Assembly: GCF_000429685.1 (NCBI RefSeq)
Contig: NZ_AUCI01000023.1
Span: 1 to 51,116, forward strand
Length of the DNA: 51,116 bases
DNA from: Salibacterium aidingense DSM 18341
Lineage (GTDB): Bacteria > Bacillota > Bacilli > Bacillales > Marinococcaceae
Direction: 5' to 3'
In this document: piece by piece, positions 1-51,116 of the stretch
How the letters are laid out: each line of letters opens with the position of its first letter
Numbering within the stretch: position 1 is the stretch's first letter
The notes under the pieces: model-generated
Database searches by the model: none
Seen by the model: only the letters and a program-made list of their open reading frames with translations
Told to the model about the DNA's origin: nothing
Program-made: the position numbers and the translations under genes

Positions 1-1298
1 TTCGGTTTTGGCTCCCAGAGAACTCTGGCCACCGGCAGATGAGGCATCTCCTCTGTGACTTCTACCGCATCTACTTCATTCAATACCATGCGGAATCGAT
101 CTCCCATATCAATGATACATACGTTAACCGCACGGCCTGTTTTGCTGTTAAACACTAAGCGGGAAGGATCCGCTTTATCTCCCATGGAGAGAGGATGAAC
201 CTGAATTTCCGGTTTTTCCTCCGGTTTTTTGATAGAAGGACAGACTTCCAGCATGTGAGAGCCTAAAATTCGTTCCCGCCCTTCTTCCAGATGATACGTG
301 TAGTCTTCCATAAATGATGTATCTTCTCCATCCGCCATCACTTTCATCGCACGCACGAGAGCTGCTGTTTTCCAGTCGCCCTCGCCGCCAAATCCGTACC
401 CTTTTTCCATCAGCCTCTGTACCGCAAGACCAGGGAGCTGCTTCATACCATGCAGGTCTTCAAAGTTCGTCGTAAAAGCCGTGTAGCCGCCGTCTTCCAG
501 AAATGACTCCATTCCTGCCTCAATACGAGCCTGCCCGCGGATTGCTTCCCATTGATTTTTGTCGTTCCTACTTTCCTCCGGTATATGATATTGCTCTTGA
601 TATTCTTTCATCAGCTCCTCTATTCTACTGGTTTCCACCTTATCTATATATTTCACCAGATCCCCAATTCCGTGGGCCTGAACAATCCAGCCAAATGTTA
701 TTTCAGCTTCTACTTTATCTCCTTCTGTTACTGCTACATTCCGCATATTATCGCCAAAACGTGCTACCTTGATATTACGCCCTTCCGAAAATGTAACGGC
801 GGCTTTGGCCCAGCGTCCGATTCTGTATCTTACTTCTGACCGCTTCCAATGGCCGGTTACCACTTTCCGGGGGATATCCAGCCGCGCTGTCATAAAACCA
901 AATTCCCGGTCGCCGTGCGCAGACTGGTTCAAGTTCATAAAATCCATGTCGATCCATTCCCATGGAATTTCTGCATTGTACTGCGTATGCAGGTGCAGGA
1001 GCGGTTTCTGCAGGGCTTTTAATCCGGCAATCCAGATTTTCGCTGGTGAAAAGGTGTGCATCCAGGTAATAATGCCTGCGCAGTTATCATCACTGTTCGC
1101 CTGCCGGATGAAGGTTAAGATCTCATCGGAGGTTGTTACGACTTGTTTAAATTTAATATTTACAGCAATCGCAGCGTCTGATTGCAGCCCATTAACTAGC
1201 TCCTCGGAGTGGGCTTTAACTTCTGCAAGTGTTTCTTCCCCATATAAATGCTGGCTTCCCGTGATAAACCAAATATCATAGTTTTTTGTTTTCAACAT
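1..1298 (-). CDS. araA: L-arabinose isomerase, 3' end beyond the window
   Basis: Converts L-arabinose to L-ribulose, the first intracellular step of arabinose catabolism, in the cytoplasm. I translated the reverse strand from the ATG at 1298; it opens MLKTKNYDIWFITGSQHLYG, the typical N-terminus of AraA, and contains the metal-site neighbourhood around GFGGEGDWKTAAL. About 432 codons are present out of roughly 495 in the family, so the last ~60 residues lie outside the window. A GGAGG sits four bases before the ATG. It is the last visible gene of the araN-P-Q-abfA-araA transcription unit, 28 bases after abfA; araB and araD are not visible and may follow beyond base 1. Function is confident; whether the gene is intact cannot be judged. 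Confidence 0.95.
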   Translation of the reverse strand, partial: MLKTKNYDIWFITGSQHLYGEETLAEVKAHSEELVNGLQSDAAIAVNIKFKQVVTTSDEILTFIRQANSDDNCAGIITWMHTFSPAKIWIAGLKALQKPLLHLHTQYNAEIPWEWIDMDFMNLNQSAHGDREFGFMTARLDIPRKVVTGHWKRSEVRYRIGRWAKAAVTFSEGRNIKVARFGDNMRNVAVTEGDKVEAEITFGWIVQAHGIGDLVKYIDKVETSRIEELMKEYQEQYHIPEESRNDKNQWEAIRGQARIEAGMESFLEDGGYTAFTTNFEDLHGMKQLPGLAVQRLMEKGYGFGGEGDWKTAALVRAMKVMADGEDTSFMEDYTYHLEEGRERILGSHMLEVCPSIKKPEEKPEIQVHPLSMGDKADPSRLVFNSKTGRAVNVCIIDMGDRFRMVLNEVDAVEVTEEMPHLPVARVLWEPKP

Positions 1299-1326
1299 CC
1301 ATCCTCCACTCCTTATCTTATTCTGG

Positions 1327-2934
<1,608 letters not shown>

Positions 2935-2944
2935 TTATGTTTCC

Positions 2945-3805
2945 CTACCCTTTTACTCCCCCTACGGTCAGACCGGAAATAAAGAATCGCTGGAAAAAGA
3001 GAAACAGTACAATAATCGGTATAATAGTGAGAACCGAACCGGCAAACAACAATTCGTAATTATTACCATAAGGGGTGATTAACGTAGCAAGGCCGATAGG
3101 CAGGGTGAACATGTCGTTCGATCGCAATACGACCAACGGCCATAAAAAGTTATTCCAGCTTGTTAAACCTTGAAGTATCGCCATCGCAGCAAAAGAGGGA
3201 CCCATTAACGGAGCCATGATCCTGAAGAAAATACCGTATTCGGAGCAGCCGTCCATTCTGGCAGATTCCATTAATTCCTTCGGCAGTCCAACAGCATATT
3301 GCCTGAAAAAAAATACAGCAATCGGAGCTACAATCAAGGGCAGTATTACAGCAAAATACGTATTGATTAAATCAAGATTGATCATCATCTGGTAAAGTGG
3401 CAGCATCAAAATTTCAAAGGGAACCATTAATATGAACAGAACCAGTAGAAAAATCAAACGGTTTCCCTTAAACCGGTACACAGCTAATGCATAGCCTACC
3501 ATCGAAGAAAAAAACAATGATAATACAATTAATATCCCGCTTATAGCCAAACTATTGATATACCACCGCCAATATTGACTGCCGTTTTCAGAAAATATGG
3601 AGAGGTAGTTGTTAAAATTCAAATCTGAAAGATTAAAAAATAAAGTTAATCCGCTTCTCATGAGATCGGAAGGTGGTCTCAAAGAGGCTCCCAGCAATGA
3701 TATAATGGGAAACAAAACCACGATTGTAATTATGAAAAATAACATTGTCAGCAATATTTTATAGAACCTATTTTTTTTGTGTACATCTAAATTTTCCTGA
3801 GCCAT
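2945..3805 (-). CDS. araQ: Arabino-oligosaccharide ABC transporter permease AraQ
   Basis: Second membrane subunit (MalG type, 286 residues) of a CUT1 sugar importer. It has six hydrophobic segments, starting with LLTMLFFIITIVVLFPII near residue 20, and the cytoplasmic coupling loop ESARMDGCSEYGIFFRIMAP around residues 180-200, the EAA-type motif that docks on the ATPase. The start is 6 bases after the araP stop, so the two are translationally close. No ATP-binding subunit is encoded here; B. subtilis AraNPQ uses the shared ATPase MsmX, and the same is likely here. Substrate assignment as arabinose oligomers rests on neighbours abfA, araA and araR. Confidence 0.9.
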   Translation of the reverse strand: MAQENLDVHKKNRFYKILLTMLFFIITIVVLFPIISLLGASLRPPSDLMRSGLTLFFNLSDLNFNNYLSIFSENGSQYWRWYINSLAISGILIVLSLFFSSMVGYALAVYRFKGNRLIFLLVLFILMVPFEILMLPLYQMMINLDLINTYFAVILPLIVAPIAVFFFRQYAVGLPKELMESARMDGCSEYGIFFRIMAPLMGPSFAAMAILQGLTSWNNFLWPLVVLRSNDMFTLPIGLATLITPYGNNYELLFAGSVLTIIPIIVLFLFFQRFFISGLTVGGVKG

Positions 3806-3811
3806 TCCTCA

Positions 3812-4750
3812 TCAATCCTCCTTAAATGCTCCGACGAATTTCAGCTGCAGTACACTGATGATAAAAATGACCAGCATGAGCACCACCCCTATTGCCGCAC
3901 CAAACCCAAGATCGTTTTGTGATACCCCTTCTCTATAAATATATCCCACTACCGTAAGACCAATATTTCCTGGTGAGGAACCCTCCCAAAAAACATAACT
4001 TTCTTCAAACATCCGAAAACCATTGATAATGCTTATTGTAGACACAAATATAATCACAGGTTTTAACGAAGGAATTGTCACATAAAGTAATTTTTGAAAG
4101 GCAGAGGCCCCATCGATATCGGCTGCTTCATATAATTCATGTGGTACATTTTGTAATCCGGCTAGGAAATAAAGGATGTTTACCCCCATCCATCTCCAGC
4201 AACATAGGATAACCATGAGAAACATTCCAGATATGGAACCATACTGCCAGTCAATCGGAGCAATACCAAAAAAACCGATAATTTCATTCGCCACGGCAGC
4301 CTCCGTTTCTCCAAAAATCATCCTAAAAATAACCCCTGCGACAATAACGGAAGTAAGTGCCGGTACAAACAATGCAGCTTTGAAGAAATTTCTGAATTTT
4401 ACTATTCTACTATTTAAAAACACTGCAAATAACGCAGGGAAAACTACTAATATAACAACTGTAAATACTACATATACACTTGTGTTTGTCAGAGCTCTAT
4501 AGAAGGTGGGGTTTAACAGACGTTCATAATTTGAAAGCCCAACATACGTCACCTGCCCAGGTAGTACCTGCTGAAAGCTCATGTTAAAAGCCTGAATCAT
4601 CGGATAAAAGAATAAGGCTAAAAAAGAAATAATGAACGGCATCACAAAAACATACGGCGCTATTTTTTTTGAAGTGAGAAATCTGGACCATATCGAGGAA
4701 CGTACCCTCTTAGGAGGGGTATTAGTATTTGTCGAAGTAGATCCTTCCAT
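3812..4750 (-). CDS. araP: Arabino-oligosaccharide ABC transporter permease AraP
   Basis: MalF-type permease subunit (312 residues) of the same CUT1 importer. After a basic cytoplasmic N-terminus there is a first membrane segment (PYVFVMPFIISFLALFFYP, near residue 33). The coupling loop EAADIDGASAFQKLLYVTIP lies around residue 205. The start ATG is preceded by GGAGGAGG. It follows araN with an intergenic stem-loop and precedes araQ by 6 bases. It should heterodimerise with AraQ in the cytoplasmic membrane. Confidence 0.9.
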   Translation of the reverse strand: MEGSTSTNTNTPPKRVRSSIWSRFLTSKKIAPYVFVMPFIISFLALFFYPMIQAFNMSFQQVLPGQVTYVGLSNYERLLNPTFYRALTNTSVYVVFTVVILVVFPALFAVFLNSRIVKFRNFFKAALFVPALTSVIVAGVIFRMIFGETEAAVANEIIGFFGIAPIDWQYGSISGMFLMVILCCWRWMGVNILYFLAGLQNVPHELYEAADIDGASAFQKLLYVTIPSLKPVIIFVSTISIINGFRMFEESYVFWEGSSPGNIGLTVVGYIYREGVSQNDLGFGAAIGVVLMLVIFIISVLQLKFVGAFKED

Positions 4751-4786
4751 TCAGCTTCCTCCTCCCTGTACCTAAAGTAAAACAAT

Positions 4787-4827
4787 GGAGAGAAATAAAA
4801 GAGGCGATTCCTGCTTTTATTTCTCCC
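4787..4827 (-). terminator. Stem-loop between araN and araP
   Basis: On the minus strand GGAGAAATAAAAG pairs with CTTTTATTTCTCTCC, a 13-bp stem just after the araN stop. Such hairpins behind the first (binding-protein) gene of an importer operon commonly stabilise that mRNA segment or partly terminate transcription, giving more binding protein than permease. That function is inferred. Confidence 0.7.
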
Positions 4828-4836
4828 CCTTGTATA

Positions 4837-6180
4837 TTAATCAGACATACTGTTTCTCACATCATCCGCTGCTTGTTCCAGCACTTGCTGAGGATCCTCA
4901 TTCTGTCTAATCGCCCCGTTTAATACATTTGTACCAACCTGTTCCGAAACATCTGACACATTTGGCGTTATGTTAAGTGCTTCCACTTCATCGTTCAGTT
5001 CCAGCAGCATGTCAAATATTTCATCGTCGAAATAGTCAAAATACTGGTTTGATTCTTTCATCTCTTCGTCCCCCCACACGGTGTGCATGGGTGGATCAAA
5101 TCCCAATTCTGTCCAAAGATCAATGTTTGCTTCCTCGCTAAGCTTTGCTTCAGCCATAAACTCTTTTGCAAGTTCTGGGTCTTCCGCCTGATTTGTTACC
5201 ACGGTACCAGTGCCCCCCATACCTGCAGTTCTATTTCCTCCTTCTTCCCAGAGCGGCAATGGCCGGATCTCCATCTTGCCTTTAAGATCAGGCATATAAT
5301 CAACGAAACGCCCCATATACCACATTGGCATAACGACAGATGCAGCCCCACCGTCATTCATAAATCCATAGTATTCCTCAGCATGATGTTCTCCACCAGG
5401 CGTAGTATCAGCAATCTCATATTCATTGACAAGATCGCTCAGAAATTGAAGTGTACTCACATTCGTTTCATTATCGAGGATTACGTCTCCGTTCTCATCA
5501 AAGTAATCAGAGCCCTGCTGACTGATAAGCCCCCAGAAATTAATTTGATCTGCAGTTTCTACTGTAGTCATTACTGAGTCCGTGTTTTCAACAACTTGTT
5601 CACCCGCTTCTACATAGTCTTCCCATGTTTCAATCGAATCAATGTCCACCCCAGCTTCATCCATAATTTCAGTGTTATAGTAGACTACTGTAGATCCGAT
5701 ATGGTAAGGGGTGCCGTAATATTCTCCGTCTTTTGCATAAATCTCAAATCTTTCTTCTACTACGTCATCCAGAATGGGTTCTACATATTCGTTCATCGAT
5801 TCAAACTGGGGCTCTCCCTGCATGAATGGCCCGAATTCACTTATTTCAACATCCGCTATATCCGGTGCCCCTTCTCCTGACTGCAGGGCTAATCGAAGAT
5901 TATTATGCATTTGATCGAATGGATAAACTTCAGCATTTAAAGTTACCTGATTATCTGGGTTATTCTCATTCCATCTTTCAACTGCCGGTTCAAATACACC
6001 TAAATGCTGCTCTCCGAATAGCCATAACGTGAGTTCTGTGGCATCTTCAGCCTCTTCCCCAATAACTTCCGCTTCTTCCGGTCCTTCTCCGCCGGCTTCC
6101 TCTCCCCCATCTCCACCATTTCCACCACATGCTGCCATTAGTAATGATGGGACAAGTGCCGATACAAGCCATTTCTTCAT
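4837..6180 (-). CDS. araN: Arabino-oligosaccharide-binding lipoprotein AraN
   Basis: Extracytoplasmic solute-binding protein of the AraNPQ importer, about 447 residues. The N-terminus MKKWLVSALVPSLLMAAC is a lipoprotein signal ending in a lipobox whose cysteine would be lipidated after cleavage. A glycine/glutamate-rich linker follows, then a family 1 solute-binding fold. The start at 6180 was chosen over the longer frame to 6198 because GGGGGAGA precedes it at proper spacing. The mature domain is strongly acidic, in line with a salt-adapted organism. First gene of the operon; its promoter region carries two AraR sites. Confidence 0.92.
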   Translation of the reverse strand: MKKWLVSALVPSLLMAACGGNGGDGGEEAGGEGPEEAEVIGEEAEDATELTLWLFGEQHLGVFEPAVERWNENNPDNQVTLNAEVYPFDQMHNNLRLALQSGEGAPDIADVEISEFGPFMQGEPQFESMNEYVEPILDDVVEERFEIYAKDGEYYGTPYHIGSTVVYYNTEIMDEAGVDIDSIETWEDYVEAGEQVVENTDSVMTTVETADQINFWGLISQQGSDYFDENGDVILDNETNVSTLQFLSDLVNEYEIADTTPGGEHHAEEYYGFMNDGGAASVVMPMWYMGRFVDYMPDLKGKMEIRPLPLWEEGGNRTAGMGGTGTVVTNQAEDPELAKEFMAEAKLSEEANIDLWTELGFDPPMHTVWGDEEMKESNQYFDYFDDEIFDMLLELNDEVEALNITPNVSDVSEQVGTNVLNGAIRQNEDPQQVLEQAADDVRNSMSD

Positions 6181-6238
6181 TACTATCTCCCCCTTCACAT
6201 TCCATAGAATACGGAATATTTAAAATATTGATTCTAAA

Positions 6239-6256
6239 TCCCTGTTCGTACAATTA
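6239..6256. promoter_or_regulatory. AraR operator-like site 1 (araN proximal)
   Basis: CTGTTCGTACAATT, centred between 6247 and 6248. Its centre is exactly 42 bp from that of the next site (6289/6290). Operator pairs separated by about 42 bp are the arrangement known for cooperative AraR binding at the B. subtilis arabinose promoters. Confidence 0.75.
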
Positions 6257-6280
6257 CGACACATTACTCCAATACGAATC

Positions 6281-6297
6281 AACTTGTACGTATAAGG
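6281..6297. promoter_or_regulatory. AraR operator-like site 2
   Basis: AACTTGTACGTATAAGG, an imperfect palindrome centred between 6289 and 6290 in the araN-araR divergent region. It forms the 42-bp-spaced pair with the araN-proximal site and probably flanks the araN promoter. Confidence 0.8.
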
Positions 6298-6327
6298 TAT
6301 ATTTATTAAATCACACTCTTTTCCATT

Positions 6328-6342
6328 TTGCAACCGCTTTCT
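6328..6342. promoter_or_regulatory. Catabolite-response element (CcpA site)
   Basis: TTGCAACCGCTTTCT matches every defined position of the consensus WTGNAANCGNWNNCW. It lies between the araN-side operators and the araR promoter, so CcpA bound to HPr-Ser-P could repress one or both genes when preferred sugars are present. Binding is inferred. Confidence 0.7.
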
Positions 6343-6415
6343 TTGAAATTTTTACTAAATTATTTTCAAATTCCTGGTTTAAAACGATAGAAAATGATAA
6401 AAAATATATAATGAT

Positions 6416-6443
6416 GAAGTTGTACGTTCAAGTGTGCTATAAT
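6416..6443 (+). promoter_or_regulatory. araR promoter with overlapping AraR operator
   Basis: An AraR-type operator (AGTTGTACGTTCAAGTG, centre 6425/6426) lies immediately upstream of a TATAAT -10 hexamer at 6438-6443. Placement across the promoter spacer suggests simple autorepression of araR. No good -35 hexamer is visible. Confidence 0.7.
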
Positions 6444-6475
6444 AAAATTTATGAAGATTTGCAGTGAGGTGTAGT

Positions 6476-7579
6476 ATGACTCCTAAATATAAAAACGTAA
6501 AACAATATATTAAATCTAAAATCCTGGATGGCTCCTATCAGGCTCATCAGAAAATTAATTCAGAATATGAACTGGTGCAGCAGTTTGATGTGAGCCGTCA
6601 TACCATCCGGCAGGCCATTGGAGAATTGGTGAGCGAGGGATGGCTGTACCGGGAACATGGGGTTGGAACCTTTTGTGCCGACCGCTCAAAAATATTGCAG
6701 CAGCCTTCTCGAAAAAGCATCGCCATTATTACCACGTATATCTCTGATTATATTTTTCCTTATATCATCCGGGGGGCGGAAAGTTATTTAAGTGAAAAAG
6801 GGTATAACGTTATTCTCTTCAGTACTAATAATGATCTGGAAAAAGAAAGAATTGCATTGGAAAATATATTAAGCCAGCATGTAGAGGGGGTTATTGCCGA
6901 ACCGACCCGCAGTGCTTTTACCAATCCCAACATTAACTATTATCTGAATCTGGAAAACCAGGGGATTCCGTATGTGATGATTAACGCTTTTTATGAGGAA
7001 CTGGAACCTCTTCACCTGATCATGAATGATGAAAAAGGCGGGTATATGGAGACAGAACACTTGCTGGAGCTGGGACACCAGGATATCATTGGGATCTTTA
7101 AAAATGACGACATTCAAGGAAGCCGTCGTATGAAAGGTTTCTTAAAGGCCCACCGAGCGTTTCAAACCCCGGTGGATCCGAACAGAATTATTACGTATTC
7201 GACTAAAGAAAAATTTGAGAAGCCGGTGGAGGAAGTAAGACAGCTGCTCCTTGCAAATGATAAGCGTCCGACGGCGATTGTCTGTTATAACGACGAATTA
7301 GTTATTCAAATATTAAACATCCTTCGGGAGCAAAAGCTTTCCGTCCCGGATGATATATCTATTGTTGGCTTTGATGATTCCCCGCTTACAGAAACGACAG
7401 AAATAAAGTTCACCTCGATTAAACATCCAAAAATGAAGATGGGGGAAGACGCAGCCGCCTTAATTGTGGACTTACTCGAAAATAAGGCAGAAACAAAACC
7501 GAGTTCCGTCCTATACGAGCCGGAGCTGGTACTGCGCGCTTCCACTGCCAAACCGTGGACTGATTCTCTGCTTACGTAA
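6476..7579 (+). CDS. araR: Arabinose-responsive repressor AraR (GntR/LacI chimera)
   Basis: Represses the arabinose genes and is released by L-arabinose. It is 367 residues long with two parts: an N-terminal GntR-type winged helix (about residues 1-70, including YKNVKQYIKSKIL and VSRHTIRQAIGELVSEGW) and a C-terminal LacI/GalR-type periplasmic-binding fold (about 80-360, ending near SIVGFDDSPLTE and SIKHPKMKMGEDAA). This chimera is diagnostic of AraR. Start 6476 has GAGGTG five bases before it; the upstream GTG at 6464 has no such site. It is divergent from araN and convergent with egsA, with a strong terminator between. Confidence 0.95.
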   Translation: MTPKYKNVKQYIKSKILDGSYQAHQKINSEYELVQQFDVSRHTIRQAIGELVSEGWLYREHGVGTFCADRSKILQQPSRKSIAIITTYISDYIFPYIIRGAESYLSEKGYNVILFSTNNDLEKERIALENILSQHVEGVIAEPTRSAFTNPNINYYLNLENQGIPYVMINAFYEELEPLHLIMNDEKGGYMETEHLLELGHQDIIGIFKNDDIQGSRRMKGFLKAHRAFQTPVDPNRIITYSTKEKFEKPVEEVRQLLLANDKRPTAIVCYNDELVIQILNILREQKLSVPDDISIVGFDDSPLTETTEIKFTSIKHPKMKMGEDAAALIVDLLENKAETKPSSVLYEPELVLRASTAKPWTDSLLT

Positions 7580-7676
7580 TAAGAAAATGTGCAAGCGCCC
7601 TCTGCCGCGCAGAGCAGCGGCGCTGAAGCAGAATCTCAAAAACGCTAACATTCTATACCTTCTGATAATATGAAAG

Positions 7677-7706
7677 AGCGGCATTTCCCGGCCCCGGGAT
7701 GCCGCT
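7677..7706. terminator. Bidirectional terminator between araR and egsA
   Basis: AGCGGCAT pairs with ATGCCGCT, with an inner CCCGG/CCGGG extension. A T-rich tail follows on the plus strand. It lies between two convergent genes and can serve both. Confidence 0.9.
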
Positions 7707-7713
7707 TTATGTT

Positions 7714-8916
7714 TTATTCAAAAGGATAGCGGAGGATCTGTTTTCTGGATAGATGTATTAGTTTTAATCCAGTACAGCGATCTCTTAAATAATGAGCGTT
7801 ATTTAAACTTTCCTTTACCAATTCATCGCTGAGACCAAGTTCTGTTGTAGTGACCGGTGCCCCAAATAACTGCAGCCAATCCGTGATCTCTTTGGAGGAA
7901 GGCAGCAGGCTTATCTGCCTTTTAATCGTCTCCTCATTCTCTTCCCATCGTTTCTGCCATTCCGGTTCGTTTTTCAGCTGGAGTTTGTGAGGCTGCTTGA
8001 AATAATAATTATATAAATCACAGATGATACCCGTTGCCACTCCCACTTTTGCTCCGTGAAGCAGCTGTTTTTCCTCCTGCTGGAGTAACGCCATTTCCCA
8101 GTAGTGGGACAAATGGTGTTCGGCTCCGGACGCCGGCCGGGAATAATCCAGAGCCATCATCACTAAACCAGACTGAATCAGGCCTTCCATTAGTCTCTTT
8201 ATTCCCTCTTCGTCTCGTTTTGCAATACGTCCTATATGATTTTTCACCGAGTAAAGGGTGTCCTCCATCATGTATCTTGCCCAGCTGTTATAAGGTTCTC
8301 CCCCGATAAGACGGGAAAGCTCCCAATCAAAAAGGGAAGTGAATTTCGCAGCTATATCCCCGACTCCTGCCCCAGTCAATGCAGGCGGGGCTTGTTGCAG
8401 TACGTCAATATCAGCGAAAACAGCAATGGGACAGCTTACCTGGAAGGTTTTTTTCGTTCCTTTTATGATTAAGGGAGCCCCCATAGACGTAAAACCGTCT
8501 ACAGAAGCTGCTGTAGGTACAGAAATAAAAGGGATCTTCATTTTTCCGCTCACAAACCTGGTGATATCATGAATTGTTCCGGAACCAACAGCGATCAGAC
8601 ATTCAGCCGCGGACGGAACTTGGATGAATACCTCCATCACCGTCTCTTCATCTGCTTTTACCTGGCCGTGCTGGTCTTCCGGCAGTAAAATGAACTCTGT
8701 CTCTATTCCCCCAGTGTTTAACAGCTCCTTTAACTTCTCTCCTGCCGCTGTTTTTGTATTATGATCGACGATTAGAAAAACACGTCTATACTGTTTTTCT
8801 TCTATAAACATAGGAATATGAGATAAGCTGTTCTTCTCGATTTCAATGTGCTCCACCGGAACAGGTCGGCCATTCATACAATTATCAGAAATATTACGAA
8901 GTTCTGTCTCCAGCAT
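7714..8916 (-). CDS. egsA: Sn-glycerol-1-phosphate dehydrogenase (AraM/EgsA family)
   Basis: Family members reduce dihydroxyacetone phosphate to sn-glycerol-1-phosphate with NAD(P)H; in Bacillus this feeds heptaprenylglyceryl phosphate, an archaeal-type ether lipid precursor. The 400-residue protein has the iron-alcohol-dehydrogenase-like fold, with the NAD-binding AVGSGTIHDITRF near residue 110, the PTAASVDGFTSMGAP stretch near 135, and metal ligands probably D182, H270 (AEHHLSHYWEM) and H288 (LLHGAKVGVA). In B. subtilis araM sits inside the ara operon; here it stands alone, convergent with araR, so regulation by arabinose is not evident. Confidence 0.85.
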   Translation of the reverse strand: MLETELRNISDNCMNGRPVPVEHIEIEKNSLSHIPMFIEEKQYRRVFLIVDHNTKTAAGEKLKELLNTGGIETEFILLPEDQHGQVKADEETVMEVFIQVPSAAECLIAVGSGTIHDITRFVSGKMKIPFISVPTAASVDGFTSMGAPLIIKGTKKTFQVSCPIAVFADIDVLQQAPPALTGAGVGDIAAKFTSLFDWELSRLIGGEPYNSWARYMMEDTLYSVKNHIGRIAKRDEEGIKRLMEGLIQSGLVMMALDYSRPASGAEHHLSHYWEMALLQQEEKQLLHGAKVGVATGIICDLYNYYFKQPHKLQLKNEPEWQKRWEENEETIKRQISLLPSSKEITDWLQLFGAPVTTTELGLSDELVKESLNNAHYLRDRCTGLKLIHLSRKQILRYPFE

Positions 8917-8995
8917 TCCGCAGCTCTCCTCTATTACTTGTCTGTCCGTATAAGCAAAGTATAAGCTGGGAGGTATATATTGTCAATTTAAAACA

Positions 8996-9523
8996 TCACA
9001 GGCGGGAGAGTGCCTTTTCGTACTCCTTAAGGTCTTGGCTGCTGAACAACACAAACCGGATTTTTTCCACCTGTTCCAGGTTTCTGGATTGTGCCGCAAT
9101 TTCCTCCATCGCTGCAGGAGCCGCTTCTTCCACCGGATACCCGAAGGCTCCTGTCGAAATGGAGGGAAACGCGATACTTTTTATATTATTTTCTTCTGCC
9201 TGACGAAGAGCATTCCAATAACATGCCTGAAGCAGCTCAGATTCCGGCTTGTCCTTTCCATAAACCGGCCCAAGGCAATGAATAACCACATCGTTTGGCA
9301 GCCGGAACCCCTCTGTCAGGACCGCTTCACCCGGTTTAATCGGAGCCATCGGAGCACCGGCCTCTGCGAGTTCAGGTCCTGCAGCACGATGGAGAGCACC
9401 AGCAACGCCTCCCCCCATCATTAGTTCCGCATTGGCTGCATTAACGACTGCCTCCATATCCGGCTGTTTGGCTATATCTCCCTTCATGCATTCCAATTCA
9501 ATTCCATGTAGAATAGTATTCAT
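8996..9523 (-). CDS. Macrodomain protein, probable O-acetyl-ADP-ribose deacetylase
   Basis: A stand-alone macrodomain of 175 residues. The MacroD-type signatures are visible: VNAANAELMMGGGVAGALHRAAG near residues 27-50, which binds ADP-ribose with the catalytic asparagine and glycine-rich loop, and SISTGAFGYPVEEAA near 122-136, which holds the distal ribose/phosphate loop. Such enzymes hydrolyse O-acetyl-ADP-ribose or remove ADP-ribose from acidic residues. No sirtuin or ADP-ribosyltransferase gene is visible nearby. It ends 80 bases from egsA and starts 14 bases after the MarR gene stop, so it may be cotranscribed with that regulator. Confidence 0.88.
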   Translation of the reverse strand: MNTILHGIELECMKGDIAKQPDMEAVVNAANAELMMGGGVAGALHRAAGPELAEAGAPMAPIKPGEAVLTEGFRLPNDVVIHCLGPVYGKDKPESELLQACYWNALRQAEENNIKSIAFPSISTGAFGYPVEEAAPAAMEEIAAQSRNLEQVEKIRFVLFSSQDLKEYEKALSRL

Positions 9524-9537
9524 ACGAATCCCCTCTT

Positions 9538-9981
9538 TTAATCAATTTTGGCAAGAATGCTCTGCAATTGAAGAACTGATTCTCTCAGCTTTTGCAAATC
9601 TTCCTCCTTCAACGATTCGAGGTTTTTCTGCATTTGCATTTCCAAATCCTCCTCGTGTCTTTTTAAATAGTCAGCACCTCCTTCTGTCAGGCTCATATAT
9701 TTCACACGTCGATCAGAGGGAGACGGCTGCCGCTGAATAAACCCCGATTTCTCCAGTTTCTGCACCAGCGGAGTGACATTGGATTTCTGTATACTTAGCT
9801 TTTTCCCGATTTGTGTTAAAGTTAAATCCCCAACCTCTTCTAACGTTCTTAATATAAAAAAATGAGTAATATTTAAATCGTTTTCGTTCCAAGATTTAAA
9901 AGGAGGGAACAGTTTTTTATTAATCAAGGGAAAAAGGGTTAACAGGTTTCTTGCTACTTCCCCTTTTTCTTCATTGTTCAT
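9538..9981 (-). CDS. MarR-family transcriptional regulator
   Basis: A 147-residue winged-helix regulator. The helix-turn-helix is around residues 45-90 (LTLTQIGKKLSIQKSNVTPLVQKLEKSGFI), followed by the wing RQPSPSDRRVKYMSLTEGG typical of MarR. The start at 9981 has a GGGGGT ribosome site; the longer frame to 10026 lacks one. It is divergent from an ABC exporter, and a perfect 18-bp palindrome lies between them, so it most likely represses the exporter (and itself) until an inducer binds. The inducer is unknown. Confidence 0.88.
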   Translation of the reverse strand: MNNEEKGEVARNLLTLFPLINKKLFPPFKSWNENDLNITHFFILRTLEEVGDLTLTQIGKKLSIQKSNVTPLVQKLEKSGFIQRQPSPSDRRVKYMSLTEGGADYLKRHEEDLEMQMQKNLESLKEEDLQKLRESVLQLQSILAKID

Positions 9982-10034
9982 CGAATACCCCCAAAACAAT
10001 AATTTGACAGGAAACAATACGGACACGATAATAT

Positions 10035-10052
10035 AGTTATGATATCATAACT
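10035..10052. promoter_or_regulatory. Perfect 18-bp palindrome, probable MarR operator
   Basis: AGTTATGATATCATAACT reads identically on both strands and lies in the divergent region between the MarR gene and the ABC exporter. Size and position fit a MarR dimer site controlling both promoters. Confidence 0.75.
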
Positions 10053-10090
10053 AATTAGGTTTCGTAATCCTGATATAAGCAGGTGACGGT

Positions 10091-11023
10091 ATGGATAATA
10101 TTATCGAGGTCAGACAATTAAATAAACATTATAAAGACACTCATGCCGTGAAAGATGTAAATTTTGACATCAAACAGGGAGAAATCTTCGGCTTTCTTGG
10201 CCCAAACGGCGCCGGCAAAAGCACCACGATCAATATGATTTGTACGATGCTGGCCCCAAGCAGCGGCAGTATTATGATCAACGGCTATGATGTCAGCAGA
10301 CAGAAAAACAAAGTGCGGGAAAGCATAGGAATTATATTTCAGGAAAATACACTGGATGAAAAATTAACTGCCGGCGAAAATCTCATGCTTCATTGCAAAT
10401 TTTATAATGTCCCTAAAGAAAAACGACAGGAACGGATTCAGGAAGTCCTGGAAATCGTAGATCTTGTCGAAAGCAAAAAGAAAAAAGTGGAGACCTTTTC
10501 CGGTGGAATGAAACGACGGCTCGAAATTGCCCGCGGCCTGCTTCATTATCCAAAAGTCCTTTTTTTAGATGAACCGACGGTAGGTCTGGATCCCCAAACC
10601 CGCGCCCATATTTGGGAATATATCTTAAGGCTGAAACGTAAAGAAGGCATCACCATGTTTTTAACGACCCATTACCTGGATGAAGCGGAAATAAGCGACC
10701 GGATTGCCATTATGGATCACGGGGAAATCATTACGATCGACAGCCCTGCCCAATTAAAAAAACAACTGGGCGGCGATATTATCGAGCTGTCGACGAAAAA
10801 CAATGAACAGGCCCTGGAAGAAATGCACCGCAATATCTCAGACGCAGAAATCACCCAGCAGGACAATATGATTCAATTAAAGGTAGCGGATAGTGATGAT
10901 TTCATTTCCGGTTTTATCAAAGAATTAACCGTTCCCATCACCCATTTAAACATTAGAAGACCAACCTTGAATGATGTCTTCCTTGCCTTCACCGGCCGGA
11001 ATATTCAGCACGGGGATCATTAG
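10091..11023 (+). CDS. ABC exporter ATP-binding protein (DrrA type)
   Basis: Cytoplasmic ATPase of a two-gene ABC-2 exporter, 310 residues. It shows Walker A GPNGAGKST at about residues 38-46, the Q-loop IIFQEN near 83, the signature FSGGMKRRLEIARGL near 135, Walker B VLFLDEPTVGLDP near 155 and the H-loop TTHYLDEAE near 190. The C-terminal ~90 residues form the accessory domain seen in DrrA/CcmA-like drug, antibiotic or lipid exporters. It is 21 bases from its permease and divergent from the MarR gene; the substrate cannot be read from sequence. Confidence 0.9.
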   Translation: MDNIIEVRQLNKHYKDTHAVKDVNFDIKQGEIFGFLGPNGAGKSTTINMICTMLAPSSGSIMINGYDVSRQKNKVRESIGIIFQENTLDEKLTAGENLMLHCKFYNVPKEKRQERIQEVLEIVDLVESKKKKVETFSGGMKRRLEIARGLLHYPKVLFLDEPTVGLDPQTRAHIWEYILRLKRKEGITMFLTTHYLDEAEISDRIAIMDHGEIITIDSPAQLKKQLGGDIIELSTKNNEQALEEMHRNISDAEITQQDNMIQLKVADSDDFISGFIKELTVPITHLNIRRPTLNDVFLAFTGRNIQHGDH

Positions 11024-11044
11024 GGGAACAAAGGAGGGAGTTCC

Positions 11045-11869
11045 ATGGAAGGAATATTTGCGATATGGCAGCGTGATGTAACAAAATTTTTCAGGGATCG
11101 CGCCCGCTTATTCGGCTCCTTTACGATGCCGATATTATTTTTGCTTATTTTCGGCGGGGGCTTAAGCGGCACAATGGAAGGTTTAATCAGCGGAAGTATA
11201 GAGGGGGGCGGAGAATTCCAATATATTCAATTTGTGTTCCCCGGTATCGTTGCCATGACGTTACTCATGACCTCGGTATTTTCCTCATTATCGATTATCG
11301 AGGATCGTGATTTCGGGTATATGAAAGAAATTCTGGTCTCTCCTGTATCCCGGGTGAATATAGCTGTAGGGAAAATGCTCGGCGCTTCCACGGTGGCGTG
11401 TCTTCAGGGAATGATGATGTTCCTGTTAATCCCTTTTCTTGGCATCCGCTATAGTGTTTTATCTCTGCTGCAGGTCCTTCCGTTTATGTTTTTACTGGCC
11501 TGTGCCCTGTCTTCGGTCGGCCTGTTAATCGCCAGTTTTTTAAAATCGACGCAGGGATTTCAATTAATCGTTCAGATTTTAGTCATGCCCATGGTTTTTT
11601 TATCCGGGGCCCTGTTTCCAGTAAATAATATGCCCGGCTGGATGGATATCATTGTAAAAATCAACCCCGTTACCTACGGTGTAGATGTGATGAAAAAGGT
11701 GATGATTGACATAGACAGCCTCTCTCCTATGATTCGGGAAGCCATGGGACTCAATTTAACATTATTCGGCCGCAGCATAACCGTTGCCGAAGAAGTGCTT
11801 TTCATGCTCGTTTTTACCACCGTGCTTGTCTTACTTGCTACCTTGAGCTTCCGCCGCTCCAACGCCTAG
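11045..11869 (+). CDS. ABC-2 type exporter permease (DrrB type)
   Basis: Membrane partner of the preceding ATPase, 274 residues. After a short amphipathic N-terminus (IFAIWQRDVTKFFRDRARLF) come six hydrophobic stretches, starting near residue 25 (LFGSFTMPILFLLIFGGGL). The middle carries the ABC-2 motif region EDRDFGYMKEILVSPVSR, and the end holds an outer loop PVNNMPGWMDIIVKINPVTYGVD characteristic of DrrB-like permeases. GGAGGGAG lies before the ATG. Only one copy of each subunit is present, so the exporter would be a dimer of each. Confidence 0.9.
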   Translation: MEGIFAIWQRDVTKFFRDRARLFGSFTMPILFLLIFGGGLSGTMEGLISGSIEGGGEFQYIQFVFPGIVAMTLLMTSVFSSLSIIEDRDFGYMKEILVSPVSRVNIAVGKMLGASTVACLQGMMMFLLIPFLGIRYSVLSLLQVLPFMFLLACALSSVGLLIASFLKSTQGFQLIVQILVMPMVFLSGALFPVNNMPGWMDIIVKINPVTYGVDVMKKVMIDIDSLSPMIREAMGLNLTLFGRSITVAEEVLFMLVFTTVLVLLATLSFRRSNA

Positions 11870-11919
11870 ACAGCGAATAGGATAAGCTAAATGCTTTGCC
11901 GGGAGGATGGTTGAAGATA

Positions 11920-13323
11920 TTAAAGGGTTCCCTTGCGGACATTTGTTCCGTTAAATGGCAGAATGTCGGGCCTGAAGCGCCTTTTTCGGACATTTGTTCC
12001 GCTATCCGGGCTCTGGGACGCTTCTTTTACGCTGTTTGGTTCTGCTGTAATTTTTACGTTGCTCTCCATATTAAAATCTCCGATATTACGTTTCGTATAG
12101 TTTGCCGAGCCGCCTATGAGTACATCTTTCTGGTGGTTTTCGATATATACCATCTTCGTATGAAACTGCTCTCCATCAGTGCGGTACCATTTCACCTCAA
12201 TGTCACCGTCTGACTCTATTATTAATTCATGAGCCACCGGGCGGTTGGGAATCCCATTTTTTTCCCTGCCAAACGCATCTTTATTAGAATCTAATACCAG
12301 CCGGACGTTCACTCCTCTTGAGGAAGCCTGGAGCAGCGCATCAATCACATCACGGTCCGAAAGGTAAAAAGCACCCAACGTAATGCTGCTGCCTGCTTCC
12401 GTTTTCTTTATCTCCTGAAGGGTATGTTTTTCAATTTTTCCTTCCGTCAGCAATTGAATATTATAGGGAGTTTCTTCCGGCGTTTCTGCCTGCACTTCCA
12501 TCGAAGAAAACAACGATGCTTCGGCACCGGCCCTTATCGCTGCCGCCTTTTCCGTCTGCAGCATATCATTCAGCACGCTTCCCTGGATTTCAAAACCTAT
12601 ATTCGAGTGATACGCACTGGCATCATGAGGGTTGGCCGAGGTGAGGAGGCCCCGCTCTTCCGTAATAACCGTTTTTCGATGATTTGCTTTGAAATTTAAT
12701 AGTTCCAGGTAGGACCGCAGTGTTACATCTGGAGCTCCCGCACTGAACGCATTCGGCAGCCATCCTTTCCCTTCCGTTCCGAACCATTGAAAAAAGGTTC
12801 GGTAAATCCCTGAGTACACCGGGTTCGAATCCCGTAACGGTTTCATATTCGTATAAAAGACCGGAATCCCATTCTCCTCCAGCCTTGTTAAAATATCAGT
12901 TTCATATGAGCCATAAAACGTATTAATCCGGTCCGTAAGGATAACAATATCAACCTCCGGATCTTTTTGCTTTTTATCAATAAGCGTCTGCGCCAGTTTT
13001 TCAGAGAGATTGGGAAAATCGAGAGATGGGTCGTACTGGCCATTAAATAAAAACATATCCAGCACCACAAATTCCTCTGCCTCCCCGATTATTTGAAATA
13101 CACGATCGAAAATCATCTGCTCCTGGTGCCGTTCCCCCTCTTCTTGATACGTCAGATCGTATAAAAAATCAATATCCTCTGTGTGATATACTTCTCCCTC
13201 CACGGAAACCCCTTCTGGAAGGGGCTTCACATAGTGATAAACCGACACCGCGCTCACGATGATAAAGATAGAAATGAAAACCGAGAAAAGAAGGATTCCT
13301 TGTTTTTTTCTTTTTCTTTTCAT
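11920..13323 (-). CDS. Phospholipase D-like membrane protein with repeat-derived C-terminus
   Basis: A 467-residue protein with an N-terminal membrane anchor (LLFSVFISIFIIVSAVSVYHY, residues 11-31) and two PLD half-sites: H215-R-K217 in NHRKTVITEE and H388-T-K390 in FHTKMVYIENH followed by GGSANYTKRN. Both half-sites have glutamate where the HxKxxxxD motif has aspartate, so activity is uncertain. Start 13323 was chosen for its GGAGG site. The last ~37 codons (11920-12033) coincide with a dispersed non-coding repeat, so the native C-terminus after about residue 430 has been replaced. Relatives usually continue with a helical tail. Substrate and role are unknown; it may be impaired. Confidence 0.8.
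   Translation of the reverse strand: MKRKRKKQGILLFSVFISIFIIVSAVSVYHYVKPLPEGVSVEGEVYHTEDIDFLYDLTYQEEGERHQEQMIFDRVFQIIGEAEEFVVLDMFLFNGQYDPSLDFPNLSEKLAQTLIDKKQKDPEVDIVILTDRINTFYGSYETDILTRLEENGIPVFYTNMKPLRDSNPVYSGIYRTFFQWFGTEGKGWLPNAFSAGAPDVTLRSYLELLNFKANHRKTVITEERGLLTSANPHDASAYHSNIGFEIQGSVLNDMLQTEKAAAIRAGAEASLFSSMEVQAETPEETPYNIQLLTEGKIEKHTLQEIKKTEAGSSITLGAFYLSDRDVIDALLQASSRGVNVRLVLDSNKDAFGREKNGIPNRPVAHELIIESDGDIEVKWYRTDGEQFHTKMVYIENHQKDVLIGGSANYTKRNIGDFNMESNVKITAEPNSVKEASQSPDSGTNVRKRRFRPDILPFNGTNVRKGTL
11930..12032 (+). repeat. Dispersed ~135-bp repeat, copy 1 (incomplete, fused to PLD gene)
   Basis: Starts CCTTGCGGACATTTGTTCCG and continues through a second GGACATTTGTTCCGCTATCCGG. It matches three other places in the window (23533, 32023, 50708). 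The right-hand third, with the inverted arm, is missing; the PLD reading frame takes over near 12033. The complementary strand is read as the end of that protein, including GTNVRK twice. Confidence 0.85.
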
Positions 13324-13429
13324 CTTTTCCCCCTCCATGCATCCTCTCTTCTTCATCATAAATGAAAAATAGGGGGAGATAGAACCTTTTCTTTCGTTTT
13401 TATGAAAAATAACCGTCTATTATAAAACG

Positions 13430-13462
13430 AAAAGAGAGCCAGCAGTCGGCCGGCTCTCTTTT
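13430..13462. terminator. Strong hairpin terminator
   Basis: AAAAGAGAGCC and GGCTCTCTTTT form an 11-bp perfect stem around an 11-base loop, T-rich on both strands. It lies between the small gene at 13619 (upstream on the minus strand) and the PLD gene start, so it most likely ends the small gene's transcript. Confidence 0.85.
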
Positions 13463-13618
13463 ATCTCTTGTTGTCTGGTCTGGGTTTTGATGCCCTTCTT
13501 TTCATTCGATTGGTGTATATACTTTTCACTGTTTATTCGCTATCACAATAGAAGGGATGTGTTAAGGGGAAGGGGGGACATGAATGTTTTGATTTAAACG
13601 TTTAATGACTACGGCCTC

Positions 13619-13816
13619 TCAAGAGTCTGCTGCATTGGGAGAGGGCTTCTCCGTCCATATATGATCTGCTCTTCGCCGAGGTCCTCGTTTATATTTACGC
13701 CGCTGCTGTAATTCTTCCATCCAGGCTTTTTCTTCTTCTTTGATTTTTCGTTCCCATCCATCTCTGGGCAGGTCATCTTTGATAACATACTTCTGCCACG
13801 CTATTTGATCGCTCAC
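13619..13816 (-). CDS. Small basic protein of unknown function
   Basis: Encodes 65 residues from a GTG at 13816 preceded by AAGGAGGAGC, a near-ideal ribosome site; the longer frame to 13861 has none. The protein starts VSDQIAWQKYVIKDD, has a highly charged helical middle (KIKEEEKAWMEELQQRRKYK) and a basic, proline-containing tail. I recognise no domain, signal or membrane segment. It appears monocistronic, with a strong terminator about 160 bases downstream. The good ribosome site and terminator argue that it is real rather than a chance frame. Confidence 0.6.
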   Translation of the reverse strand: MSDQIAWQKYVIKDDLPRDGWERKIKEEEKAWMEELQQRRKYKRGPRRRADHIWTEKPSPNAADS

Positions 13817-13861
13817 TTTAGCTCCTCCTTTCTCTACCTGTCCCAACAGTAAATGAACCAT

Positions 13862-14180
13862 GTTTCAAGTGTATGTCAATCAATTTTATCGTCAGTAATT
13901 AAGCCTGCCCTCCTATAAAGCAATACAAAAGACCTGCCCGCCGGGAAGTCATCCTTTCTTTTTAAAACAAGGCTGGTATAATAAGAAGTACAAGAAAAGG
14001 AAATCTTGAGTAAAATTACATAGCCGGCCGTTGTTTTACGGTCTTTTTTATTTGGCTGGGTGTTTAAAAATAATAAAACACCAAAAATATTAAAAAAAGT
14101 CTAATCAAAAATACACTTGGTATACTTTTCTGTTCGACCATTTGAATGGGTGATGATATCTTGGAAGAATGGGGGATTTT
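13862..14180. other. Intergenic region upstream of the orphan GbsR gene
   Basis: About 320 bases without a gene. A short hairpin followed by a T-run (GGCCGT/ACGGTC, near 14028-14053) could be a weak terminator on the plus strand, but no plus-strand gene precedes it closely. A TATACT hexamer at 14119 may be the -10 of the gbsR-type gene. Nothing else is evident. Confidence 0.4.
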
Positions 14181-14738
14181 ATGGAACAATTATCTGCTGA
14201 ATTAAAAATTAACCATGCCGAACAAGAAGTCATTAATGCTATTGCCGAAACGATGGATTTGTACGGGATCACCCCGTCAATTGGAAGACTGTACGCCGCC
14301 ATGTACTTTAAGCAGCATCCGATGACCCTAGATGAAATGTCAGATGAACTCGGCATGACAAAACCTAGTATGAGCACGGCGGTTCGTAATTTACAGGAGA
14401 TCCACATTGTCCGAAAAACATGGCAGAAAGGATCCAGGAAAGACCATTTTGTGGCTGAGAAAGATTTCTTCAATTATTTCGGGCGCTTTTTTGGAGATAA
14501 GTGGAAAAGGGAAGCTGAGTTAAACCTGTTTGCTATTAAACAAGCACAATATCAGCTTCAAGAAGTCATAGAAGAGGAAAATAATGAAGACCATCTAAGG
14601 GAAAGAGCCAGGCAGGACCTTGAACAATTAGAGGAGTATAAGAAATACTGTCACTGGCTACAAAAACTGGTACATTCTATTAACTCCGGTGAAATTTTTA
14701 ACTTTTTACCGGTGGAGGATTCCGATTCAAATACATGA
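14181..14738 (+). CDS. GbsR/OpcR-type transcriptional regulator (orphan)
   Basis: A 185-residue winged-helix protein of the GbsR family, which in B. subtilis senses choline or related solutes and represses glycine betaine synthesis and uptake genes. The HTH core MTLDEMSDELGMTKPSMSTAVRNLQE is at about residues 47-75, followed by the family-typical HFVAEKDFFNYFGRFFGDKWKREAE and a C-terminal helical part ending SGEIFNFLPVEDS. The start at 14181 follows a GGGGGAT sequence; an in-frame ATG at 14169 is an alternative. Unlike B. subtilis gbsR it has no gbsAB next to it. A second family member heads the carnitine operon at 50425. Confidence 0.82.
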   Translation: MEQLSAELKINHAEQEVINAIAETMDLYGITPSIGRLYAAMYFKQHPMTLDEMSDELGMTKPSMSTAVRNLQEIHIVRKTWQKGSRKDHFVAEKDFFNYFGRFFGDKWKREAELNLFAIKQAQYQLQEVIEEENNEDHLRERARQDLEQLEEYKKYCHWLQKLVHSINSGEIFNFLPVEDSDSNT

Positions 14739-15007
14739 TTATAAGGATGTCACCGAAGAAATAAACTGTCCCTCGGAAAGGATGCGGTTTACACCGGGCA
14801 AAGGCCTCCTCTCTTAAAGACTGCTCCATTCTTCCGCACGCATAAATTCTGAGAAGAGGGTCAAATCGGTTAGAACCATTATTTTTGGTCAAAAAATAAA
14901 GAACAGCCTCCCATTGACATGGAATCAAAAGGGAACCAATGATCCACTGCAAACCCTCTCGTTTGCAAAATGTTTGCAGTTTACCCACATCCTAAAATAG
15001 TCTGGAA
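14739..15007. other. Intergenic region between GbsR gene and tRNA promoter
   Basis: No convincing gene. Minus-strand frames here lack ribosome sites and recognisable content. A short inverted pair (GTTTGCA/TGCAAAC near 14950-14976) is visible. The tRNA promoter begins at 15008. Confidence 0.4.
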
Positions 15008-15036
15008 TTTACAAATCACAAAAGTACTGGTACAAT
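15008..15036 (+). promoter_or_regulatory. Promoter of tRNA-Arg
   Basis: TTTACA, a 17-base spacer, then TACAAT: close to the vegetative sigma-A consensus. It ends 17 bases before the first base of the mature tRNA, which fits a stable-RNA promoter. Confidence 0.85.
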
Positions 15037-15053
15037 AGCTTTTGTGAGTTTGA

Positions 15054-15128
15054 GCCCCAGTAGCTCAGGGGAAGAGCAACAGCCTCCTAAGCTGTAGGCC
15101 GCAGGTTCGAATCCTGCCTGGGGCGCCA
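15054..15128 (+). tRNA. tRNA-Arg, anticodon CCT
   Basis: The acceptor stem GCCCCAG pairs with CTGGGGC, followed by discriminator G and an encoded CCA. The anticodon arm CAGC-CTCCTAA-GCTG has a 7-base loop with T33, anticodon CCT and A37, decoding AGG. The T arm GCAGG-TTCGAAT-CCTGC is canonical. It appears to be a single-tRNA transcription unit. Confidence 0.95.
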
Positions 15129-15197
15129 ATTACAAAACCATTATTAAGACAAATACACGAGACTGGGACAAATCATATAAGTCAGGATAAAAATCCG

Positions 15198-15233
15198 AAC
15201 AATGCCGAATTCTAATTAGAATTCGGCATTGTT
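15198..15233. terminator. 36-bp perfect palindrome after the tRNA
   Basis: AACAATGCCGAATTCTAA is followed directly by its exact reverse complement. As RNA it would form a near-continuous hairpin with a very short loop, followed by GATTTTT on the plus strand, so it could terminate the tRNA transcript about 70 bases past the CCA end. Its perfect symmetry is unusual for a simple terminator. Confidence 0.7.
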
Positions 15234-15302
15234 GATTTTTCATCTGCATCTGCCTTCTTAAAACAACCAATGGGAACGGAGCACACCGCTGTATGATCGC
15301 TA

Positions 15303-15494
15303 GGCCGGCCACTGCGCTTTCCATAGGACGACTTCAGCTGACTTGGTAAAGAAAATTGTTTTACCAAGTGGAACTTCAGCTCGTCTTCGTCCCATAGGAG
15401 TCTCCGTGGCCGGATATATTGACAGTATCAACGCTGTCCTATGAAAACAGGCTGTCTGAAAGAGAGAACGGACTCTTTCGGACAGTCTTTTTTT
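15303..15494 (+). ncRNA. Candidate structured RNA or palindromic element with terminator
   Basis: A large imperfect hairpin spans 15305-15413: CCGGCCAC pairs with GTGGCCGG at the base. In the middle the two arms share TCCATAGGACGA/TCGTC..CCCATAGGA and CTTCAGCT, and ACTTGGTAAA/TTTACCAAGT closes the tip (15341-15369). It is followed by GACAG/CTGTC (15421-15438) and then a terminator hairpin (15451-15486, GCTGTCTGAAAGAG/CTCTTTCGGACAGT) with a T7 run. No reading frame explains this. It may be a small RNA gene or a miniature mobile element; no promoter is obvious, so the RNA call is tentative. Confidence 0.4.
15450..15494 (+). terminator. Rho-independent terminator
   Basis: GCTGTCTGAAAGAG pairs with CTCTTTCGGACAGT (one G-U pair), followed by a run of seven T. 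It is oriented on the plus strand, upstream of the YczE-type gene, so it ends whatever is transcribed from the tRNA side or from the structured stretch before it. Confidence 0.8.
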
Positions 15495-15681
15495 GTTTGG
15501 CAAGATTAAATTTTTTGACATTTCATTTTTCTCTTCCATGTTTTACATTTCTCATTTATAATGATTTTACGCTAAAAATCTTTATATGTTACGTTTATAC
15601 GGTTATATGTTTTATATACTAATTACAACTACTAGTATTTCATTATACCTTCCTATAACTAACGGAAAGGAGGCCGCAGCC

Positions 15682-16323
15682 ATGACTTTGACAAACGCTT
15701 ATAAATGCTTTTTTTATCTTACCGGAATTATTATTAATTTCTTAGGTGTTTCTTTAATTGTGAAATCCGGGATGGGAGCCGGTTTTTGGGCTGCCTTTTT
15801 TACAGGGCTGTCTGAGCAGCTCGGCTTCACCGTCGGCATGTGGTATGGATGTTTCCAGTTCATCTTTATCTTTGTAAATGGATACCTCTTATGCAGACGG
15901 CCGGAGTTTCTGGCCTTTATCCCGCTTGTATTGGAAACAGCGGTGTTTGATTTCTGGCTGGAGATCGTTTTTAAAAACTTTTATTTAACGGCAGCTCCTC
16001 TCTATATCCAGCTTCTTGTATTTGCGGCCGGGATTCTGTGTGTCAGTCTCGGAGTGGCTCTGTATATCCTGCCCGGCTTCCCCAGAGCACCAATTGACCA
16101 GTTATTCCTTGCTTTCAGTGAACGTTTTAACTGGAATATACGAACCTCTCAAACTCTGATTGCTGTACTGGTTGCGGCCACCGCCTTCGTCGTGGGAGGG
16201 CCCGTCGGCATTGGCACCGTCATTGTCGCGTTAACCATAGGCACATGCATCCAGTTCTGGTATGAAAAACTGACAGCACTGCATCAGCATTATACGAATC
16301 AGGATATGTTACACACTTCGTAA
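15682..16323 (+). CDS. YczE/YyaS/YitT-family integral membrane protein
   Basis: A 213-residue multi-pass membrane protein with about five hydrophobic segments. The N-terminus FFYLTGIIINFLGVSLIVKSGMGAGFWAAFFTGL and the later PGFPRAPIDQLFLAFSERFNWNIRTSQT match the YczE/YyaS membrane family as I know it. Members have no established biochemical activity; B. subtilis YczE lies near surfactin genes. The frame is open further upstream, but ATG 15682 has AAAGGAGG at ideal distance. It is alone and convergent with the rhamnose operon, ending at a shared terminator. Confidence 0.78.
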   Translation: MTLTNAYKCFFYLTGIIINFLGVSLIVKSGMGAGFWAAFFTGLSEQLGFTVGMWYGCFQFIFIFVNGYLLCRRPEFLAFIPLVLETAVFDFWLEIVFKNFYLTAAPLYIQLLVFAAGILCVSLGVALYILPGFPRAPIDQLFLAFSERFNWNIRTSQTLIAVLVAATAFVVGGPVGIGTVIVALTIGTCIQFWYEKLTALHQHYTNQDMLHTS

Positions 16324-16325
16324 TT

Positions 16326-16363
16326 AAAAAGGCTCCTTCCAGCTGGCGGAGGGAGCCTTTTTA
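16326..16363. terminator. Bidirectional terminator between YczE gene and rhamnose operon
   Basis: GGCTCCTTCC pairs with GGAGGGAGCC (one wobble), flanked by A-run and T-run, so it works on both strands. It ends the convergent membrane-protein gene and the deoR-type gene of the rhamnose operon. Confidence 0.9.
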
Positions 16364-16367
16364 TCAT

Positions 16368-17174
16368 TTAATGGTCATACAGCGTAATCACGTCGACCTC
16401 TTTCTCAGTCAGAAGGTATTTCTCTTCCTTGGCTAATTCATCGGTAATAAAAACATGAATGTTGTCCCATGTTGCGATTCGACTGAAAGACTGCACGTTA
16501 AATTTGGAGTGATCCGCTAATAAATGGACTTTGTCCCCTGCTTCGACCATTTTTTGTTTCACATGCGCCTGCAGCTCATTCGAGTCGCTTAACCCTTTCG
16601 CCCCGTGCACTCCCTGGCAGGAGAAAAACACTTTATCCACGTGATACATATGAATTCCGTATTCAGCAAGAGGGCCTACAAATGACAGCGACCTGGGGGA
16701 CAGAATGCCGCCCGTGGAAATTACTTGTATATTTTGCTTTTCACTTAGTTCCATCGATACTTTCATCGAATTCGTCAGTACAATAAGCGGAATATCAGGA
16801 AGTCCTTTTGCCATATACCATGCCGTCGAGCTTGCATCCAGAATAATACGGTCATTCTCCTCGATAAAATCCAGAGCTCTTTCCGCAATTTTGTTTTTTT
16901 CTTCTACATTAATGACTTCCCGCTCCGAATAAGGAGTTTCGGTTTTATCATTTTTAACGGACACTGCTCCGCCATGACTCCGTTTAATTTTCCGCTCCTT
17001 TTCCAGGTGATCCAGATCCCGGCGGATGGTTTCTTCTGTTACTCCGAACTGTTCGCTTAATTCCGTCACGCGGACACTGCCTTTTTCCTCCACCGTTTGA
17101 AGAATCCGTTCATACCTTTCTGCCACTAACACTCTTTTCCCTACTTTCCGTCTAGACGGTGAGATCTTCACCAT
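16368..17174 (-). CDS. rhaR: DeoR-family regulator of the rhamnose operon
   Basis: A 268-residue repressor. The N-terminal winged helix is at about residues 20-75 (ERYERILQTVEEKGSVRVTELSEQFGVTEETIRRDLDHLEKE). The C-terminal sugar-phosphate sensor domain has the DeoR signatures ILDASSTAWYMAKGLP and VISTGGILSPRSLSFVGPLA. The B. subtilis rhamnose operon is controlled by a DeoR-type protein (RhaR), and this is the last gene of the equivalent cluster. ATG 17174 has AGGAG and overlaps rhaB by 23 bases; a GTG at 17132 is an alternative start. The effector is probably rhamnulose-1-phosphate, by analogy. Confidence 0.85.
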   Translation of the reverse strand: MVKISPSRRKVGKRVLVAERYERILQTVEEKGSVRVTELSEQFGVTEETIRRDLDHLEKERKIKRSHGGAVSVKNDKTETPYSEREVINVEEKNKIAERALDFIEENDRIILDASSTAWYMAKGLPDIPLIVLTNSMKVSMELSEKQNIQVISTGGILSPRSLSFVGPLAEYGIHMYHVDKVFFSCQGVHGAKGLSDSNELQAHVKQKMVEAGDKVHLLADHSKFNVQSFSRIATWDNIHVFITDELAKEEKYLLTEKEVDVITLYDH

Positions 17175-18642
17175 TATTTACTCCTATCGTATCACAGAAC
17201 CTGCCATAAGCACGATGCCATTTCTTTTCGTCTTCCGGAAAATAATATTGCATATTCGTGCTTTTCAACGTAATCAATCGGGCCTGGGCCAGGTCTTCTA
17301 CTTTTCCAACTGCCATCAACTGCACCATCACGTTGCCAATGGCACTGCCTTCGACAGGACCGGCCCAGACTGGTTTTGCAAGAGCATTAGAGGTATACTG
17401 GCATAAAACAGTGTTTTTAATTCCCCCGCCGACCATATGCAGTCCATAAAAAGGAGTGCCGGCGAGATGCTGGGTCCGCTCAAACACATACCGGTATTTC
17501 AAAGCCAGACTTTCCAGCACCCCTTTTACGATTTCACCACGTGTACGAGGCACATATTGATCCGTATCTTCACAATACTGCTGGATTTCCTTTGGCATAT
17601 GAGGCGGATTCAAAAAACGAAAATCGTCTGGATCAATAAAAAAGGAAAAAGAGGGGGCTGCTTCTGCTTCCTGAAGAAGCTCTTTGTATCCTGCTTTTTC
17701 GTCGTGTTCCCATATACGTTTACATTCTTCTAAAATCCAAAGTCCCATAATATTTTTCAGAAGCCGGAACGTATTGTTGACGCCGCCTTCGTTCGTGAAA
17801 TTCCACTGGAATGCTTTATCATTAATGACTGCATCCTGAACTTCCGTCCCCATAAGAGACCACGTGCCACAGCTGACATAGGCAAAATCCTGATCCAGGG
17901 CGGGAATCCCTGCGACAGCCGATGCCGTATCATGTTCTCCGGCAGCAATCACGGGGATAGGATCCACATCCAGCTCTTCACAGACTTCCTTGCTCAGCTC
18001 TCCGATAATGGTTCCCGGCAGGGCAATATCCTGAAAAATATCTTTAGTCACTCCTGCCGCCTTCACAAGATCTTCGTCCCACTCCATTGTTTTGGGATTA
18101 AATAATTGGGTAGTCGTCGCATTAGTAAATTCTGTTTTTTTCTGTCCCGTCAGAAAATACCGCAGCAGATCGGGCATAAGAAGCAGATCGACAGCCTCAT
18201 TTAACAGCGGGGATCCTGTATTGCTCATGGCTTGTAATTGGTAGATAGTATTAAATGGAAGAAATTGAATACCCGTTTTATCAAAGATATCTTTTTTACT
18301 TACCTTGTTTTTATGGCAATCTTCCATCACCCCATCCGTATGATGATCCCGGTAATGATAAGGGGCTCGGAGCAGTTCGCCGTCTTTTCCAAGCAGCCCG
18401 AAGTCAACGGCCCATGTATCGATCGCAAGTGCTTCCAGCGCTTCTCCCGTTTTTTTTGCTTCTGCAATGCCCCGTTTTATCTCCAAAAACAACCGGTATA
18501 CATCCCAGTGTAATCGCTTTCCAATCTGTATAGGTGTATTATCAAAACGGTGGATTTCTTTCATTTCCAGGCGGTCATCTTTTACATCTGCCAACAGGGC
18601 GCGTCCGCTTCCTGCCCCAATGTCAAAAGCTAAGACACTCAC
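17152..18642 (-). CDS. rhaB: L-rhamnulokinase
   Basis: Phosphorylates L-rhamnulose to L-rhamnulose-1-phosphate using ATP. At 496 residues it has the FGGY-kinase layout: the first phosphate loop FDIGAGSGRALLADV at residues 6-20, the substrate region IDTWAVDFGLLGKDG near 95, and the second nucleotide site ISCGTWSLMGTEVQ-like stretch (YVSCGTWSLMGTE) near 258. GTG start at 18642 overlaps the rhaI stop by four bases (GTGA), a sign of coupled translation. It sits between the isomerase and the regulator genes. Confidence 0.95.
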   Translation of the reverse strand: MSVLAFDIGAGSGRALLADVKDDRLEMKEIHRFDNTPIQIGKRLHWDVYRLFLEIKRGIAEAKKTGEALEALAIDTWAVDFGLLGKDGELLRAPYHYRDHHTDGVMEDCHKNKVSKKDIFDKTGIQFLPFNTIYQLQAMSNTGSPLLNEAVDLLLMPDLLRYFLTGQKKTEFTNATTTQLFNPKTMEWDEDLVKAAGVTKDIFQDIALPGTIIGELSKEVCEELDVDPIPVIAAGEHDTASAVAGIPALDQDFAYVSCGTWSLMGTEVQDAVINDKAFQWNFTNEGGVNNTFRLLKNIMGLWILEECKRIWEHDEKAGYKELLQEAEAAPSFSFFIDPDDFRFLNPPHMPKEIQQYCEDTDQYVPRTRGEIVKGVLESLALKYRYVFERTQHLAGTPFYGLHMVGGGIKNTVLCQYTSNALAKPVWAGPVEGSAIGNVMVQLMAVGKVEDLAQARLITLKSTNMQYYFPEDEKKWHRAYGRFCDTIGVNNGEDLTV

Positions 18643-19862
18643 CAGCTTGCACCGCCTTTACCTCTGGATAATATCTTTTCTCCGTACCCGCTTTCCCTGT
18701 ACGCCTTCATTGGATCAACCGCCGCCCCGATTTCTTCCCGGACTGCTTTAAGAAGAGGGGATACGTCACATTCGTAGGCCTCCCGGACGACCTCTTCCGC
18801 CCATAAAACATCCTGTTTCTCCTGGGCTTCCCGTAACTCTTCCAAGTTAACGAGGCAGGCTTTTGCATACAGGTTCTGGACATTCAAAATAGAGCGGATC
18901 ATGGCCGGAATCTTCGGCTCAATGTTATGGCACTGATCCAGCATATAAGCAATGTTTGCCGCTGTTCTAGATGCACCCGGATCTTCTTTGTCTTCTTCCG
19001 CCGCCACAATCTGCTGCATAATCAGGAAAATTTCATGTGGGTTGTGCGCTGCGACGATCAAATCATCATCAGCATATTTCCGGCTGTTAAAGTGAAACCC
19101 GCCGAGCCGTTTTTCATCAAGCAGATAGGCAACGATATGCTCAATATTAGCAGCCTGCGGATGATGCCCGGTATCGACAAGAACTTCAGCCTTCGAACCC
19201 AGTTTGTTGGCCATATTAAAGGCCATGCCCCAATCCGCGAGATCTGTATGATAAAACGCAGGTTCAAAAAACTTATATTCTATCAGCATTCTCATGTCAT
19301 CATCCAGGCGGTTATACATCGTCTGCAGGCATTCCTGCATCCAGTTTTTCCTTTTTCGGAAGTCAGCCTGCCCGGGGTAGTTCGTTCCGTCAGCAAACCA
19401 CAAACTCACTGCTTTTGACTCAACTTCTTTTGCTATGTCTACACACTCAAGCAGATGGTCCGTTGCTTTTTTACGAACAGCAGGATCCGCGTTTGTTATG
19501 CTGCCAAATTTATAGTCATCATCCTGGAACACATTAGGGTTTACCGCTCCGATTGATAACCCAAGACTTTCGGCGTGAGACTTTAACGCTTTGTAGTCAT
19601 CCACTTTGTCCCATGGAATATGAATCGCCACCGAAGGACTGCTTCCGGTGAATTTATGGACCTGGGCGGCATCCTCGAATTTTTCAAAGGGATCCCGCGG
19701 GACACCTTCCTGTTCAAATACTTTAAAACGAGTCCCGGAATCCCCAAAACCCCAGGAAGGCGTTTCCACTTTTAATTGTTTGATTTTGTTCTTTACTTTT
19801 TCGATATCAATTCCCCGTGCTCGCTGCTGCTCTTCAAACAAGGCGTACTGTTTATCACTCAT
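18639..19862 (-). CDS. rhaI: L-rhamnose isomerase, RhaI type
   Basis: Interconverts L-rhamnose and L-rhamnulose. The 407-residue TIM barrel resembles the RhaI type of isomerase (Pseudomonas stutzeri-like) rather than E. coli RhaA. Metal and substrate residues are visible in MLIEYKFFEPAFYH (Glu/Lys near residue 215), VLVDTGHHPQAANIEH (Asp, two His, near 250) and GGFHFNSRKYADDDL (His, Asp, near 283). AAAGG precedes the ATG. It is 22 bases after the ASRT-family gene and overlaps rhaB. Confidence 0.9.
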   Translation of the reverse strand: MSDKQYALFEEQQRARGIDIEKVKNKIKQLKVETPSWGFGDSGTRFKVFEQEGVPRDPFEKFEDAAQVHKFTGSSPSVAIHIPWDKVDDYKALKSHAESLGLSIGAVNPNVFQDDDYKFGSITNADPAVRKKATDHLLECVDIAKEVESKAVSLWFADGTNYPGQADFRKRKNWMQECLQTMYNRLDDDMRMLIEYKFFEPAFYHTDLADWGMAFNMANKLGSKAEVLVDTGHHPQAANIEHIVAYLLDEKRLGGFHFNSRKYADDDLIVAAHNPHEIFLIMQQIVAAEEDKEDPGASRTAANIAYMLDQCHNIEPKIPAMIRSILNVQNLYAKACLVNLEELREAQEKQDVLWAEEVVREAYECDVSPLLKAVREEIGAAVDPMKAYRESGYGEKILSRGKGGASW

Positions 19863-19884
19863 CGTTTCACAGCCTTTCTATTAT

Positions 19885-20262
19885 TTAGGTATTTAACGGG
19901 TGAGCCATGGTACTCATCAGGGCAAGCTCCGGCTGGGTAGAGTCCAGCCGGCTGTATTGCACGATCACCGGCCGATCACTTTCCACTTCGATGGCATAAG
20001 GGACACTTTTCGGGATCGTCCGTCCGTCTTTTTCCAGCAGAGCGGTTTTGATATGACTTGTTCTTTTCCCTTTGACCTGTACTTCTATTTCTTCCAGCGG
20101 TTCTTGATCTTCAAAATAGATCGTCACCTTTAGTTGGGCTGGTTCCTGCTGCAAATTCAAGACACAGATGGATTCATGACTTGTCTGGCTCCCGCTGCTT
20201 TCAGGCGGGATAAACCCATCGGGGATAATCCAATGGGTGTCTCCTTTTCCTTTTATCGACAT
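19885..20262 (-). CDS. Sensory rhodopsin transducer (ASRT)-family protein
   Basis: A 125-residue all-beta protein that I recognise as related to the Anabaena sensory rhodopsin transducer: HWIIPDGFIPP near residue 11, TSHESICVLNLQ near 28, FEDQEPLEEIEVQVKGKRTSHIK in the middle, and IVQYSRLDSTQPELALMSTMA at the end match that family's conserved stretches from memory. The superfamily has been proposed to bind small molecules, and most members occur without rhodopsin. No rhodopsin gene is in the window. It lies 12 bases after rhaEW and 22 before rhaI with a good AGGAGG, so it is coexpressed with rhamnose enzymes and may sense, bind or process rhamnose or an intermediate. Confidence 0.82.
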   Translation of the reverse strand: MSIKGKGDTHWIIPDGFIPPESSGSQTSHESICVLNLQQEPAQLKVTIYFEDQEPLEEIEVQVKGKRTSHIKTALLEKDGRTIPKSVPYAIEVESDRPVIVQYSRLDSTQPELALMSTMAHPLNT

Positions 20263-20274
20263 CGTTTCTTCCTC

Positions 20275-22344
20275 CTATCTGGCAAATGCGGCAGGAACCC
20301 CGCCGTCCACAGTGACCATCGCCCCAGTAGTTTTCAGAGATTTAGACGAAGCAAAAAACGCGATAGCCTCTGCAATATCTTCCGGGTATATATTCACTTT
20401 CAATGTGGTTCTCTGGCGATAATGTTCTTCCAGTTCATCCGGATCTATCCCGTAGGCAGCCGCCCGTTCATTTCTCCACGCCGACGTCCATATGTTGGAT
20501 CCCTGCAGGACAGCATCAGGCAATACGGAGTTTACACGAATACCATGTTCGCCTCCTTCTGCTGCAATACATCGGGCAAGATGGGCTTCCATCGCTTTTA
20601 CGGAACTGTAAGCAGAAGCATTCTTCCCGGCATAGACTGAGTTTTTCGAACCAATGAAGACCATGCTGCCGCCTGTTCCCTGTTCTTTCATTCTCTTAAA
20701 TGCTTCCCTGGCAACGAGGAAATAGCCGGTGCCGAGAACATTCATATTCAAGTTCCACTCATCCAGGGTTGTTTCCTCGAGCGGACTTGAGGTCGCCAGA
20801 CCGGCATTGTTAACAATCACATCGATGCCGCCGTAGGCAAGAATTGTTTTGACGTAAGCGTCCTGTACGAGGTCTTCTTTTGTTACATCCATTTTGACGG
20901 GAAGGGCCCGGCCGGTGCCAAACTCTTGATTGAATTCTTCCGCTTTGTCCCGGGCTCCTTCTTCATTCAGATCTGCCAGCACAACATGGGCCCCCCGGGT
21001 TAAGAGTTCTCTTGCCGCAGCACTTCCGATGCCCCCGGCCCCTCCGGTAATAAAGGCAATTTCTCTGGAAAATTCCGCTTCCGGCGGTGCCAGGGACAAT
21101 TTATAAAGTTCCAGCGGCCAGTATTCTATGTTGTAGGATTCATTTTCATTGAGAGATACAAAGTTTCCAAGTGCTGTACTTCCTTTCATGACTTCAATCG
21201 CCCGGTGGTATAAATCTCCGCTCACGTTGGCCATTTTCAGATTTTTTCCGGAGTTGACCATGCCGATACCGGGAATGAGAATAACGCGGGGAGCCGGCTC
21301 AAACATTTCATCTCCTTCATTTTTGTTCCTGTCAAAGTAGTTTTTGTATTCTTCTTTAAAGGAAGCAGCACCTTCTCTAATTTTTTGTTTTAATACTTCT
21401 GTATCTTCCGACGCTGGATCCCAGTCCACATACAATGGCACCCTTTTCGTATGAACCAGGTGATCCGGACACGCCGCACCAACTTGAGAGAGCTCTTTTG
21501 CATTTTTACTATTAACAAACTCCAGGACATTGTTGGCGTCAGCATAGGTTAAAAGCATTTTCTTTTCATCACTGACTTCGCCGCGGAGCACAGGCAGGAT
21601 CTCTGCCAATACCGTCTCTCTCTTCTCTTTAGACAGTGCTTCATATTTTGGACCGCCGAAGTTTTCCTGTTGTTCCATCTTCCGGGAAAGATAAGCTTCC
21701 GCTTCCTGGATCACAGAAATTGTATGATCATAGCTTTCCTTTGAGGTTTCTCCCCAGGTCACCAGACCATGTTTTTCCATCAAAACCATTTCTGCGTTTG
21801 GATTGTTTTTCACACCGTCTGCAATCATTTTAGATAGGGAAAAACCCGGTCTTACGTACGGCACCCAGACAAAACGGTCTCCAAAGATTTCTTCGGCTAT
21901 GTTTTTACCATTGTCGGCACAGCATATGCTGATAATGGCATCTGGATGGGTATGATCCACATGAGTATAAGGGAGAAATGCGTGAAGGAGTGTTTCAATG
22001 GAAGAACGCGGATGCCTGCTGTCGACCATGCAGTGAGACAGGTACTCGACCATCTCTTCATCACTCATTTCTTCCCGTTCCATCAAGGGGCGGATATCAT
22101 CCATCCGAAGACTGGTAAAATGGTTCCCCCCCATCGTCGCGAGGTCCGAGCCGCTTCCCTTCACCCACATCACTTTTGTGTCACGTCCGCGGAAATCTTT
22201 TTCGGTTGTTTTTACAGATGTATTGCCGCCCCCAAAGTTCGCGACCGCTCTGTCTGATCCCAGGAGATTTGAACGATAGACCAATTCCTCCAACATCGTG
22301 CTCATTTTCGCTGCTTCTGTCTCATTCCATAGATTTTCCGTCAT
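20275..22344 (-). CDS. rhaEW: Bifunctional rhamnulose-1-phosphate aldolase / lactaldehyde dehydrogenase
   Basis: A 689-residue fusion. The N-terminal half is a class II (zinc) aldolase (ANFGGGNTSVKTT near residue 36; metal-binding histidines in HVDHTHPDAI near 132; EKHGLVTWG near 208), splitting rhamnulose-1-phosphate into DHAP and L-lactaldehyde. The C-terminal ~260 residues are a short-chain dehydrogenase (ITGGAGGIGSAAARELL near 434; NNAGLATSSP; catalytic YSSVKAMEAH), which in this family oxidises lactaldehyde to lactate. It corresponds to B. subtilis YuxG. It is the first gene of the operon; the divergent region upstream carries repeated TAACAAA motifs. Confidence 0.92.
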   Translation of the reverse strand: MTENLWNETEAAKMSTMLEELVYRSNLLGSDRAVANFGGGNTSVKTTEKDFRGRDTKVMWVKGSGSDLATMGGNHFTSLRMDDIRPLMEREEMSDEEMVEYLSHCMVDSRHPRSSIETLLHAFLPYTHVDHTHPDAIISICCADNGKNIAEEIFGDRFVWVPYVRPGFSLSKMIADGVKNNPNAEMVLMEKHGLVTWGETSKESYDHTISVIQEAEAYLSRKMEQQENFGGPKYEALSKEKRETVLAEILPVLRGEVSDEKKMLLTYADANNVLEFVNSKNAKELSQVGAACPDHLVHTKRVPLYVDWDPASEDTEVLKQKIREGAASFKEEYKNYFDRNKNEGDEMFEPAPRVILIPGIGMVNSGKNLKMANVSGDLYHRAIEVMKGSTALGNFVSLNENESYNIEYWPLELYKLSLAPPEAEFSREIAFITGGAGGIGSAAARELLTRGAHVVLADLNEEGARDKAEEFNQEFGTGRALPVKMDVTKEDLVQDAYVKTILAYGGIDVIVNNAGLATSSPLEETTLDEWNLNMNVLGTGYFLVAREAFKRMKEQGTGGSMVFIGSKNSVYAGKNASAYSSVKAMEAHLARCIAAEGGEHGIRVNSVLPDAVLQGSNIWTSAWRNERAAAYGIDPDELEEHYRQRTTLKVNIYPEDIAEAIAFFASSKSLKTTGAMVTVDGGVPAAFAR

Positions 22345-22647
22345 GGTAAACCTCCAGTTAGTTAAAGTCTCTGTTACCTTGTTTTTATCATAACAAATTT
22401 GGTTTTATTTTTGAATATATTTATTTAATTATTTGTTAGCGGATTCATAAATTAATAATCTGTTCATAATATGATATTTCAAAAACTAACAAACATCACA
22501 TTCATTGATTTATAATAGAATTTGTTGTTTTTTTTATAGACAATTCGCAACGCCTTTGATATTCTGTTTTCCATCTATAAGTGATAAGCTGCCGTGAACT
22601 CCTGATGAAAATGTCATATAGCAACCATAAAAAGGGGGAAAACGAAT
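22345..22647. promoter_or_regulatory. Divergent control region between rhaEW and an SDR gene
   Basis: About 300 AT-rich bases. The heptamer TAACAAA occurs at 22391-22397 and 22487-22493, its reverse complement TTTGTTA at 22432-22438, and a near match TTTGTTG at 22521-22527. The inverted pairs are spaced 34-41 bases. DeoR-type repressors often use several short sites, so these are candidate operators for the rhamnose regulator. No clear promoter hexamers stand out. Confidence 0.45.
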
Positions 22648-23424
22648 ATGGAAAATTATAAAGAACTGGCAGATAAAGCAGCGATGGTCACAGGAGCGGG
22701 ATCCGGCATCGGGAAAGCAGCGGCCTTATTCCTTGCCGAAAAAGGAACACGCGTCGGAGTATTGGATATTAACCGTCAGAAAGCAGAAGAAACGAAACAC
22801 AACATTGAAAAACAAGGCGGAGAAGCGGTGGTGTTGGAAGCAGATATTGCTTCCGCAGGGGACATGGAGCGTTCCTACACCCAGTTGATATCTTCTTTTG
22901 AACGGCTCGATATTGTACTGGCAAACGGCGGTATCGCCGGCACGATGGCACCCATTGAAACCATGAGTGCAGATGAATGGGACCGCACCATCGAGACGAA
23001 TCTAAGGGGGACGTTTCTCACCATAAAATACGCGGTCCCTTTTTTGAAAAAGCAGGGCGGGAGTATCATTATTACCAGTTCCATGAGTGGAAATCGTGTG
23101 TTTTCCCAGCCAGGTTTTTCGGCATACAGTACTGCCAAAGCCGGGCAGTCCGCATTTATGAAAATGGCCGCCAGTGAACTTGCCCCCTCGAACATCCGGG
23201 TAAATGCCATATGTCCGGGAGGAGTGAAGACGGACTTTAAAAATAGTCTGCACCGTGCTGACGAATTAACGGCTCAGGCTCCCCTCCCGAACCCGCCCGG
23301 CCATACATTTCCCTCCGCCCTCCCGGAGCAGATTGCCGACTTGATTCTTTTCCTTGCTTCCGAGGCCTCCTCTCATATCTCCGGCTCGGATATTTATATT
23401 GACGGCGGGGAATCATTGGGATGA
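22648..23424 (+). CDS. Short-chain dehydrogenase/reductase, divergent from the rhamnose operon
   Basis: A classical 258-residue SDR. It has the NAD(P)-binding TGAGSGIGKAAALFL at residues 15-29, the acidic residue D39 at the end of the second strand (VLDINRQKAE) suggesting NAD preference, a NGGIAG variant of the NAG motif near 91, catalytic serine in ITSSMSG near 140 and YSTAK near 155. GGGGGAAAACG precedes the ATG. Divergence from rhaEW with a shared control region suggests a rhamnose- or lactaldehyde-linked substrate, but the substrate cannot be read from sequence. Confidence 0.85.
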   Translation: MENYKELADKAAMVTGAGSGIGKAAALFLAEKGTRVGVLDINRQKAEETKHNIEKQGGEAVVLEADIASAGDMERSYTQLISSFERLDIVLANGGIAGTMAPIETMSADEWDRTIETNLRGTFLTIKYAVPFLKKQGGSIIITSSMSGNRVFSQPGFSAYSTAKAGQSAFMKMAASELAPSNIRVNAICPGGVKTDFKNSLHRADELTAQAPLPNPPGHTFPSALPEQIADLILFLASEASSHISGSDIYIDGGESLG

Positions 23425-23532
23425 CTAGATAGAAAAGCGGAGCCTGGGCAGTTGTCAAGCTCTGTTAAAACCTCCGCTACTGGAGAGACGCTTTCTGGAT
23501 CAGTACGGTTAAACCTGAAATTTATAGGCGGA
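23425..23532. other. Short intergenic stretch after the SDR gene
   Basis: Contains AGCGGAG and its complement CTCCGCT about 30 bases apart (23434-23480), a weak hairpin without a T-run. No gene seen. It runs into repeat copy 2. Confidence 0.35.
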
Positions 23533-23668
23533 CCCTTGCGGCCATTTGTTCTGTTAAATCGTGCAATGAGGGGCCTGCGGCTGCTTTTTCGGACATTGGT
23601 TCCGCTATCCGGGCTTTGGAGCGTTTCTTTTACGCGGAAAAGGAGAAATAGAGGAACAAATGTCCGGC
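23533..23668 (+). repeat. Dispersed ~135-bp repeat, copy 2 (full length)
   Basis: Runs from CCCTTGCGGCCATTTGTTCTG to GGAACAAATGTCCGG. The right end is the inverted form of the left-end and internal GGACATTTGTTCC blocks, so the right two thirds can fold into a hairpin of about 19 bp. It occupies the space between two convergent genes and ends 18 bases before the yesN-type stop codon. Same orientation as the other copies. Confidence 0.85.
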
Positions 23669-23686
23669 CCCATCTTTAAAAAGGCT

Positions 23687-25312
23687 TTACTGTTCTACGG
23701 TTCGTTTTTGGATTAGTTCGGTCGGTGTATACCCTGTATACTTCTTGAACAAGCTTGAAAAATAAGCTGGATTTCCGTATCCTACCTTTTCTGCAATTTC
23801 ATAGATTAAATAATGTCCTTCCTGAATCATGTTATTCGCCTTTTCCATTCGAATTCGTGTGACATAATCTTTAAATGTTTCTCCGACGACGTTTTTAAAG
23901 ATCTTTCCCAGGTAGTTCCGGGAAATGTACAGTTCCTCCGATAAGTCATGCAGCGTAATGTTCTCATGCAGCCGTTCTTGTACAAAAGCAATCATCTGTT
24001 CCACCAGCTGCCGGTGTTTTAAGTTTTCGTCCCATTTTTGATGATGGCATATTTTCATAACAATGTCTTTCAGTTCCGTCGTCACTTCTTTCCATGAGCA
24101 CTGGCGGGATAATACCTCATAAATATCAAAATTCTCTGGAAACATATCCCGGATACGAATTCCGATGTCGAAGAGGGCGTAGGTCATCATCGTCCACATT
24201 TCGATTCCTAAATGAAGGACGGAGGGCTTATGAAACGGCTGATCGTGCAGTTTCTCAAACAATTCATCAATCACGGCACAGGCTTTGGGTTCGTCGGCAT
24301 AACGAATCGCCATGGAAAGCTGCTGATTCATTTCAATGGAATCTGTTAACACAGCGATGCGTTTTGTATCTTCCGCTGTTCCTTGTTCTTCGGTATTGAT
24401 TCCTGTTTTTGTTTCGGTATAAGGTAGATGTTCAATGGCTTCCTTTGTGGATGTACTGGCTTCCCGCCAGTCATTCTTCATCGAACCGGAGGTAACCATA
24501 ACATCGAGATGAAGATACGTGCGCAGGGTTTCTTTCAATTCTTTTTTTAACGTCTGGAATCTGTTTTCGTAGTACGCAGCATATCCTCTGGGAACGTGAA
24601 GAAACAAGGCAGATTGGTGGGTATGGAACTCAATAAAATCAAAATCCAGGGACCATTGCTGCGTGGTTTCTTTTATCACATTGCTGGAGGCAAACCGGAA
24701 TAAATACCAGTCTTTTTCAAACAGAGTAGAACGCTCCAGCTGATCCGTATACGCAATCAGAATGATAAGGTGCTCTTGATTATCCCACTGCTTAAGCATG
24801 GTATGTGCTGTTTCCGGAGGCTCTTTCACCATGTTGGCCCCGGTGACTAACGATTTTATCCATTCCTTTTCAATCACTGGTTCATACCACTCTACCTTAT
24901 GGCGCAGCTCCGCAAATTCCAGTTGTTCTATGGCTTTTTCTTCCAATTGTTCTATTTCTTTAGAAAGAACTTCCTCAATGGTATTACGGGAGGCAGGTTT
25001 GGATAAGTAATCATTAATGTCCAGGCGCATGGCCTTGCGGGCATATTCGAAGTCACTGTACCCGCTGAGAATAATGACGCGTCCTTCGAACCCTTCTGTC
25101 CGAAGTTCCTCCATCATATCCAGACCATTTTTTACCGGCATATAGATATCCGTTATAATGAGATCCGGTTCTACAGCTCGAATGAGTTCCAGCCCCGTTT
25201 CTCCATTTTTTGCTTCCCCGCTCCATTCGCAATTCAATTTATCCCACGGGATGATCTTTTTCATCCCCCGCAGTACACTTTCATCGTCATCAATGATCAC
25301 GATCTTCCACAT
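23687..25312 (-). CDS. yesN: AraC-type response regulator (YesN-like)
   Basis: Response regulator of 541 residues paired with the histidine kinase upstream. The receiver domain (1-120) has the acidic pair DDD at 8-10, phospho-acceptor D55 in LIITDIYMPVKNG, and K in LSKPAS near 107. A long middle domain follows, and the C-terminal ~100 residues hold an AraC double HTH (ITLHDLSEELYISRNYLGKIFKN and IYEIAEKVGYGNPAYFSSLFKKYTGYTP). It overlaps the kinase gene by 16 bases. It likely activates the adjacent importer operon in response to an extracellular oligosaccharide, as known for the YesMN class. Confidence 0.9.
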   Translation of the reverse strand: MWKIVIIDDDESVLRGMKKIIPWDKLNCEWSGEAKNGETGLELIRAVEPDLIITDIYMPVKNGLDMMEELRTEGFEGRVIILSGYSDFEYARKAMRLDINDYLSKPASRNTIEEVLSKEIEQLEEKAIEQLEFAELRHKVEWYEPVIEKEWIKSLVTGANMVKEPPETAHTMLKQWDNQEHLIILIAYTDQLERSTLFEKDWYLFRFASSNVIKETTQQWSLDFDFIEFHTHQSALFLHVPRGYAAYYENRFQTLKKELKETLRTYLHLDVMVTSGSMKNDWREASTSTKEAIEHLPYTETKTGINTEEQGTAEDTKRIAVLTDSIEMNQQLSMAIRYADEPKACAVIDELFEKLHDQPFHKPSVLHLGIEMWTMMTYALFDIGIRIRDMFPENFDIYEVLSRQCSWKEVTTELKDIVMKICHHQKWDENLKHRQLVEQMIAFVQERLHENITLHDLSEELYISRNYLGKIFKNVVGETFKDYVTRIRMEKANNMIQEGHYLIYEIAEKVGYGNPAYFSSLFKKYTGYTPTELIQKRTVEQ

Positions 25313-27096
25313 TTGGCGCTCCTCTTCCTTTCAGACTCAAGATAATCCTCGTCCCTTTGATCAAAAAACGCTTTTTCCTGAATTTTAGGTATCGTGATAG
25401 TAACCGCAGCCCCGCCCTTTTCGTTATTGCAGAGGGTCACCCGGGCCGCTTCTCCAAAGTATACATGCAGCCTTTCCTTCACATTTTTCATGCCGTATCC
25501 CCCGGCATTAATCGTAGGGGACGTGTTCTCCTCATGAATGCCTTTGCCATTATCCGTAATTACAAAAATAAGTTCCTGTCCTTTTTCGGAAACTGTTAAT
25601 GCAATCTCCCCGTCTTCAATATCCGGGAGGCCATGTATAATAGAGTTTTCTACAAAAGGCTGCAGGGTCAGCTTTGGGATATAATAGCGTCCTGCCGGGA
25701 TGTTCACGTCCACGTGATAGGTAAGGGAGTCTTCCATTTTTATTTTCTGCAGTTCCAGATAACTGCACACATAGTCCATTTCCTGCTGGACCGATATAAT
25801 ACTGTCTCCTTTGGATAATCCGATCCGAAGCATTCTTCCAAGCAGTTCCATCATCCGGCTCATATCATCGTCTCCGCGCTCCAGTGCCCTCCAATTCAGC
25901 TGATCGAGTGTATTATACAGAAAATGAGGATTAATATTGGCCTGCAGGGCGCGCATTTCCGCTTTCCGCTGACGTCTGTTTTTATCGATAAGCGACTGAT
26001 ATAACCGTTCACTTCTATACATTAACTGGCGGTATCCTTGAAACAACTGACCGAATTCATTTTTATAATCGGCCGGCAGTTCTTCCGGTATGGTTTTCAA
26101 AGGATACTTGTTTAACACTTTCGTTAAATATAAAATCGGGTCCGTGAATTTTCTTGTCAGATACAACGTGGCAAAAAACGCAGCAATAATGGAAACGGCC
26201 CCGATCAGTGCCAGCCATCCTGCTATTTCCCGGCTCCCCTCTGTCAGTTCCTCCATTGGCGTAACCTCCATAAATGTCCAATCGGTTGAAGGTATGGCCG
26301 CAGAGACAACCAAATGATCTCCCTGTATACTGGCTGTATCTGACAATCCGCTCTCTTCCTGAAACCGAAGCGCTGTCTCTTCAATGTATGTCTGTGTCTC
26401 TTCAGGAATTGAAATCGATGTTGTCCGTGATAAAACGGAGGTGTCTCCATCCAGGAGAATCAATCGGGACTGGTCGCTTCTTTCCTGCATCCATTCTTCG
26501 ATATACGAGATGCTGATATTGAGAGCCAATACCGCCTGCAGTTCTCCCCGGGCGGAATAAACATTTCTGCCGTAACTAATGACATCTTCATTATCAAAAT
26601 CAAAATACAGCTGCACCTGTCGTTCTCCAAGCCAGGCTGCACTTGTGTTCTGCAGCTTTTCCTCCCATCCTTCTTCCAGTTCTGCCAACGGATGATAACT
26701 GACCGGATGCGCGCCGTTAATGGGCGGGTTTTCCATATAAATCGATACAGAATGAAGACCCGGCACACTATATGTGATATTGGAAAAATCGAGATTCATC
26801 GAAGAATGCAAACGCCGGTGCTGCTGTGTATCTCCTCCATTTCCCCGCAAAAGGTTTTGGAATGCATTCTGCCGTGACATACCGATCGAGGTTTCATGGT
26901 AATTGCTGATTTCACTGCTTAAATCCTCCCCAAGCAATTTAAGCTTTTCTTCCTGGTGTGTTAATGTGACAGCAATGCTTTCTCTTGCTGTTAATTGATA
27001 GGTTACATAAATAATAACAAGGAGCAGAACGGTTACAAATACAAAGAAACTCGTAAAAAATATGCTCCGGATTTTATATTTTTTAAACAGCTCCAT
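25297..27096 (-). CDS. yesM: Sensor histidine kinase (YesM-like)
   Basis: Membrane sensor kinase of about 599 residues. It has a first membrane helix near residues 10-33 (SIFFTSFFVFVTVLLLVIIYVTY), an extracellular dCache-like sensor of ~250 residues, a second membrane helix (GWLALIGAVSIIAAFFATLYL) followed by HAMP, then the His_kinase domain with phospho-acceptor histidine in QANINPHFLYNTLDQLNW and the ATP-binding DNGKGIHEE and GGYGMKNVKERL. ATG 27096 has GGAG eight bases upstream; the GTG at 27153 has none. It partners with the YesN-like regulator. Confidence 0.9.
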   Translation of the reverse strand: MELFKKYKIRSIFFTSFFVFVTVLLLVIIYVTYQLTARESIAVTLTHQEEKLKLLGEDLSSEISNYHETSIGMSRQNAFQNLLRGNGGDTQQHRRLHSSMNLDFSNITYSVPGLHSVSIYMENPPINGAHPVSYHPLAELEEGWEEKLQNTSAAWLGERQVQLYFDFDNEDVISYGRNVYSARGELQAVLALNISISYIEEWMQERSDQSRLILLDGDTSVLSRTTSISIPEETQTYIEETALRFQEESGLSDTASIQGDHLVVSAAIPSTDWTFMEVTPMEELTEGSREIAGWLALIGAVSIIAAFFATLYLTRKFTDPILYLTKVLNKYPLKTIPEELPADYKNEFGQLFQGYRQLMYRSERLYQSLIDKNRRQRKAEMRALQANINPHFLYNTLDQLNWRALERGDDDMSRMMELLGRMLRIGLSKGDSIISVQQEMDYVCSYLELQKIKMEDSLTYHVDVNIPAGRYYIPKLTLQPFVENSIIHGLPDIEDGEIALTVSEKGQELIFVITDNGKGIHEENTSPTINAGGYGMKNVKERLHVYFGEAARVTLCNNEKGGAAVTITIPKIQEKAFFDQRDEDYLESERKRSAKCGRS

Positions 27097-27167
27097 CGTC
27101 TCAGCTCCACTCCCATTGATACCGCTTTCATTTTTTCGTGAAAATAGTTTCACATAGGGAGAAGGAA

Positions 27168-27791
27168 TCAGGCTTCAACCCCGTTTTTCCTGAATAAGTG
27201 CAGACTCTGGTGCATAATAACGGTTGCTGGAAGACTTACTCCGTAAAATACCATGACACCAGGCATCATTAAAAATAAAATTCCAAGTCCCCCTGTCCCT
27301 GCCAGGACTAACAAAACAGCCGGCAGGTTCGCCAGACCGAGCAAAAGAGAATACTGAACAGAGTTTTTCACTGAGGTCTGGAAATGGGCCCGTACCGGAA
27401 AGACAAGCAGAAATATAAGAAGAAATAGCGAAACCACCCCAATCAGCAAAAGACGCGGGAACAAGGAAACATCCATGGCCGTCATCGACCAGCCGCTCAC
27501 ATATAATAAAACCCCTCCCCATAGAAGTAGAAGTCCCACTGCATTGGCCTGAAAAAATTCTTCTTTAAAAACGCTTTTAAAGTCCTGATACATCGAACGT
27601 GTCTCCAGCTGAGCCAGACCGCCGTTTAAAAAGGCGGTACGGAGTACCGAGAAGACAGCAGCGGTGGCAGGGGCCCAACCGAAAATCCCCAGACCCGCTA
27701 ACATAAAAACCACCCACAACCCATTGAGCACGGCCAGCCGGGCAAGCCATTCGCACAGCGAAAATACACCATTTCCCAATCGCTCTACCAT
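27168..27791 (-). CDS. yesL: DUF624 membrane protein (YesL-like)
   Basis: A 207-residue membrane protein with about five hydrophobic helices, beginning LARLAVLNGLWVVFMLAGLGIFGWAPATAAVF. The GWAPATAAV and RSMYQDFKSVFKEEFFQAN stretches are typical of DUF624. These proteins are regularly encoded with YesM/YesN kinases and CUT1 importers for plant-polysaccharide oligomers; their biochemical role is not established, possibly aiding signalling or transport. It sits between the permease and the kinase genes. Confidence 0.85.
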   Translation of the reverse strand: MVERLGNGVFSLCEWLARLAVLNGLWVVFMLAGLGIFGWAPATAAVFSVLRTAFLNGGLAQLETRSMYQDFKSVFKEEFFQANAVGLLLLWGGVLLYVSGWSMTAMDVSLFPRLLLIGVVSLFLLIFLLVFPVRAHFQTSVKNSVQYSLLLGLANLPAVLLVLAGTGGLGILFLMMPGVMVFYGVSLPATVIMHQSLHLFRKNGVEA

Positions 27792-27812
27792 CGTGACCCT
27801 CTCCTTTTGTAA

Positions 27813-28658
27813 TTATTTGATACCTGTCGTCGATATTCCTTCTACTAAATAACGTTGAAAAAACAAAAAGAGAATAAACTGGGGAAGCAGGGACAAAGAA
27901 GACATAGCCAGCAGCGGCCCCCATGAGGTTCCAGCTTCCGCGTCCATAAAGTTTCGCAGCCCCAGGGAAACAGTTTGGATTTCGACACTGTTCAAATATA
28001 TGAGAGGGGTAAGAAAGTCATCCCAGGACCACATAAACGCAAAAATGGCAACAGTCACTAAAGCTGGTTTTAACAGAGGAAGTACAATTCTCCAAAATAC
28101 CCCAAAACGAGAACACCCATCAATAATGGCTGCTTCATCCAGTTCACGCGGAATACCGCGGATGAATTGGATTAACAGAAAGATAAAAAACGGGGTCCCT
28201 CCCAGAAAATGCGGGACGATCAGTGGATAAAACGTATTGACCCAGTTTAATTGCTGAAACAGCAGATACTGGGGAACCAGAATAATCTGAATAGGCAGCA
28301 GGACCGTGGAAATCAGGCAGGCAAATAAAATCTTTCGGAACCGGAATTTAATCCTTGCGAACCCATAGGCCACGATGCTGCAGGAAAGCAGGGAGCCAAT
28401 CACTACACTGCCTGTCACGAATAATGAATTCCGGAAAAACACATCAAACCCTACTCCCCCAAACCCTTCCCAGCCTTCTGGATAATTAAGCCAGTCCCAG
28501 TCAACAGGGATTAACGAGGCGGCATTTGCAAAAACTTCTGTCTCCGGCTTTAATGAAGTCCCAAACATCCACAATATGGGATACAGCATCAAAAAACTGA
28601 AAGCAATGACAAAGGAATAATAGATGATATCAGATAGTTTGGTACGTTGGTTCATCAT
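27813..28658 (-). CDS. yesQ: Oligosaccharide ABC permease (YesQ-like)
   Basis: MalG-type permease subunit of 281 residues. It has six predicted helices, the first being FVIAFSFLMLYPILWMFGTSL near residue 15, and the EAA coupling loop EAAIIDGCSRFGVFWRIVLP near 175. AGGGAGG precedes the ATG. It is 18 bases after yesP. Together with YesP and the lipoprotein it would import oligosaccharides; as for AraPQ, no ATPase is encoded locally, pointing to a shared MsmX-type ATPase. Confidence 0.88.
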   Translation of the reverse strand: MMNQRTKLSDIIYYSFVIAFSFLMLYPILWMFGTSLKPETEVFANAASLIPVDWDWLNYPEGWEGFGGVGFDVFFRNSLFVTGSVVIGSLLSCSIVAYGFARIKFRFRKILFACLISTVLLPIQIILVPQYLLFQQLNWVNTFYPLIVPHFLGGTPFFIFLLIQFIRGIPRELDEAAIIDGCSRFGVFWRIVLPLLKPALVTVAIFAFMWSWDDFLTPLIYLNSVEIQTVSLGLRNFMDAEAGTSWGPLLAMSSLSLLPQFILFLFFQRYLVEGISTTGIK

Positions 28659-28676
28659 TCTTTCCTCCCTTTTTAA

Positions 28677-29615
28677 TTAATCATAGTGCACCCAGAACGT
28701 GGAAGATTTGAAGATAAGCAGGGTAAAGGCGCCGATAATGACTAATAAAATCCATGCCATCGCAGAAGCATAGCCCATATTTAAGAATTCAAAAGCAACT
28801 TCATAGAGATAAACAGCATAAAACAGGGTGGAGTCTCTCGGGCCTCCGCCAGTCACCAGAAACGCCTGGGTAAATGTCATAAAACCATTAATTGTTTCCA
28901 TGACAAGATTGAAAAAAATGATTGGCGTCAGCATTGGTATGGTTACTTTCATAAACTTTCGTATCGTACCGGCTCCATCGACACTTGCTGCTTCATACAA
29001 ATCCTGCGGAATCTGGCGCAGTCCGGCTAGAAAAATGATCATCGGCGCTCCGAACTGCCATACGATTAAAATTATTAATATCGACATCGCCGCGGTGGAA
29101 TTCCCAAAAAAACTAATCGTATTTAGACCCCATGCATCGAGAACCGTATTGACAGCACCGTCTCTTCCGAACATTTGCCGCCATACAACCGAAATGGCTA
29201 CACTGCCGCCTATAATAGAAGGCACATAATAAATGGTGGTGAACATACCTGATCCTTTTCGCCCTGTATTGAACAGAAGTGCTAAAAACAAAGAAAAAGC
29301 TAATTTTAACGGAATCGCAATAGCCACAAAGGTGAGAGTCGCCTGCAACGATTTAATAAACCTTGGATCGTTCGTAAACAGCTCCACATAGTTGGAAACA
29401 CCGATCCACTGTGGAGCACTTAACATATCATAGTCCGTAAAAGATAAAATAAAAGAATAAATCATCGGACCAATAATCAATCCAAAAAAGCCGATCAGCC
29501 ATGGAGAAATCATGGCGTACCCGGTTAACGATTCCCGTCTGTTTCTCTTTTTTCTTTCATTTTCTACAAATTCGGGAGTTACCCTCCCGTCTTCCAGTGC
29601 TTGATTGCTTTTCAT
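28677..29615 (-). CDS. yesP: Oligosaccharide ABC permease (YesP-like)
   Basis: MalF-type permease of 312 residues. After a charged N-terminus (NERKKRNRRES) the first helix is GYAMISPWLIGFFGLIIGPMIYS near residue 32. The coupling loop EAASVDGAGTIRKFMKVTIP is near residue 205. GGAGAG precedes the start. It lies downstream of the binding-protein gene with an intergenic hairpin. Assignment to rhamnogalacturonan oligomers rests on the YesLMN-type neighbours and nearby rhamnose genes. Confidence 0.88.
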   Translation of the reverse strand: MKSNQALEDGRVTPEFVENERKKRNRRESLTGYAMISPWLIGFFGLIIGPMIYSFILSFTDYDMLSAPQWIGVSNYVELFTNDPRFIKSLQATLTFVAIAIPLKLAFSLFLALLFNTGRKGSGMFTTIYYVPSIIGGSVAISVVWRQMFGRDGAVNTVLDAWGLNTISFFGNSTAAMSILIILIVWQFGAPMIIFLAGLRQIPQDLYEAASVDGAGTIRKFMKVTIPMLTPIIFFNLVMETINGFMTFTQAFLVTGGGPRDSTLFYAVYLYEVAFEFLNMGYASAMAWILLVIIGAFTLLIFKSSTFWVHYD

Positions 29616-29650
29616 GGATATCTCTCCTAGTGTGCGGGGAATAAGGAAAA

Positions 29651-29677
29651 GGCAGGCCCGCTTTTCCTGAGCCCGCC
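29651..29677 (-). terminator. Stem-loop between yesO- and yesP-like genes
   Basis: In minus-strand RNA GGCGGGCTC pairs with GGGCCTGCC over nine positions with two G-U pairs, then TTTTCC follows. It is the same design as at araN-araP: a hairpin just behind the binding-protein gene, likely tuning expression of permease versus binding protein. Confidence 0.65.
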
Positions 29678-29719
29678 TTCAACCCCTTTTTCTTCTGTAA
29701 TTATTCTGTGCACCCGAAA

Positions 29720-31051
29720 TTATTGATTTAAAATCTGTTCGGCTTCCTGAATAAAGCTTTCGACCCCTTCTTCAATCGTCATATCATCGTATTTTACACT
29801 TTCCAGCATCCGGTCAAAGGCAGCTCTTACTTCTGCTTCCCCAGGCGGCGGAAGCGGTTCCGGATCGCCGGCTCTTTCTTCGAGAACCTCCAGAAACTCA
29901 AATGTTTCCTGTACGGTTGGATCCACTTCTTCTACTAGATTTTCACGAACTTGAGCTGCTATCGGAACGCCTCGTTCTGCGCGGAGAATTTCATTGGCTT
30001 CCTGGTCATTAGTAATAAAATCAATTAGTTTTGCCGCAGCTTCCTGTTTTTCTTCACTAACATTGCTGGAGATCATGAACGACATACTTGGACGCACCCA
30101 ATTGCCCGACTTTTCCCCATCAGCCGCATTCGGCATGACATTCAGGCCCAGGTCTGCTTCTGCAAGCGTCTGCACTCCAATTAAACCATTACTTGCTGCA
30201 CTGGCTATTCCAGCTTCTTCATTGGCCACCATCGATTCGCCGCTTTCATTAATCTCCACCGTCACGTCATGAGGGGTAGCTGTCCCTTCATCAATCCATG
30301 CCGTCACAATCGAAAGGAAATTTTCCAATGTTTCATTTTCAAAGCCGACGCCGGTGCCTTCTTGATTATAGAAATGCTGATCAAATTGACGGGCATAATG
30401 GAAAAATGTCTCATACTCTGCTTTGACAAAGTCATATCCCCAGAATCCTTCTCCTTCTTCTTCCGAGAGACGGGCCATTTCTTCTTCCAGATCTTCATAC
30501 GTATAGCCGGGTTCAAGGTTAATATCATACTCTTCAAATAAATCCTGATTATAAATGGTGGCCAGACCGTTGGATCCAGCGGATATCGCATAAGTGCTTT
30601 CATCTACCACAAGCATGTCCTGATAAACATCATTCACATCTTCCATGTTGATGGTGCCTTCATCAATCAAATTATTAAGATCAAGAGCAAGACCACTGGA
30701 AATATACTCGGTTAATTTTGAATTATCCATCTGCACCACTGCCGGCAGATTTTCTCCTGCTGCCTGGGTCGTCAATCGTTCCCAGTAGCTGTCCCACCCG
30801 GTATACTCCGGTTCTACGGAAATATCCGGATTTTTCTCTTCAAATAATTCAATCATTTCCTGAGTCAGATCATGACGTTCATCGTTTCCCCACCAGGAAA
30901 AACGAATTGTTGTCTGTCCTTCTTCCGATGCTGAACCACTGTCGTCTGTTCCACCAGCATCATCATTGGTATCATCTGGTCCTCCAGGACTGCATCCGGC
31001 AACCATCAGACACAAAAATGAAAGCCCCATCCATTTTTTCCATTTTTTCAA
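29720..31051 (-). CDS. yesO: Oligosaccharide-binding lipoprotein (YesO-like)
   Basis: Family 1 solute-binding protein of 443 residues. The N-terminus KKWKKWMGLSFLCLMVAGC is a lipoprotein signal with the cysteine near residue 20, followed by an acidic linker. The mature part begins TTIRFSWWGNDERHDLTQEM, a common CUT1 binding-protein opening. The start codon is TTG, seven bases after GAGGG in AAGGAGGAGGG; no ATG is placed as well. First gene of the importer operon. It probably delivers rhamnogalacturonan-type oligomers to YesPQ, by context. Confidence 0.88.
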   Translation of the reverse strand: MKKWKKWMGLSFLCLMVAGCSPGGPDDTNDDAGGTDDSGSASEEGQTTIRFSWWGNDERHDLTQEMIELFEEKNPDISVEPEYTGWDSYWERLTTQAAGENLPAVVQMDNSKLTEYISSGLALDLNNLIDEGTINMEDVNDVYQDMLVVDESTYAISAGSNGLATIYNQDLFEEYDINLEPGYTYEDLEEEMARLSEEEGEGFWGYDFVKAEYETFFHYARQFDQHFYNQEGTGVGFENETLENFLSIVTAWIDEGTATPHDVTVEINESGESMVANEEAGIASAASNGLIGVQTLAEADLGLNVMPNAADGEKSGNWVRPSMSFMISSNVSEEKQEAAAKLIDFITNDQEANEILRAERGVPIAAQVRENLVEEVDPTVQETFEFLEVLEERAGDPEPLPPPGEAEVRAAFDRMLESVKYDDMTIEEGVESFIQEAEQILNQ

Positions 31052-31379
31052 AGGTAGACCCTCCTCCTTTTCTTTTTTGTAAGTGCTTACAATCCTATTA
31101 TAAGCGCTTTTTCCTGTTAGTTATATATAACAAATGTTAAATATATTTTGAAAAGTAATACACTTTATTCGTGTTTGTAATTTTAGGTTTGTTTTTGATT
31201 AAGGTCATAAATAATATTCTTTCCTTCTGCCATCGTTTTGTTTTATAGGAATGCTTTTATTTTTTGGCCAGAACAGGTATAGTTACAAACAATAGAAGTC
31301 CTTTTTTGAATTTACCGACCATTCATCCCCCTCTTAAAAGTTGGAAAGGCAAAACCCATGATACTCAAGGAGGAAGAAT
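31052..31379. promoter_or_regulatory. Divergent control region of the importer operon and SGNH gene
   Basis: About 330 AT-rich bases between yesO and the esterase gene. TAAGTGCTTACA (31080-31091) is a short palindrome, and TAAGCGCTT (31101-31109) resembles half of a catabolite-response element but departs from the consensus at several positions. A YesN-type activator would be expected to bind here. No unambiguous promoter hexamers seen. Confidence 0.35.
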
Positions 31380-32006
31380 ATGAGCTGGAAGGAAAAAGAT
31401 CGTATTATTTTAATCGGGGATAGTATCACAGAAAAAGGAAGATTTGAAGATCCAGATCAATTAGGAGATGGGTATGTAAGACTTATTCATGATTACCTCG
31501 TTACGCAACATCCGACGCTGCGACTGGACATTGTGAATAAGGGAATCGGCGGTAACCGGGTTACCGATCTTGCGGAGCGCTGGGAACAAGATGCGCTGCA
31601 GGAAAGTCCGGACTGGATCAGTATTTCCATCGGGATTAATGATGTTTGGAGACAGCTCGACCGCCCGGATATGGAGCAGGTATACCCTGACATGTTTGAA
31701 ACAGTATATGAAGACATCATTTCGCAAACCATCCAACACAAAAAGGCCCATCTTATTCTGATGGAGCCGACAATTATTGATGAAGACCCGGCATCCAAAG
31801 GCAATCAGCTGCTCCAACCATACGTTGCCACTATCCACCGGCTGGCAGAACAGTACAATGCTTTAGTCATACCAACCCATCAAGCGTTCCTCACTTTTTT
31901 AAACGCAAATACAGATATACCATTAACCACAGATGGTGTACATATGAATTCCAGAGGTGACATGCTGATGGCTTCCACCTGGCTTGAACAATTGTATTCG
32001 TCTTAA
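31380..32006 (+). CDS. SGNH/GDSL hydrolase, probable carbohydrate acetylesterase
   Basis: A 208-residue cytoplasmic SGNH hydrolase without signal peptide. Block I holds the nucleophile S15 in IGDSITEKGR, block II the oxyanion glycine in NKGIGGNRVTDL, block III the asparagine in SIGINDVW, and block V the Asp-His pair D185/H188 in TTDGVHMN. AAGGAGGAAG precedes the ATG. Enzymes of this type in Yes clusters (YesT, YesY) remove acetyl groups from rhamnogalacturonan oligomers; divergence from a YesO-like gene supports that role. Substrate is inferred. Confidence 0.85.
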   Translation: MSWKEKDRIILIGDSITEKGRFEDPDQLGDGYVRLIHDYLVTQHPTLRLDIVNKGIGGNRVTDLAERWEQDALQESPDWISISIGINDVWRQLDRPDMEQVYPDMFETVYEDIISQTIQHKKAHLILMEPTIIDEDPASKGNQLLQPYVATIHRLAEQYNALVIPTHQAFLTFLNANTDIPLTTDGVHMNSRGDMLMASTWLEQLYSS

Positions 32007-32022
32007 GCATTTTAATAAAGTA

Positions 32023-32157
32023 CCTTGCGGACATCTGTTCCGTTAAATGGCTGAACAAGCGGTCTGAAGCGGCTTTTTGGGACATTTATTCCGCTATTCG
32101 GGGCCTGGAGTGCTTTTTTTATGCTAAAAAGAGAAAATAACGGTATAAATGTCCTCC
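32023..32157 (+). repeat. Dispersed ~135-bp repeat, copy 3 (full length)
   Basis: Begins CCTTGCGGACATCTGTTCCG and ends GTATAAATGTCCTCCCG. The internal block is GGACATTTATTCC and the right arm ATAAATGTCC, so the G-to-A change relative to other copies is matched by the opposite arm. It begins 17 bases after the SGNH stop codon, again between convergent genes. Confidence 0.85.
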
Positions 32158-32430
32158 CGTTTCAGGGAAAGATAGACATTTCACTATTAGCAGAACGATG
32201 TCTGAGTCCCCCGAATCCTTGACCTGCGAACTTTCAGCATGCCCCGTACTGCCTTGATGCAAAACGACCCAATTCAAGCCTCCAAGCAGTTGGAACTCAA
32301 AAACACCTTCCTATCTTTTAAGAAAAACAGATCTTGGGAAAACCCCAAAATCTGTTTACACTGAATCCTGCCTATGCTCCAGCCGGGACGCTTTCCGCTC
32401 TGTAGCTTGCTTTGGTAACGCCTCCCCTTT
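32158..32430. other. Intergenic stretch downstream of repeat copy 3
   Basis: No gene seen. It contains the hairpin terminator at 32325-32357 and otherwise unstructured, moderately GC-rich sequence. Confidence 0.4.
32325..32357. terminator. Hairpin terminator downstream of the TRAP operon
   Basis: AAACAGAT pairs with ATCTGTTT, with an inner TTGGG/CCCAA extension. On the minus strand it follows dctM by about 75 bases and is followed by TTTTT-rich sequence, so it probably ends the TRAP transcript. It may also stop transcripts from the SGNH side. Confidence 0.7.
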
Positions 32431-33738
32431 CTATTCCATAACACCTAGTGTTTTAGGCAGCCACAGACTGATTTCTGGAATAAATGTGACGAGCAGTAAT
32501 CCAACAACCAACGGGATATAGAAAATGACGAGCGGCTTTACTATTTTTTCAATACTAACTCCACTCACACTGCTTCCTATAAAAAGGACTGTGCCGATCG
32601 GCGGAGTGGTTACCCCTATAGCCAGTCCCATTGTCATAATCATCCCAAAATGGACTGGATCCACCCCGAGCTGTGTTGCTACTGGAAATAAAATAGGAGT
32701 AAAAACCAGGAGGGCCGGAGCCACATCCATGAATATTCCTACCAGCAGCAATAGAAAGGCGATGATCAACATAATCACATAGTAGTTATCCGACAAAGCC
32801 AGCAATGCGTTGGTGATCGTCTGGGGGATTTGGGCATACGTCATTACCCATGACATAGCGGTGGAAGCTCCCACCAGCAATAGAATCATGCCGGAAAATA
32901 CCACGGTTTCCTTCAATATTTTTGGTATATCGCTGAACGCCAGGCCTCGATAAATCAAACTTAATATAAGCGCATACAACACGGCTACTGCCGCTCCTTC
33001 CGTCGCTGTAAACACGCCCCCGGCAATACCGCCAATCACGACAACGATAAGAAGAAGACTTGGAACAGCATCAAGAACAATCTTTACACCTTCGCCCCAT
33101 TGAACCGAACCGCTTACAGGGTATTTATTTCTTTTTGCTATAATATAGGCAACGATTAATACGAGCAGCGCCATTAATATACCAGGCATATATCCAGCCA
33201 AAAACAAGGCTCCAATAGAGGTGCCTCCGCTTAATAAAGAATAAATAATCGGGATGCCGCTAGGGGGAATAATCTGCCCGGTAGGAGCCGAGGCAATATT
33301 TACCGCAGCTGAATACGCGGGATCGTAACCCTCTTTTTTCTGCTGCGGCCCCATGATTTTTCCCATCGTAGCAGCGGATGCAATCGAAGATCCAGATATA
33401 GAACCAAAGAGCATGTTTCCAATAACATTTGTGTGCGCGAGCGACCCTGACATTCTTCCGCCAATTAATTTAGCTAGATTAATTAAGCGCTGGGCGATCC
33501 CTCCATTATTCATAATACTTCCCGCCAGCATGAAAAAAACCAGGGCTACCAGGACAAAACTGTCAATCCCGGTGATAATTTGCTGGGATGTCACTAAAAG
33601 GGAGGAATCCATTGGCAGAAAGAATAATGCGGCAGCAAAGGTTGCCACAGCAATGCTCACAGAAATGGGAACCCCCACAAACAATAGGATAAAGAAAACC
33701 CCAAACAATGCTAATGTTGTAATGAAAGTAATACTCAT
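32431..33738 (-). CDS. TRAP transporter large permease (DctM family)
   Basis: A 435-residue, very hydrophobic protein with about twelve membrane segments. Typical DctM features are the N-terminal LFVGVPISVSIAVA, the GSISGSSIASAATMGKIMGPQQKKEGY stretch near residue 115, and PPSGIPIIYSLLSGGTSIGALFLAGYMPG near 157 that belongs to the transport domain. It overlaps the small permease gene by four bases (ATGA). With DctQ and DctP it forms a sodium-driven uptake system for an organic or sugar acid. Confidence 0.92.
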   Translation of the reverse strand: MSITFITTLALFGVFFILLFVGVPISVSIAVATFAAALFFLPMDSSLLVTSQQIITGIDSFVLVALVFFMLAGSIMNNGGIAQRLINLAKLIGGRMSGSLAHTNVIGNMLFGSISGSSIASAATMGKIMGPQQKKEGYDPAYSAAVNIASAPTGQIIPPSGIPIIYSLLSGGTSIGALFLAGYMPGILMALLVLIVAYIIAKRNKYPVSGSVQWGEGVKIVLDAVPSLLLIVVVIGGIAGGVFTATEGAAVAVLYALILSLIYRGLAFSDIPKILKETVVFSGMILLLVGASTAMSWVMTYAQIPQTITNALLALSDNYYVIMLIIAFLLLLVGIFMDVAPALLVFTPILFPVATQLGVDPVHFGMIMTMGLAIGVTTPPIGTVLFIGSSVSGVSIEKIVKPLVIFYIPLVVGLLLVTFIPEISLWLPKTLGVME

Positions 33739-34217
33739 GAATGTTCCCTACTTTCTAAACGTTTTCTGGCCAATACATTCATCACCTGATACATAATAAT
33801 AAACACGCCTGATATCGGAAGGATACTGTAAACCACTCCCATGGAAATTCCCATAATTGGGGAAACTTCGCTCAATGTGGCGCTTACAATAATACCTCCT
33901 CCAATAACAAGAACAAACACAGCAAATAATAATACCACCGCATCTATACCAAGCCGCAGCCACGCATAGGCTTTTCCTTTCAGTTTTTCTCTAACGAAAT
34001 CAAGGGATAAGTGTTCATCACTCCCAAACCCATAAGCCGCTCCAAGCATTGCTATCCATATCAACGAAAACCTTGCTATCTCTTCTGTCATTACGCTGGG
34101 ATTACCCACCACAAAGCGCGTAAATACCTGCCACAGGGCCGCAGCTGTTAAAAATACAAGGAGAATACTTGCGATCGTTAATAGAAAAGTATCCAATATC
34201 CTTTTTGTTTTGGCCAT
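33735..34217 (-). CDS. TRAP transporter small permease (DctQ family)
   Basis: A 160-residue protein with four membrane segments. The family signature is visible: LWQVFTRFVVGNPSVMTEEIARFSLIWIAMLGAAYGFGSDEHLSLDF spans about residues 30-78. ATG 34217 follows AGGAGGAAGAAGG; the longer frame to 34280 overlaps dctP and has no good site. It lies 28 bases after dctP and overlaps dctM. Confidence 0.9.
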   Translation of the reverse strand: MAKTKRILDTFLLTIASILLVFLTAAALWQVFTRFVVGNPSVMTEEIARFSLIWIAMLGAAYGFGSDEHLSLDFVREKLKGKAYAWLRLGIDAVVLLFAVFVLVIGGGIIVSATLSEVSPIMGISMGVVYSILPISGVFIIMYQVMNVLARKRLESREHS

Positions 34218-34245
34218 CCTTCTTCCTCCTTGAGCATATCGTGAA

Positions 34246-35280
34246 TTAATTTTCTTCGTCTGCCAGTTCTTCAAACTCATCCAGTATATCAGCTATCTTT
34301 TCATTTTCCCGTCGCTCTTCAATAAGAGGTTCCACCTTTTCACGAAACGGCTCTTTATCAATATCTTCATGAAACTCCACGCCCATCTCTCCACTCGATT
34401 CTTCTTTGCTCTCTACCATGAGTTCATCCCATGTTTCATCATGAGATTCAGATGAATTCCGGGCGGCTTCCTGTACCAGCTGTTTCTCTTCTTCCGATAG
34501 GCTGTTCCATGTTTTCGCACTCATTATCAGAAAATCCGGAATCCGGGTATGCTCGTCATAAGAAAACACTTTCGCTACTTCCCCGTGATTCGCATCCGTT
34601 AACGCAATGTGACTGCTTTCTGCCCCGTCGATGATGCCCTGCTGCAGACCGGAATACACTTCAGAAGCAGGCAGCGGTGTAGGAGAGGCCCCCAACAGTT
34701 CCATGGTTCTGATGGACGTGGAGTTATTCATGACACGGATTTTGAGGCCGTTCAAGTCGTCCGGATGCTCAATCGGGGTATCCTTCGTATAAAAACTTCG
34801 TGTCCCTGCTTCATAGTGAGTAATGCCCCGCAATCCCGTCTCTTCTAGATCAGCATACATTTGCTGGACTGTATCCGATTTCATAACTCTTTTAAAATGA
34901 TCCTTATCTTCGAATATGTAAGGGAGACTGAAAACAGAAAATTCTTCAGAAAAACTTTCCAGTACTCCTCCATTTACTTTAGCCATATCAATGACACCGG
35001 TCTTCAACAGCTCCAGCAGAACCGTTTCATCCCCCAGAGTGGCTTGTCCATATGTTTCAATGGATATCTTGTCTTCCGATTGTGCTTCCACTTCCTCTGC
35101 AAATTCTTCCAGACTTCCATAAACTGGACTTGCTTCCCCATGAATATGGGCCAATGTCAGTTCTCTTTCTTGAATGCCGCTGGTACCGCTTCCATTTTCC
35201 CCCGTAGTAGTGCCGGTGCTGCTGGAACAAGCACTCCCTACCAGAGCTGTAAATAATAACAAAAGAAATAATTTTTTCAT
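34246..35280 (-). CDS. TRAP transporter substrate-binding lipoprotein (DctP family)
   Basis: A 344-residue binding protein with a lipoprotein signal MKKLFLLLLFTALVGSAC (cysteine 18) and a Thr/Gly-rich linker. The mature fold shows DctP motifs: LPYIFEDKDHFKRVM, the carboxylate-binding arginine in LKIRVMNNS near residue 165, and QGIIDGAESS near 205. ATG 35280 has GGAGG seven bases upstream. Being lipidated is usual for Gram-positive TRAP systems. The ligand is probably an organic acid; proximity to pectin-related genes suggests a uronate, while the malic enzyme next door would suggest a C4 acid. Neither is proven. Confidence 0.9.
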   Translation of the reverse strand: MKKLFLLLLFTALVGSACSSSTGTTTGENGSGTSGIQERELTLAHIHGEASPVYGSLEEFAEEVEAQSEDKISIETYGQATLGDETVLLELLKTGVIDMAKVNGGVLESFSEEFSVFSLPYIFEDKDHFKRVMKSDTVQQMYADLEETGLRGITHYEAGTRSFYTKDTPIEHPDDLNGLKIRVMNNSTSIRTMELLGASPTPLPASEVYSGLQQGIIDGAESSHIALTDANHGEVAKVFSYDEHTRIPDFLIMSAKTWNSLSEEEKQLVQEAARNSSESHDETWDELMVESKEESSGEMGVEFHEDIDKEPFREKVEPLIEERRENEKIADILDEFEELADEEN

Positions 35281-35545
35281 CCTTATTCCTCCAAATATTA
35301 ATATCCCCATGCAAACTTGAAATCCCTTACAATTTTCTCTATTAATCTTTATTTATTTTTAATTTTATCTGTTTAATTTGATTATATCTTATTACAAAAA
35401 GAATTAATTCTCATTTTCTGAAATATTTCTGTATTTAAATTTGAATACCTGGATGTTCATTAAATATTCAAAAACAATCATAAACTTACCAATAAATAAA
35501 GAAGTCCGAAGCCGCTCCTTTTTCTGGACGACGGCTTCCCAACAT
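35281..35545. promoter_or_regulatory. Upstream region of the TRAP operon
   Basis: About 270 bases, very AT-rich in 35330-35490, which is where the dctP promoter should lie. A short hairpin GAAGCCG/CGGCTTC (35509-35540) precedes the malic enzyme terminator. No specific regulator site recognised. Confidence 0.35.
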
Positions 35546-35550
35546 AGAAA

Positions 35551-35578
35551 AGAGGCTGCCTTTCGGGGGACAGCCTCT
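35551..35578 (-). terminator. Terminator of the malic enzyme gene
   Basis: AGAGGCTG pairs with CAGCCTCT around a 12-base loop, followed on the minus strand by TTTCTA. It separates the malic enzyme from the TRAP operon, arguing for two transcription units. Confidence 0.8.
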
Positions 35579-35593
35579 TCTCTATTTGTTATT

Positions 35594-36800
35594 TTATAGA
35601 AAGATTTTTTCGTTTACTTTGCTTTTCTTTTTGGAGGTTCCTGTTTGTACTGCGGCATTGGCTACAGCTGCTGCTACGGCTTTGACCACTCGTTCGTCTA
35701 AAGGACTTGGGATAACGTAATCGGAGTGGAGTTCGTGTTCTTCTATTAGCTCAGCTATAGCGTACGCCGCTGCCAGTTTCATTTCTTCGTTCACTTCAGA
35801 AGCCCTCACATCCAGTGCTCCACGAAAAATACCAGGAAAAGCTAAAACGTTGTTGATTTGGTTTGGGAAGTCGGACCGGCCTGTCCCGATTACCTTCACC
35901 CCGGCTTCTTTTGCGGCTTTCGGTAAAATTTCTGGAACGGGGTTGGCCATGGCAAATATAATGGGATCCCGGTTCATCGAGCGTACCATGTTTTGGGAGA
36001 TACATTCTGCCACGGAAACACCTATAATGACATCAGCCTCCGCCATAACATCTTCCAGCGGTCCTGCCTGTCGTTCAGGGTTTGTCCGGGCCGCAAGATC
36101 ATCCTTCCGTGGGTTCATCCGCTCTTGTCGTCCCTGATAGATAGCTCCTTTGGAATCGCATAAAATGATATTTGTGACCCCGAGCGAGAGAAGTAATTTG
36201 GTAACAGCAATGCCGGCTGACCCAGCGCCGTTAATGACCATTTTACATTCTTCTGCTTTTTTCCCGGCCAGCTTCAACGCATTGATTAAACCGGCAAGGG
36301 TGACAATGGCGGTGCCGTGCTGATCATCATGAAAAACGGGTATATTTAATTCGCTCCGCAGGGTTTCCTCAATATAAAAGCAGTCCGGTGCTGCAATATC
36401 TTCCAGATTAATGCCGCCAAACGTTGGTTCCAACGCTTTTACTACTTCAATGAATTCATCTGGATGCTTGTTTATGAATACATAAAGGAAAAGCATCAAT
36501 ATCGGCAAATTCCTTAAACAAGACAGCCTTTCCTTCCATGACAGGCATAGAGGCTTCTGCTCCGATGTTTCCAAGGCCAAGTACAGCTGAGCCGTTACTG
36601 GCAACCGCTACCATATTCCCTTTGCTTGTGTACTCATATATCCTATCCCTGTCTTCCTCTATTTCTTTACATGGCTCTGCTACTCCCGGAGAATAGGCCA
36701 ACCCGAGATCGTCCCGGGAAGCCAGCTCTACTTTGGAATGGGTTCCGATTTTTCCTCGGGCTTCTCTATGCATTTTTAACGCCTGTTCTCTTTGGGTCAC
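35594..36800 (-). pseudogene. ytsJ: NAD(P)-dependent malic enzyme, interrupted by a one-base frameshift
   Basis: Oxidatively decarboxylates malate to pyruvate. The first segment (GTG 36800 to about 36476) encodes SPGVAEPCKEI, GNMVAVASNGSAVLGLGNIG and MEGKAVLFKEFADIDAFPLCI; the second continues in another frame with INKHPDEFIEVVKALEPTFGGI, FHDDQHGTAIV, the nucleotide-binding GAGSAGIAVTKLLL and GTGRSDFPNQINN. Removing one base near 36476 joins them into a protein of about 400 residues of normal family length with nothing else missing. All other motifs look intact, so this is either a recent inactivating mutation or a sequencing error. Its own terminator follows at 35551. Confidence 0.88.
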
Positions 36801-36868
36801 CAGCTCGATCTCTCCCTTATAATCTAAATTTTCTGAACAAAAACGTGGATTAAAGCGCCTGCCATAAA

Positions 36869-36883
36869 AAAGCAGGCTGCTTT
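36869..36883 (-). terminator. Short terminator after the isomerase gene
   Basis: On the minus strand AAAGCA-GCC-TGCTTT followed by TTTATGG forms a small hairpin with a T-run, about 40 bases beyond the stop of the three-gene sugar operon. Confidence 0.5.
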
Positions 36884-36919
36884 ATCCCTTTTTATTTTCT
36901 CTCCACTCCGTTTCCTTTT

Positions 36920-37741
36920 TTACACGTGTTCTATAAACCGATCTTTCATTTGCTTTAACGTCTCATCGCCAGGCTGATTCCAGATGGCCTCATTTATAAT
37001 TTCTACTTCGATCGGCCCGTGATATCCAGCCTCTTCCACTGCTTTTCGCATTCGGCGGATTTCAATGACGCCATCCCCCATCATGCCGCGCCCTTTAAAG
37101 ATATCCGGGACGGGGACAATCCAGTCCGAAACGTGAAAACCAAGGATATTGCTGCCAGCTCTTGCAATTTCAAGATACAACTGCGGGTCCCACCAGACAT
37201 GAAACACGTCCACCACAACACCCACCTGATCTGACTTTAATTTTTCACTAATAGAATTGGCCTGGCCAAGGGTAGAAATCACGGACCGGTCTGCAGCATA
37301 CATCGGGTGAAGCGGCTCAATACCCAGCTTCACACCGTGCTGACCGGCATAAGGAATTAATTCTTCAATCCCTTCTTCGACCCATTTCCGGGCACTGTCT
37401 ATATCTCTATCAGGGGCGGGCCCGCAGACAAGCACGAGGACATCCGTGTTTAATTCCGCCGCTTCTTCGATTGCACGCTTATTGTCTTCCATTCTTTCTT
37501 TCCGTTCTTCTGGTGTTGGAGCTGGAAACATACCGCCGCGGCAGACACTTGATACCTTCAGCCCGGCATCGTTTATCAATTTCCGGCTTTTAGAAAGGCC
37601 AAGGTCATGAATTTTATGCCGCCAGACAGAGATCCAGGGCACATCCTGACGCAGGCACCCTTCTACCGCTTCTTCCAGAGACCAGTGTTCGGTCGTAATT
37701 TGATTTAAACTGATTTTCTCCAGGGACGGCTGGCTGCTCAT
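36920..37741 (-). CDS. Sugar phosphate isomerase/epimerase-like TIM-barrel protein
   Basis: A 273-residue xylose-isomerase-like TIM barrel (AP endonuclease 2 fold). Metal-site residues typical of this superfamily are visible: Glu in LGIEPLHPMYA near 152, Asp and His in VVVDVFHVWWDP near 188-191, His in GFHVSDW near 216 and Glu in IEVEIINEAIW near 245. Such enzymes isomerise, epimerise or dehydrate keto sugars. It overlaps the DUF993 gene by four bases and ends the operon. Specific substrate unknown. Confidence 0.82.
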   Translation of the reverse strand: MSSQPSLEKISLNQITTEHWSLEEAVEGCLRQDVPWISVWRHKIHDLGLSKSRKLINDAGLKVSSVCRGGMFPAPTPEERKERMEDNKRAIEEAAELNTDVLVLVCGPAPDRDIDSARKWVEEGIEELIPYAGQHGVKLGIEPLHPMYAADRSVISTLGQANSISEKLKSDQVGVVVDVFHVWWDPQLYLEIARAGSNILGFHVSDWIVPVPDIFKGRGMMGDGVIEIRRMRKAVEEAGYHGPIEVEIINEAIWNQPGDETLKQMKDRFIEHV

Positions 37742-38922
37742 GAGGTCTGCACCTCCTGTTTGACCCCGGCCTGTTCCAATACAAGACTCATTCTCTGGAC
37801 AGCCAGTTCTGGTTTCAGCAACAGTCCGGCTTCATCGGCCATCACAAACAGATCGGATAGATGGACAATGGAACGTGCCCCTTCTGCTCCGCCAATCATT
37901 CGAAAATGGGATTGATGACCGTTCAGATAAGCCATAAACACCACACCGGTTTTGTAGGCAAAGGTCGGTTTCTGGAAAATATGGCGAGCAAGCGGAACAG
38001 TTTTATCAAGAATGTCGTGATAGCGTTCCATATTCCCTTCGTCAAGTGCGTGCAGTCCTGCCGATGCGGCCGGGGCAATAGCATCAAAAATACCGAGCAG
38101 GGCATCACTGTACCCTTTTTCATCTCCCTTGATCAATTCCGGGTAATTAAAGTCATCTCCGGTATACAGCTTCACTCCTTCGGGCAGTCTGTTTCTGATA
38201 TCAATCTCCCGCTGCTTATCCAACAACGATATTTTAATGCCGTCCACTTTATCCACATTGTCCTGAATGACTTTCAGGCAGACTTCCGTTGCCTTGTCGA
38301 GATCTTCATACCCCCAGTATCCTTTTAAAGCAGGGTCGAACATATCGCCGAGCCAGTGCAGGATAACAGGCTGGGACACTTGGCCGAGAATATTTCCGTA
38401 AACCCGTTCGTAATCTTCCGGACTGGCAGCGCAGGCGGCAAGAGCACGGCTCGCCATCAGGATAATCTGTCCGCCTTCTCCTTCCACAAATTCGCATTGC
38501 TCTTCATATGCTTTTTCCACGTCGTTAAGCGTGACATCCGGGGCAGGAAGCAGCTGGTCCGTTCCGGTACCACAGGCAATCCTGCCGCCGACAGAACGTG
38601 CTTCCGGGATGGAACGGCGGATCAATTCTTGAGCGCTTTCCCAGCTGAGGCCCATTCCGCGCTGCGCGGTGTCCATCGCTTCGGCCACCCCGAAACCGAG
38701 CGACCACAGATAATGACGGTATTCCATCGTTGCTTTCCAATCAATATGGGCGTTATGGAGCGGATCGGCATCCACCAGCGGATCACAGACCACGTGAGCT
38801 GCAGAAAAAGCCGTCCGTTTTTCAAACGGTTTTCCTTTTTCCACTTCAAACGCCGCCCTTTGCGACGGAGTATACGTATATAATTCTCCTCCAGCTTTCG
38901 GCAGTGTTAATGATTGAACCAT
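37738..38922 (-). CDS. DUF993 family protein (dihydrodipicolinate synthase-like)
   Basis: A 394-residue protein that I place in the DUF993 family, distant relatives of the class I aldolases of the DapA group. Landmarks are FSAAHVVCDPLVDADPLHNAHIDW near residues 39-62, AMDTAQRGMGLSW near 83, QPVILHWLGDMFDPALKGYWGYED near 190-213, a candidate Schiff-base lysine in DGIKISLLDK near 235, and YTGDDFNYPELI. No activity is established for the family to my knowledge. It lies 14 bases after the oxidoreductase gene and overlaps the isomerase gene, so it probably performs the carbon-carbon cleavage or dehydration step of a sugar pathway. Confidence 0.8.
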   Translation of the reverse strand: MVQSLTLPKAGGELYTYTPSQRAAFEVEKGKPFEKRTAFSAAHVVCDPLVDADPLHNAHIDWKATMEYRHYLWSLGFGVAEAMDTAQRGMGLSWESAQELIRRSIPEARSVGGRIACGTGTDQLLPAPDVTLNDVEKAYEEQCEFVEGEGGQIILMASRALAACAASPEDYERVYGNILGQVSQPVILHWLGDMFDPALKGYWGYEDLDKATEVCLKVIQDNVDKVDGIKISLLDKQREIDIRNRLPEGVKLYTGDDFNYPELIKGDEKGYSDALLGIFDAIAPAASAGLHALDEGNMERYHDILDKTVPLARHIFQKPTFAYKTGVVFMAYLNGHQSHFRMIGGAEGARSIVHLSDLFVMADEAGLLLKPELAVQRMSLVLEQAGVKQEVQTS

Positions 38923-38936
38923 TTTAAGTCCACCTC

Positions 38937-40088
38937 CTACAAATTAATTTCCGGGACGTCCACCCATTTCCGCTCTTCCCAGGATTTCAGGCCGAGATCG
39001 GAAAGCTGGGTTCCTTTTGCCCCTTCCAAAAGGTCCCAAGGAAACGGCTCATCCGCGTATACGTGTTTCAGGAAATATTCCCACTGTACTTTAAAACCGT
39101 TGTCAAAGATAGCATTGTCCGGGACTTCCTGCCACTGATCTTCAAAATCGAATGGGTTTTCAATATCAGGGTTCCATACTGGTTTCGGCGTATTGACGCG
39201 ATGCTGTGTTTTACACTCGCGAAGCCCGGCGACAGCGCTTCCTTCTGTGCCGTCCACCTGGATTGTGAGCAGATCATCCCGGTTCACCCGTACCGCCCAG
39301 GACGAGTTCGCCTGCACAATCACCCCGTTATCCAGTTCAAACGTACCGTACGCGGCGTCATCCGCAGTTGCTTTATATCTTTCGCCGTTTTCATCAAGGC
39401 GTTCTGGAATATGCGTCGCCCCCAGGCATGTCAGAGATTTAACGTTTCCGAACAAGTTATCAATCACATATCTCCAGTGAGCGAACATATCTACGATAAT
39501 GCCGCCCCCGTCTTCTTTGCGGTAGTTCCAGGACGGCCGCTGTCCTTCCTGCCAATCCCCTTCAAACACCCAGTATCCAAATTCCATTCGGACCGAAAGC
39601 ATTTCCCCGAAAAATCCAGCGTCAATCAAACGTTTCAGTTTCAAAAGACCTGGCAGAAACAGCTTGTCCTGCACCACCCCATTTTTCACCCCGGCTTCTT
39701 TCGCAAGACGGGCTAGTTCAATGGACTCTTCCAGGGATGTCGCTGTCGGTTTTTCACAGTAAATATGCTTCCCTGCTGCGATCGCTTTTTTAATGCCTTC
39801 TGCCCGCCGTACAGTCGTCTGGGAATCAAAATAAATCTGATTGTAGGAATCATTCAGTGCTGCTTCTAAATCCGTACTCCAGCGTTCAACATCATGAGCT
39901 TTTGCAAGCGACTCCAGTTTTTTTTCATTGCGGCCGATGAGGATCGGATCCGGCATAAGGAATTCCCCGTCGCCCAAGTCAACTCCGCCCTGTTCCCGAA
40001 TGGCTTTAATGGAACGGATCAAGTGCTGATTGGTTCCCATTCTTCCCGTTACTCCGTTCATGATAATACCGATTTTTTGTGCTGACAT
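38937..40088 (-). CDS. Gfo/Idh/MocA-family oxidoreductase
   Basis: A 383-residue NAD(P)-dependent sugar dehydrogenase-type protein. The N-terminal Rossmann part begins KIGIIMNGVTGRMGTNQHL, longer than usual and with a G-x-x-G-x-x-G pattern. The family EKP motif is in HIYCEKPTATS near residue 111, and the C-terminal beta-sheet domain holds GGGIIVDMFAHWRYVIDNLFG (conserved His near 210). First gene of a three-gene operon with the DUF993 protein and a sugar isomerase. It probably oxidises a sugar or cyclic polyol hydroxyl to a ketone. Substrate unknown. Confidence 0.85.
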   Translation of the reverse strand: MSAQKIGIIMNGVTGRMGTNQHLIRSIKAIREQGGVDLGDGEFLMPDPILIGRNEKKLESLAKAHDVERWSTDLEAALNDSYNQIYFDSQTTVRRAEGIKKAIAAGKHIYCEKPTATSLEESIELARLAKEAGVKNGVVQDKLFLPGLLKLKRLIDAGFFGEMLSVRMEFGYWVFEGDWQEGQRPSWNYRKEDGGGIIVDMFAHWRYVIDNLFGNVKSLTCLGATHIPERLDENGERYKATADDAAYGTFELDNGVIVQANSSWAVRVNRDDLLTIQVDGTEGSAVAGLRECKTQHRVNTPKPVWNPDIENPFDFEDQWQEVPDNAIFDNGFKVQWEYFLKHVYADEPFPWDLLEGAKGTQLSDLGLKSWEERKWVDVPEINL

Positions 40089-40454
40089 CGAATCATCCCT
40101 CTCCTTTTTTGATGTAACCTTATCATAATAAACAGAGTGCAGAATGTCTTATTAATTACCGAAGGATGATCTCAATATCGGAACAAAAAAACGGGCAGGG
40201 GAAAACCGCCCAAACTCCGTAATCTTTAACCTCTTATTCACCTAATCATTCTACTTTAACTCCAGCATCCGCTAGAGTTACCGCTTCCCGCTTTTTCGAA
40301 AAAAATCAGGAGACTTCAGAAAGCCCAGCGTCGAAATTGCTGAAAAATCCGCATTTTAAATATGGATACTATTATATTAGCACCGAAGTGTGCCCATAGA
40401 AGGCAACACTTTAGGCGGCTGAGAAGACTATACAGTAGAGCTGCTCACAAAACA
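40089..40454. other. Intergenic region upstream of the Gfo/Idh/MocA operon
   Basis: About 365 bases. On the minus strand a possible promoter AAGACA-17-TATGAT lies near 40125-40153 and would serve the operon. Farther up, GGGC/GCCC followed on the minus strand by seven T (near 40183-40213) looks like a terminator facing the operon, with no gene behind it. A small hairpin AAGTGT-GCC/GGC-ACACTT lies near 40386-40413. No gene seen. Confidence 0.4.
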
Positions 40455-40522
40455 TTGACAGGATCTAGGGAAATGTTTAATATAAAATTGACTGAACGAT
40501 CAAATTATTAAATGAACAATCA
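40455..40522 (+). promoter_or_regulatory. tetR promoter and candidate operators
   Basis: TTGACA (40455-40460), a 17-base spacer and TAATAT (40478-40483) form a good sigma-A promoter. Immediately downstream TGAACGATCA (40493-40502) and TGAACAATCA (40513-40522) are near-palindromic repeats with centres 20 bp apart, a plausible pair of TetR sites for autorepression. Confidence 0.7.
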
Positions 40523-40544
40523 ATATTATAAAGGAAGTGAAGAA

Positions 40545-41144
40545 ATGGAAAATAAACAATATTTGATAGCTGAAGCTCGGAGAGAACAAATCATCAAAGC
40601 ATCTATAGAGGTTTTGACAGATATTGGGTATTCCAGCACAAGTCTTTCCAAAATAGCAAGTAAAGCAAATATAAGTACAGGACTTATCTCTTATCATTTC
40701 TCTGGTAAGGAAGATTTGATGAGAAATACTTTGATGTATTTGGTTCAACAAGAGCGAGCCTTTATTAAGGAAAAAGTAGAACAGAAGCAAACCTATATGG
40801 AAAAATTAATGGTTTTTATAGAAGCAGGTTTAGCATATCAGGGTACAAAACGTGGAAATAACATCGCTTTACTTGAAATTGTTTTTAATGGGCGTACCCC
40901 AGACAATGTACCTTATTATCTGGTAGAAATTGATCATGAAGATGAATTAAATGTTTTGTTGAAAGAGATTCTTTACAAAGGACAAGAATCTAAAGAATTT
41001 GGCGACTTTGATCCTCAAGTGATTGCGATTGTCATACGGGGTGCTATATCAGGGTCGATGTCATTACCTCAATATGAAAATAAGCTAAACCTTGAAGATT
41101 ACAGTGAAAAGTTAGTTAAGAGCATTTTAAAAATGATTCAATAA
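40545..41144 (+). CDS. TetR-family transcriptional regulator
   Basis: A 199-residue TetR repressor. The N-terminal HTH is at residues 10-55 (ARREQIIKASIEVLTDIGYSSTSLSKIASKANISTGLISYHFSGKEDLM). The rest is the helical ligand and dimer domain, which resembles no specific subgroup I can name. The start at 40545 was chosen for AAGGAAGTG upstream; a weaker ATG is at 40512. Repeated near-palindromes at its promoter suggest autoregulation. The following CPBP gene is 62 bases away on the same strand and is the likely target. The gene is AT-rich compared with the sugar operons. Confidence 0.88.
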   Translation: MENKQYLIAEARREQIIKASIEVLTDIGYSSTSLSKIASKANISTGLISYHFSGKEDLMRNTLMYLVQQERAFIKEKVEQKQTYMEKLMVFIEAGLAYQGTKRGNNIALLEIVFNGRTPDNVPYYLVEIDHEDELNVLLKEILYKGQESKEFGDFDPQVIAIVIRGAISGSMSLPQYENKLNLEDYSEKLVKSILKMIQ

Positions 41145-41206
41145 CCCTCTTCGAACCACTACAGACACATATGATATAAAACATTAGAAATGAGGAAAAG
41201 TTAATT

Positions 41207-42142
41207 ATGGAAAAGACTAAGCAAGGGACATACTCTGTGCCGGAACAAGTTCCATACCATCGTGTACTCGTAAGCAGTAATCGTCGTATTTGGCGTGGCA
41301 TACTAGCTTTTATTCTTCTTATCGGGGGAATGTTTTTCTTTGCTATAGCGTTCTCTTTCATCGGAAGTGAAATCGACACACGTGTTTTCGGACATGTCGG
41401 GGAGACAGGCTTCACCCCAGTTCATATGGCTAGCAGCTACCTTGCGATCGCCATGCTCATTCCGTGGAGTATGTTGATACAGCGCTGGCTTTACGGGGGA
41501 AAGGGTTCCATTTTGCATTCGGTTCGTTCAACCTTCCGATCAGATGTTTTCGGTCGTGCATTTCTGCTCATTCTTCCAATCTGGACAGTCTGTTTGCTCC
41601 TCTTTAATTGGTTCGCTCCGTACACCACCACAGAATGGCGCACCGCAGATCTGTTTGCTATGTTTGCTGTGGGGATATTGATTGTGCCGCTCCAAAGCGC
41701 GGGTGAGGAGTACGGCTTTCGCGGACTCGTATTCCAGATTGCTTCAAGTTGGATTCGTAGTCCTAGAGCTTCGCTTATTTTCGGTATTGCTGTTTCTAGC
41801 GTATTGTTTGCTCTTATTCATCTATCGACCGATCCGTGGCTCAACCTGCATTACCTCGTTCTCGGCGTCACCTTTGCACTGATGACTTGGCGTACAGGTG
41901 GGTTGGAGTACTCTATTGTTGCTCACGCTGTGAATAATACGCTCACTTTCGTCTTAGCAGTGGTACTACGCACGGAGTTACTAGCCGAGAGCGATCGATC
42001 AGCCGGAGCGGGATCAGAGATTATCCTTATCATTTCTGCATTTATTATTTTCATCACTATCATTGTATGGTTCATCACTCGCCATAGCAGTCCTGAGCTG
42101 ACTCCTCAGACCATTCCTAATGAAAATCAAACTGAACGGTGA
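41207..42142 (+). CDS. CPBP-family intramembrane metalloprotease
   Basis: A 311-residue multi-pass membrane protein of the CPBP (CAAX protease and bacteriocin-processing, ABI) family. The catalytic motif 1 is EEYGFRG with E167, E168 and R172; motif 2 is H205 in LIHLSTDPW; motif 3 is H240 and N244 in VAHAVNNTL. About eight hydrophobic segments. GAGGAAAAG precedes the ATG. Bacterial members often act in bacteriocin maturation or immunity or in membrane protein processing. Its base composition is higher in GC than the flanking tetR and unknown genes, and the long basic/aromatic spacing recalls actinobacterial relatives, so it may have a foreign origin. Confidence 0.85.
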   Translation: MEKTKQGTYSVPEQVPYHRVLVSSNRRIWRGILAFILLIGGMFFFAIAFSFIGSEIDTRVFGHVGETGFTPVHMASSYLAIAMLIPWSMLIQRWLYGGKGSILHSVRSTFRSDVFGRAFLLILPIWTVCLLLFNWFAPYTTTEWRTADLFAMFAVGILIVPLQSAGEEYGFRGLVFQIASSWIRSPRASLIFGIAVSSVLFALIHLSTDPWLNLHYLVLGVTFALMTWRTGGLEYSIVAHAVNNTLTFVLAVVLRTELLAESDRSAGAGSEIILIISAFIIFITIIVWFITRHSSPELTPQTIPNENQTER

Positions 42143-42266
42143 TAAATGATCAATTCAAATTTATGTAACTAGAAGTGCTAGATTCATTTTGGAATACGAG
42201 TGACAAACTTGACTCTACTTCAAAAAACTAATTTCAAATAAATGAATAAGGGAGTTGTATCTGACC

Positions 42267-42902
42267 GTGTTTCGATTTAATCGCCGTAATAGACGTCTAA
42301 AAAAAGTCAAAAAAGGGGATGGTCATACATTAAAAAAATATAAGTTTTGGCATATTTTCACTCGTTCATTGTTCCATATAGAAATAAAGAACGATAAAAA
42401 CGAAGTGCTAAACTATGCTGTAAATTATAAATATTTCGTGGAAGAGCCTAGAGCTGATTTATACCGTGAGGGAAGGCATATCGCCTCCTCCACACTACCA
42501 GCTACTTTCCCCGTAGAAAATGGTGTCATTGAGGTGGCAGAAGGCAACTATGGAATTAACCGAATGCATTATGTTGCAGATGAAAAAGAAGAGTGTCCAT
42601 TGACTCCCGATAAACGCTCTATCAGAGGGTTGCGGTTGCGTTTAGACCAACACTTCCCCCGAATCAGCAAACTCATCGGGGTTATCTCTGTTATAACTTT
42701 ATTAGCAGCTCTAATTTTAGAATTACCCCAATTAATAGAACCCATTTCTGAAATTCCATGGATTTCAGAAAATGTAGGTACATTCATATCTCCAATTGAA
42801 TTTTCCGTTTGGGAAAATATTGCGATTACTGGATTAGGAGCACTAGCTGGCTCAGAAAGAGCTCTCCTGCTACGTAATAAACGACTACTTGCAATGCTAT
42901 AA
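42267..42902 (+). CDS. Unknown protein with two C-terminal membrane segments
   Basis: About 211 residues; I do not recognise a family. The N-terminal half is basic then soluble, with beta-rich stretches (HIEIKNDKNEVLNYAVNYKYF; ADLYREGRHIASSTLPATFPVENGVIEVAEGNYGINRMHYV). The C-terminal part has a hydrophobic helix LIGVISVITLLAALILELP and a second weaker one, ENIAITGLGALAGSERALLL, ending in RNKR. Start is uncertain: GTG 42267 lies 12 bases after GGGAG, while an in-frame TTG at 42255 directly abuts it. It follows the CPBP gene by about 125 bases and shares the AT-rich composition of tetR. Confidence 0.6.
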   Translation: MFRFNRRNRRLKKVKKGDGHTLKKYKFWHIFTRSLFHIEIKNDKNEVLNYAVNYKYFVEEPRADLYREGRHIASSTLPATFPVENGVIEVAEGNYGINRMHYVADEKEECPLTPDKRSIRGLRLRLDQHFPRISKLIGVISVITLLAALILELPQLIEPISEIPWISENVGTFISPIEFSVWENIAITGLGALAGSERALLLRNKRLLAML

Positions 42903-42931
42903 ACAAGTTGTTGAATTTATAATAAATATTG

Positions 42932-43079
42932 GGGCTGTATCAAGTTATTTTTAATAATTTCAGCCCCCACTTTAATGGATAAAATCACATCAAAACAAAT
43001 AATCCCGTACCACTTTTGAAGTGATACGGGATTATTTTTGGGATTCAGTCAACTGCTTACTACCTTTTGATACAGCTCC
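42932..43079. mobile_element. 148-bp element with terminal inverted repeats (element A)
   Basis: Left end GGGGCTGTATCAAG and right end CTTTTGATACAGCTCC are inverted repeats of each other. No transposase inside; it carries a strong hairpin terminator. The same ends bound a 404-bp element at 44060-44463. Looks like a miniature inverted-repeat element; no obvious target duplication seen. Confidence 0.6.
42998..43040. terminator. Strong terminator inside element A
   Basis: AATAATCCCGTA..CACTT pairs with AAGTG.TACGGGATTATT (one mismatch) around a 3-base loop, followed by TTTTT on the plus strand. It ends transcription from the unknown membrane protein gene and, in reverse, from the AraC-type gene. 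Confidence 0.85.
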
Positions 43080-43106
43080 AAAGAAGAAGTAGTTTTCGTT
43101 AGATCT

Positions 43107-43925
43107 TTATTCTTTCCTGTACTCCGGTTCGAGATGGGAGGTTCTATAATGGTTGGGCGGGACCCCTACATATTTTTTAAATACACGGTAAAAGGTCGAC
43201 ACCGATTCAAATCCGACTTCAAAACAAATCGAAGCAATATCGTTATCCGTTTCCAGCAGCATCTTTTTGACCAGCTCGAGCCTGACTTCTGTTAAATACT
43301 GCATCGGCGTTTTTTCATAGTGTTCTTTGAAAATGCTGTGCACATAACGGGTGCTCATCCCCATTTTTTTTGAAATGTCATCTGAACCTGAGATTTCAAA
43401 ATAATGCGTATTGATATAATTACGAAGCCACTCTACTCTCAATATATTTGTGTCATTGATTTGATTCGTTTGATAAGAACGTTTAAACACAAAGAGCAGT
43501 TCTGCCAAAAAAATCTTCATCGCAAGCATCCGCAGGTTATCTCCATGAGACTGCTCATACAGCATTTTCCGAAGCAGCTGCCTGAGTTCACTGCTGTCAA
43601 ACAAGCTCATCTTCAGCACCCTGGATTCGTCAAACACCAGCGGAAGCAGTTCTGCTCTTACTTCTTCGCTTAAAAATGTTTCATTAAATTCGAGCACCAG
43701 GACCGTCATTTTTGACTTGGAAATAATCGAATGGTTCGTATACGGAGCCACCACCGCCACGTTATCTGCTTCTAACGAATGTTCCCTGTCGTTTAATGTA
43801 CATTTCCCGTTTCCATCGAGCACGTATAAAATTTGATGGGTCACATGATGATGGGCCTGGACGATATCCTTTTCTTTATGCTTGCTTTCATACAGTTTTA
43901 TTCCCTGTACTGCTTGTTCCGTCAT
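43107..43925 (-). CDS. AraC-family transcriptional regulator with cupin sensor
   Basis: A 272-residue one-component regulator. The N-terminal cupin is at residues 10-100 (AHHHVTHQILYVLDGNGKCTLN; VVAPYTNHSIISKSK). The C-terminal ~100 residues are the AraC double HTH (SDDISKKMGMSTRYVHSIFKEHYEKTPMQYLTEVRLE and IASICFEVGFESVSTFYRVFKKYVGVPPNHYR). ATG 43925 has GGAGG seven bases upstream; the frame to 43955 does not. It stands alone between two non-coding elements that share ends, so its target operon is not evident; sugar or plant-compound genes are typical for this type. Confidence 0.88.
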   Translation of the reverse strand: MTEQAVQGIKLYESKHKEKDIVQAHHHVTHQILYVLDGNGKCTLNDREHSLEADNVAVVAPYTNHSIISKSKMTVLVLEFNETFLSEEVRAELLPLVFDESRVLKMSLFDSSELRQLLRKMLYEQSHGDNLRMLAMKIFLAELLFVFKRSYQTNQINDTNILRVEWLRNYINTHYFEISGSDDISKKMGMSTRYVHSIFKEHYEKTPMQYLTEVRLELVKKMLLETDNDIASICFEVGFESVSTFYRVFKKYVGVPPNHYRTSHLEPEYRKE

Positions 43926-44059
43926 GATACGACCTCCACATACCTTCGTACACACTGTCGTTTCTTGTATTATACTACAGTCTGTAAAGGTTTGGATACA
44001 TACTGCCAGGTGTGCAAAAGTGTTCTTCTAATGTGTTTAAAATCTTCATCTTAAAAAGG

Positions 44060-44463
44060 GGGGCTGTATCAAAAGTCCATTTAAATTGGCAGGGGCTTTC
44101 GTAAGTACATGGGCATCCGCTGCAGGCGGACGCTTTCACTCCAGAGCACAAGGGCGACATCGGCTCCCTGCGGATCGCCGTGTCTTCTTTGCCGCCGGGC
44201 AGCGCCTCAGCTACATCCCTGAAGGAAGATCGGCTAAGTTCGGCACGTCCTGTGCCAACGCCGATCTGACTCCCATCGTGGGAGCCTTCGTTTGATGGGA
44301 TCTTCGGCTGCTGCTTGAAAAGGAAACAGGCTAAAACCGCCACATCGTGTGGCAACGCCTGCATGACCAACATCCTGTTGGCCCGGAGTCGCCGCCTTCC
44401 GCTCCCGCCCAAAGTGGTTTTTCTTGAACATAGAAAAGGAACTGTACCTTTTGATACCGCTCC
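44060..44463. mobile_element. 404-bp structured element with terminal inverted repeats (element B)
   Basis: Bounded by GGGGCTGTATCAAAAG on the left and CTTTTGATACCGCTCC on the right, the same termini as element A. No convincing reading frame. GC-rich inside, with a series of small hairpins: GGCACGTCCTGTGCC (44242-44256) nested in GATCGGC/GCCGATC (44228-44266), CTCCCATCGTGGGAG (44270-44284), CCACATCGTGTGG (44340-44352) and CCAACATCCTGTTGG (44367-44381). It lies 20 bases beyond the last gene of the carnitine operon. Either a non-autonomous mobile element or a structured RNA cassette. Confidence 0.6.
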
Positions 44464-44483
44464 TCTGATGTTTCTATACGTCG

Positions 44484-45416
44484 TTATTCGCCTGTCATGG
44501 AGTCGACTTTGTCCTGGTTGTTATCGATCCATTCCTGCGCTACTTCTTCCGCGTCTTTGTTATTTTCTTCAATCTCCACAATCATCTGCTCTACATCTGC
44601 GATATCAATGCTCCAGTTGCTCAGGAATTCATAAGCCTCAGGTGCCTTGTCCTGAAAATCGGCATTTGTAATGACTTTCACCTCTGAGGTTTCAAAGAAA
44701 TTGTCCGGATCTTCTAATACTTTCAAGTCGTAATCATTAAACATTGGATGGGGCCTCCAGCCGTAGAATACCACTGGCTGCTCCTGCTGGATTTTACGAG
44801 AGGCTTCTGCCATCATTCCACCCTCACTGGAAGCGACCACTTCCATGTTCAGGTCATAATTCTCCACCATATTCCGGGATGTTTCTGTGGCTTCCGCTCC
44901 CTCTTCGATCGCATACATTTCGTTTTCGAACTGATCTTCGTTGCCTTTTAAATCTTCCAGAGAATTAATATCTTCCATATATTCCGGAACCACCCAGCCT
45001 ACTTCGGCTTCAGGGTAGCTTACGGCTGTTTCATCGAGGCTGTCTCCATACTCTTCCATATACGTGTTATGCATGGGAAACCAGCCGTCCATAAAGACAT
45101 CAAGGTCGCCGCTGGACAATCCGGTAAATACGCCGCCTACATCAGCCTGGGTCTGTTCTACTTCATATCCCATGTCTTCAAGGATAATCGTTGCAATTTC
45201 TGTAGGAGGAACCGTACTGGTCCACGGGGTGACTCCTATTTCAATCACTTCATCTTTTGCGCTTTCATTATCCGCCGCTTCTTCATTCTGCGTCGTTTCC
45301 CCCGCGTCCTCCGAGGCATTTTCTGCACTGCTTTCCTCTTCCGATTCCCCGCAAGCGGCAAATACCATCATACTTGCGGCTGCTATGAAACTAAGTCCAA
45401 ATTTTCTCATGTTCAT
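44484..45416 (-). CDS. Glycine betaine/carnitine-binding lipoprotein (OpuAC-like)
   Basis: Substrate-binding lipoprotein of about 310 residues. The signal ends in VFAAC (cysteine 22), followed by a very acidic linker. The fold shows the OpuAC/ProX-type ligand regions, with tryptophans in GVTPWTST (W65), MDGWFPMH near 112 and FYGWRPHP near 223 placed to form an aromatic cage for a trimethylammonium group. The start 45416 has AGGAG nearby; ATG 45410 is an alternative. Last gene of the carnitine operon. Betaine is likely; carnitine fits the upstream enzymes. Confidence 0.88.
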   Translation of the reverse strand: MNMRKFGLSFIAAASMMVFAACGESEEESSAENASEDAGETTQNEEAADNESAKDEVIEIGVTPWTSTVPPTEIATIILEDMGYEVEQTQADVGGVFTGLSSGDLDVFMDGWFPMHNTYMEEYGDSLDETAVSYPEAEVGWVVPEYMEDINSLEDLKGNEDQFENEMYAIEEGAEATETSRNMVENYDLNMEVVASSEGGMMAEASRKIQQEQPVVFYGWRPHPMFNDYDLKVLEDPDNFFETSEVKVITNADFQDKAPEAYEFLSNWSIDIADVEQMIVEIEENNKDAEEVAQEWIDNNQDKVDSMTGE

Positions 45417-45435
45417 TTCTCTCCTTTTCATAGAA

Positions 45436-46266
45436 TTAAAGTTTGTCTCCAATGCCCTGGGTAATACGGTCGATGATAATAGCCAATACGACAATGCCAA
45501 GACCTCCGGTTAATCCTAAGCCCACGTTTACATTGGATATTCCGGACAATACTGTCGATCCGAGTCCTGGCGCTCCGATCATCGAAGCTATAACAGCCAT
45601 CGACAGCGCCAGCATAATCGTCTGGTTTACTCCTGCCATAATTGTCTGCAGCGACATGGGCAGTTCTACTTTTAATAGCATCTGCCAGGAAGTGGAACCA
45701 AAAGCTTTGGAGGCCTCCGCAATATCCTCCGGCACCTGGCGTATCCCAAGATTCGTCATTCGGACTGCCGGCGGCGTGGCAAATATAAACGTAGCAATGA
45801 CGGCTGGTACGCCTCCGAGCCCAAAAAGTAAAATCGCTGGTATAAGGTAAACGAAACTTGGAAGGGTCTGCATAAAATCCAGTACCGGCCTGATGAAACG
45901 GTTGACCATATCACTTTTAGCAGCGAGTATCCCAAGAGGCACTCCAAAAAATACAGAAAGAAAGGTAGCAACAATAACAATAGCTACGGTCATCATAGCT
46001 TCTGGCCATAATTCGACTGCTCCTAGATAGAGACAGCCCACCAGGGTAAAGAGCGCAATGCCTTTTCCGGCCAGCCATAACGCTAATCCAATTAATACAA
46101 TCGTAATAAGCAGCGGGGGAAGAAAAATAAGAAAATCTGTAATCCCATCTACCACCGATTCTATACCGTCACTTAAACTATTAAAAAATCCGCCTACAGT
46201 GGGAAGAAGCCAGTCATTTACAAACGAATTGGTCCATTCCTCTAATGGGAGATAGAATGTCTTCAT
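45436..46266 (-). CDS. Glycine betaine/carnitine ABC permease (OpuAB-like)
   Basis: A 276-residue permease with an amphipathic N-terminal part (EWTNSFVNDWLLPTVGGFFNSL) and about six membrane segments. The coupling loop is IRQVPEDIAEASKAFGSTSWQMLLKVELP near residue 175, typical of the OpuAB/ProW family. It overlaps the ATPase gene by four bases and is followed 19 bases later by the binding protein. Moves compatible solute across the cytoplasmic membrane. Confidence 0.92.
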   Translation of the reverse strand: MKTFYLPLEEWTNSFVNDWLLPTVGGFFNSLSDGIESVVDGITDFLIFLPPLLITIVLIGLALWLAGKGIALFTLVGCLYLGAVELWPEAMMTVAIVIVATFLSVFFGVPLGILAAKSDMVNRFIRPVLDFMQTLPSFVYLIPAILLFGLGGVPAVIATFIFATPPAVRMTNLGIRQVPEDIAEASKAFGSTSWQMLLKVELPMSLQTIMAGVNQTIMLALSMAVIASMIGAPGLGSTVLSGISNVNVGLGLTGGLGIVVLAIIIDRITQGIGDKL

Positions 46267-47456
46267 GATGTCACCTCCTCCTCTTTGCCAAGTACAAGAC
46301 CTGATAGAATGGAAACCCGTGATACAATGCCCGTCAGTTTTCCATCTTGTAATACGGTAATCGGGTATTTCGTATCCACCGCATTCGCAATCAAGTCCTG
46401 AATTGGAGTGTCAGGGGTAGTCGTATGAAAATCAGAAATTAGTACACTTTCCATAGGAAGGCCTTGTTTGTGAGCACCAATTGCATCATCAATGGTTAAT
46501 AATCCTTTCAAATGGCGTTCCCGGTCTACCACAAAAATACTGGACACCCCTGCTTCTTCCATTTTTCGAACAGCCACCCGCGGTCCATCTTTTTCTGATG
46601 CCAGAACCGAGGGGTTTTTCATAATATGAGAGGCGGTAAGCACTTTCGAACGGTCCACGTCTTCTACGAATCTTGACACATAATCATTTGCCGGAGACTC
46701 CAGAATTTGTTCTGCCGTTCCCACCTGAACGATAGCTCCATCTTTCATAATAGCTATCCGGTCTCCCAGTTTTAAGGCTTCGTCCAAGTCGTGGGTAATA
46801 AAGACGACCGTTTTGTTCCATTTGTTTTGCAGCTGCAGCAGCTCATCCTGCATTTCCTGGCGGATCAGCGGGTCCAGTGCGCTAAAGGCTTCATCCATCA
46901 GCAGAATATCAGTTTCATTGGCAAGGGCCCGGGCCAGTCCCACTCTTTGCTGCATTCCGCCGCTCAATTGCTCTGGATAGCTCTTTTCATATCCTTTCAG
47001 GCCGACATCTTCGATTGCCTTGGCGGCTTTTTCTTCCCGTTCGGATTTTTCTATACCTTGAATCTCGAGCCCATAGGCCACATTAGCAAGAACCGTACGG
47101 AAGGGGAATAAGCCAAACCGTTGAAAAACCATCCCAAGTTTTTGCCGTCTGGTTTCTATTAACTGCTGATTCGCAGCCTTCGTAATATCTTCGTTATCAA
47201 TCCATACTTGTCCAAATGTGGGATCAATCAACCGATTCAGCAGCCGGATCAAGGTAGACTTTCCACTTCCGGAAAGGCCCATGATCACAAAGATTTCTCC
47301 TTCCTCTACGGAGAAGGAAGCCTGATTCACTCCTACGGTCATTCCTGATTCTGCTAATATTTCATCTTTTGTTTTACCTTGTTTTAAATATTCCATTCCC
47401 TTTTCCGGCGAAGGCCCAAAAATCTTAGTCAGTTCCTGCACGTTGATTTTACTCAT
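46263..47456 (-). CDS. Glycine betaine/carnitine ABC ATPase (OpuAA-like) with CBS pair
   Basis: ATP-binding subunit of about 397 residues. Walker A is GLSGSGKST (60-68), the signature LSGGMQQRVGLARALA is near 165, and Walker B ILLMDEAFSALDP near 185. Residues ~275-395 form two CBS domains (HIMKNPSVLASEKDGPRVAV; ISDFHTTTPDTPIQDLIANAV), which in OpuA-type transporters sense ionic strength or cyclic-di-AMP. The N-terminal KIFGPSPEKGMEYLKQGKTKDEI is typical of the family. Start 47456 fits the AGGAG spacing better than 47462. It follows the thioesterase by 27 bases. Confidence 0.92.
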   Translation of the reverse strand: MSKINVQELTKIFGPSPEKGMEYLKQGKTKDEILAESGMTVGVNQASFSVEEGEIFVIMGLSGSGKSTLIRLLNRLIDPTFGQVWIDNEDITKAANQQLIETRRQKLGMVFQRFGLFPFRTVLANVAYGLEIQGIEKSEREEKAAKAIEDVGLKGYEKSYPEQLSGGMQQRVGLARALANETDILLMDEAFSALDPLIRQEMQDELLQLQNKWNKTVVFITHDLDEALKLGDRIAIMKDGAIVQVGTAEQILESPANDYVSRFVEDVDRSKVLTASHIMKNPSVLASEKDGPRVAVRKMEEAGVSSIFVVDRERHLKGLLTIDDAIGAHKQGLPMESVLISDFHTTTPDTPIQDLIANAVDTKYPITVLQDGKLTGIVSRVSILSGLVLGKEEEVTS

Positions 47457-47483
47457 GAACATTCTCCTTTGAATGTTTGCTTT

Positions 47484-47957
47484 TTATTTCTTGTTTATTC
47501 CTATTTTCCGACCTGCCCGCGCTGGGGTTTCTGCTTCTTGGTGATGAGCAGCGATTTCTTCCAGGTTACTTCGAATATCAGCTGGAAATGCATCGGGCCG
47601 GCCTGTCTCTGTGTTGATACCCATCAGCATTTGTTCACTTACTGCCAATTCTTCCTCCGTACTGCCGGTCATGACGAAATACACATGCATTCGTTTTGCA
47701 TCATGGTCAAGCAGTTGATACGTTACACGGATGTCTTCTCCTTCTTTTGCTTCCATCAGATAAGAGAGGTGGGTTTCTAACGTATAAATCGTATAGGCAT
47801 GGGCTTCGCGGCCTTTTTTATCCAGTCCGATAACCTGCATCAGTTCATCCACTGCCAGGCTGAATACAGCGGCATAAGCTGCATCATTCATGTGACCGTT
47901 GTAGTCTACCCATTCCGAGCGAACCTTTTCGTTTAAAAGAAGTTTGTTACCCATCAT
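47484..47957 (-). CDS. Hotdog-fold thioesterase, probable betainyl-CoA thioesterase
   Basis: A 157-residue hotdog thioesterase of the 4HBT type. The catalytic region is WVDYNGHMNDAAY with D18 and the following N-G-H-M-N, near the N-terminus, and the core beta strands follow (YTIYTLETHLSYLMEAKEGEDIRVTYQLLDHDAKRMHVYFVM). In carnitine gene clusters such a protein hydrolyses betainyl-CoA to glycine betaine and CoA. It overlaps the dehydrogenase gene by 11 bases; AAAGGAG precedes the ATG. Function is inferred from the cluster. Confidence 0.85.
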   Translation of the reverse strand: MMGNKLLLNEKVRSEWVDYNGHMNDAAYAAVFSLAVDELMQVIGLDKKGREAHAYTIYTLETHLSYLMEAKEGEDIRVTYQLLDHDAKRMHVYFVMTGSTEEELAVSEQMLMGINTETGRPDAFPADIRSNLEEIAAHHQEAETPARAGRKIGINKK

Positions 47958-48942
47958 GACTGGACTCCTTTGTTTTGTTATGCATGATCGTCTGAGGTTC
48001 CGGCCAGTATTCTTCTACTAAGTCCAGCAGCTTCACGAGAAACTCATTACGCTGTTTTTCAAGCTCCGCTACGCTCTGATTACCGGCCCCTTTTTCACTT
48101 CCTTCAATGACTTGTTCTTTCAGCTCTTCTGTCAGTTCCGGCGCTTCCAGTTTCGTCCATGGAAGCTTTAATGCCGGTCCGAACTGATGAAGCATATGCC
48201 GCATTCCCTGGTCACCGCCGGCAAGATGAAATGTCATAAACGGTCCCATCTGAGCCCAGCGCAACCCGGCGCCATACGTTATCGCTGCATCGACTTCCTC
48301 TGTTGTCGCAATGCCGTCGTTTACAATATGAAGGGCCTCCCGCCACAACGCTTCCATGAGACGGTCGGCGACATGGCCTTCTACTTCTTTCTCGATGACG
48401 AGCGGTTTCATATCGACTTGTTTATAAATATCCTCTGCTTTATCCATTGTTTTCTGAACGGTAGAAGTACCGCCTACCAGCTCTACCAAAGGAAGCAGAT
48501 ATACTGGGTGAAACGGGTGGGCTACAATCACCCGTTCCGGATGATTGCAATCCTGCTGCAGGGTGGAGGGGGTGATCCCTGATGTACTGGAAGCAATAAC
48601 TGCCTCCAGCGGAGCATGTTCATCAATATCAGAGAGAACCTTTCTTTTGATGTCCTCTCTCTCCGGGACGTTTTCCTGTACCAATGCAGCGTCTTTCACA
48701 GCATCTTCTATATTGTTTTTAAATGTCAGCCGGTCCATCGAAGCCCCTTCTGCCAGTCCCCGCTGTTCCATATACGGCCAAGCCTGCTCTACTCCTTTTC
48801 TCATCCGCTCTTCTGCACCTTCTGCCATGTCGGTTGCAACGACATCGCACCCGCCTGCTAAAAACCGTGTAATCCAGCCGACTCCGATAACTCCCGTTCC
48901 AACAATCGCCACCGTCGGCTGTTTCTGTTGACTTTCTCTCAT
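47947..48942 (-). CDS. lcdH: L-carnitine dehydrogenase
   Basis: Oxidises L-carnitine to 3-dehydrocarnitine with NAD+. It belongs to the 3-hydroxyacyl-CoA dehydrogenase family, 331 residues. The NAD fold starts VAIVGTGVIGVGWITRFLAGG (residues 11-31); the catalytic histidine is in VAHPFHPVYLLPLVELVGG near 141-146; the C-terminal domain carries GAGLRWAQMGPFMTFHLAGGDQGMRH, a stretch characteristic of carnitine dehydrogenases. GGAGGAGAG precedes the ATG. Flanked by the cleavage enzyme and the thioesterase, which fit the following two steps. Confidence 0.88.
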   Translation of the reverse strand: MRESQQKQPTVAIVGTGVIGVGWITRFLAGGCDVVATDMAEGAEERMRKGVEQAWPYMEQRGLAEGASMDRLTFKNNIEDAVKDAALVQENVPEREDIKRKVLSDIDEHAPLEAVIASSTSGITPSTLQQDCNHPERVIVAHPFHPVYLLPLVELVGGTSTVQKTMDKAEDIYKQVDMKPLVIEKEVEGHVADRLMEALWREALHIVNDGIATTEEVDAAITYGAGLRWAQMGPFMTFHLAGGDQGMRHMLHQFGPALKLPWTKLEAPELTEELKEQVIEGSEKGAGNQSVAELEKQRNEFLVKLLDLVEEYWPEPQTIMHNKTKESSHDG

Positions 48943-48984
48943 GATTTCTCTCCTCCTATGGGGTGACGAATTTTTTATTCGTTC

Positions 48985-49863
48985 CTATCTCTTTTTTAAC
49001 TGCAGTTTTTCTCTGGCAGCCTGCGGTGACATGACCTCGCCGCCCAGATTTTGAATAATGTCCACTGCTTTGTCTGTCAACTGTTCGTTTGTAGCAAGGA
49101 CTCCTTTTTTCAAATATAAGTTATCCTCCAGCCCTACGCGGGCATTACCGCCCTGCAGAACTGATTCTGCCACGATCGGCATCTGCTGTGCCCCGATGCC
49201 AAATGCGGCCCAGCTGCTGTTATCGGGAATACGGCTTTTCATGTAGGCTATTGTTTCGGCATCGGCTGCTGCTCCCCACGGAATACCCAGACAAAACTGG
49301 AACAGCATATCATCGTCTACGAGTCCCTCGTTGTTTAGCTGGTTTGCCATGCGGATCTGACCCGTATCAAAACATTCAAGTTCCGGTTTCACCCCGCTTT
49401 GCTGAATCAATGCTGCATGTTCCCGCAGCCAGCTTCCTGGATTGATATATACCTGATCGCCGAAATTAATACTGCCGCAGTCGAGTGTGCAAATTTCCGG
49501 CAGCAGTTCTTCGACCGGCTCATGCCTTTCCTGCGGTATCTGAATATCTGTGCCGGCACCGCCTTTAGCTGGGTCGTCAGTGCTTGGCACCCAATCTCCG
49601 CCGCCGCCGGCTGTTATATTAATGATGACATCCGTATCGGCTTCTCTAATTCTTTCCACCGCTTCTTTAAACAGCTCCACATCATGGCTGAGTTTTCCTG
49701 TCTTTGGATCTCTTACATGAAGATGGACAATGGTGGCTCCGGCTTTTGCAGCTTTTATGGATGAATCCGCAATTTCTTTGGGTGTTACCGGTACATCCGG
49801 GTTTTTCTCTGTCGTTTCCCCTGCTCCTGTTACAGCGCAGGAAAGAATCGGATTTTTATTCAT
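48985..49863 (-). CDS. Beta-keto acid cleavage enzyme, probable 3-dehydrocarnitine cleavage
   Basis: A 292-residue TIM-barrel protein of the BKACE (3-keto-5-aminohexanoate cleavage, DUF849) family. The zinc-binding H47-L-H49 lies in IVHLHVRDPKTG, with ITAGGGGDW near 83 and ARVGLEDNLYLKKG (conserved Glu) near 240. The family condenses a beta-keto acid with acetyl-CoA to give acetoacetate and a CoA thioester; with dehydrocarnitine the products are acetoacetate and betainyl-CoA. The substrate is inferred from the adjacent carnitine dehydrogenase. It overlaps the regulator gene by eight bases. Confidence 0.88.
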   Translation of the reverse strand: MNKNPILSCAVTGAGETTEKNPDVPVTPKEIADSSIKAAKAGATIVHLHVRDPKTGKLSHDVELFKEAVERIREADTDVIINITAGGGGDWVPSTDDPAKGGAGTDIQIPQERHEPVEELLPEICTLDCGSINFGDQVYINPGSWLREHAALIQQSGVKPELECFDTGQIRMANQLNNEGLVDDDMLFQFCLGIPWGAAADAETIAYMKSRIPDNSSWAAFGIGAQQMPIVAESVLQGGNARVGLEDNLYLKKGVLATNEQLTDKAVDIIQNLGGEVMSPQAAREKLQLKKR

Positions 49864-50425
49864 CAGAATGAGTCCCTCCTCTTATGCTTCGGTTTTTTGG
49901 TACATGTTCAAACACTTCTCCGCTTTCAAAAAACTGAATCAAACGGAAAATCCAGTCGTAGTATTCCATCCATTCATAAATTTCATGAAGAAGTTCATTT
50001 ATTTGTTCCTCTTCTTCTTCTGTCAGTCTTTCTGTCTGTAGCAGCTTTTCCAGTCTGTTCTTTAATTTCTGCTCAAAATGTCTGCTTTTGTTTATGGCCT
50101 GCCGCCAATTTGACGTAAACAGGGAAATAAAGGTCTGATAATAATCCTGCTCGACCTGATAATAATCCTTCCGCCCCCCGAGTTGAAACGTCCGTTCGGC
50201 AATGTTCAATTCCATCATTTCACGGACGACCTGACTCATTCTTGTCTTGCTCATGCCTGTTTGTTCTGACAGCTCATCCAATGTCATGGGGGCACGGTTC
50301 ATATAAATAATGCCCAATACCCTGCCGACCGTAGTGGAAGTTCCAAACGAACGCATGTTATCAGCAAGTTTTTCAATAATCTGGTTATGTGCTTGCTCCA
50401 CTTCATGAAACACTTTATCGTCCAT
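49856..50425 (-). CDS. GbsR/OpcR-type regulator of the carnitine-betaine operon
   Basis: A 189-residue winged-helix protein. The HTH is MTLDELSEQTGMSKTRMSQVVREMMELNIAERTFQLGGRKDYYQVEQDYYQTFISLF (about 52-108), followed by helical, glutamate-rich sequence (ERLTEEEEEQINELLHEIYEWMEYYDWIFRLIQFFESGEVFEHVP) that ends like GbsR. AGAGGAGG precedes the ATG. It is the first gene of the seven-gene operon and so likely autoregulates it, sensing carnitine, choline or betaine. Homologous to the orphan at 14181. Confidence 0.88.
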   Translation of the reverse strand: MDDKVFHEVEQAHNQIIEKLADNMRSFGTSTTVGRVLGIIYMNRAPMTLDELSEQTGMSKTRMSQVVREMMELNIAERTFQLGGRKDYYQVEQDYYQTFISLFTSNWRQAINKSRHFEQKLKNRLEKLLQTERLTEEEEEQINELLHEIYEWMEYYDWIFRLIQFFESGEVFEHVPKNRSIRGGTHSDE

Positions 50426-50707
50426 GGAGACCTCCTCTGAATGACTTATGTTTGCACTTTATCACACATCGTTTTTACTACAAACGTTCAGATGACTAAG
50501 TATAAATAAGTAAAGAAAAGATATAAGCAGATACAAACTTATGAATTTTATAAATAAAAAAGTTTACATAAATATCGTCAATATTGTACATTTTATAAAT
50601 TTATAAGTTTATAGTTTACATTTATTGTTAAATTAGGATGTAACATACCCTGGTCAGGGGGGTACTTTCACTATGTTGCGGTTATCAGCGAATGGGATAT
50701 GAGGATG
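50426..50707. promoter_or_regulatory. Promoter region of the carnitine-betaine operon
   Basis: Very AT-rich. A perfect 14-bp palindrome TTATAAATTTATAA lies at 50593-50606, surrounded by related ATAAGT/ACTTAT words, so it is a candidate operator for the GbsR-type protein. No single best promoter pair stands out in this composition. Confidence 0.4.
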
Positions 50708-50772
50708 GCTTGAGGACATTTATTCCGTTAAATGGCCGAATAATCGGCCTTCGTGAACTTTTCCGGACATTT
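50708..50772 (+). repeat. Dispersed ~135-bp repeat, copy 4 (cut by an IS)
   Basis: GCTTGAGGACATTTATTCCG through TTCCGGACATTT matches the left half of the other copies and then stops in the middle of the internal GGACATTTGTTCC block. The sequence that follows is the end of an IS3-family element, so the repeat seems to have been the insertion target. Confidence 0.75.
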
Positions 50773-51116
50773 TGGATCTATGTCAAGAAAGTAGACACCC
50801 TTTTTTATGATTTGTCCGTTATAAAACGGAACGGACGCAGGTTTTTTCCCACCTGTCAGGATAGATGATGCCGCGGAAGCGTCAAGCTCAAACCGCTTGA
50901 CCCATCCGCTCTATCATCTAGAGCGGTGGTTAAGGAAAAAAGTACTCTCCTGCCTGCATTAGGAGGTTTCTACGGGCGCTCGACTCCGCAGAACCTGCTG
51001 TTTATAATACTGCACCGGGGTCAAATAGTTCAGGGTACTGTGGATACGCTTGCGGTTGTAAATCAGTTCAATATAGCGAAAAATCTTGTCATGCGCCTGT
51101 TGATGGGACGGAAACC
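50773..51116 (-). mobile_element. IS3-family insertion sequence, one end only
   Basis: The outer end starts near TGGATCTATGTCAAGAAAG, and TGTCAAGAAAGTAGACACC resembles the ends of IS150-type members. The transposase reading frame runs off the window edge. Between the end and the transposase stop there are about 185 non-coding bases with several hairpins (for example GTCCGTT..AACGGAC near 50814). The other end of the element is outside the window. Confidence 0.7.
50959..51116 (-). CDS. IS3-family transposase OrfB, C-terminal fragment (partial)
   Basis: My reverse-strand translation gives FPSHQQAHDKIFRYIELIYN and then RKRIHSTLNYLTPVQYYKQQ, ending at TAA (50959-50961). This is the C-terminal end of the DDE integrase (rve) domain of IS3-group transposases, where Y-N-R-K-R-x-H-S-x-L-N-Y-x-T-P is strongly conserved. 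The catalytic DDE residues lie outside the window, so activity cannot be judged. Confidence 0.9.
   Translation of the reverse strand, partial: FPSHQQAHDKIFRYIELIYNRKRIHSTLNYLTPVQYYKQQVLRSRAPVETS

What the first reader, a model, noticed from the sequence alone, without database searches (positions are those of the whole stretch)
11930..50772. A dispersed ~135-bp palindromic repeat, four copies in one window, all in the same orientation
Copies at 11930-12032, 23533-23668, 32023-32157 and 50708-50772 share CCTTGCGGACATTTGTTCCGTTAAAT-like starts and an internal GGACATTTGTTCCGCTAT block; full-length copies end in the inverted form GGAACAAATGTCC. The right part can fold into a hairpin of about 19 bp. 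In copy 3 the internal block has ATTTAT where copies 1 and 2 have T-G at that site, and the right arm carries ATAAAT, a compensatory change that hints at selection for structure. Three copies sit between convergent genes, 17-18 bases from stop codons in two cases, so they may act as bidirectional terminators, mRNA-end stabilisers or miniature mobile elements.
Basis: seen in the sequence. Interest (0 to 1): 0.8.

Follow-up and report, generated by a model that had tools for sequence, protein, structure and literature searches.

The report
Nuclease-linked four-box DNA repeats in Bacillaceae
Some Bacillaceae genomes carry up to hundreds of copies of a short DNA element made of four precisely spaced binding-site-like boxes, and the same four-box layout, with different letters, usually sits right behind the gene for an uncharacterised nuclease-like, DNA-binding protein, which suggests an unrecognised repeat-plus-nuclease system resembling, but not related to, the known REP/RAYT system.

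Summary
The repeat is real and larger than described. Intact copies are 177 bp: four 17-bp boxes (GGACATNTRTTCCGYTA) in order > > < <, starting at 0, 51, 109 and 160. The window holds only damaged copies; 70 box loci were mapped in the genome, 42 with four boxes. Other Bacillaceae genera keep the layout with unrelated spacers. The proposed RNA-fold reading fails: no covariation, and one B2:B3 pair is unpaired in 22 of 28 copies. Instead, boxes and spacing are conserved copy by copy between two related species while spacers drift; copies lie behind genes, rarely between divergent ones. A motif-free scan found the layout near 28 of 30 homologues of a ~218-aa protein (DUF559/REase-like plus winged-helix-like), in 21 of 30 starting 4-44 nt after the stop codon, with box letters differing between species. 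In 249 genomes, element and gene go together (19 of 22 versus 8 of 227); all eight genomes with 20 or more half-elements have an intact gene. Best reading: a nuclease-linked repeat system analogous to REP/RAYT but unrelated to it. Binding, cutting and spreading are inferred, not shown.

The parts
11930..12032 (+). Copy 1: left half only (boxes 11937-11953 and 11988-12004); right half lost, joined to the 3' end of ORF 11920-13359(-)
23534..23668 (+). Copy 2: boxes 23540-23556 (2 mismatches), 23591-23607 (1), reverse box 23649-23665 (1); fourth box lost
32023..32157 (+). Copy 3: boxes 32029-32045, 32080-32096, reverse box 32138-32154 followed by the flank normally seen after box 4 (51 bp between boxes 3 and 4 apparently deleted)
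50708..50772 (+). Copy 4: box 50714-50730 and half of a second box 50765-50772, interrupted by an insertion sequence
50773..51116 (.). Insertion-sequence end (TGGATCTATGTCAAG...; first base uncertain by one or two) running to the contig end; the same end sits inside boxes on contigs C8 and C9

Best explanation
The repeat is the DNA half of a two-part system whose protein half is a ~218-aa protein with a restriction-endonuclease-like (DUF559-type) N-terminal domain and a winged-helix-like C-terminal domain. SHOWN here: (a) a four-box array 51/58/51 (each step within 1-2 bp) stands near 28 of 30 sampled copies of this gene, in 21 directly behind its stop codon, with box letters that differ between species; (b) the sampled genomes with many dispersed arrays have an intact gene; (c) boxes and spacing are conserved copy by copy while spacers are not; (d) the boxes do not covary as RNA stems. 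INFERRED: the C-terminal domain binds the box; four subunits occupy the four boxes as a dyad-symmetric complex on bent DNA (51 bp is about five helical turns; the spacers of three genomes carry A- and T-tracts at fixed positions); the nuclease domain cuts DNA and thereby lets arrays, with or without the gene, be copied into intergenic spots behind genes, as RAYT is thought to do for REPs. The dispersed copies are non-autonomous passengers. They stay bound or otherwise useful afterwards, which would explain why their boxes are still under purifying selection.
For: Geometry: of 42 own four-box copies 30 are exactly 51/58/51 and 11 within 1 bp at every step; in the stricter scan, which admits only +-1, exact in 30 of 41 own, 58 of 63 R. 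marisflavi, 22 of 36 G033, 19 of 42 G143; same layout with unrelated spacers in Aquibacillus, Bacillus suaedae, Pontibacillus, and 50/58/50 in Pseudalkalibacillus. Gene link: motif-free scan score >=62 in 28 of 30 gene loci, against 0 or 1 of 30 for six wrong outer spacings and 0 of 90 mononucleotide shuffles (locus L255 suggested the idea, so 27 of 29 are independent); array within 50 nt after the stop codon in 21 of 30 loci, within 200 nt on either side in 26; own genome: array starts 7 nt after the stop. Co-occurrence in 249 genomes: 19 of 22 with the close form of the gene (18 intact, 4 remnants) against 8 of 227 others (13 of which have only the distant form), p 2e-19; intact genes only, 15 of 18 against 12 of 231; all 8 genomes with >=20 half-elements have an intact gene. 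Cognate boxes: over seven genomes, dispersed copies resemble the gene-adjacent boxes of their own genome, 3 of 5040 permutations as good. Distant homologue in Paenibacillus cellulosilyticus flanked by 51-bp-period arrays. In-place selection between G033 and G143, 13 element pairs: fixed box positions 24/728 changed, spacers 170/1411, flanks 613/3807; gap columns 0, 5 and 94. Invariant residues fit a nuclease: D74, E87, H94, R109; DUF559 hit E 9e-4 for the second clade.
Against: No target-site duplication or exact empty site could be read: in six orthologous regions of congener G020 one has an array, five have none, but intergenic DNA is too diverged to place the junction. In 120 kb of G033/G143 nearly all arrays are shared, so no recent movement is seen. 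In-place selection is not expected of dead passenger copies and fits a host function as well. Eight genomes have a few arrays (1-16 half-elements) without the close form of the gene, and three with an intact gene lack the generic pattern, although all three have an array at the gene in other letters (L265, L269, L273). In the cognate-box test the own column is the best in only 2 of 7 rows, second in 4, third in 1, and some genomes share their box; five of the seven rest on 29 of 62 listed half-elements that I picked. The DUF559 match is just below its cutoff and only for the second clade; a profile search of solved structures gave only weak matches outside the nuclease domain; the structure model is useless, pLDDT 34. 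Genome counts are not phylogenetically independent.
Confidence: 0.6

Rival explanations
1. Host-serving chromosomal element: the linked protein is a domesticated DNA-binding factor (nuclease domain silent or rarely used) and each array is an architectural or insulating site at gene 3' ends, for example a roadblock between convergent genes.
For: In-place conservation of boxes and spacing, strong bias to 3' ends and against divergent gaps, A/T-tracts at fixed places in the spacers of three genomes, stability over 120 kb in two species.
Against: Patchy: congeners often have few or no arrays; tandem arrays, one with the gene inside; catalytic-type residues remain invariant; no loss of intrinsic terminators at these ends shown.
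Confidence: 0.22
2. Ordinary MITE-like element moved by a conventional insertion-sequence transposase, next to this gene only by accident.
For: Defined borders about 6 bp outside the outer boxes, inverted boxes at both ends, dispersed intergenic copies, presence/absence in a congener.
Against: No transposase with such ends was seen in the loci read; the insertion sequences found are guests that interrupt the element; 28 of 30 gene loci carry the array although the box letters differ.
Confidence: 0.07
3. RNA element: bidirectional terminator or mRNA-end stabiliser acting through the stem.
For: Boxes are inverted, so long stems can form, 89.8% of cells paired; copies lie behind genes.
Against: No covariation beyond shuffles on four of five measures nor between B2 and B3 at the variable positions; pair 66:112 fails in 22 of 28; exact spacing and box divergence in other species have no place in it.
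Confidence: 0.05
4. Defence or addiction system: the nuclease is kept harmless by sequestration on chromosomal arrays and attacks DNA lacking them.
For: Nuclease-like protein, patchy distribution, selection to keep boxes.
Against: No defence-model match of weight (best E 0.0014, to the HTH part); one or a few arrays suffice in many genomes.
Confidence: 0.06

Closest known systems
REP / BIME repeats with RAYT (TnpA-REP) proteins
   Same: Many dispersed intergenic palindromic repeats; a dedicated gene associated with the repeats (PMC3733652, three passages read); insertion sequences use the repeats as targets (PMC1525189, abstract read). Recalled, not from a call: location mostly behind genes, tandem arrays, patchy between relatives, repeat letters differing with the protein.
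   Different: The protein is DUF559/REase-like plus winged helix, not an IS200/IS605-type protein; the repeat is a 177-bp array of four 17-bp boxes with fixed 51/58/51 spacing, not a 20-40 bp palindrome with a GTAG or CGTC tag.
Bacterial MITEs, for example bcr1 of the Bacillus cereus group
   Same: Short non-coding dispersed element with inverted ends, intergenic (PMC3733652 passage).
   Different: Internal boxes repeat the terminal ones at exact spacing; no transposase with matching ends seen; no target duplication seen; linked to a nuclease-like gene.
Stem-loop repeat families Bhal-1 and Bhal-2 of Bacillus halodurans
   Same: Dispersed intergenic repeats of a Bacillaceae genome (36 and 50 copies; PMC2267715, six passages read).
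   Different: 74 and 76 bp long, one with CRISPR repeats; their sequences were not seen, so no comparison was made.
DUF559 / Vsr-like endonuclease-fold proteins
   Same: Weak DUF559 and MTES_1575 matches of the second clade, conserved D...E-x-Q/D...H pattern.
   Different: Carries a winged-helix-like end and stands beside a four-box array; no such pairing found in the searches made.

Membership tests
REP/RAYT | Associated protein is an IS200/IS605-type (Y1, HUH) transposase | tested here: not met
   No Y1 transposase among Pfam matches at E up to 1 for four members; DUF559/REase and HTH matches instead
REP/RAYT | 20-40 bp palindrome with GTAG or CGTC tag | tested here: not met
   177-bp array of four 17-bp boxes with no such tag in the consensus; definition from the title, abstract start and passages of PMC3733652
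REP/RAYT | Repeats beside the cognate gene and dispersed in the same genome | tested here: met
MITE | Terminal inverted repeats shared with an autonomous transposon | tested here: inconclusive
   Inverted end boxes present; no transposon with such ends seen in the loci read; the genome could not be held as a file
MITE | Target-site duplication on insertion | tested here: inconclusive
   Flank profile shows borders but cannot show duplications; empty sites too diverged
Structured RNA / terminator | Compensatory changes in the stem | tested here: not met
   (one of five measures above most shuffles)
Structured RNA / terminator | Match to a known RNA family | tested here: not met
   Rfam scan of the window at gathering scores gave three hits, none at the copies
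PD-(D/E)XK (DUF559-like) nuclease | Family profile match above curated cutoff | tested here: not met
   Second clade: DUF559 19.6 bits, cutoff 20.6; first clade none
PD-(D/E)XK (DUF559-like) nuclease | Invariant catalytic-type residues | tested here: met
   D74, E87, H94, R109 invariant in 27 sequences, position 89 Q or D; catalytic role is my inference
PD-(D/E)XK (DUF559-like) nuclease | DNA cleavage | not testable with these tools
   needs biochemistry

The most novel reading that the evidence does not exclude
A previously unrecognised class of repeat-nuclease system in Bacillaceae and Paenibacillaceae: a REase-like winged-helix protein co-evolves with arrays of boxes at 51-bp period, the box letters being rewired from lineage to lineage while the geometry stays fixed; in some species the array has spread to up to about two hundred sites, mostly behind genes, where it is held by purifying selection. 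This would be a convergent counterpart of REP/RAYT built from unrelated parts.
Probability: 0.55. Interest if true: 0.88.

Novelty: categorically new. Interest (0 to 1): 0.82.

Why it matters
The origin and upkeep of dispersed palindromic repeats is a long-standing question, studied (as far as I recall) mainly through REP/RAYT. A second, unrelated nuclease-repeat pair that has arrived at similar habits (gene-end location, tandem arrays, insertion-sequence target, patchy bursts) would show which features are general. It makes predictions that can be tested in harmless soil and marine bacilli: the protein binds its own box, 51-bp spacing is needed, box letters follow the protein. Proteins of one family that read many different 17-bp boxes at fixed geometry would also be of interest as DNA-recognition models.

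Tried and rejected
RNA stem (B1:B4, B2:B3): rejected. Conventional transposon ends: the insertion sequences near copies are guests. Replichore orientation and a terminus gap in G143/G254, suggested by the listings: dropped, because comparison showed that the listing for G254 is incomplete by position and strand. A first box-versus-spacer comparison from listed halves (fixed positions 4/728, spacer 72/884, 26 pairs) was biased by the mismatch limit and by my choice of rows (47 halves of G033 and 28 of G143 out of 100 listed each); the syntenic comparison replaces it. One search was given 15 of the 16 G033 clusters (the sixteenth is a single box), left out 2 of the 15 for missing boxes and contains one pair with an insertion sequence; without that pair the figures, by subtraction, are 15/672 and 158/1302. 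Controls (reversed sequence) and two of eight (51/67/51, 51/49/51) are invalid, since they keep the same boxes. The score limit of 62 was chosen after seeing the scores; the two loci below it score 53 (broken gene, L274) and 60 (L275). ORF-based gene context is approximate: 11 own and 4 R. marisflavi copies overlapped ORFs (about 80-214 codons where listed, mostly probably spurious) and were left out, as were 10 at locus edges; tandem copies and G033/G143 orthologues are counted apart; background gaps include those with elements. The RNA test includes one copy whose first box is partly insertion sequence (L015). Terminator comparison: inconclusive. Structure prediction without alignment failed (pLDDT 34), so no fold search was run. 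No match in viral contigs (exact pattern), phages or plasmids (blastn of copy 3, E up to 0.1) for the element, or in viral contigs and phages for the protein. Literature: nine searches of the held library listed no paper on this element or its link to the protein; subscription papers are mostly not held.
Full report
1. What is in the window. The four copies are at the stated places. The exact 14-mer GGACATTTGTTCCG occurs 46 times in the 4.42-Mb genome and its reversed control 0 times. The intact unit is four 17-bp boxes GGACATTTRTTCCGYTA, two forward and two reverse, starting at 0, 51, 109 and 160. In the own genome I mapped 70 loci, 42 with four boxes; 30 are exactly 51/58/51, 11 within one base at every step, and one has 50 in the middle. 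Two boxes 51 apart with up to 3 mismatches occur 92 times, control 0. Single boxes with up to 2 mismatches occur 251 times, control 4. The window itself holds only damaged copies.

2. The layout is shared by other genera. An exact two-box pattern found 51 stretches in named genomes: 44 of Rossellomorea marisflavi, 3 of Aquibacillus koreensis, 2 of Pontibacillus marinus, one each of Bacillus suaedae and Pseudalkalibacillus caeni. Outside R. marisflavi the full order > 51 > 58 < 51 < is seen in L061 (twice), L067, L076 and L086, as 50/58/50 in L074, and three boxes of it in L063 and L088; spacers are unrelated between genera. R. marisflavi also has tandem arrays of whole units. In a class-wide sample of 299 genomes, two from another family match a looser pattern and keep 51/58/51 (one locus 51/59/51) with other box letters. 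In a sample of 249 genomes of the order 8 match the original box at 2 mismatches or fewer, with 1 to 189 half-elements, and congeners often have none.

3. It is not an RNA stem. In 28 full own copies the pairing B1:B4 plus B2:B3 has 89.8% standard pairs against 90.2% when partners are shuffled, covariation 0.056 against 0.062; pair 66:112 fails in 22 of 28. One of the five measures, further pair types, exceeds most shuffles (18 against 15.1; 9 of 500 as high). Pairing exceeds slid versions because all boxes are alike. In four genomes (41, 63, 36 and 42 copies) the variable box positions 7, 9 and 15 do not match between B2 and B3 more than by chance at any position; for B1:B4 one of twelve tests reached p 0.009.

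4. It is under selection as spaced DNA boxes. Genomes G033 and G143 are 84-97% identical in syntenic blocks. In a 120-kb stretch nearly all arrays are at the same places (16 and 18 box clusters). In 13 aligned pairs, fixed box positions changed at 24 of 728, variable box positions at 14 of 156, spacers at 170 of 1411, flanks at 613 of 3807; G033 positions with a gap in G143 were 0, 5 and 94 in boxes, spacers and flanks. So copies keep boxes and spacing where they stand. Outer spacers in R. marisflavi, G033 and G143 share T, A-tract and T-tract positions, the own genome less clearly; that this means bent DNA is an inference.

5. Where it lies. By approximate ORF of 98 copies lie between convergent, 47 between co-directional and 2 between divergent ORFs, background 87, 227 and 103. 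The median distance to a gene 3' end is 34-57 nt in three genomes and 273 nt in R. marisflavi. Whether copies replace terminators is open.

6. Insertion sequences hit it. Of 14 contig ends near elements that I read, 12 have an insertion-sequence end inside an element; one has it about 130 nt outside, one leads to what looks like rRNA (recognised by eye). Two kinds cut the box at nearly the same place; two kinds lie in outer spacers. One of the first pair encodes an HTH_Tnp_1 protein and one of the second a Transposase_mut protein. In G143 a Transposase_mut element sits in an outer spacer too. REPs are known targets of insertion sequences (PMC1525189, abstract read).

7. The linked gene. One R. 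marisflavi cluster of four arrays encloses a 218-aa ORF. Homologues occur in 35 of 249 genomes of the order, including 7 of the 8 that matched the original box, one of them with a broken gene. In the own genome the gene is on contig C5 and an array begins 7 nt after its stop codon. Asking only for four similar 17-mers at 51/58/51 (+-1), without any motif, gave a hit in 28 of 30 gene loci; six wrong outer spacings gave 0 or 1 of 30, 90 shuffles none. The box letters differ widely, for example GGACTGAGATTCCGTTA, GGATCCTGGTTCCGCTA, CGGAGAAATTCCGCTTA. In 21 of 30 loci an array begins within 50 nt after the stop codon, in 5 loci arrays stand on both sides. With a generic box pattern, 19 of 22 genomes with the close form of the gene (18 intact, 4 remnants) and 8 of the other 227 have arrays; all 8 genomes with at least 20 half-elements have an intact gene. 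Dispersed copies resemble the gene-adjacent boxes of their own genome (3 of 5040 permutations as good), but the own column is best in only 2 of 7 rows. A distant homologue in Paenibacillus cellulosilyticus (28% and 41% identity to two queries) stands between box arrays of 51-bp period, one of 13.6 units starting at its stop codon.

8. The protein. 27 sequences share 34 invariant columns, among them E60, E62, D65, R71, D74, E87, G90, H94, D105, R109. The more distant clade matches DUF559 (E 9e-4, just below cutoff) and a penicillinase-repressor-type winged helix; the first clade has only weak matches, mostly HTH. That D74, E87 and Q/D89 are a PD-(D/E)XK site is my reading from knowledge of the fold. 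No usable structure model was obtained.

9. Movement. Of 64 own loci (of 70), six had both flanks in 800 kb of congener G020: one has an array there with the same boxes and spacing but different spacers, five have none; in one of these the own array stands just behind a terminator-like hairpin, and G020 has such a hairpin without the array. The gene is broken in G020. Direction (gain or loss) and junctions cannot be read.

10. Judgement. Shown: geometry, selection, gene-end bias, gene linkage, co-occurrence. Inferred: binding, cutting, copying. By habits it works like REP/RAYT; by parts it is not a member, as two defining features of that family are not met. I know of no description, and nine searches of the held library listed none; that library lacks most subscription journals, and two B. 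halodurans repeat families (PMC2267715) were not compared by sequence.

Noticed in passing
window 44218-44284 and 44316-44381: Two Bacillaceae-1 RNA (RF01690) matches in tandem, above the gathering score.
   Followed up: no
window 11920-13359 (-): The last 37 or so residues of a PLD-domain ORF are encoded by the damaged copy 1; the box reads as GTNVRK twice.
   Followed up: partly
window 50773-51116; own contigs C7, C8, C9, C23, C28: Two insertion-sequence kinds interrupt boxes at nearly the same position (around GGAACAAA|TGTCC, uncertain by one to three bases); two others lie in outer spacers.
   Followed up: partly
L252:12441-13613 (G143): Transposase_mut-family insertion sequence in an outer spacer, with 8 bp of flanking sequence repeated.
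   Followed up: yes
L270, L272 and G033:C3:397584-398219: G033 and G143 each have two copies of the gene; one lies beside boxes of a different type from most dispersed copies, and in G033 the other lies 69 nt or so before boxes of the dispersed type.
   Followed up: partly
L305:4443-4580: 17 perfect copies of CCCCTAAA on a Paenibacillus cellulosilyticus plasmid, near the 51-bp array.
   Followed up: no
G397 (L185, L187): Class-level relative with a nearly palindromic box GGAAATTTTTTCCGTTA at 51/58/51; presence of the gene there was not tested.
   Followed up: no
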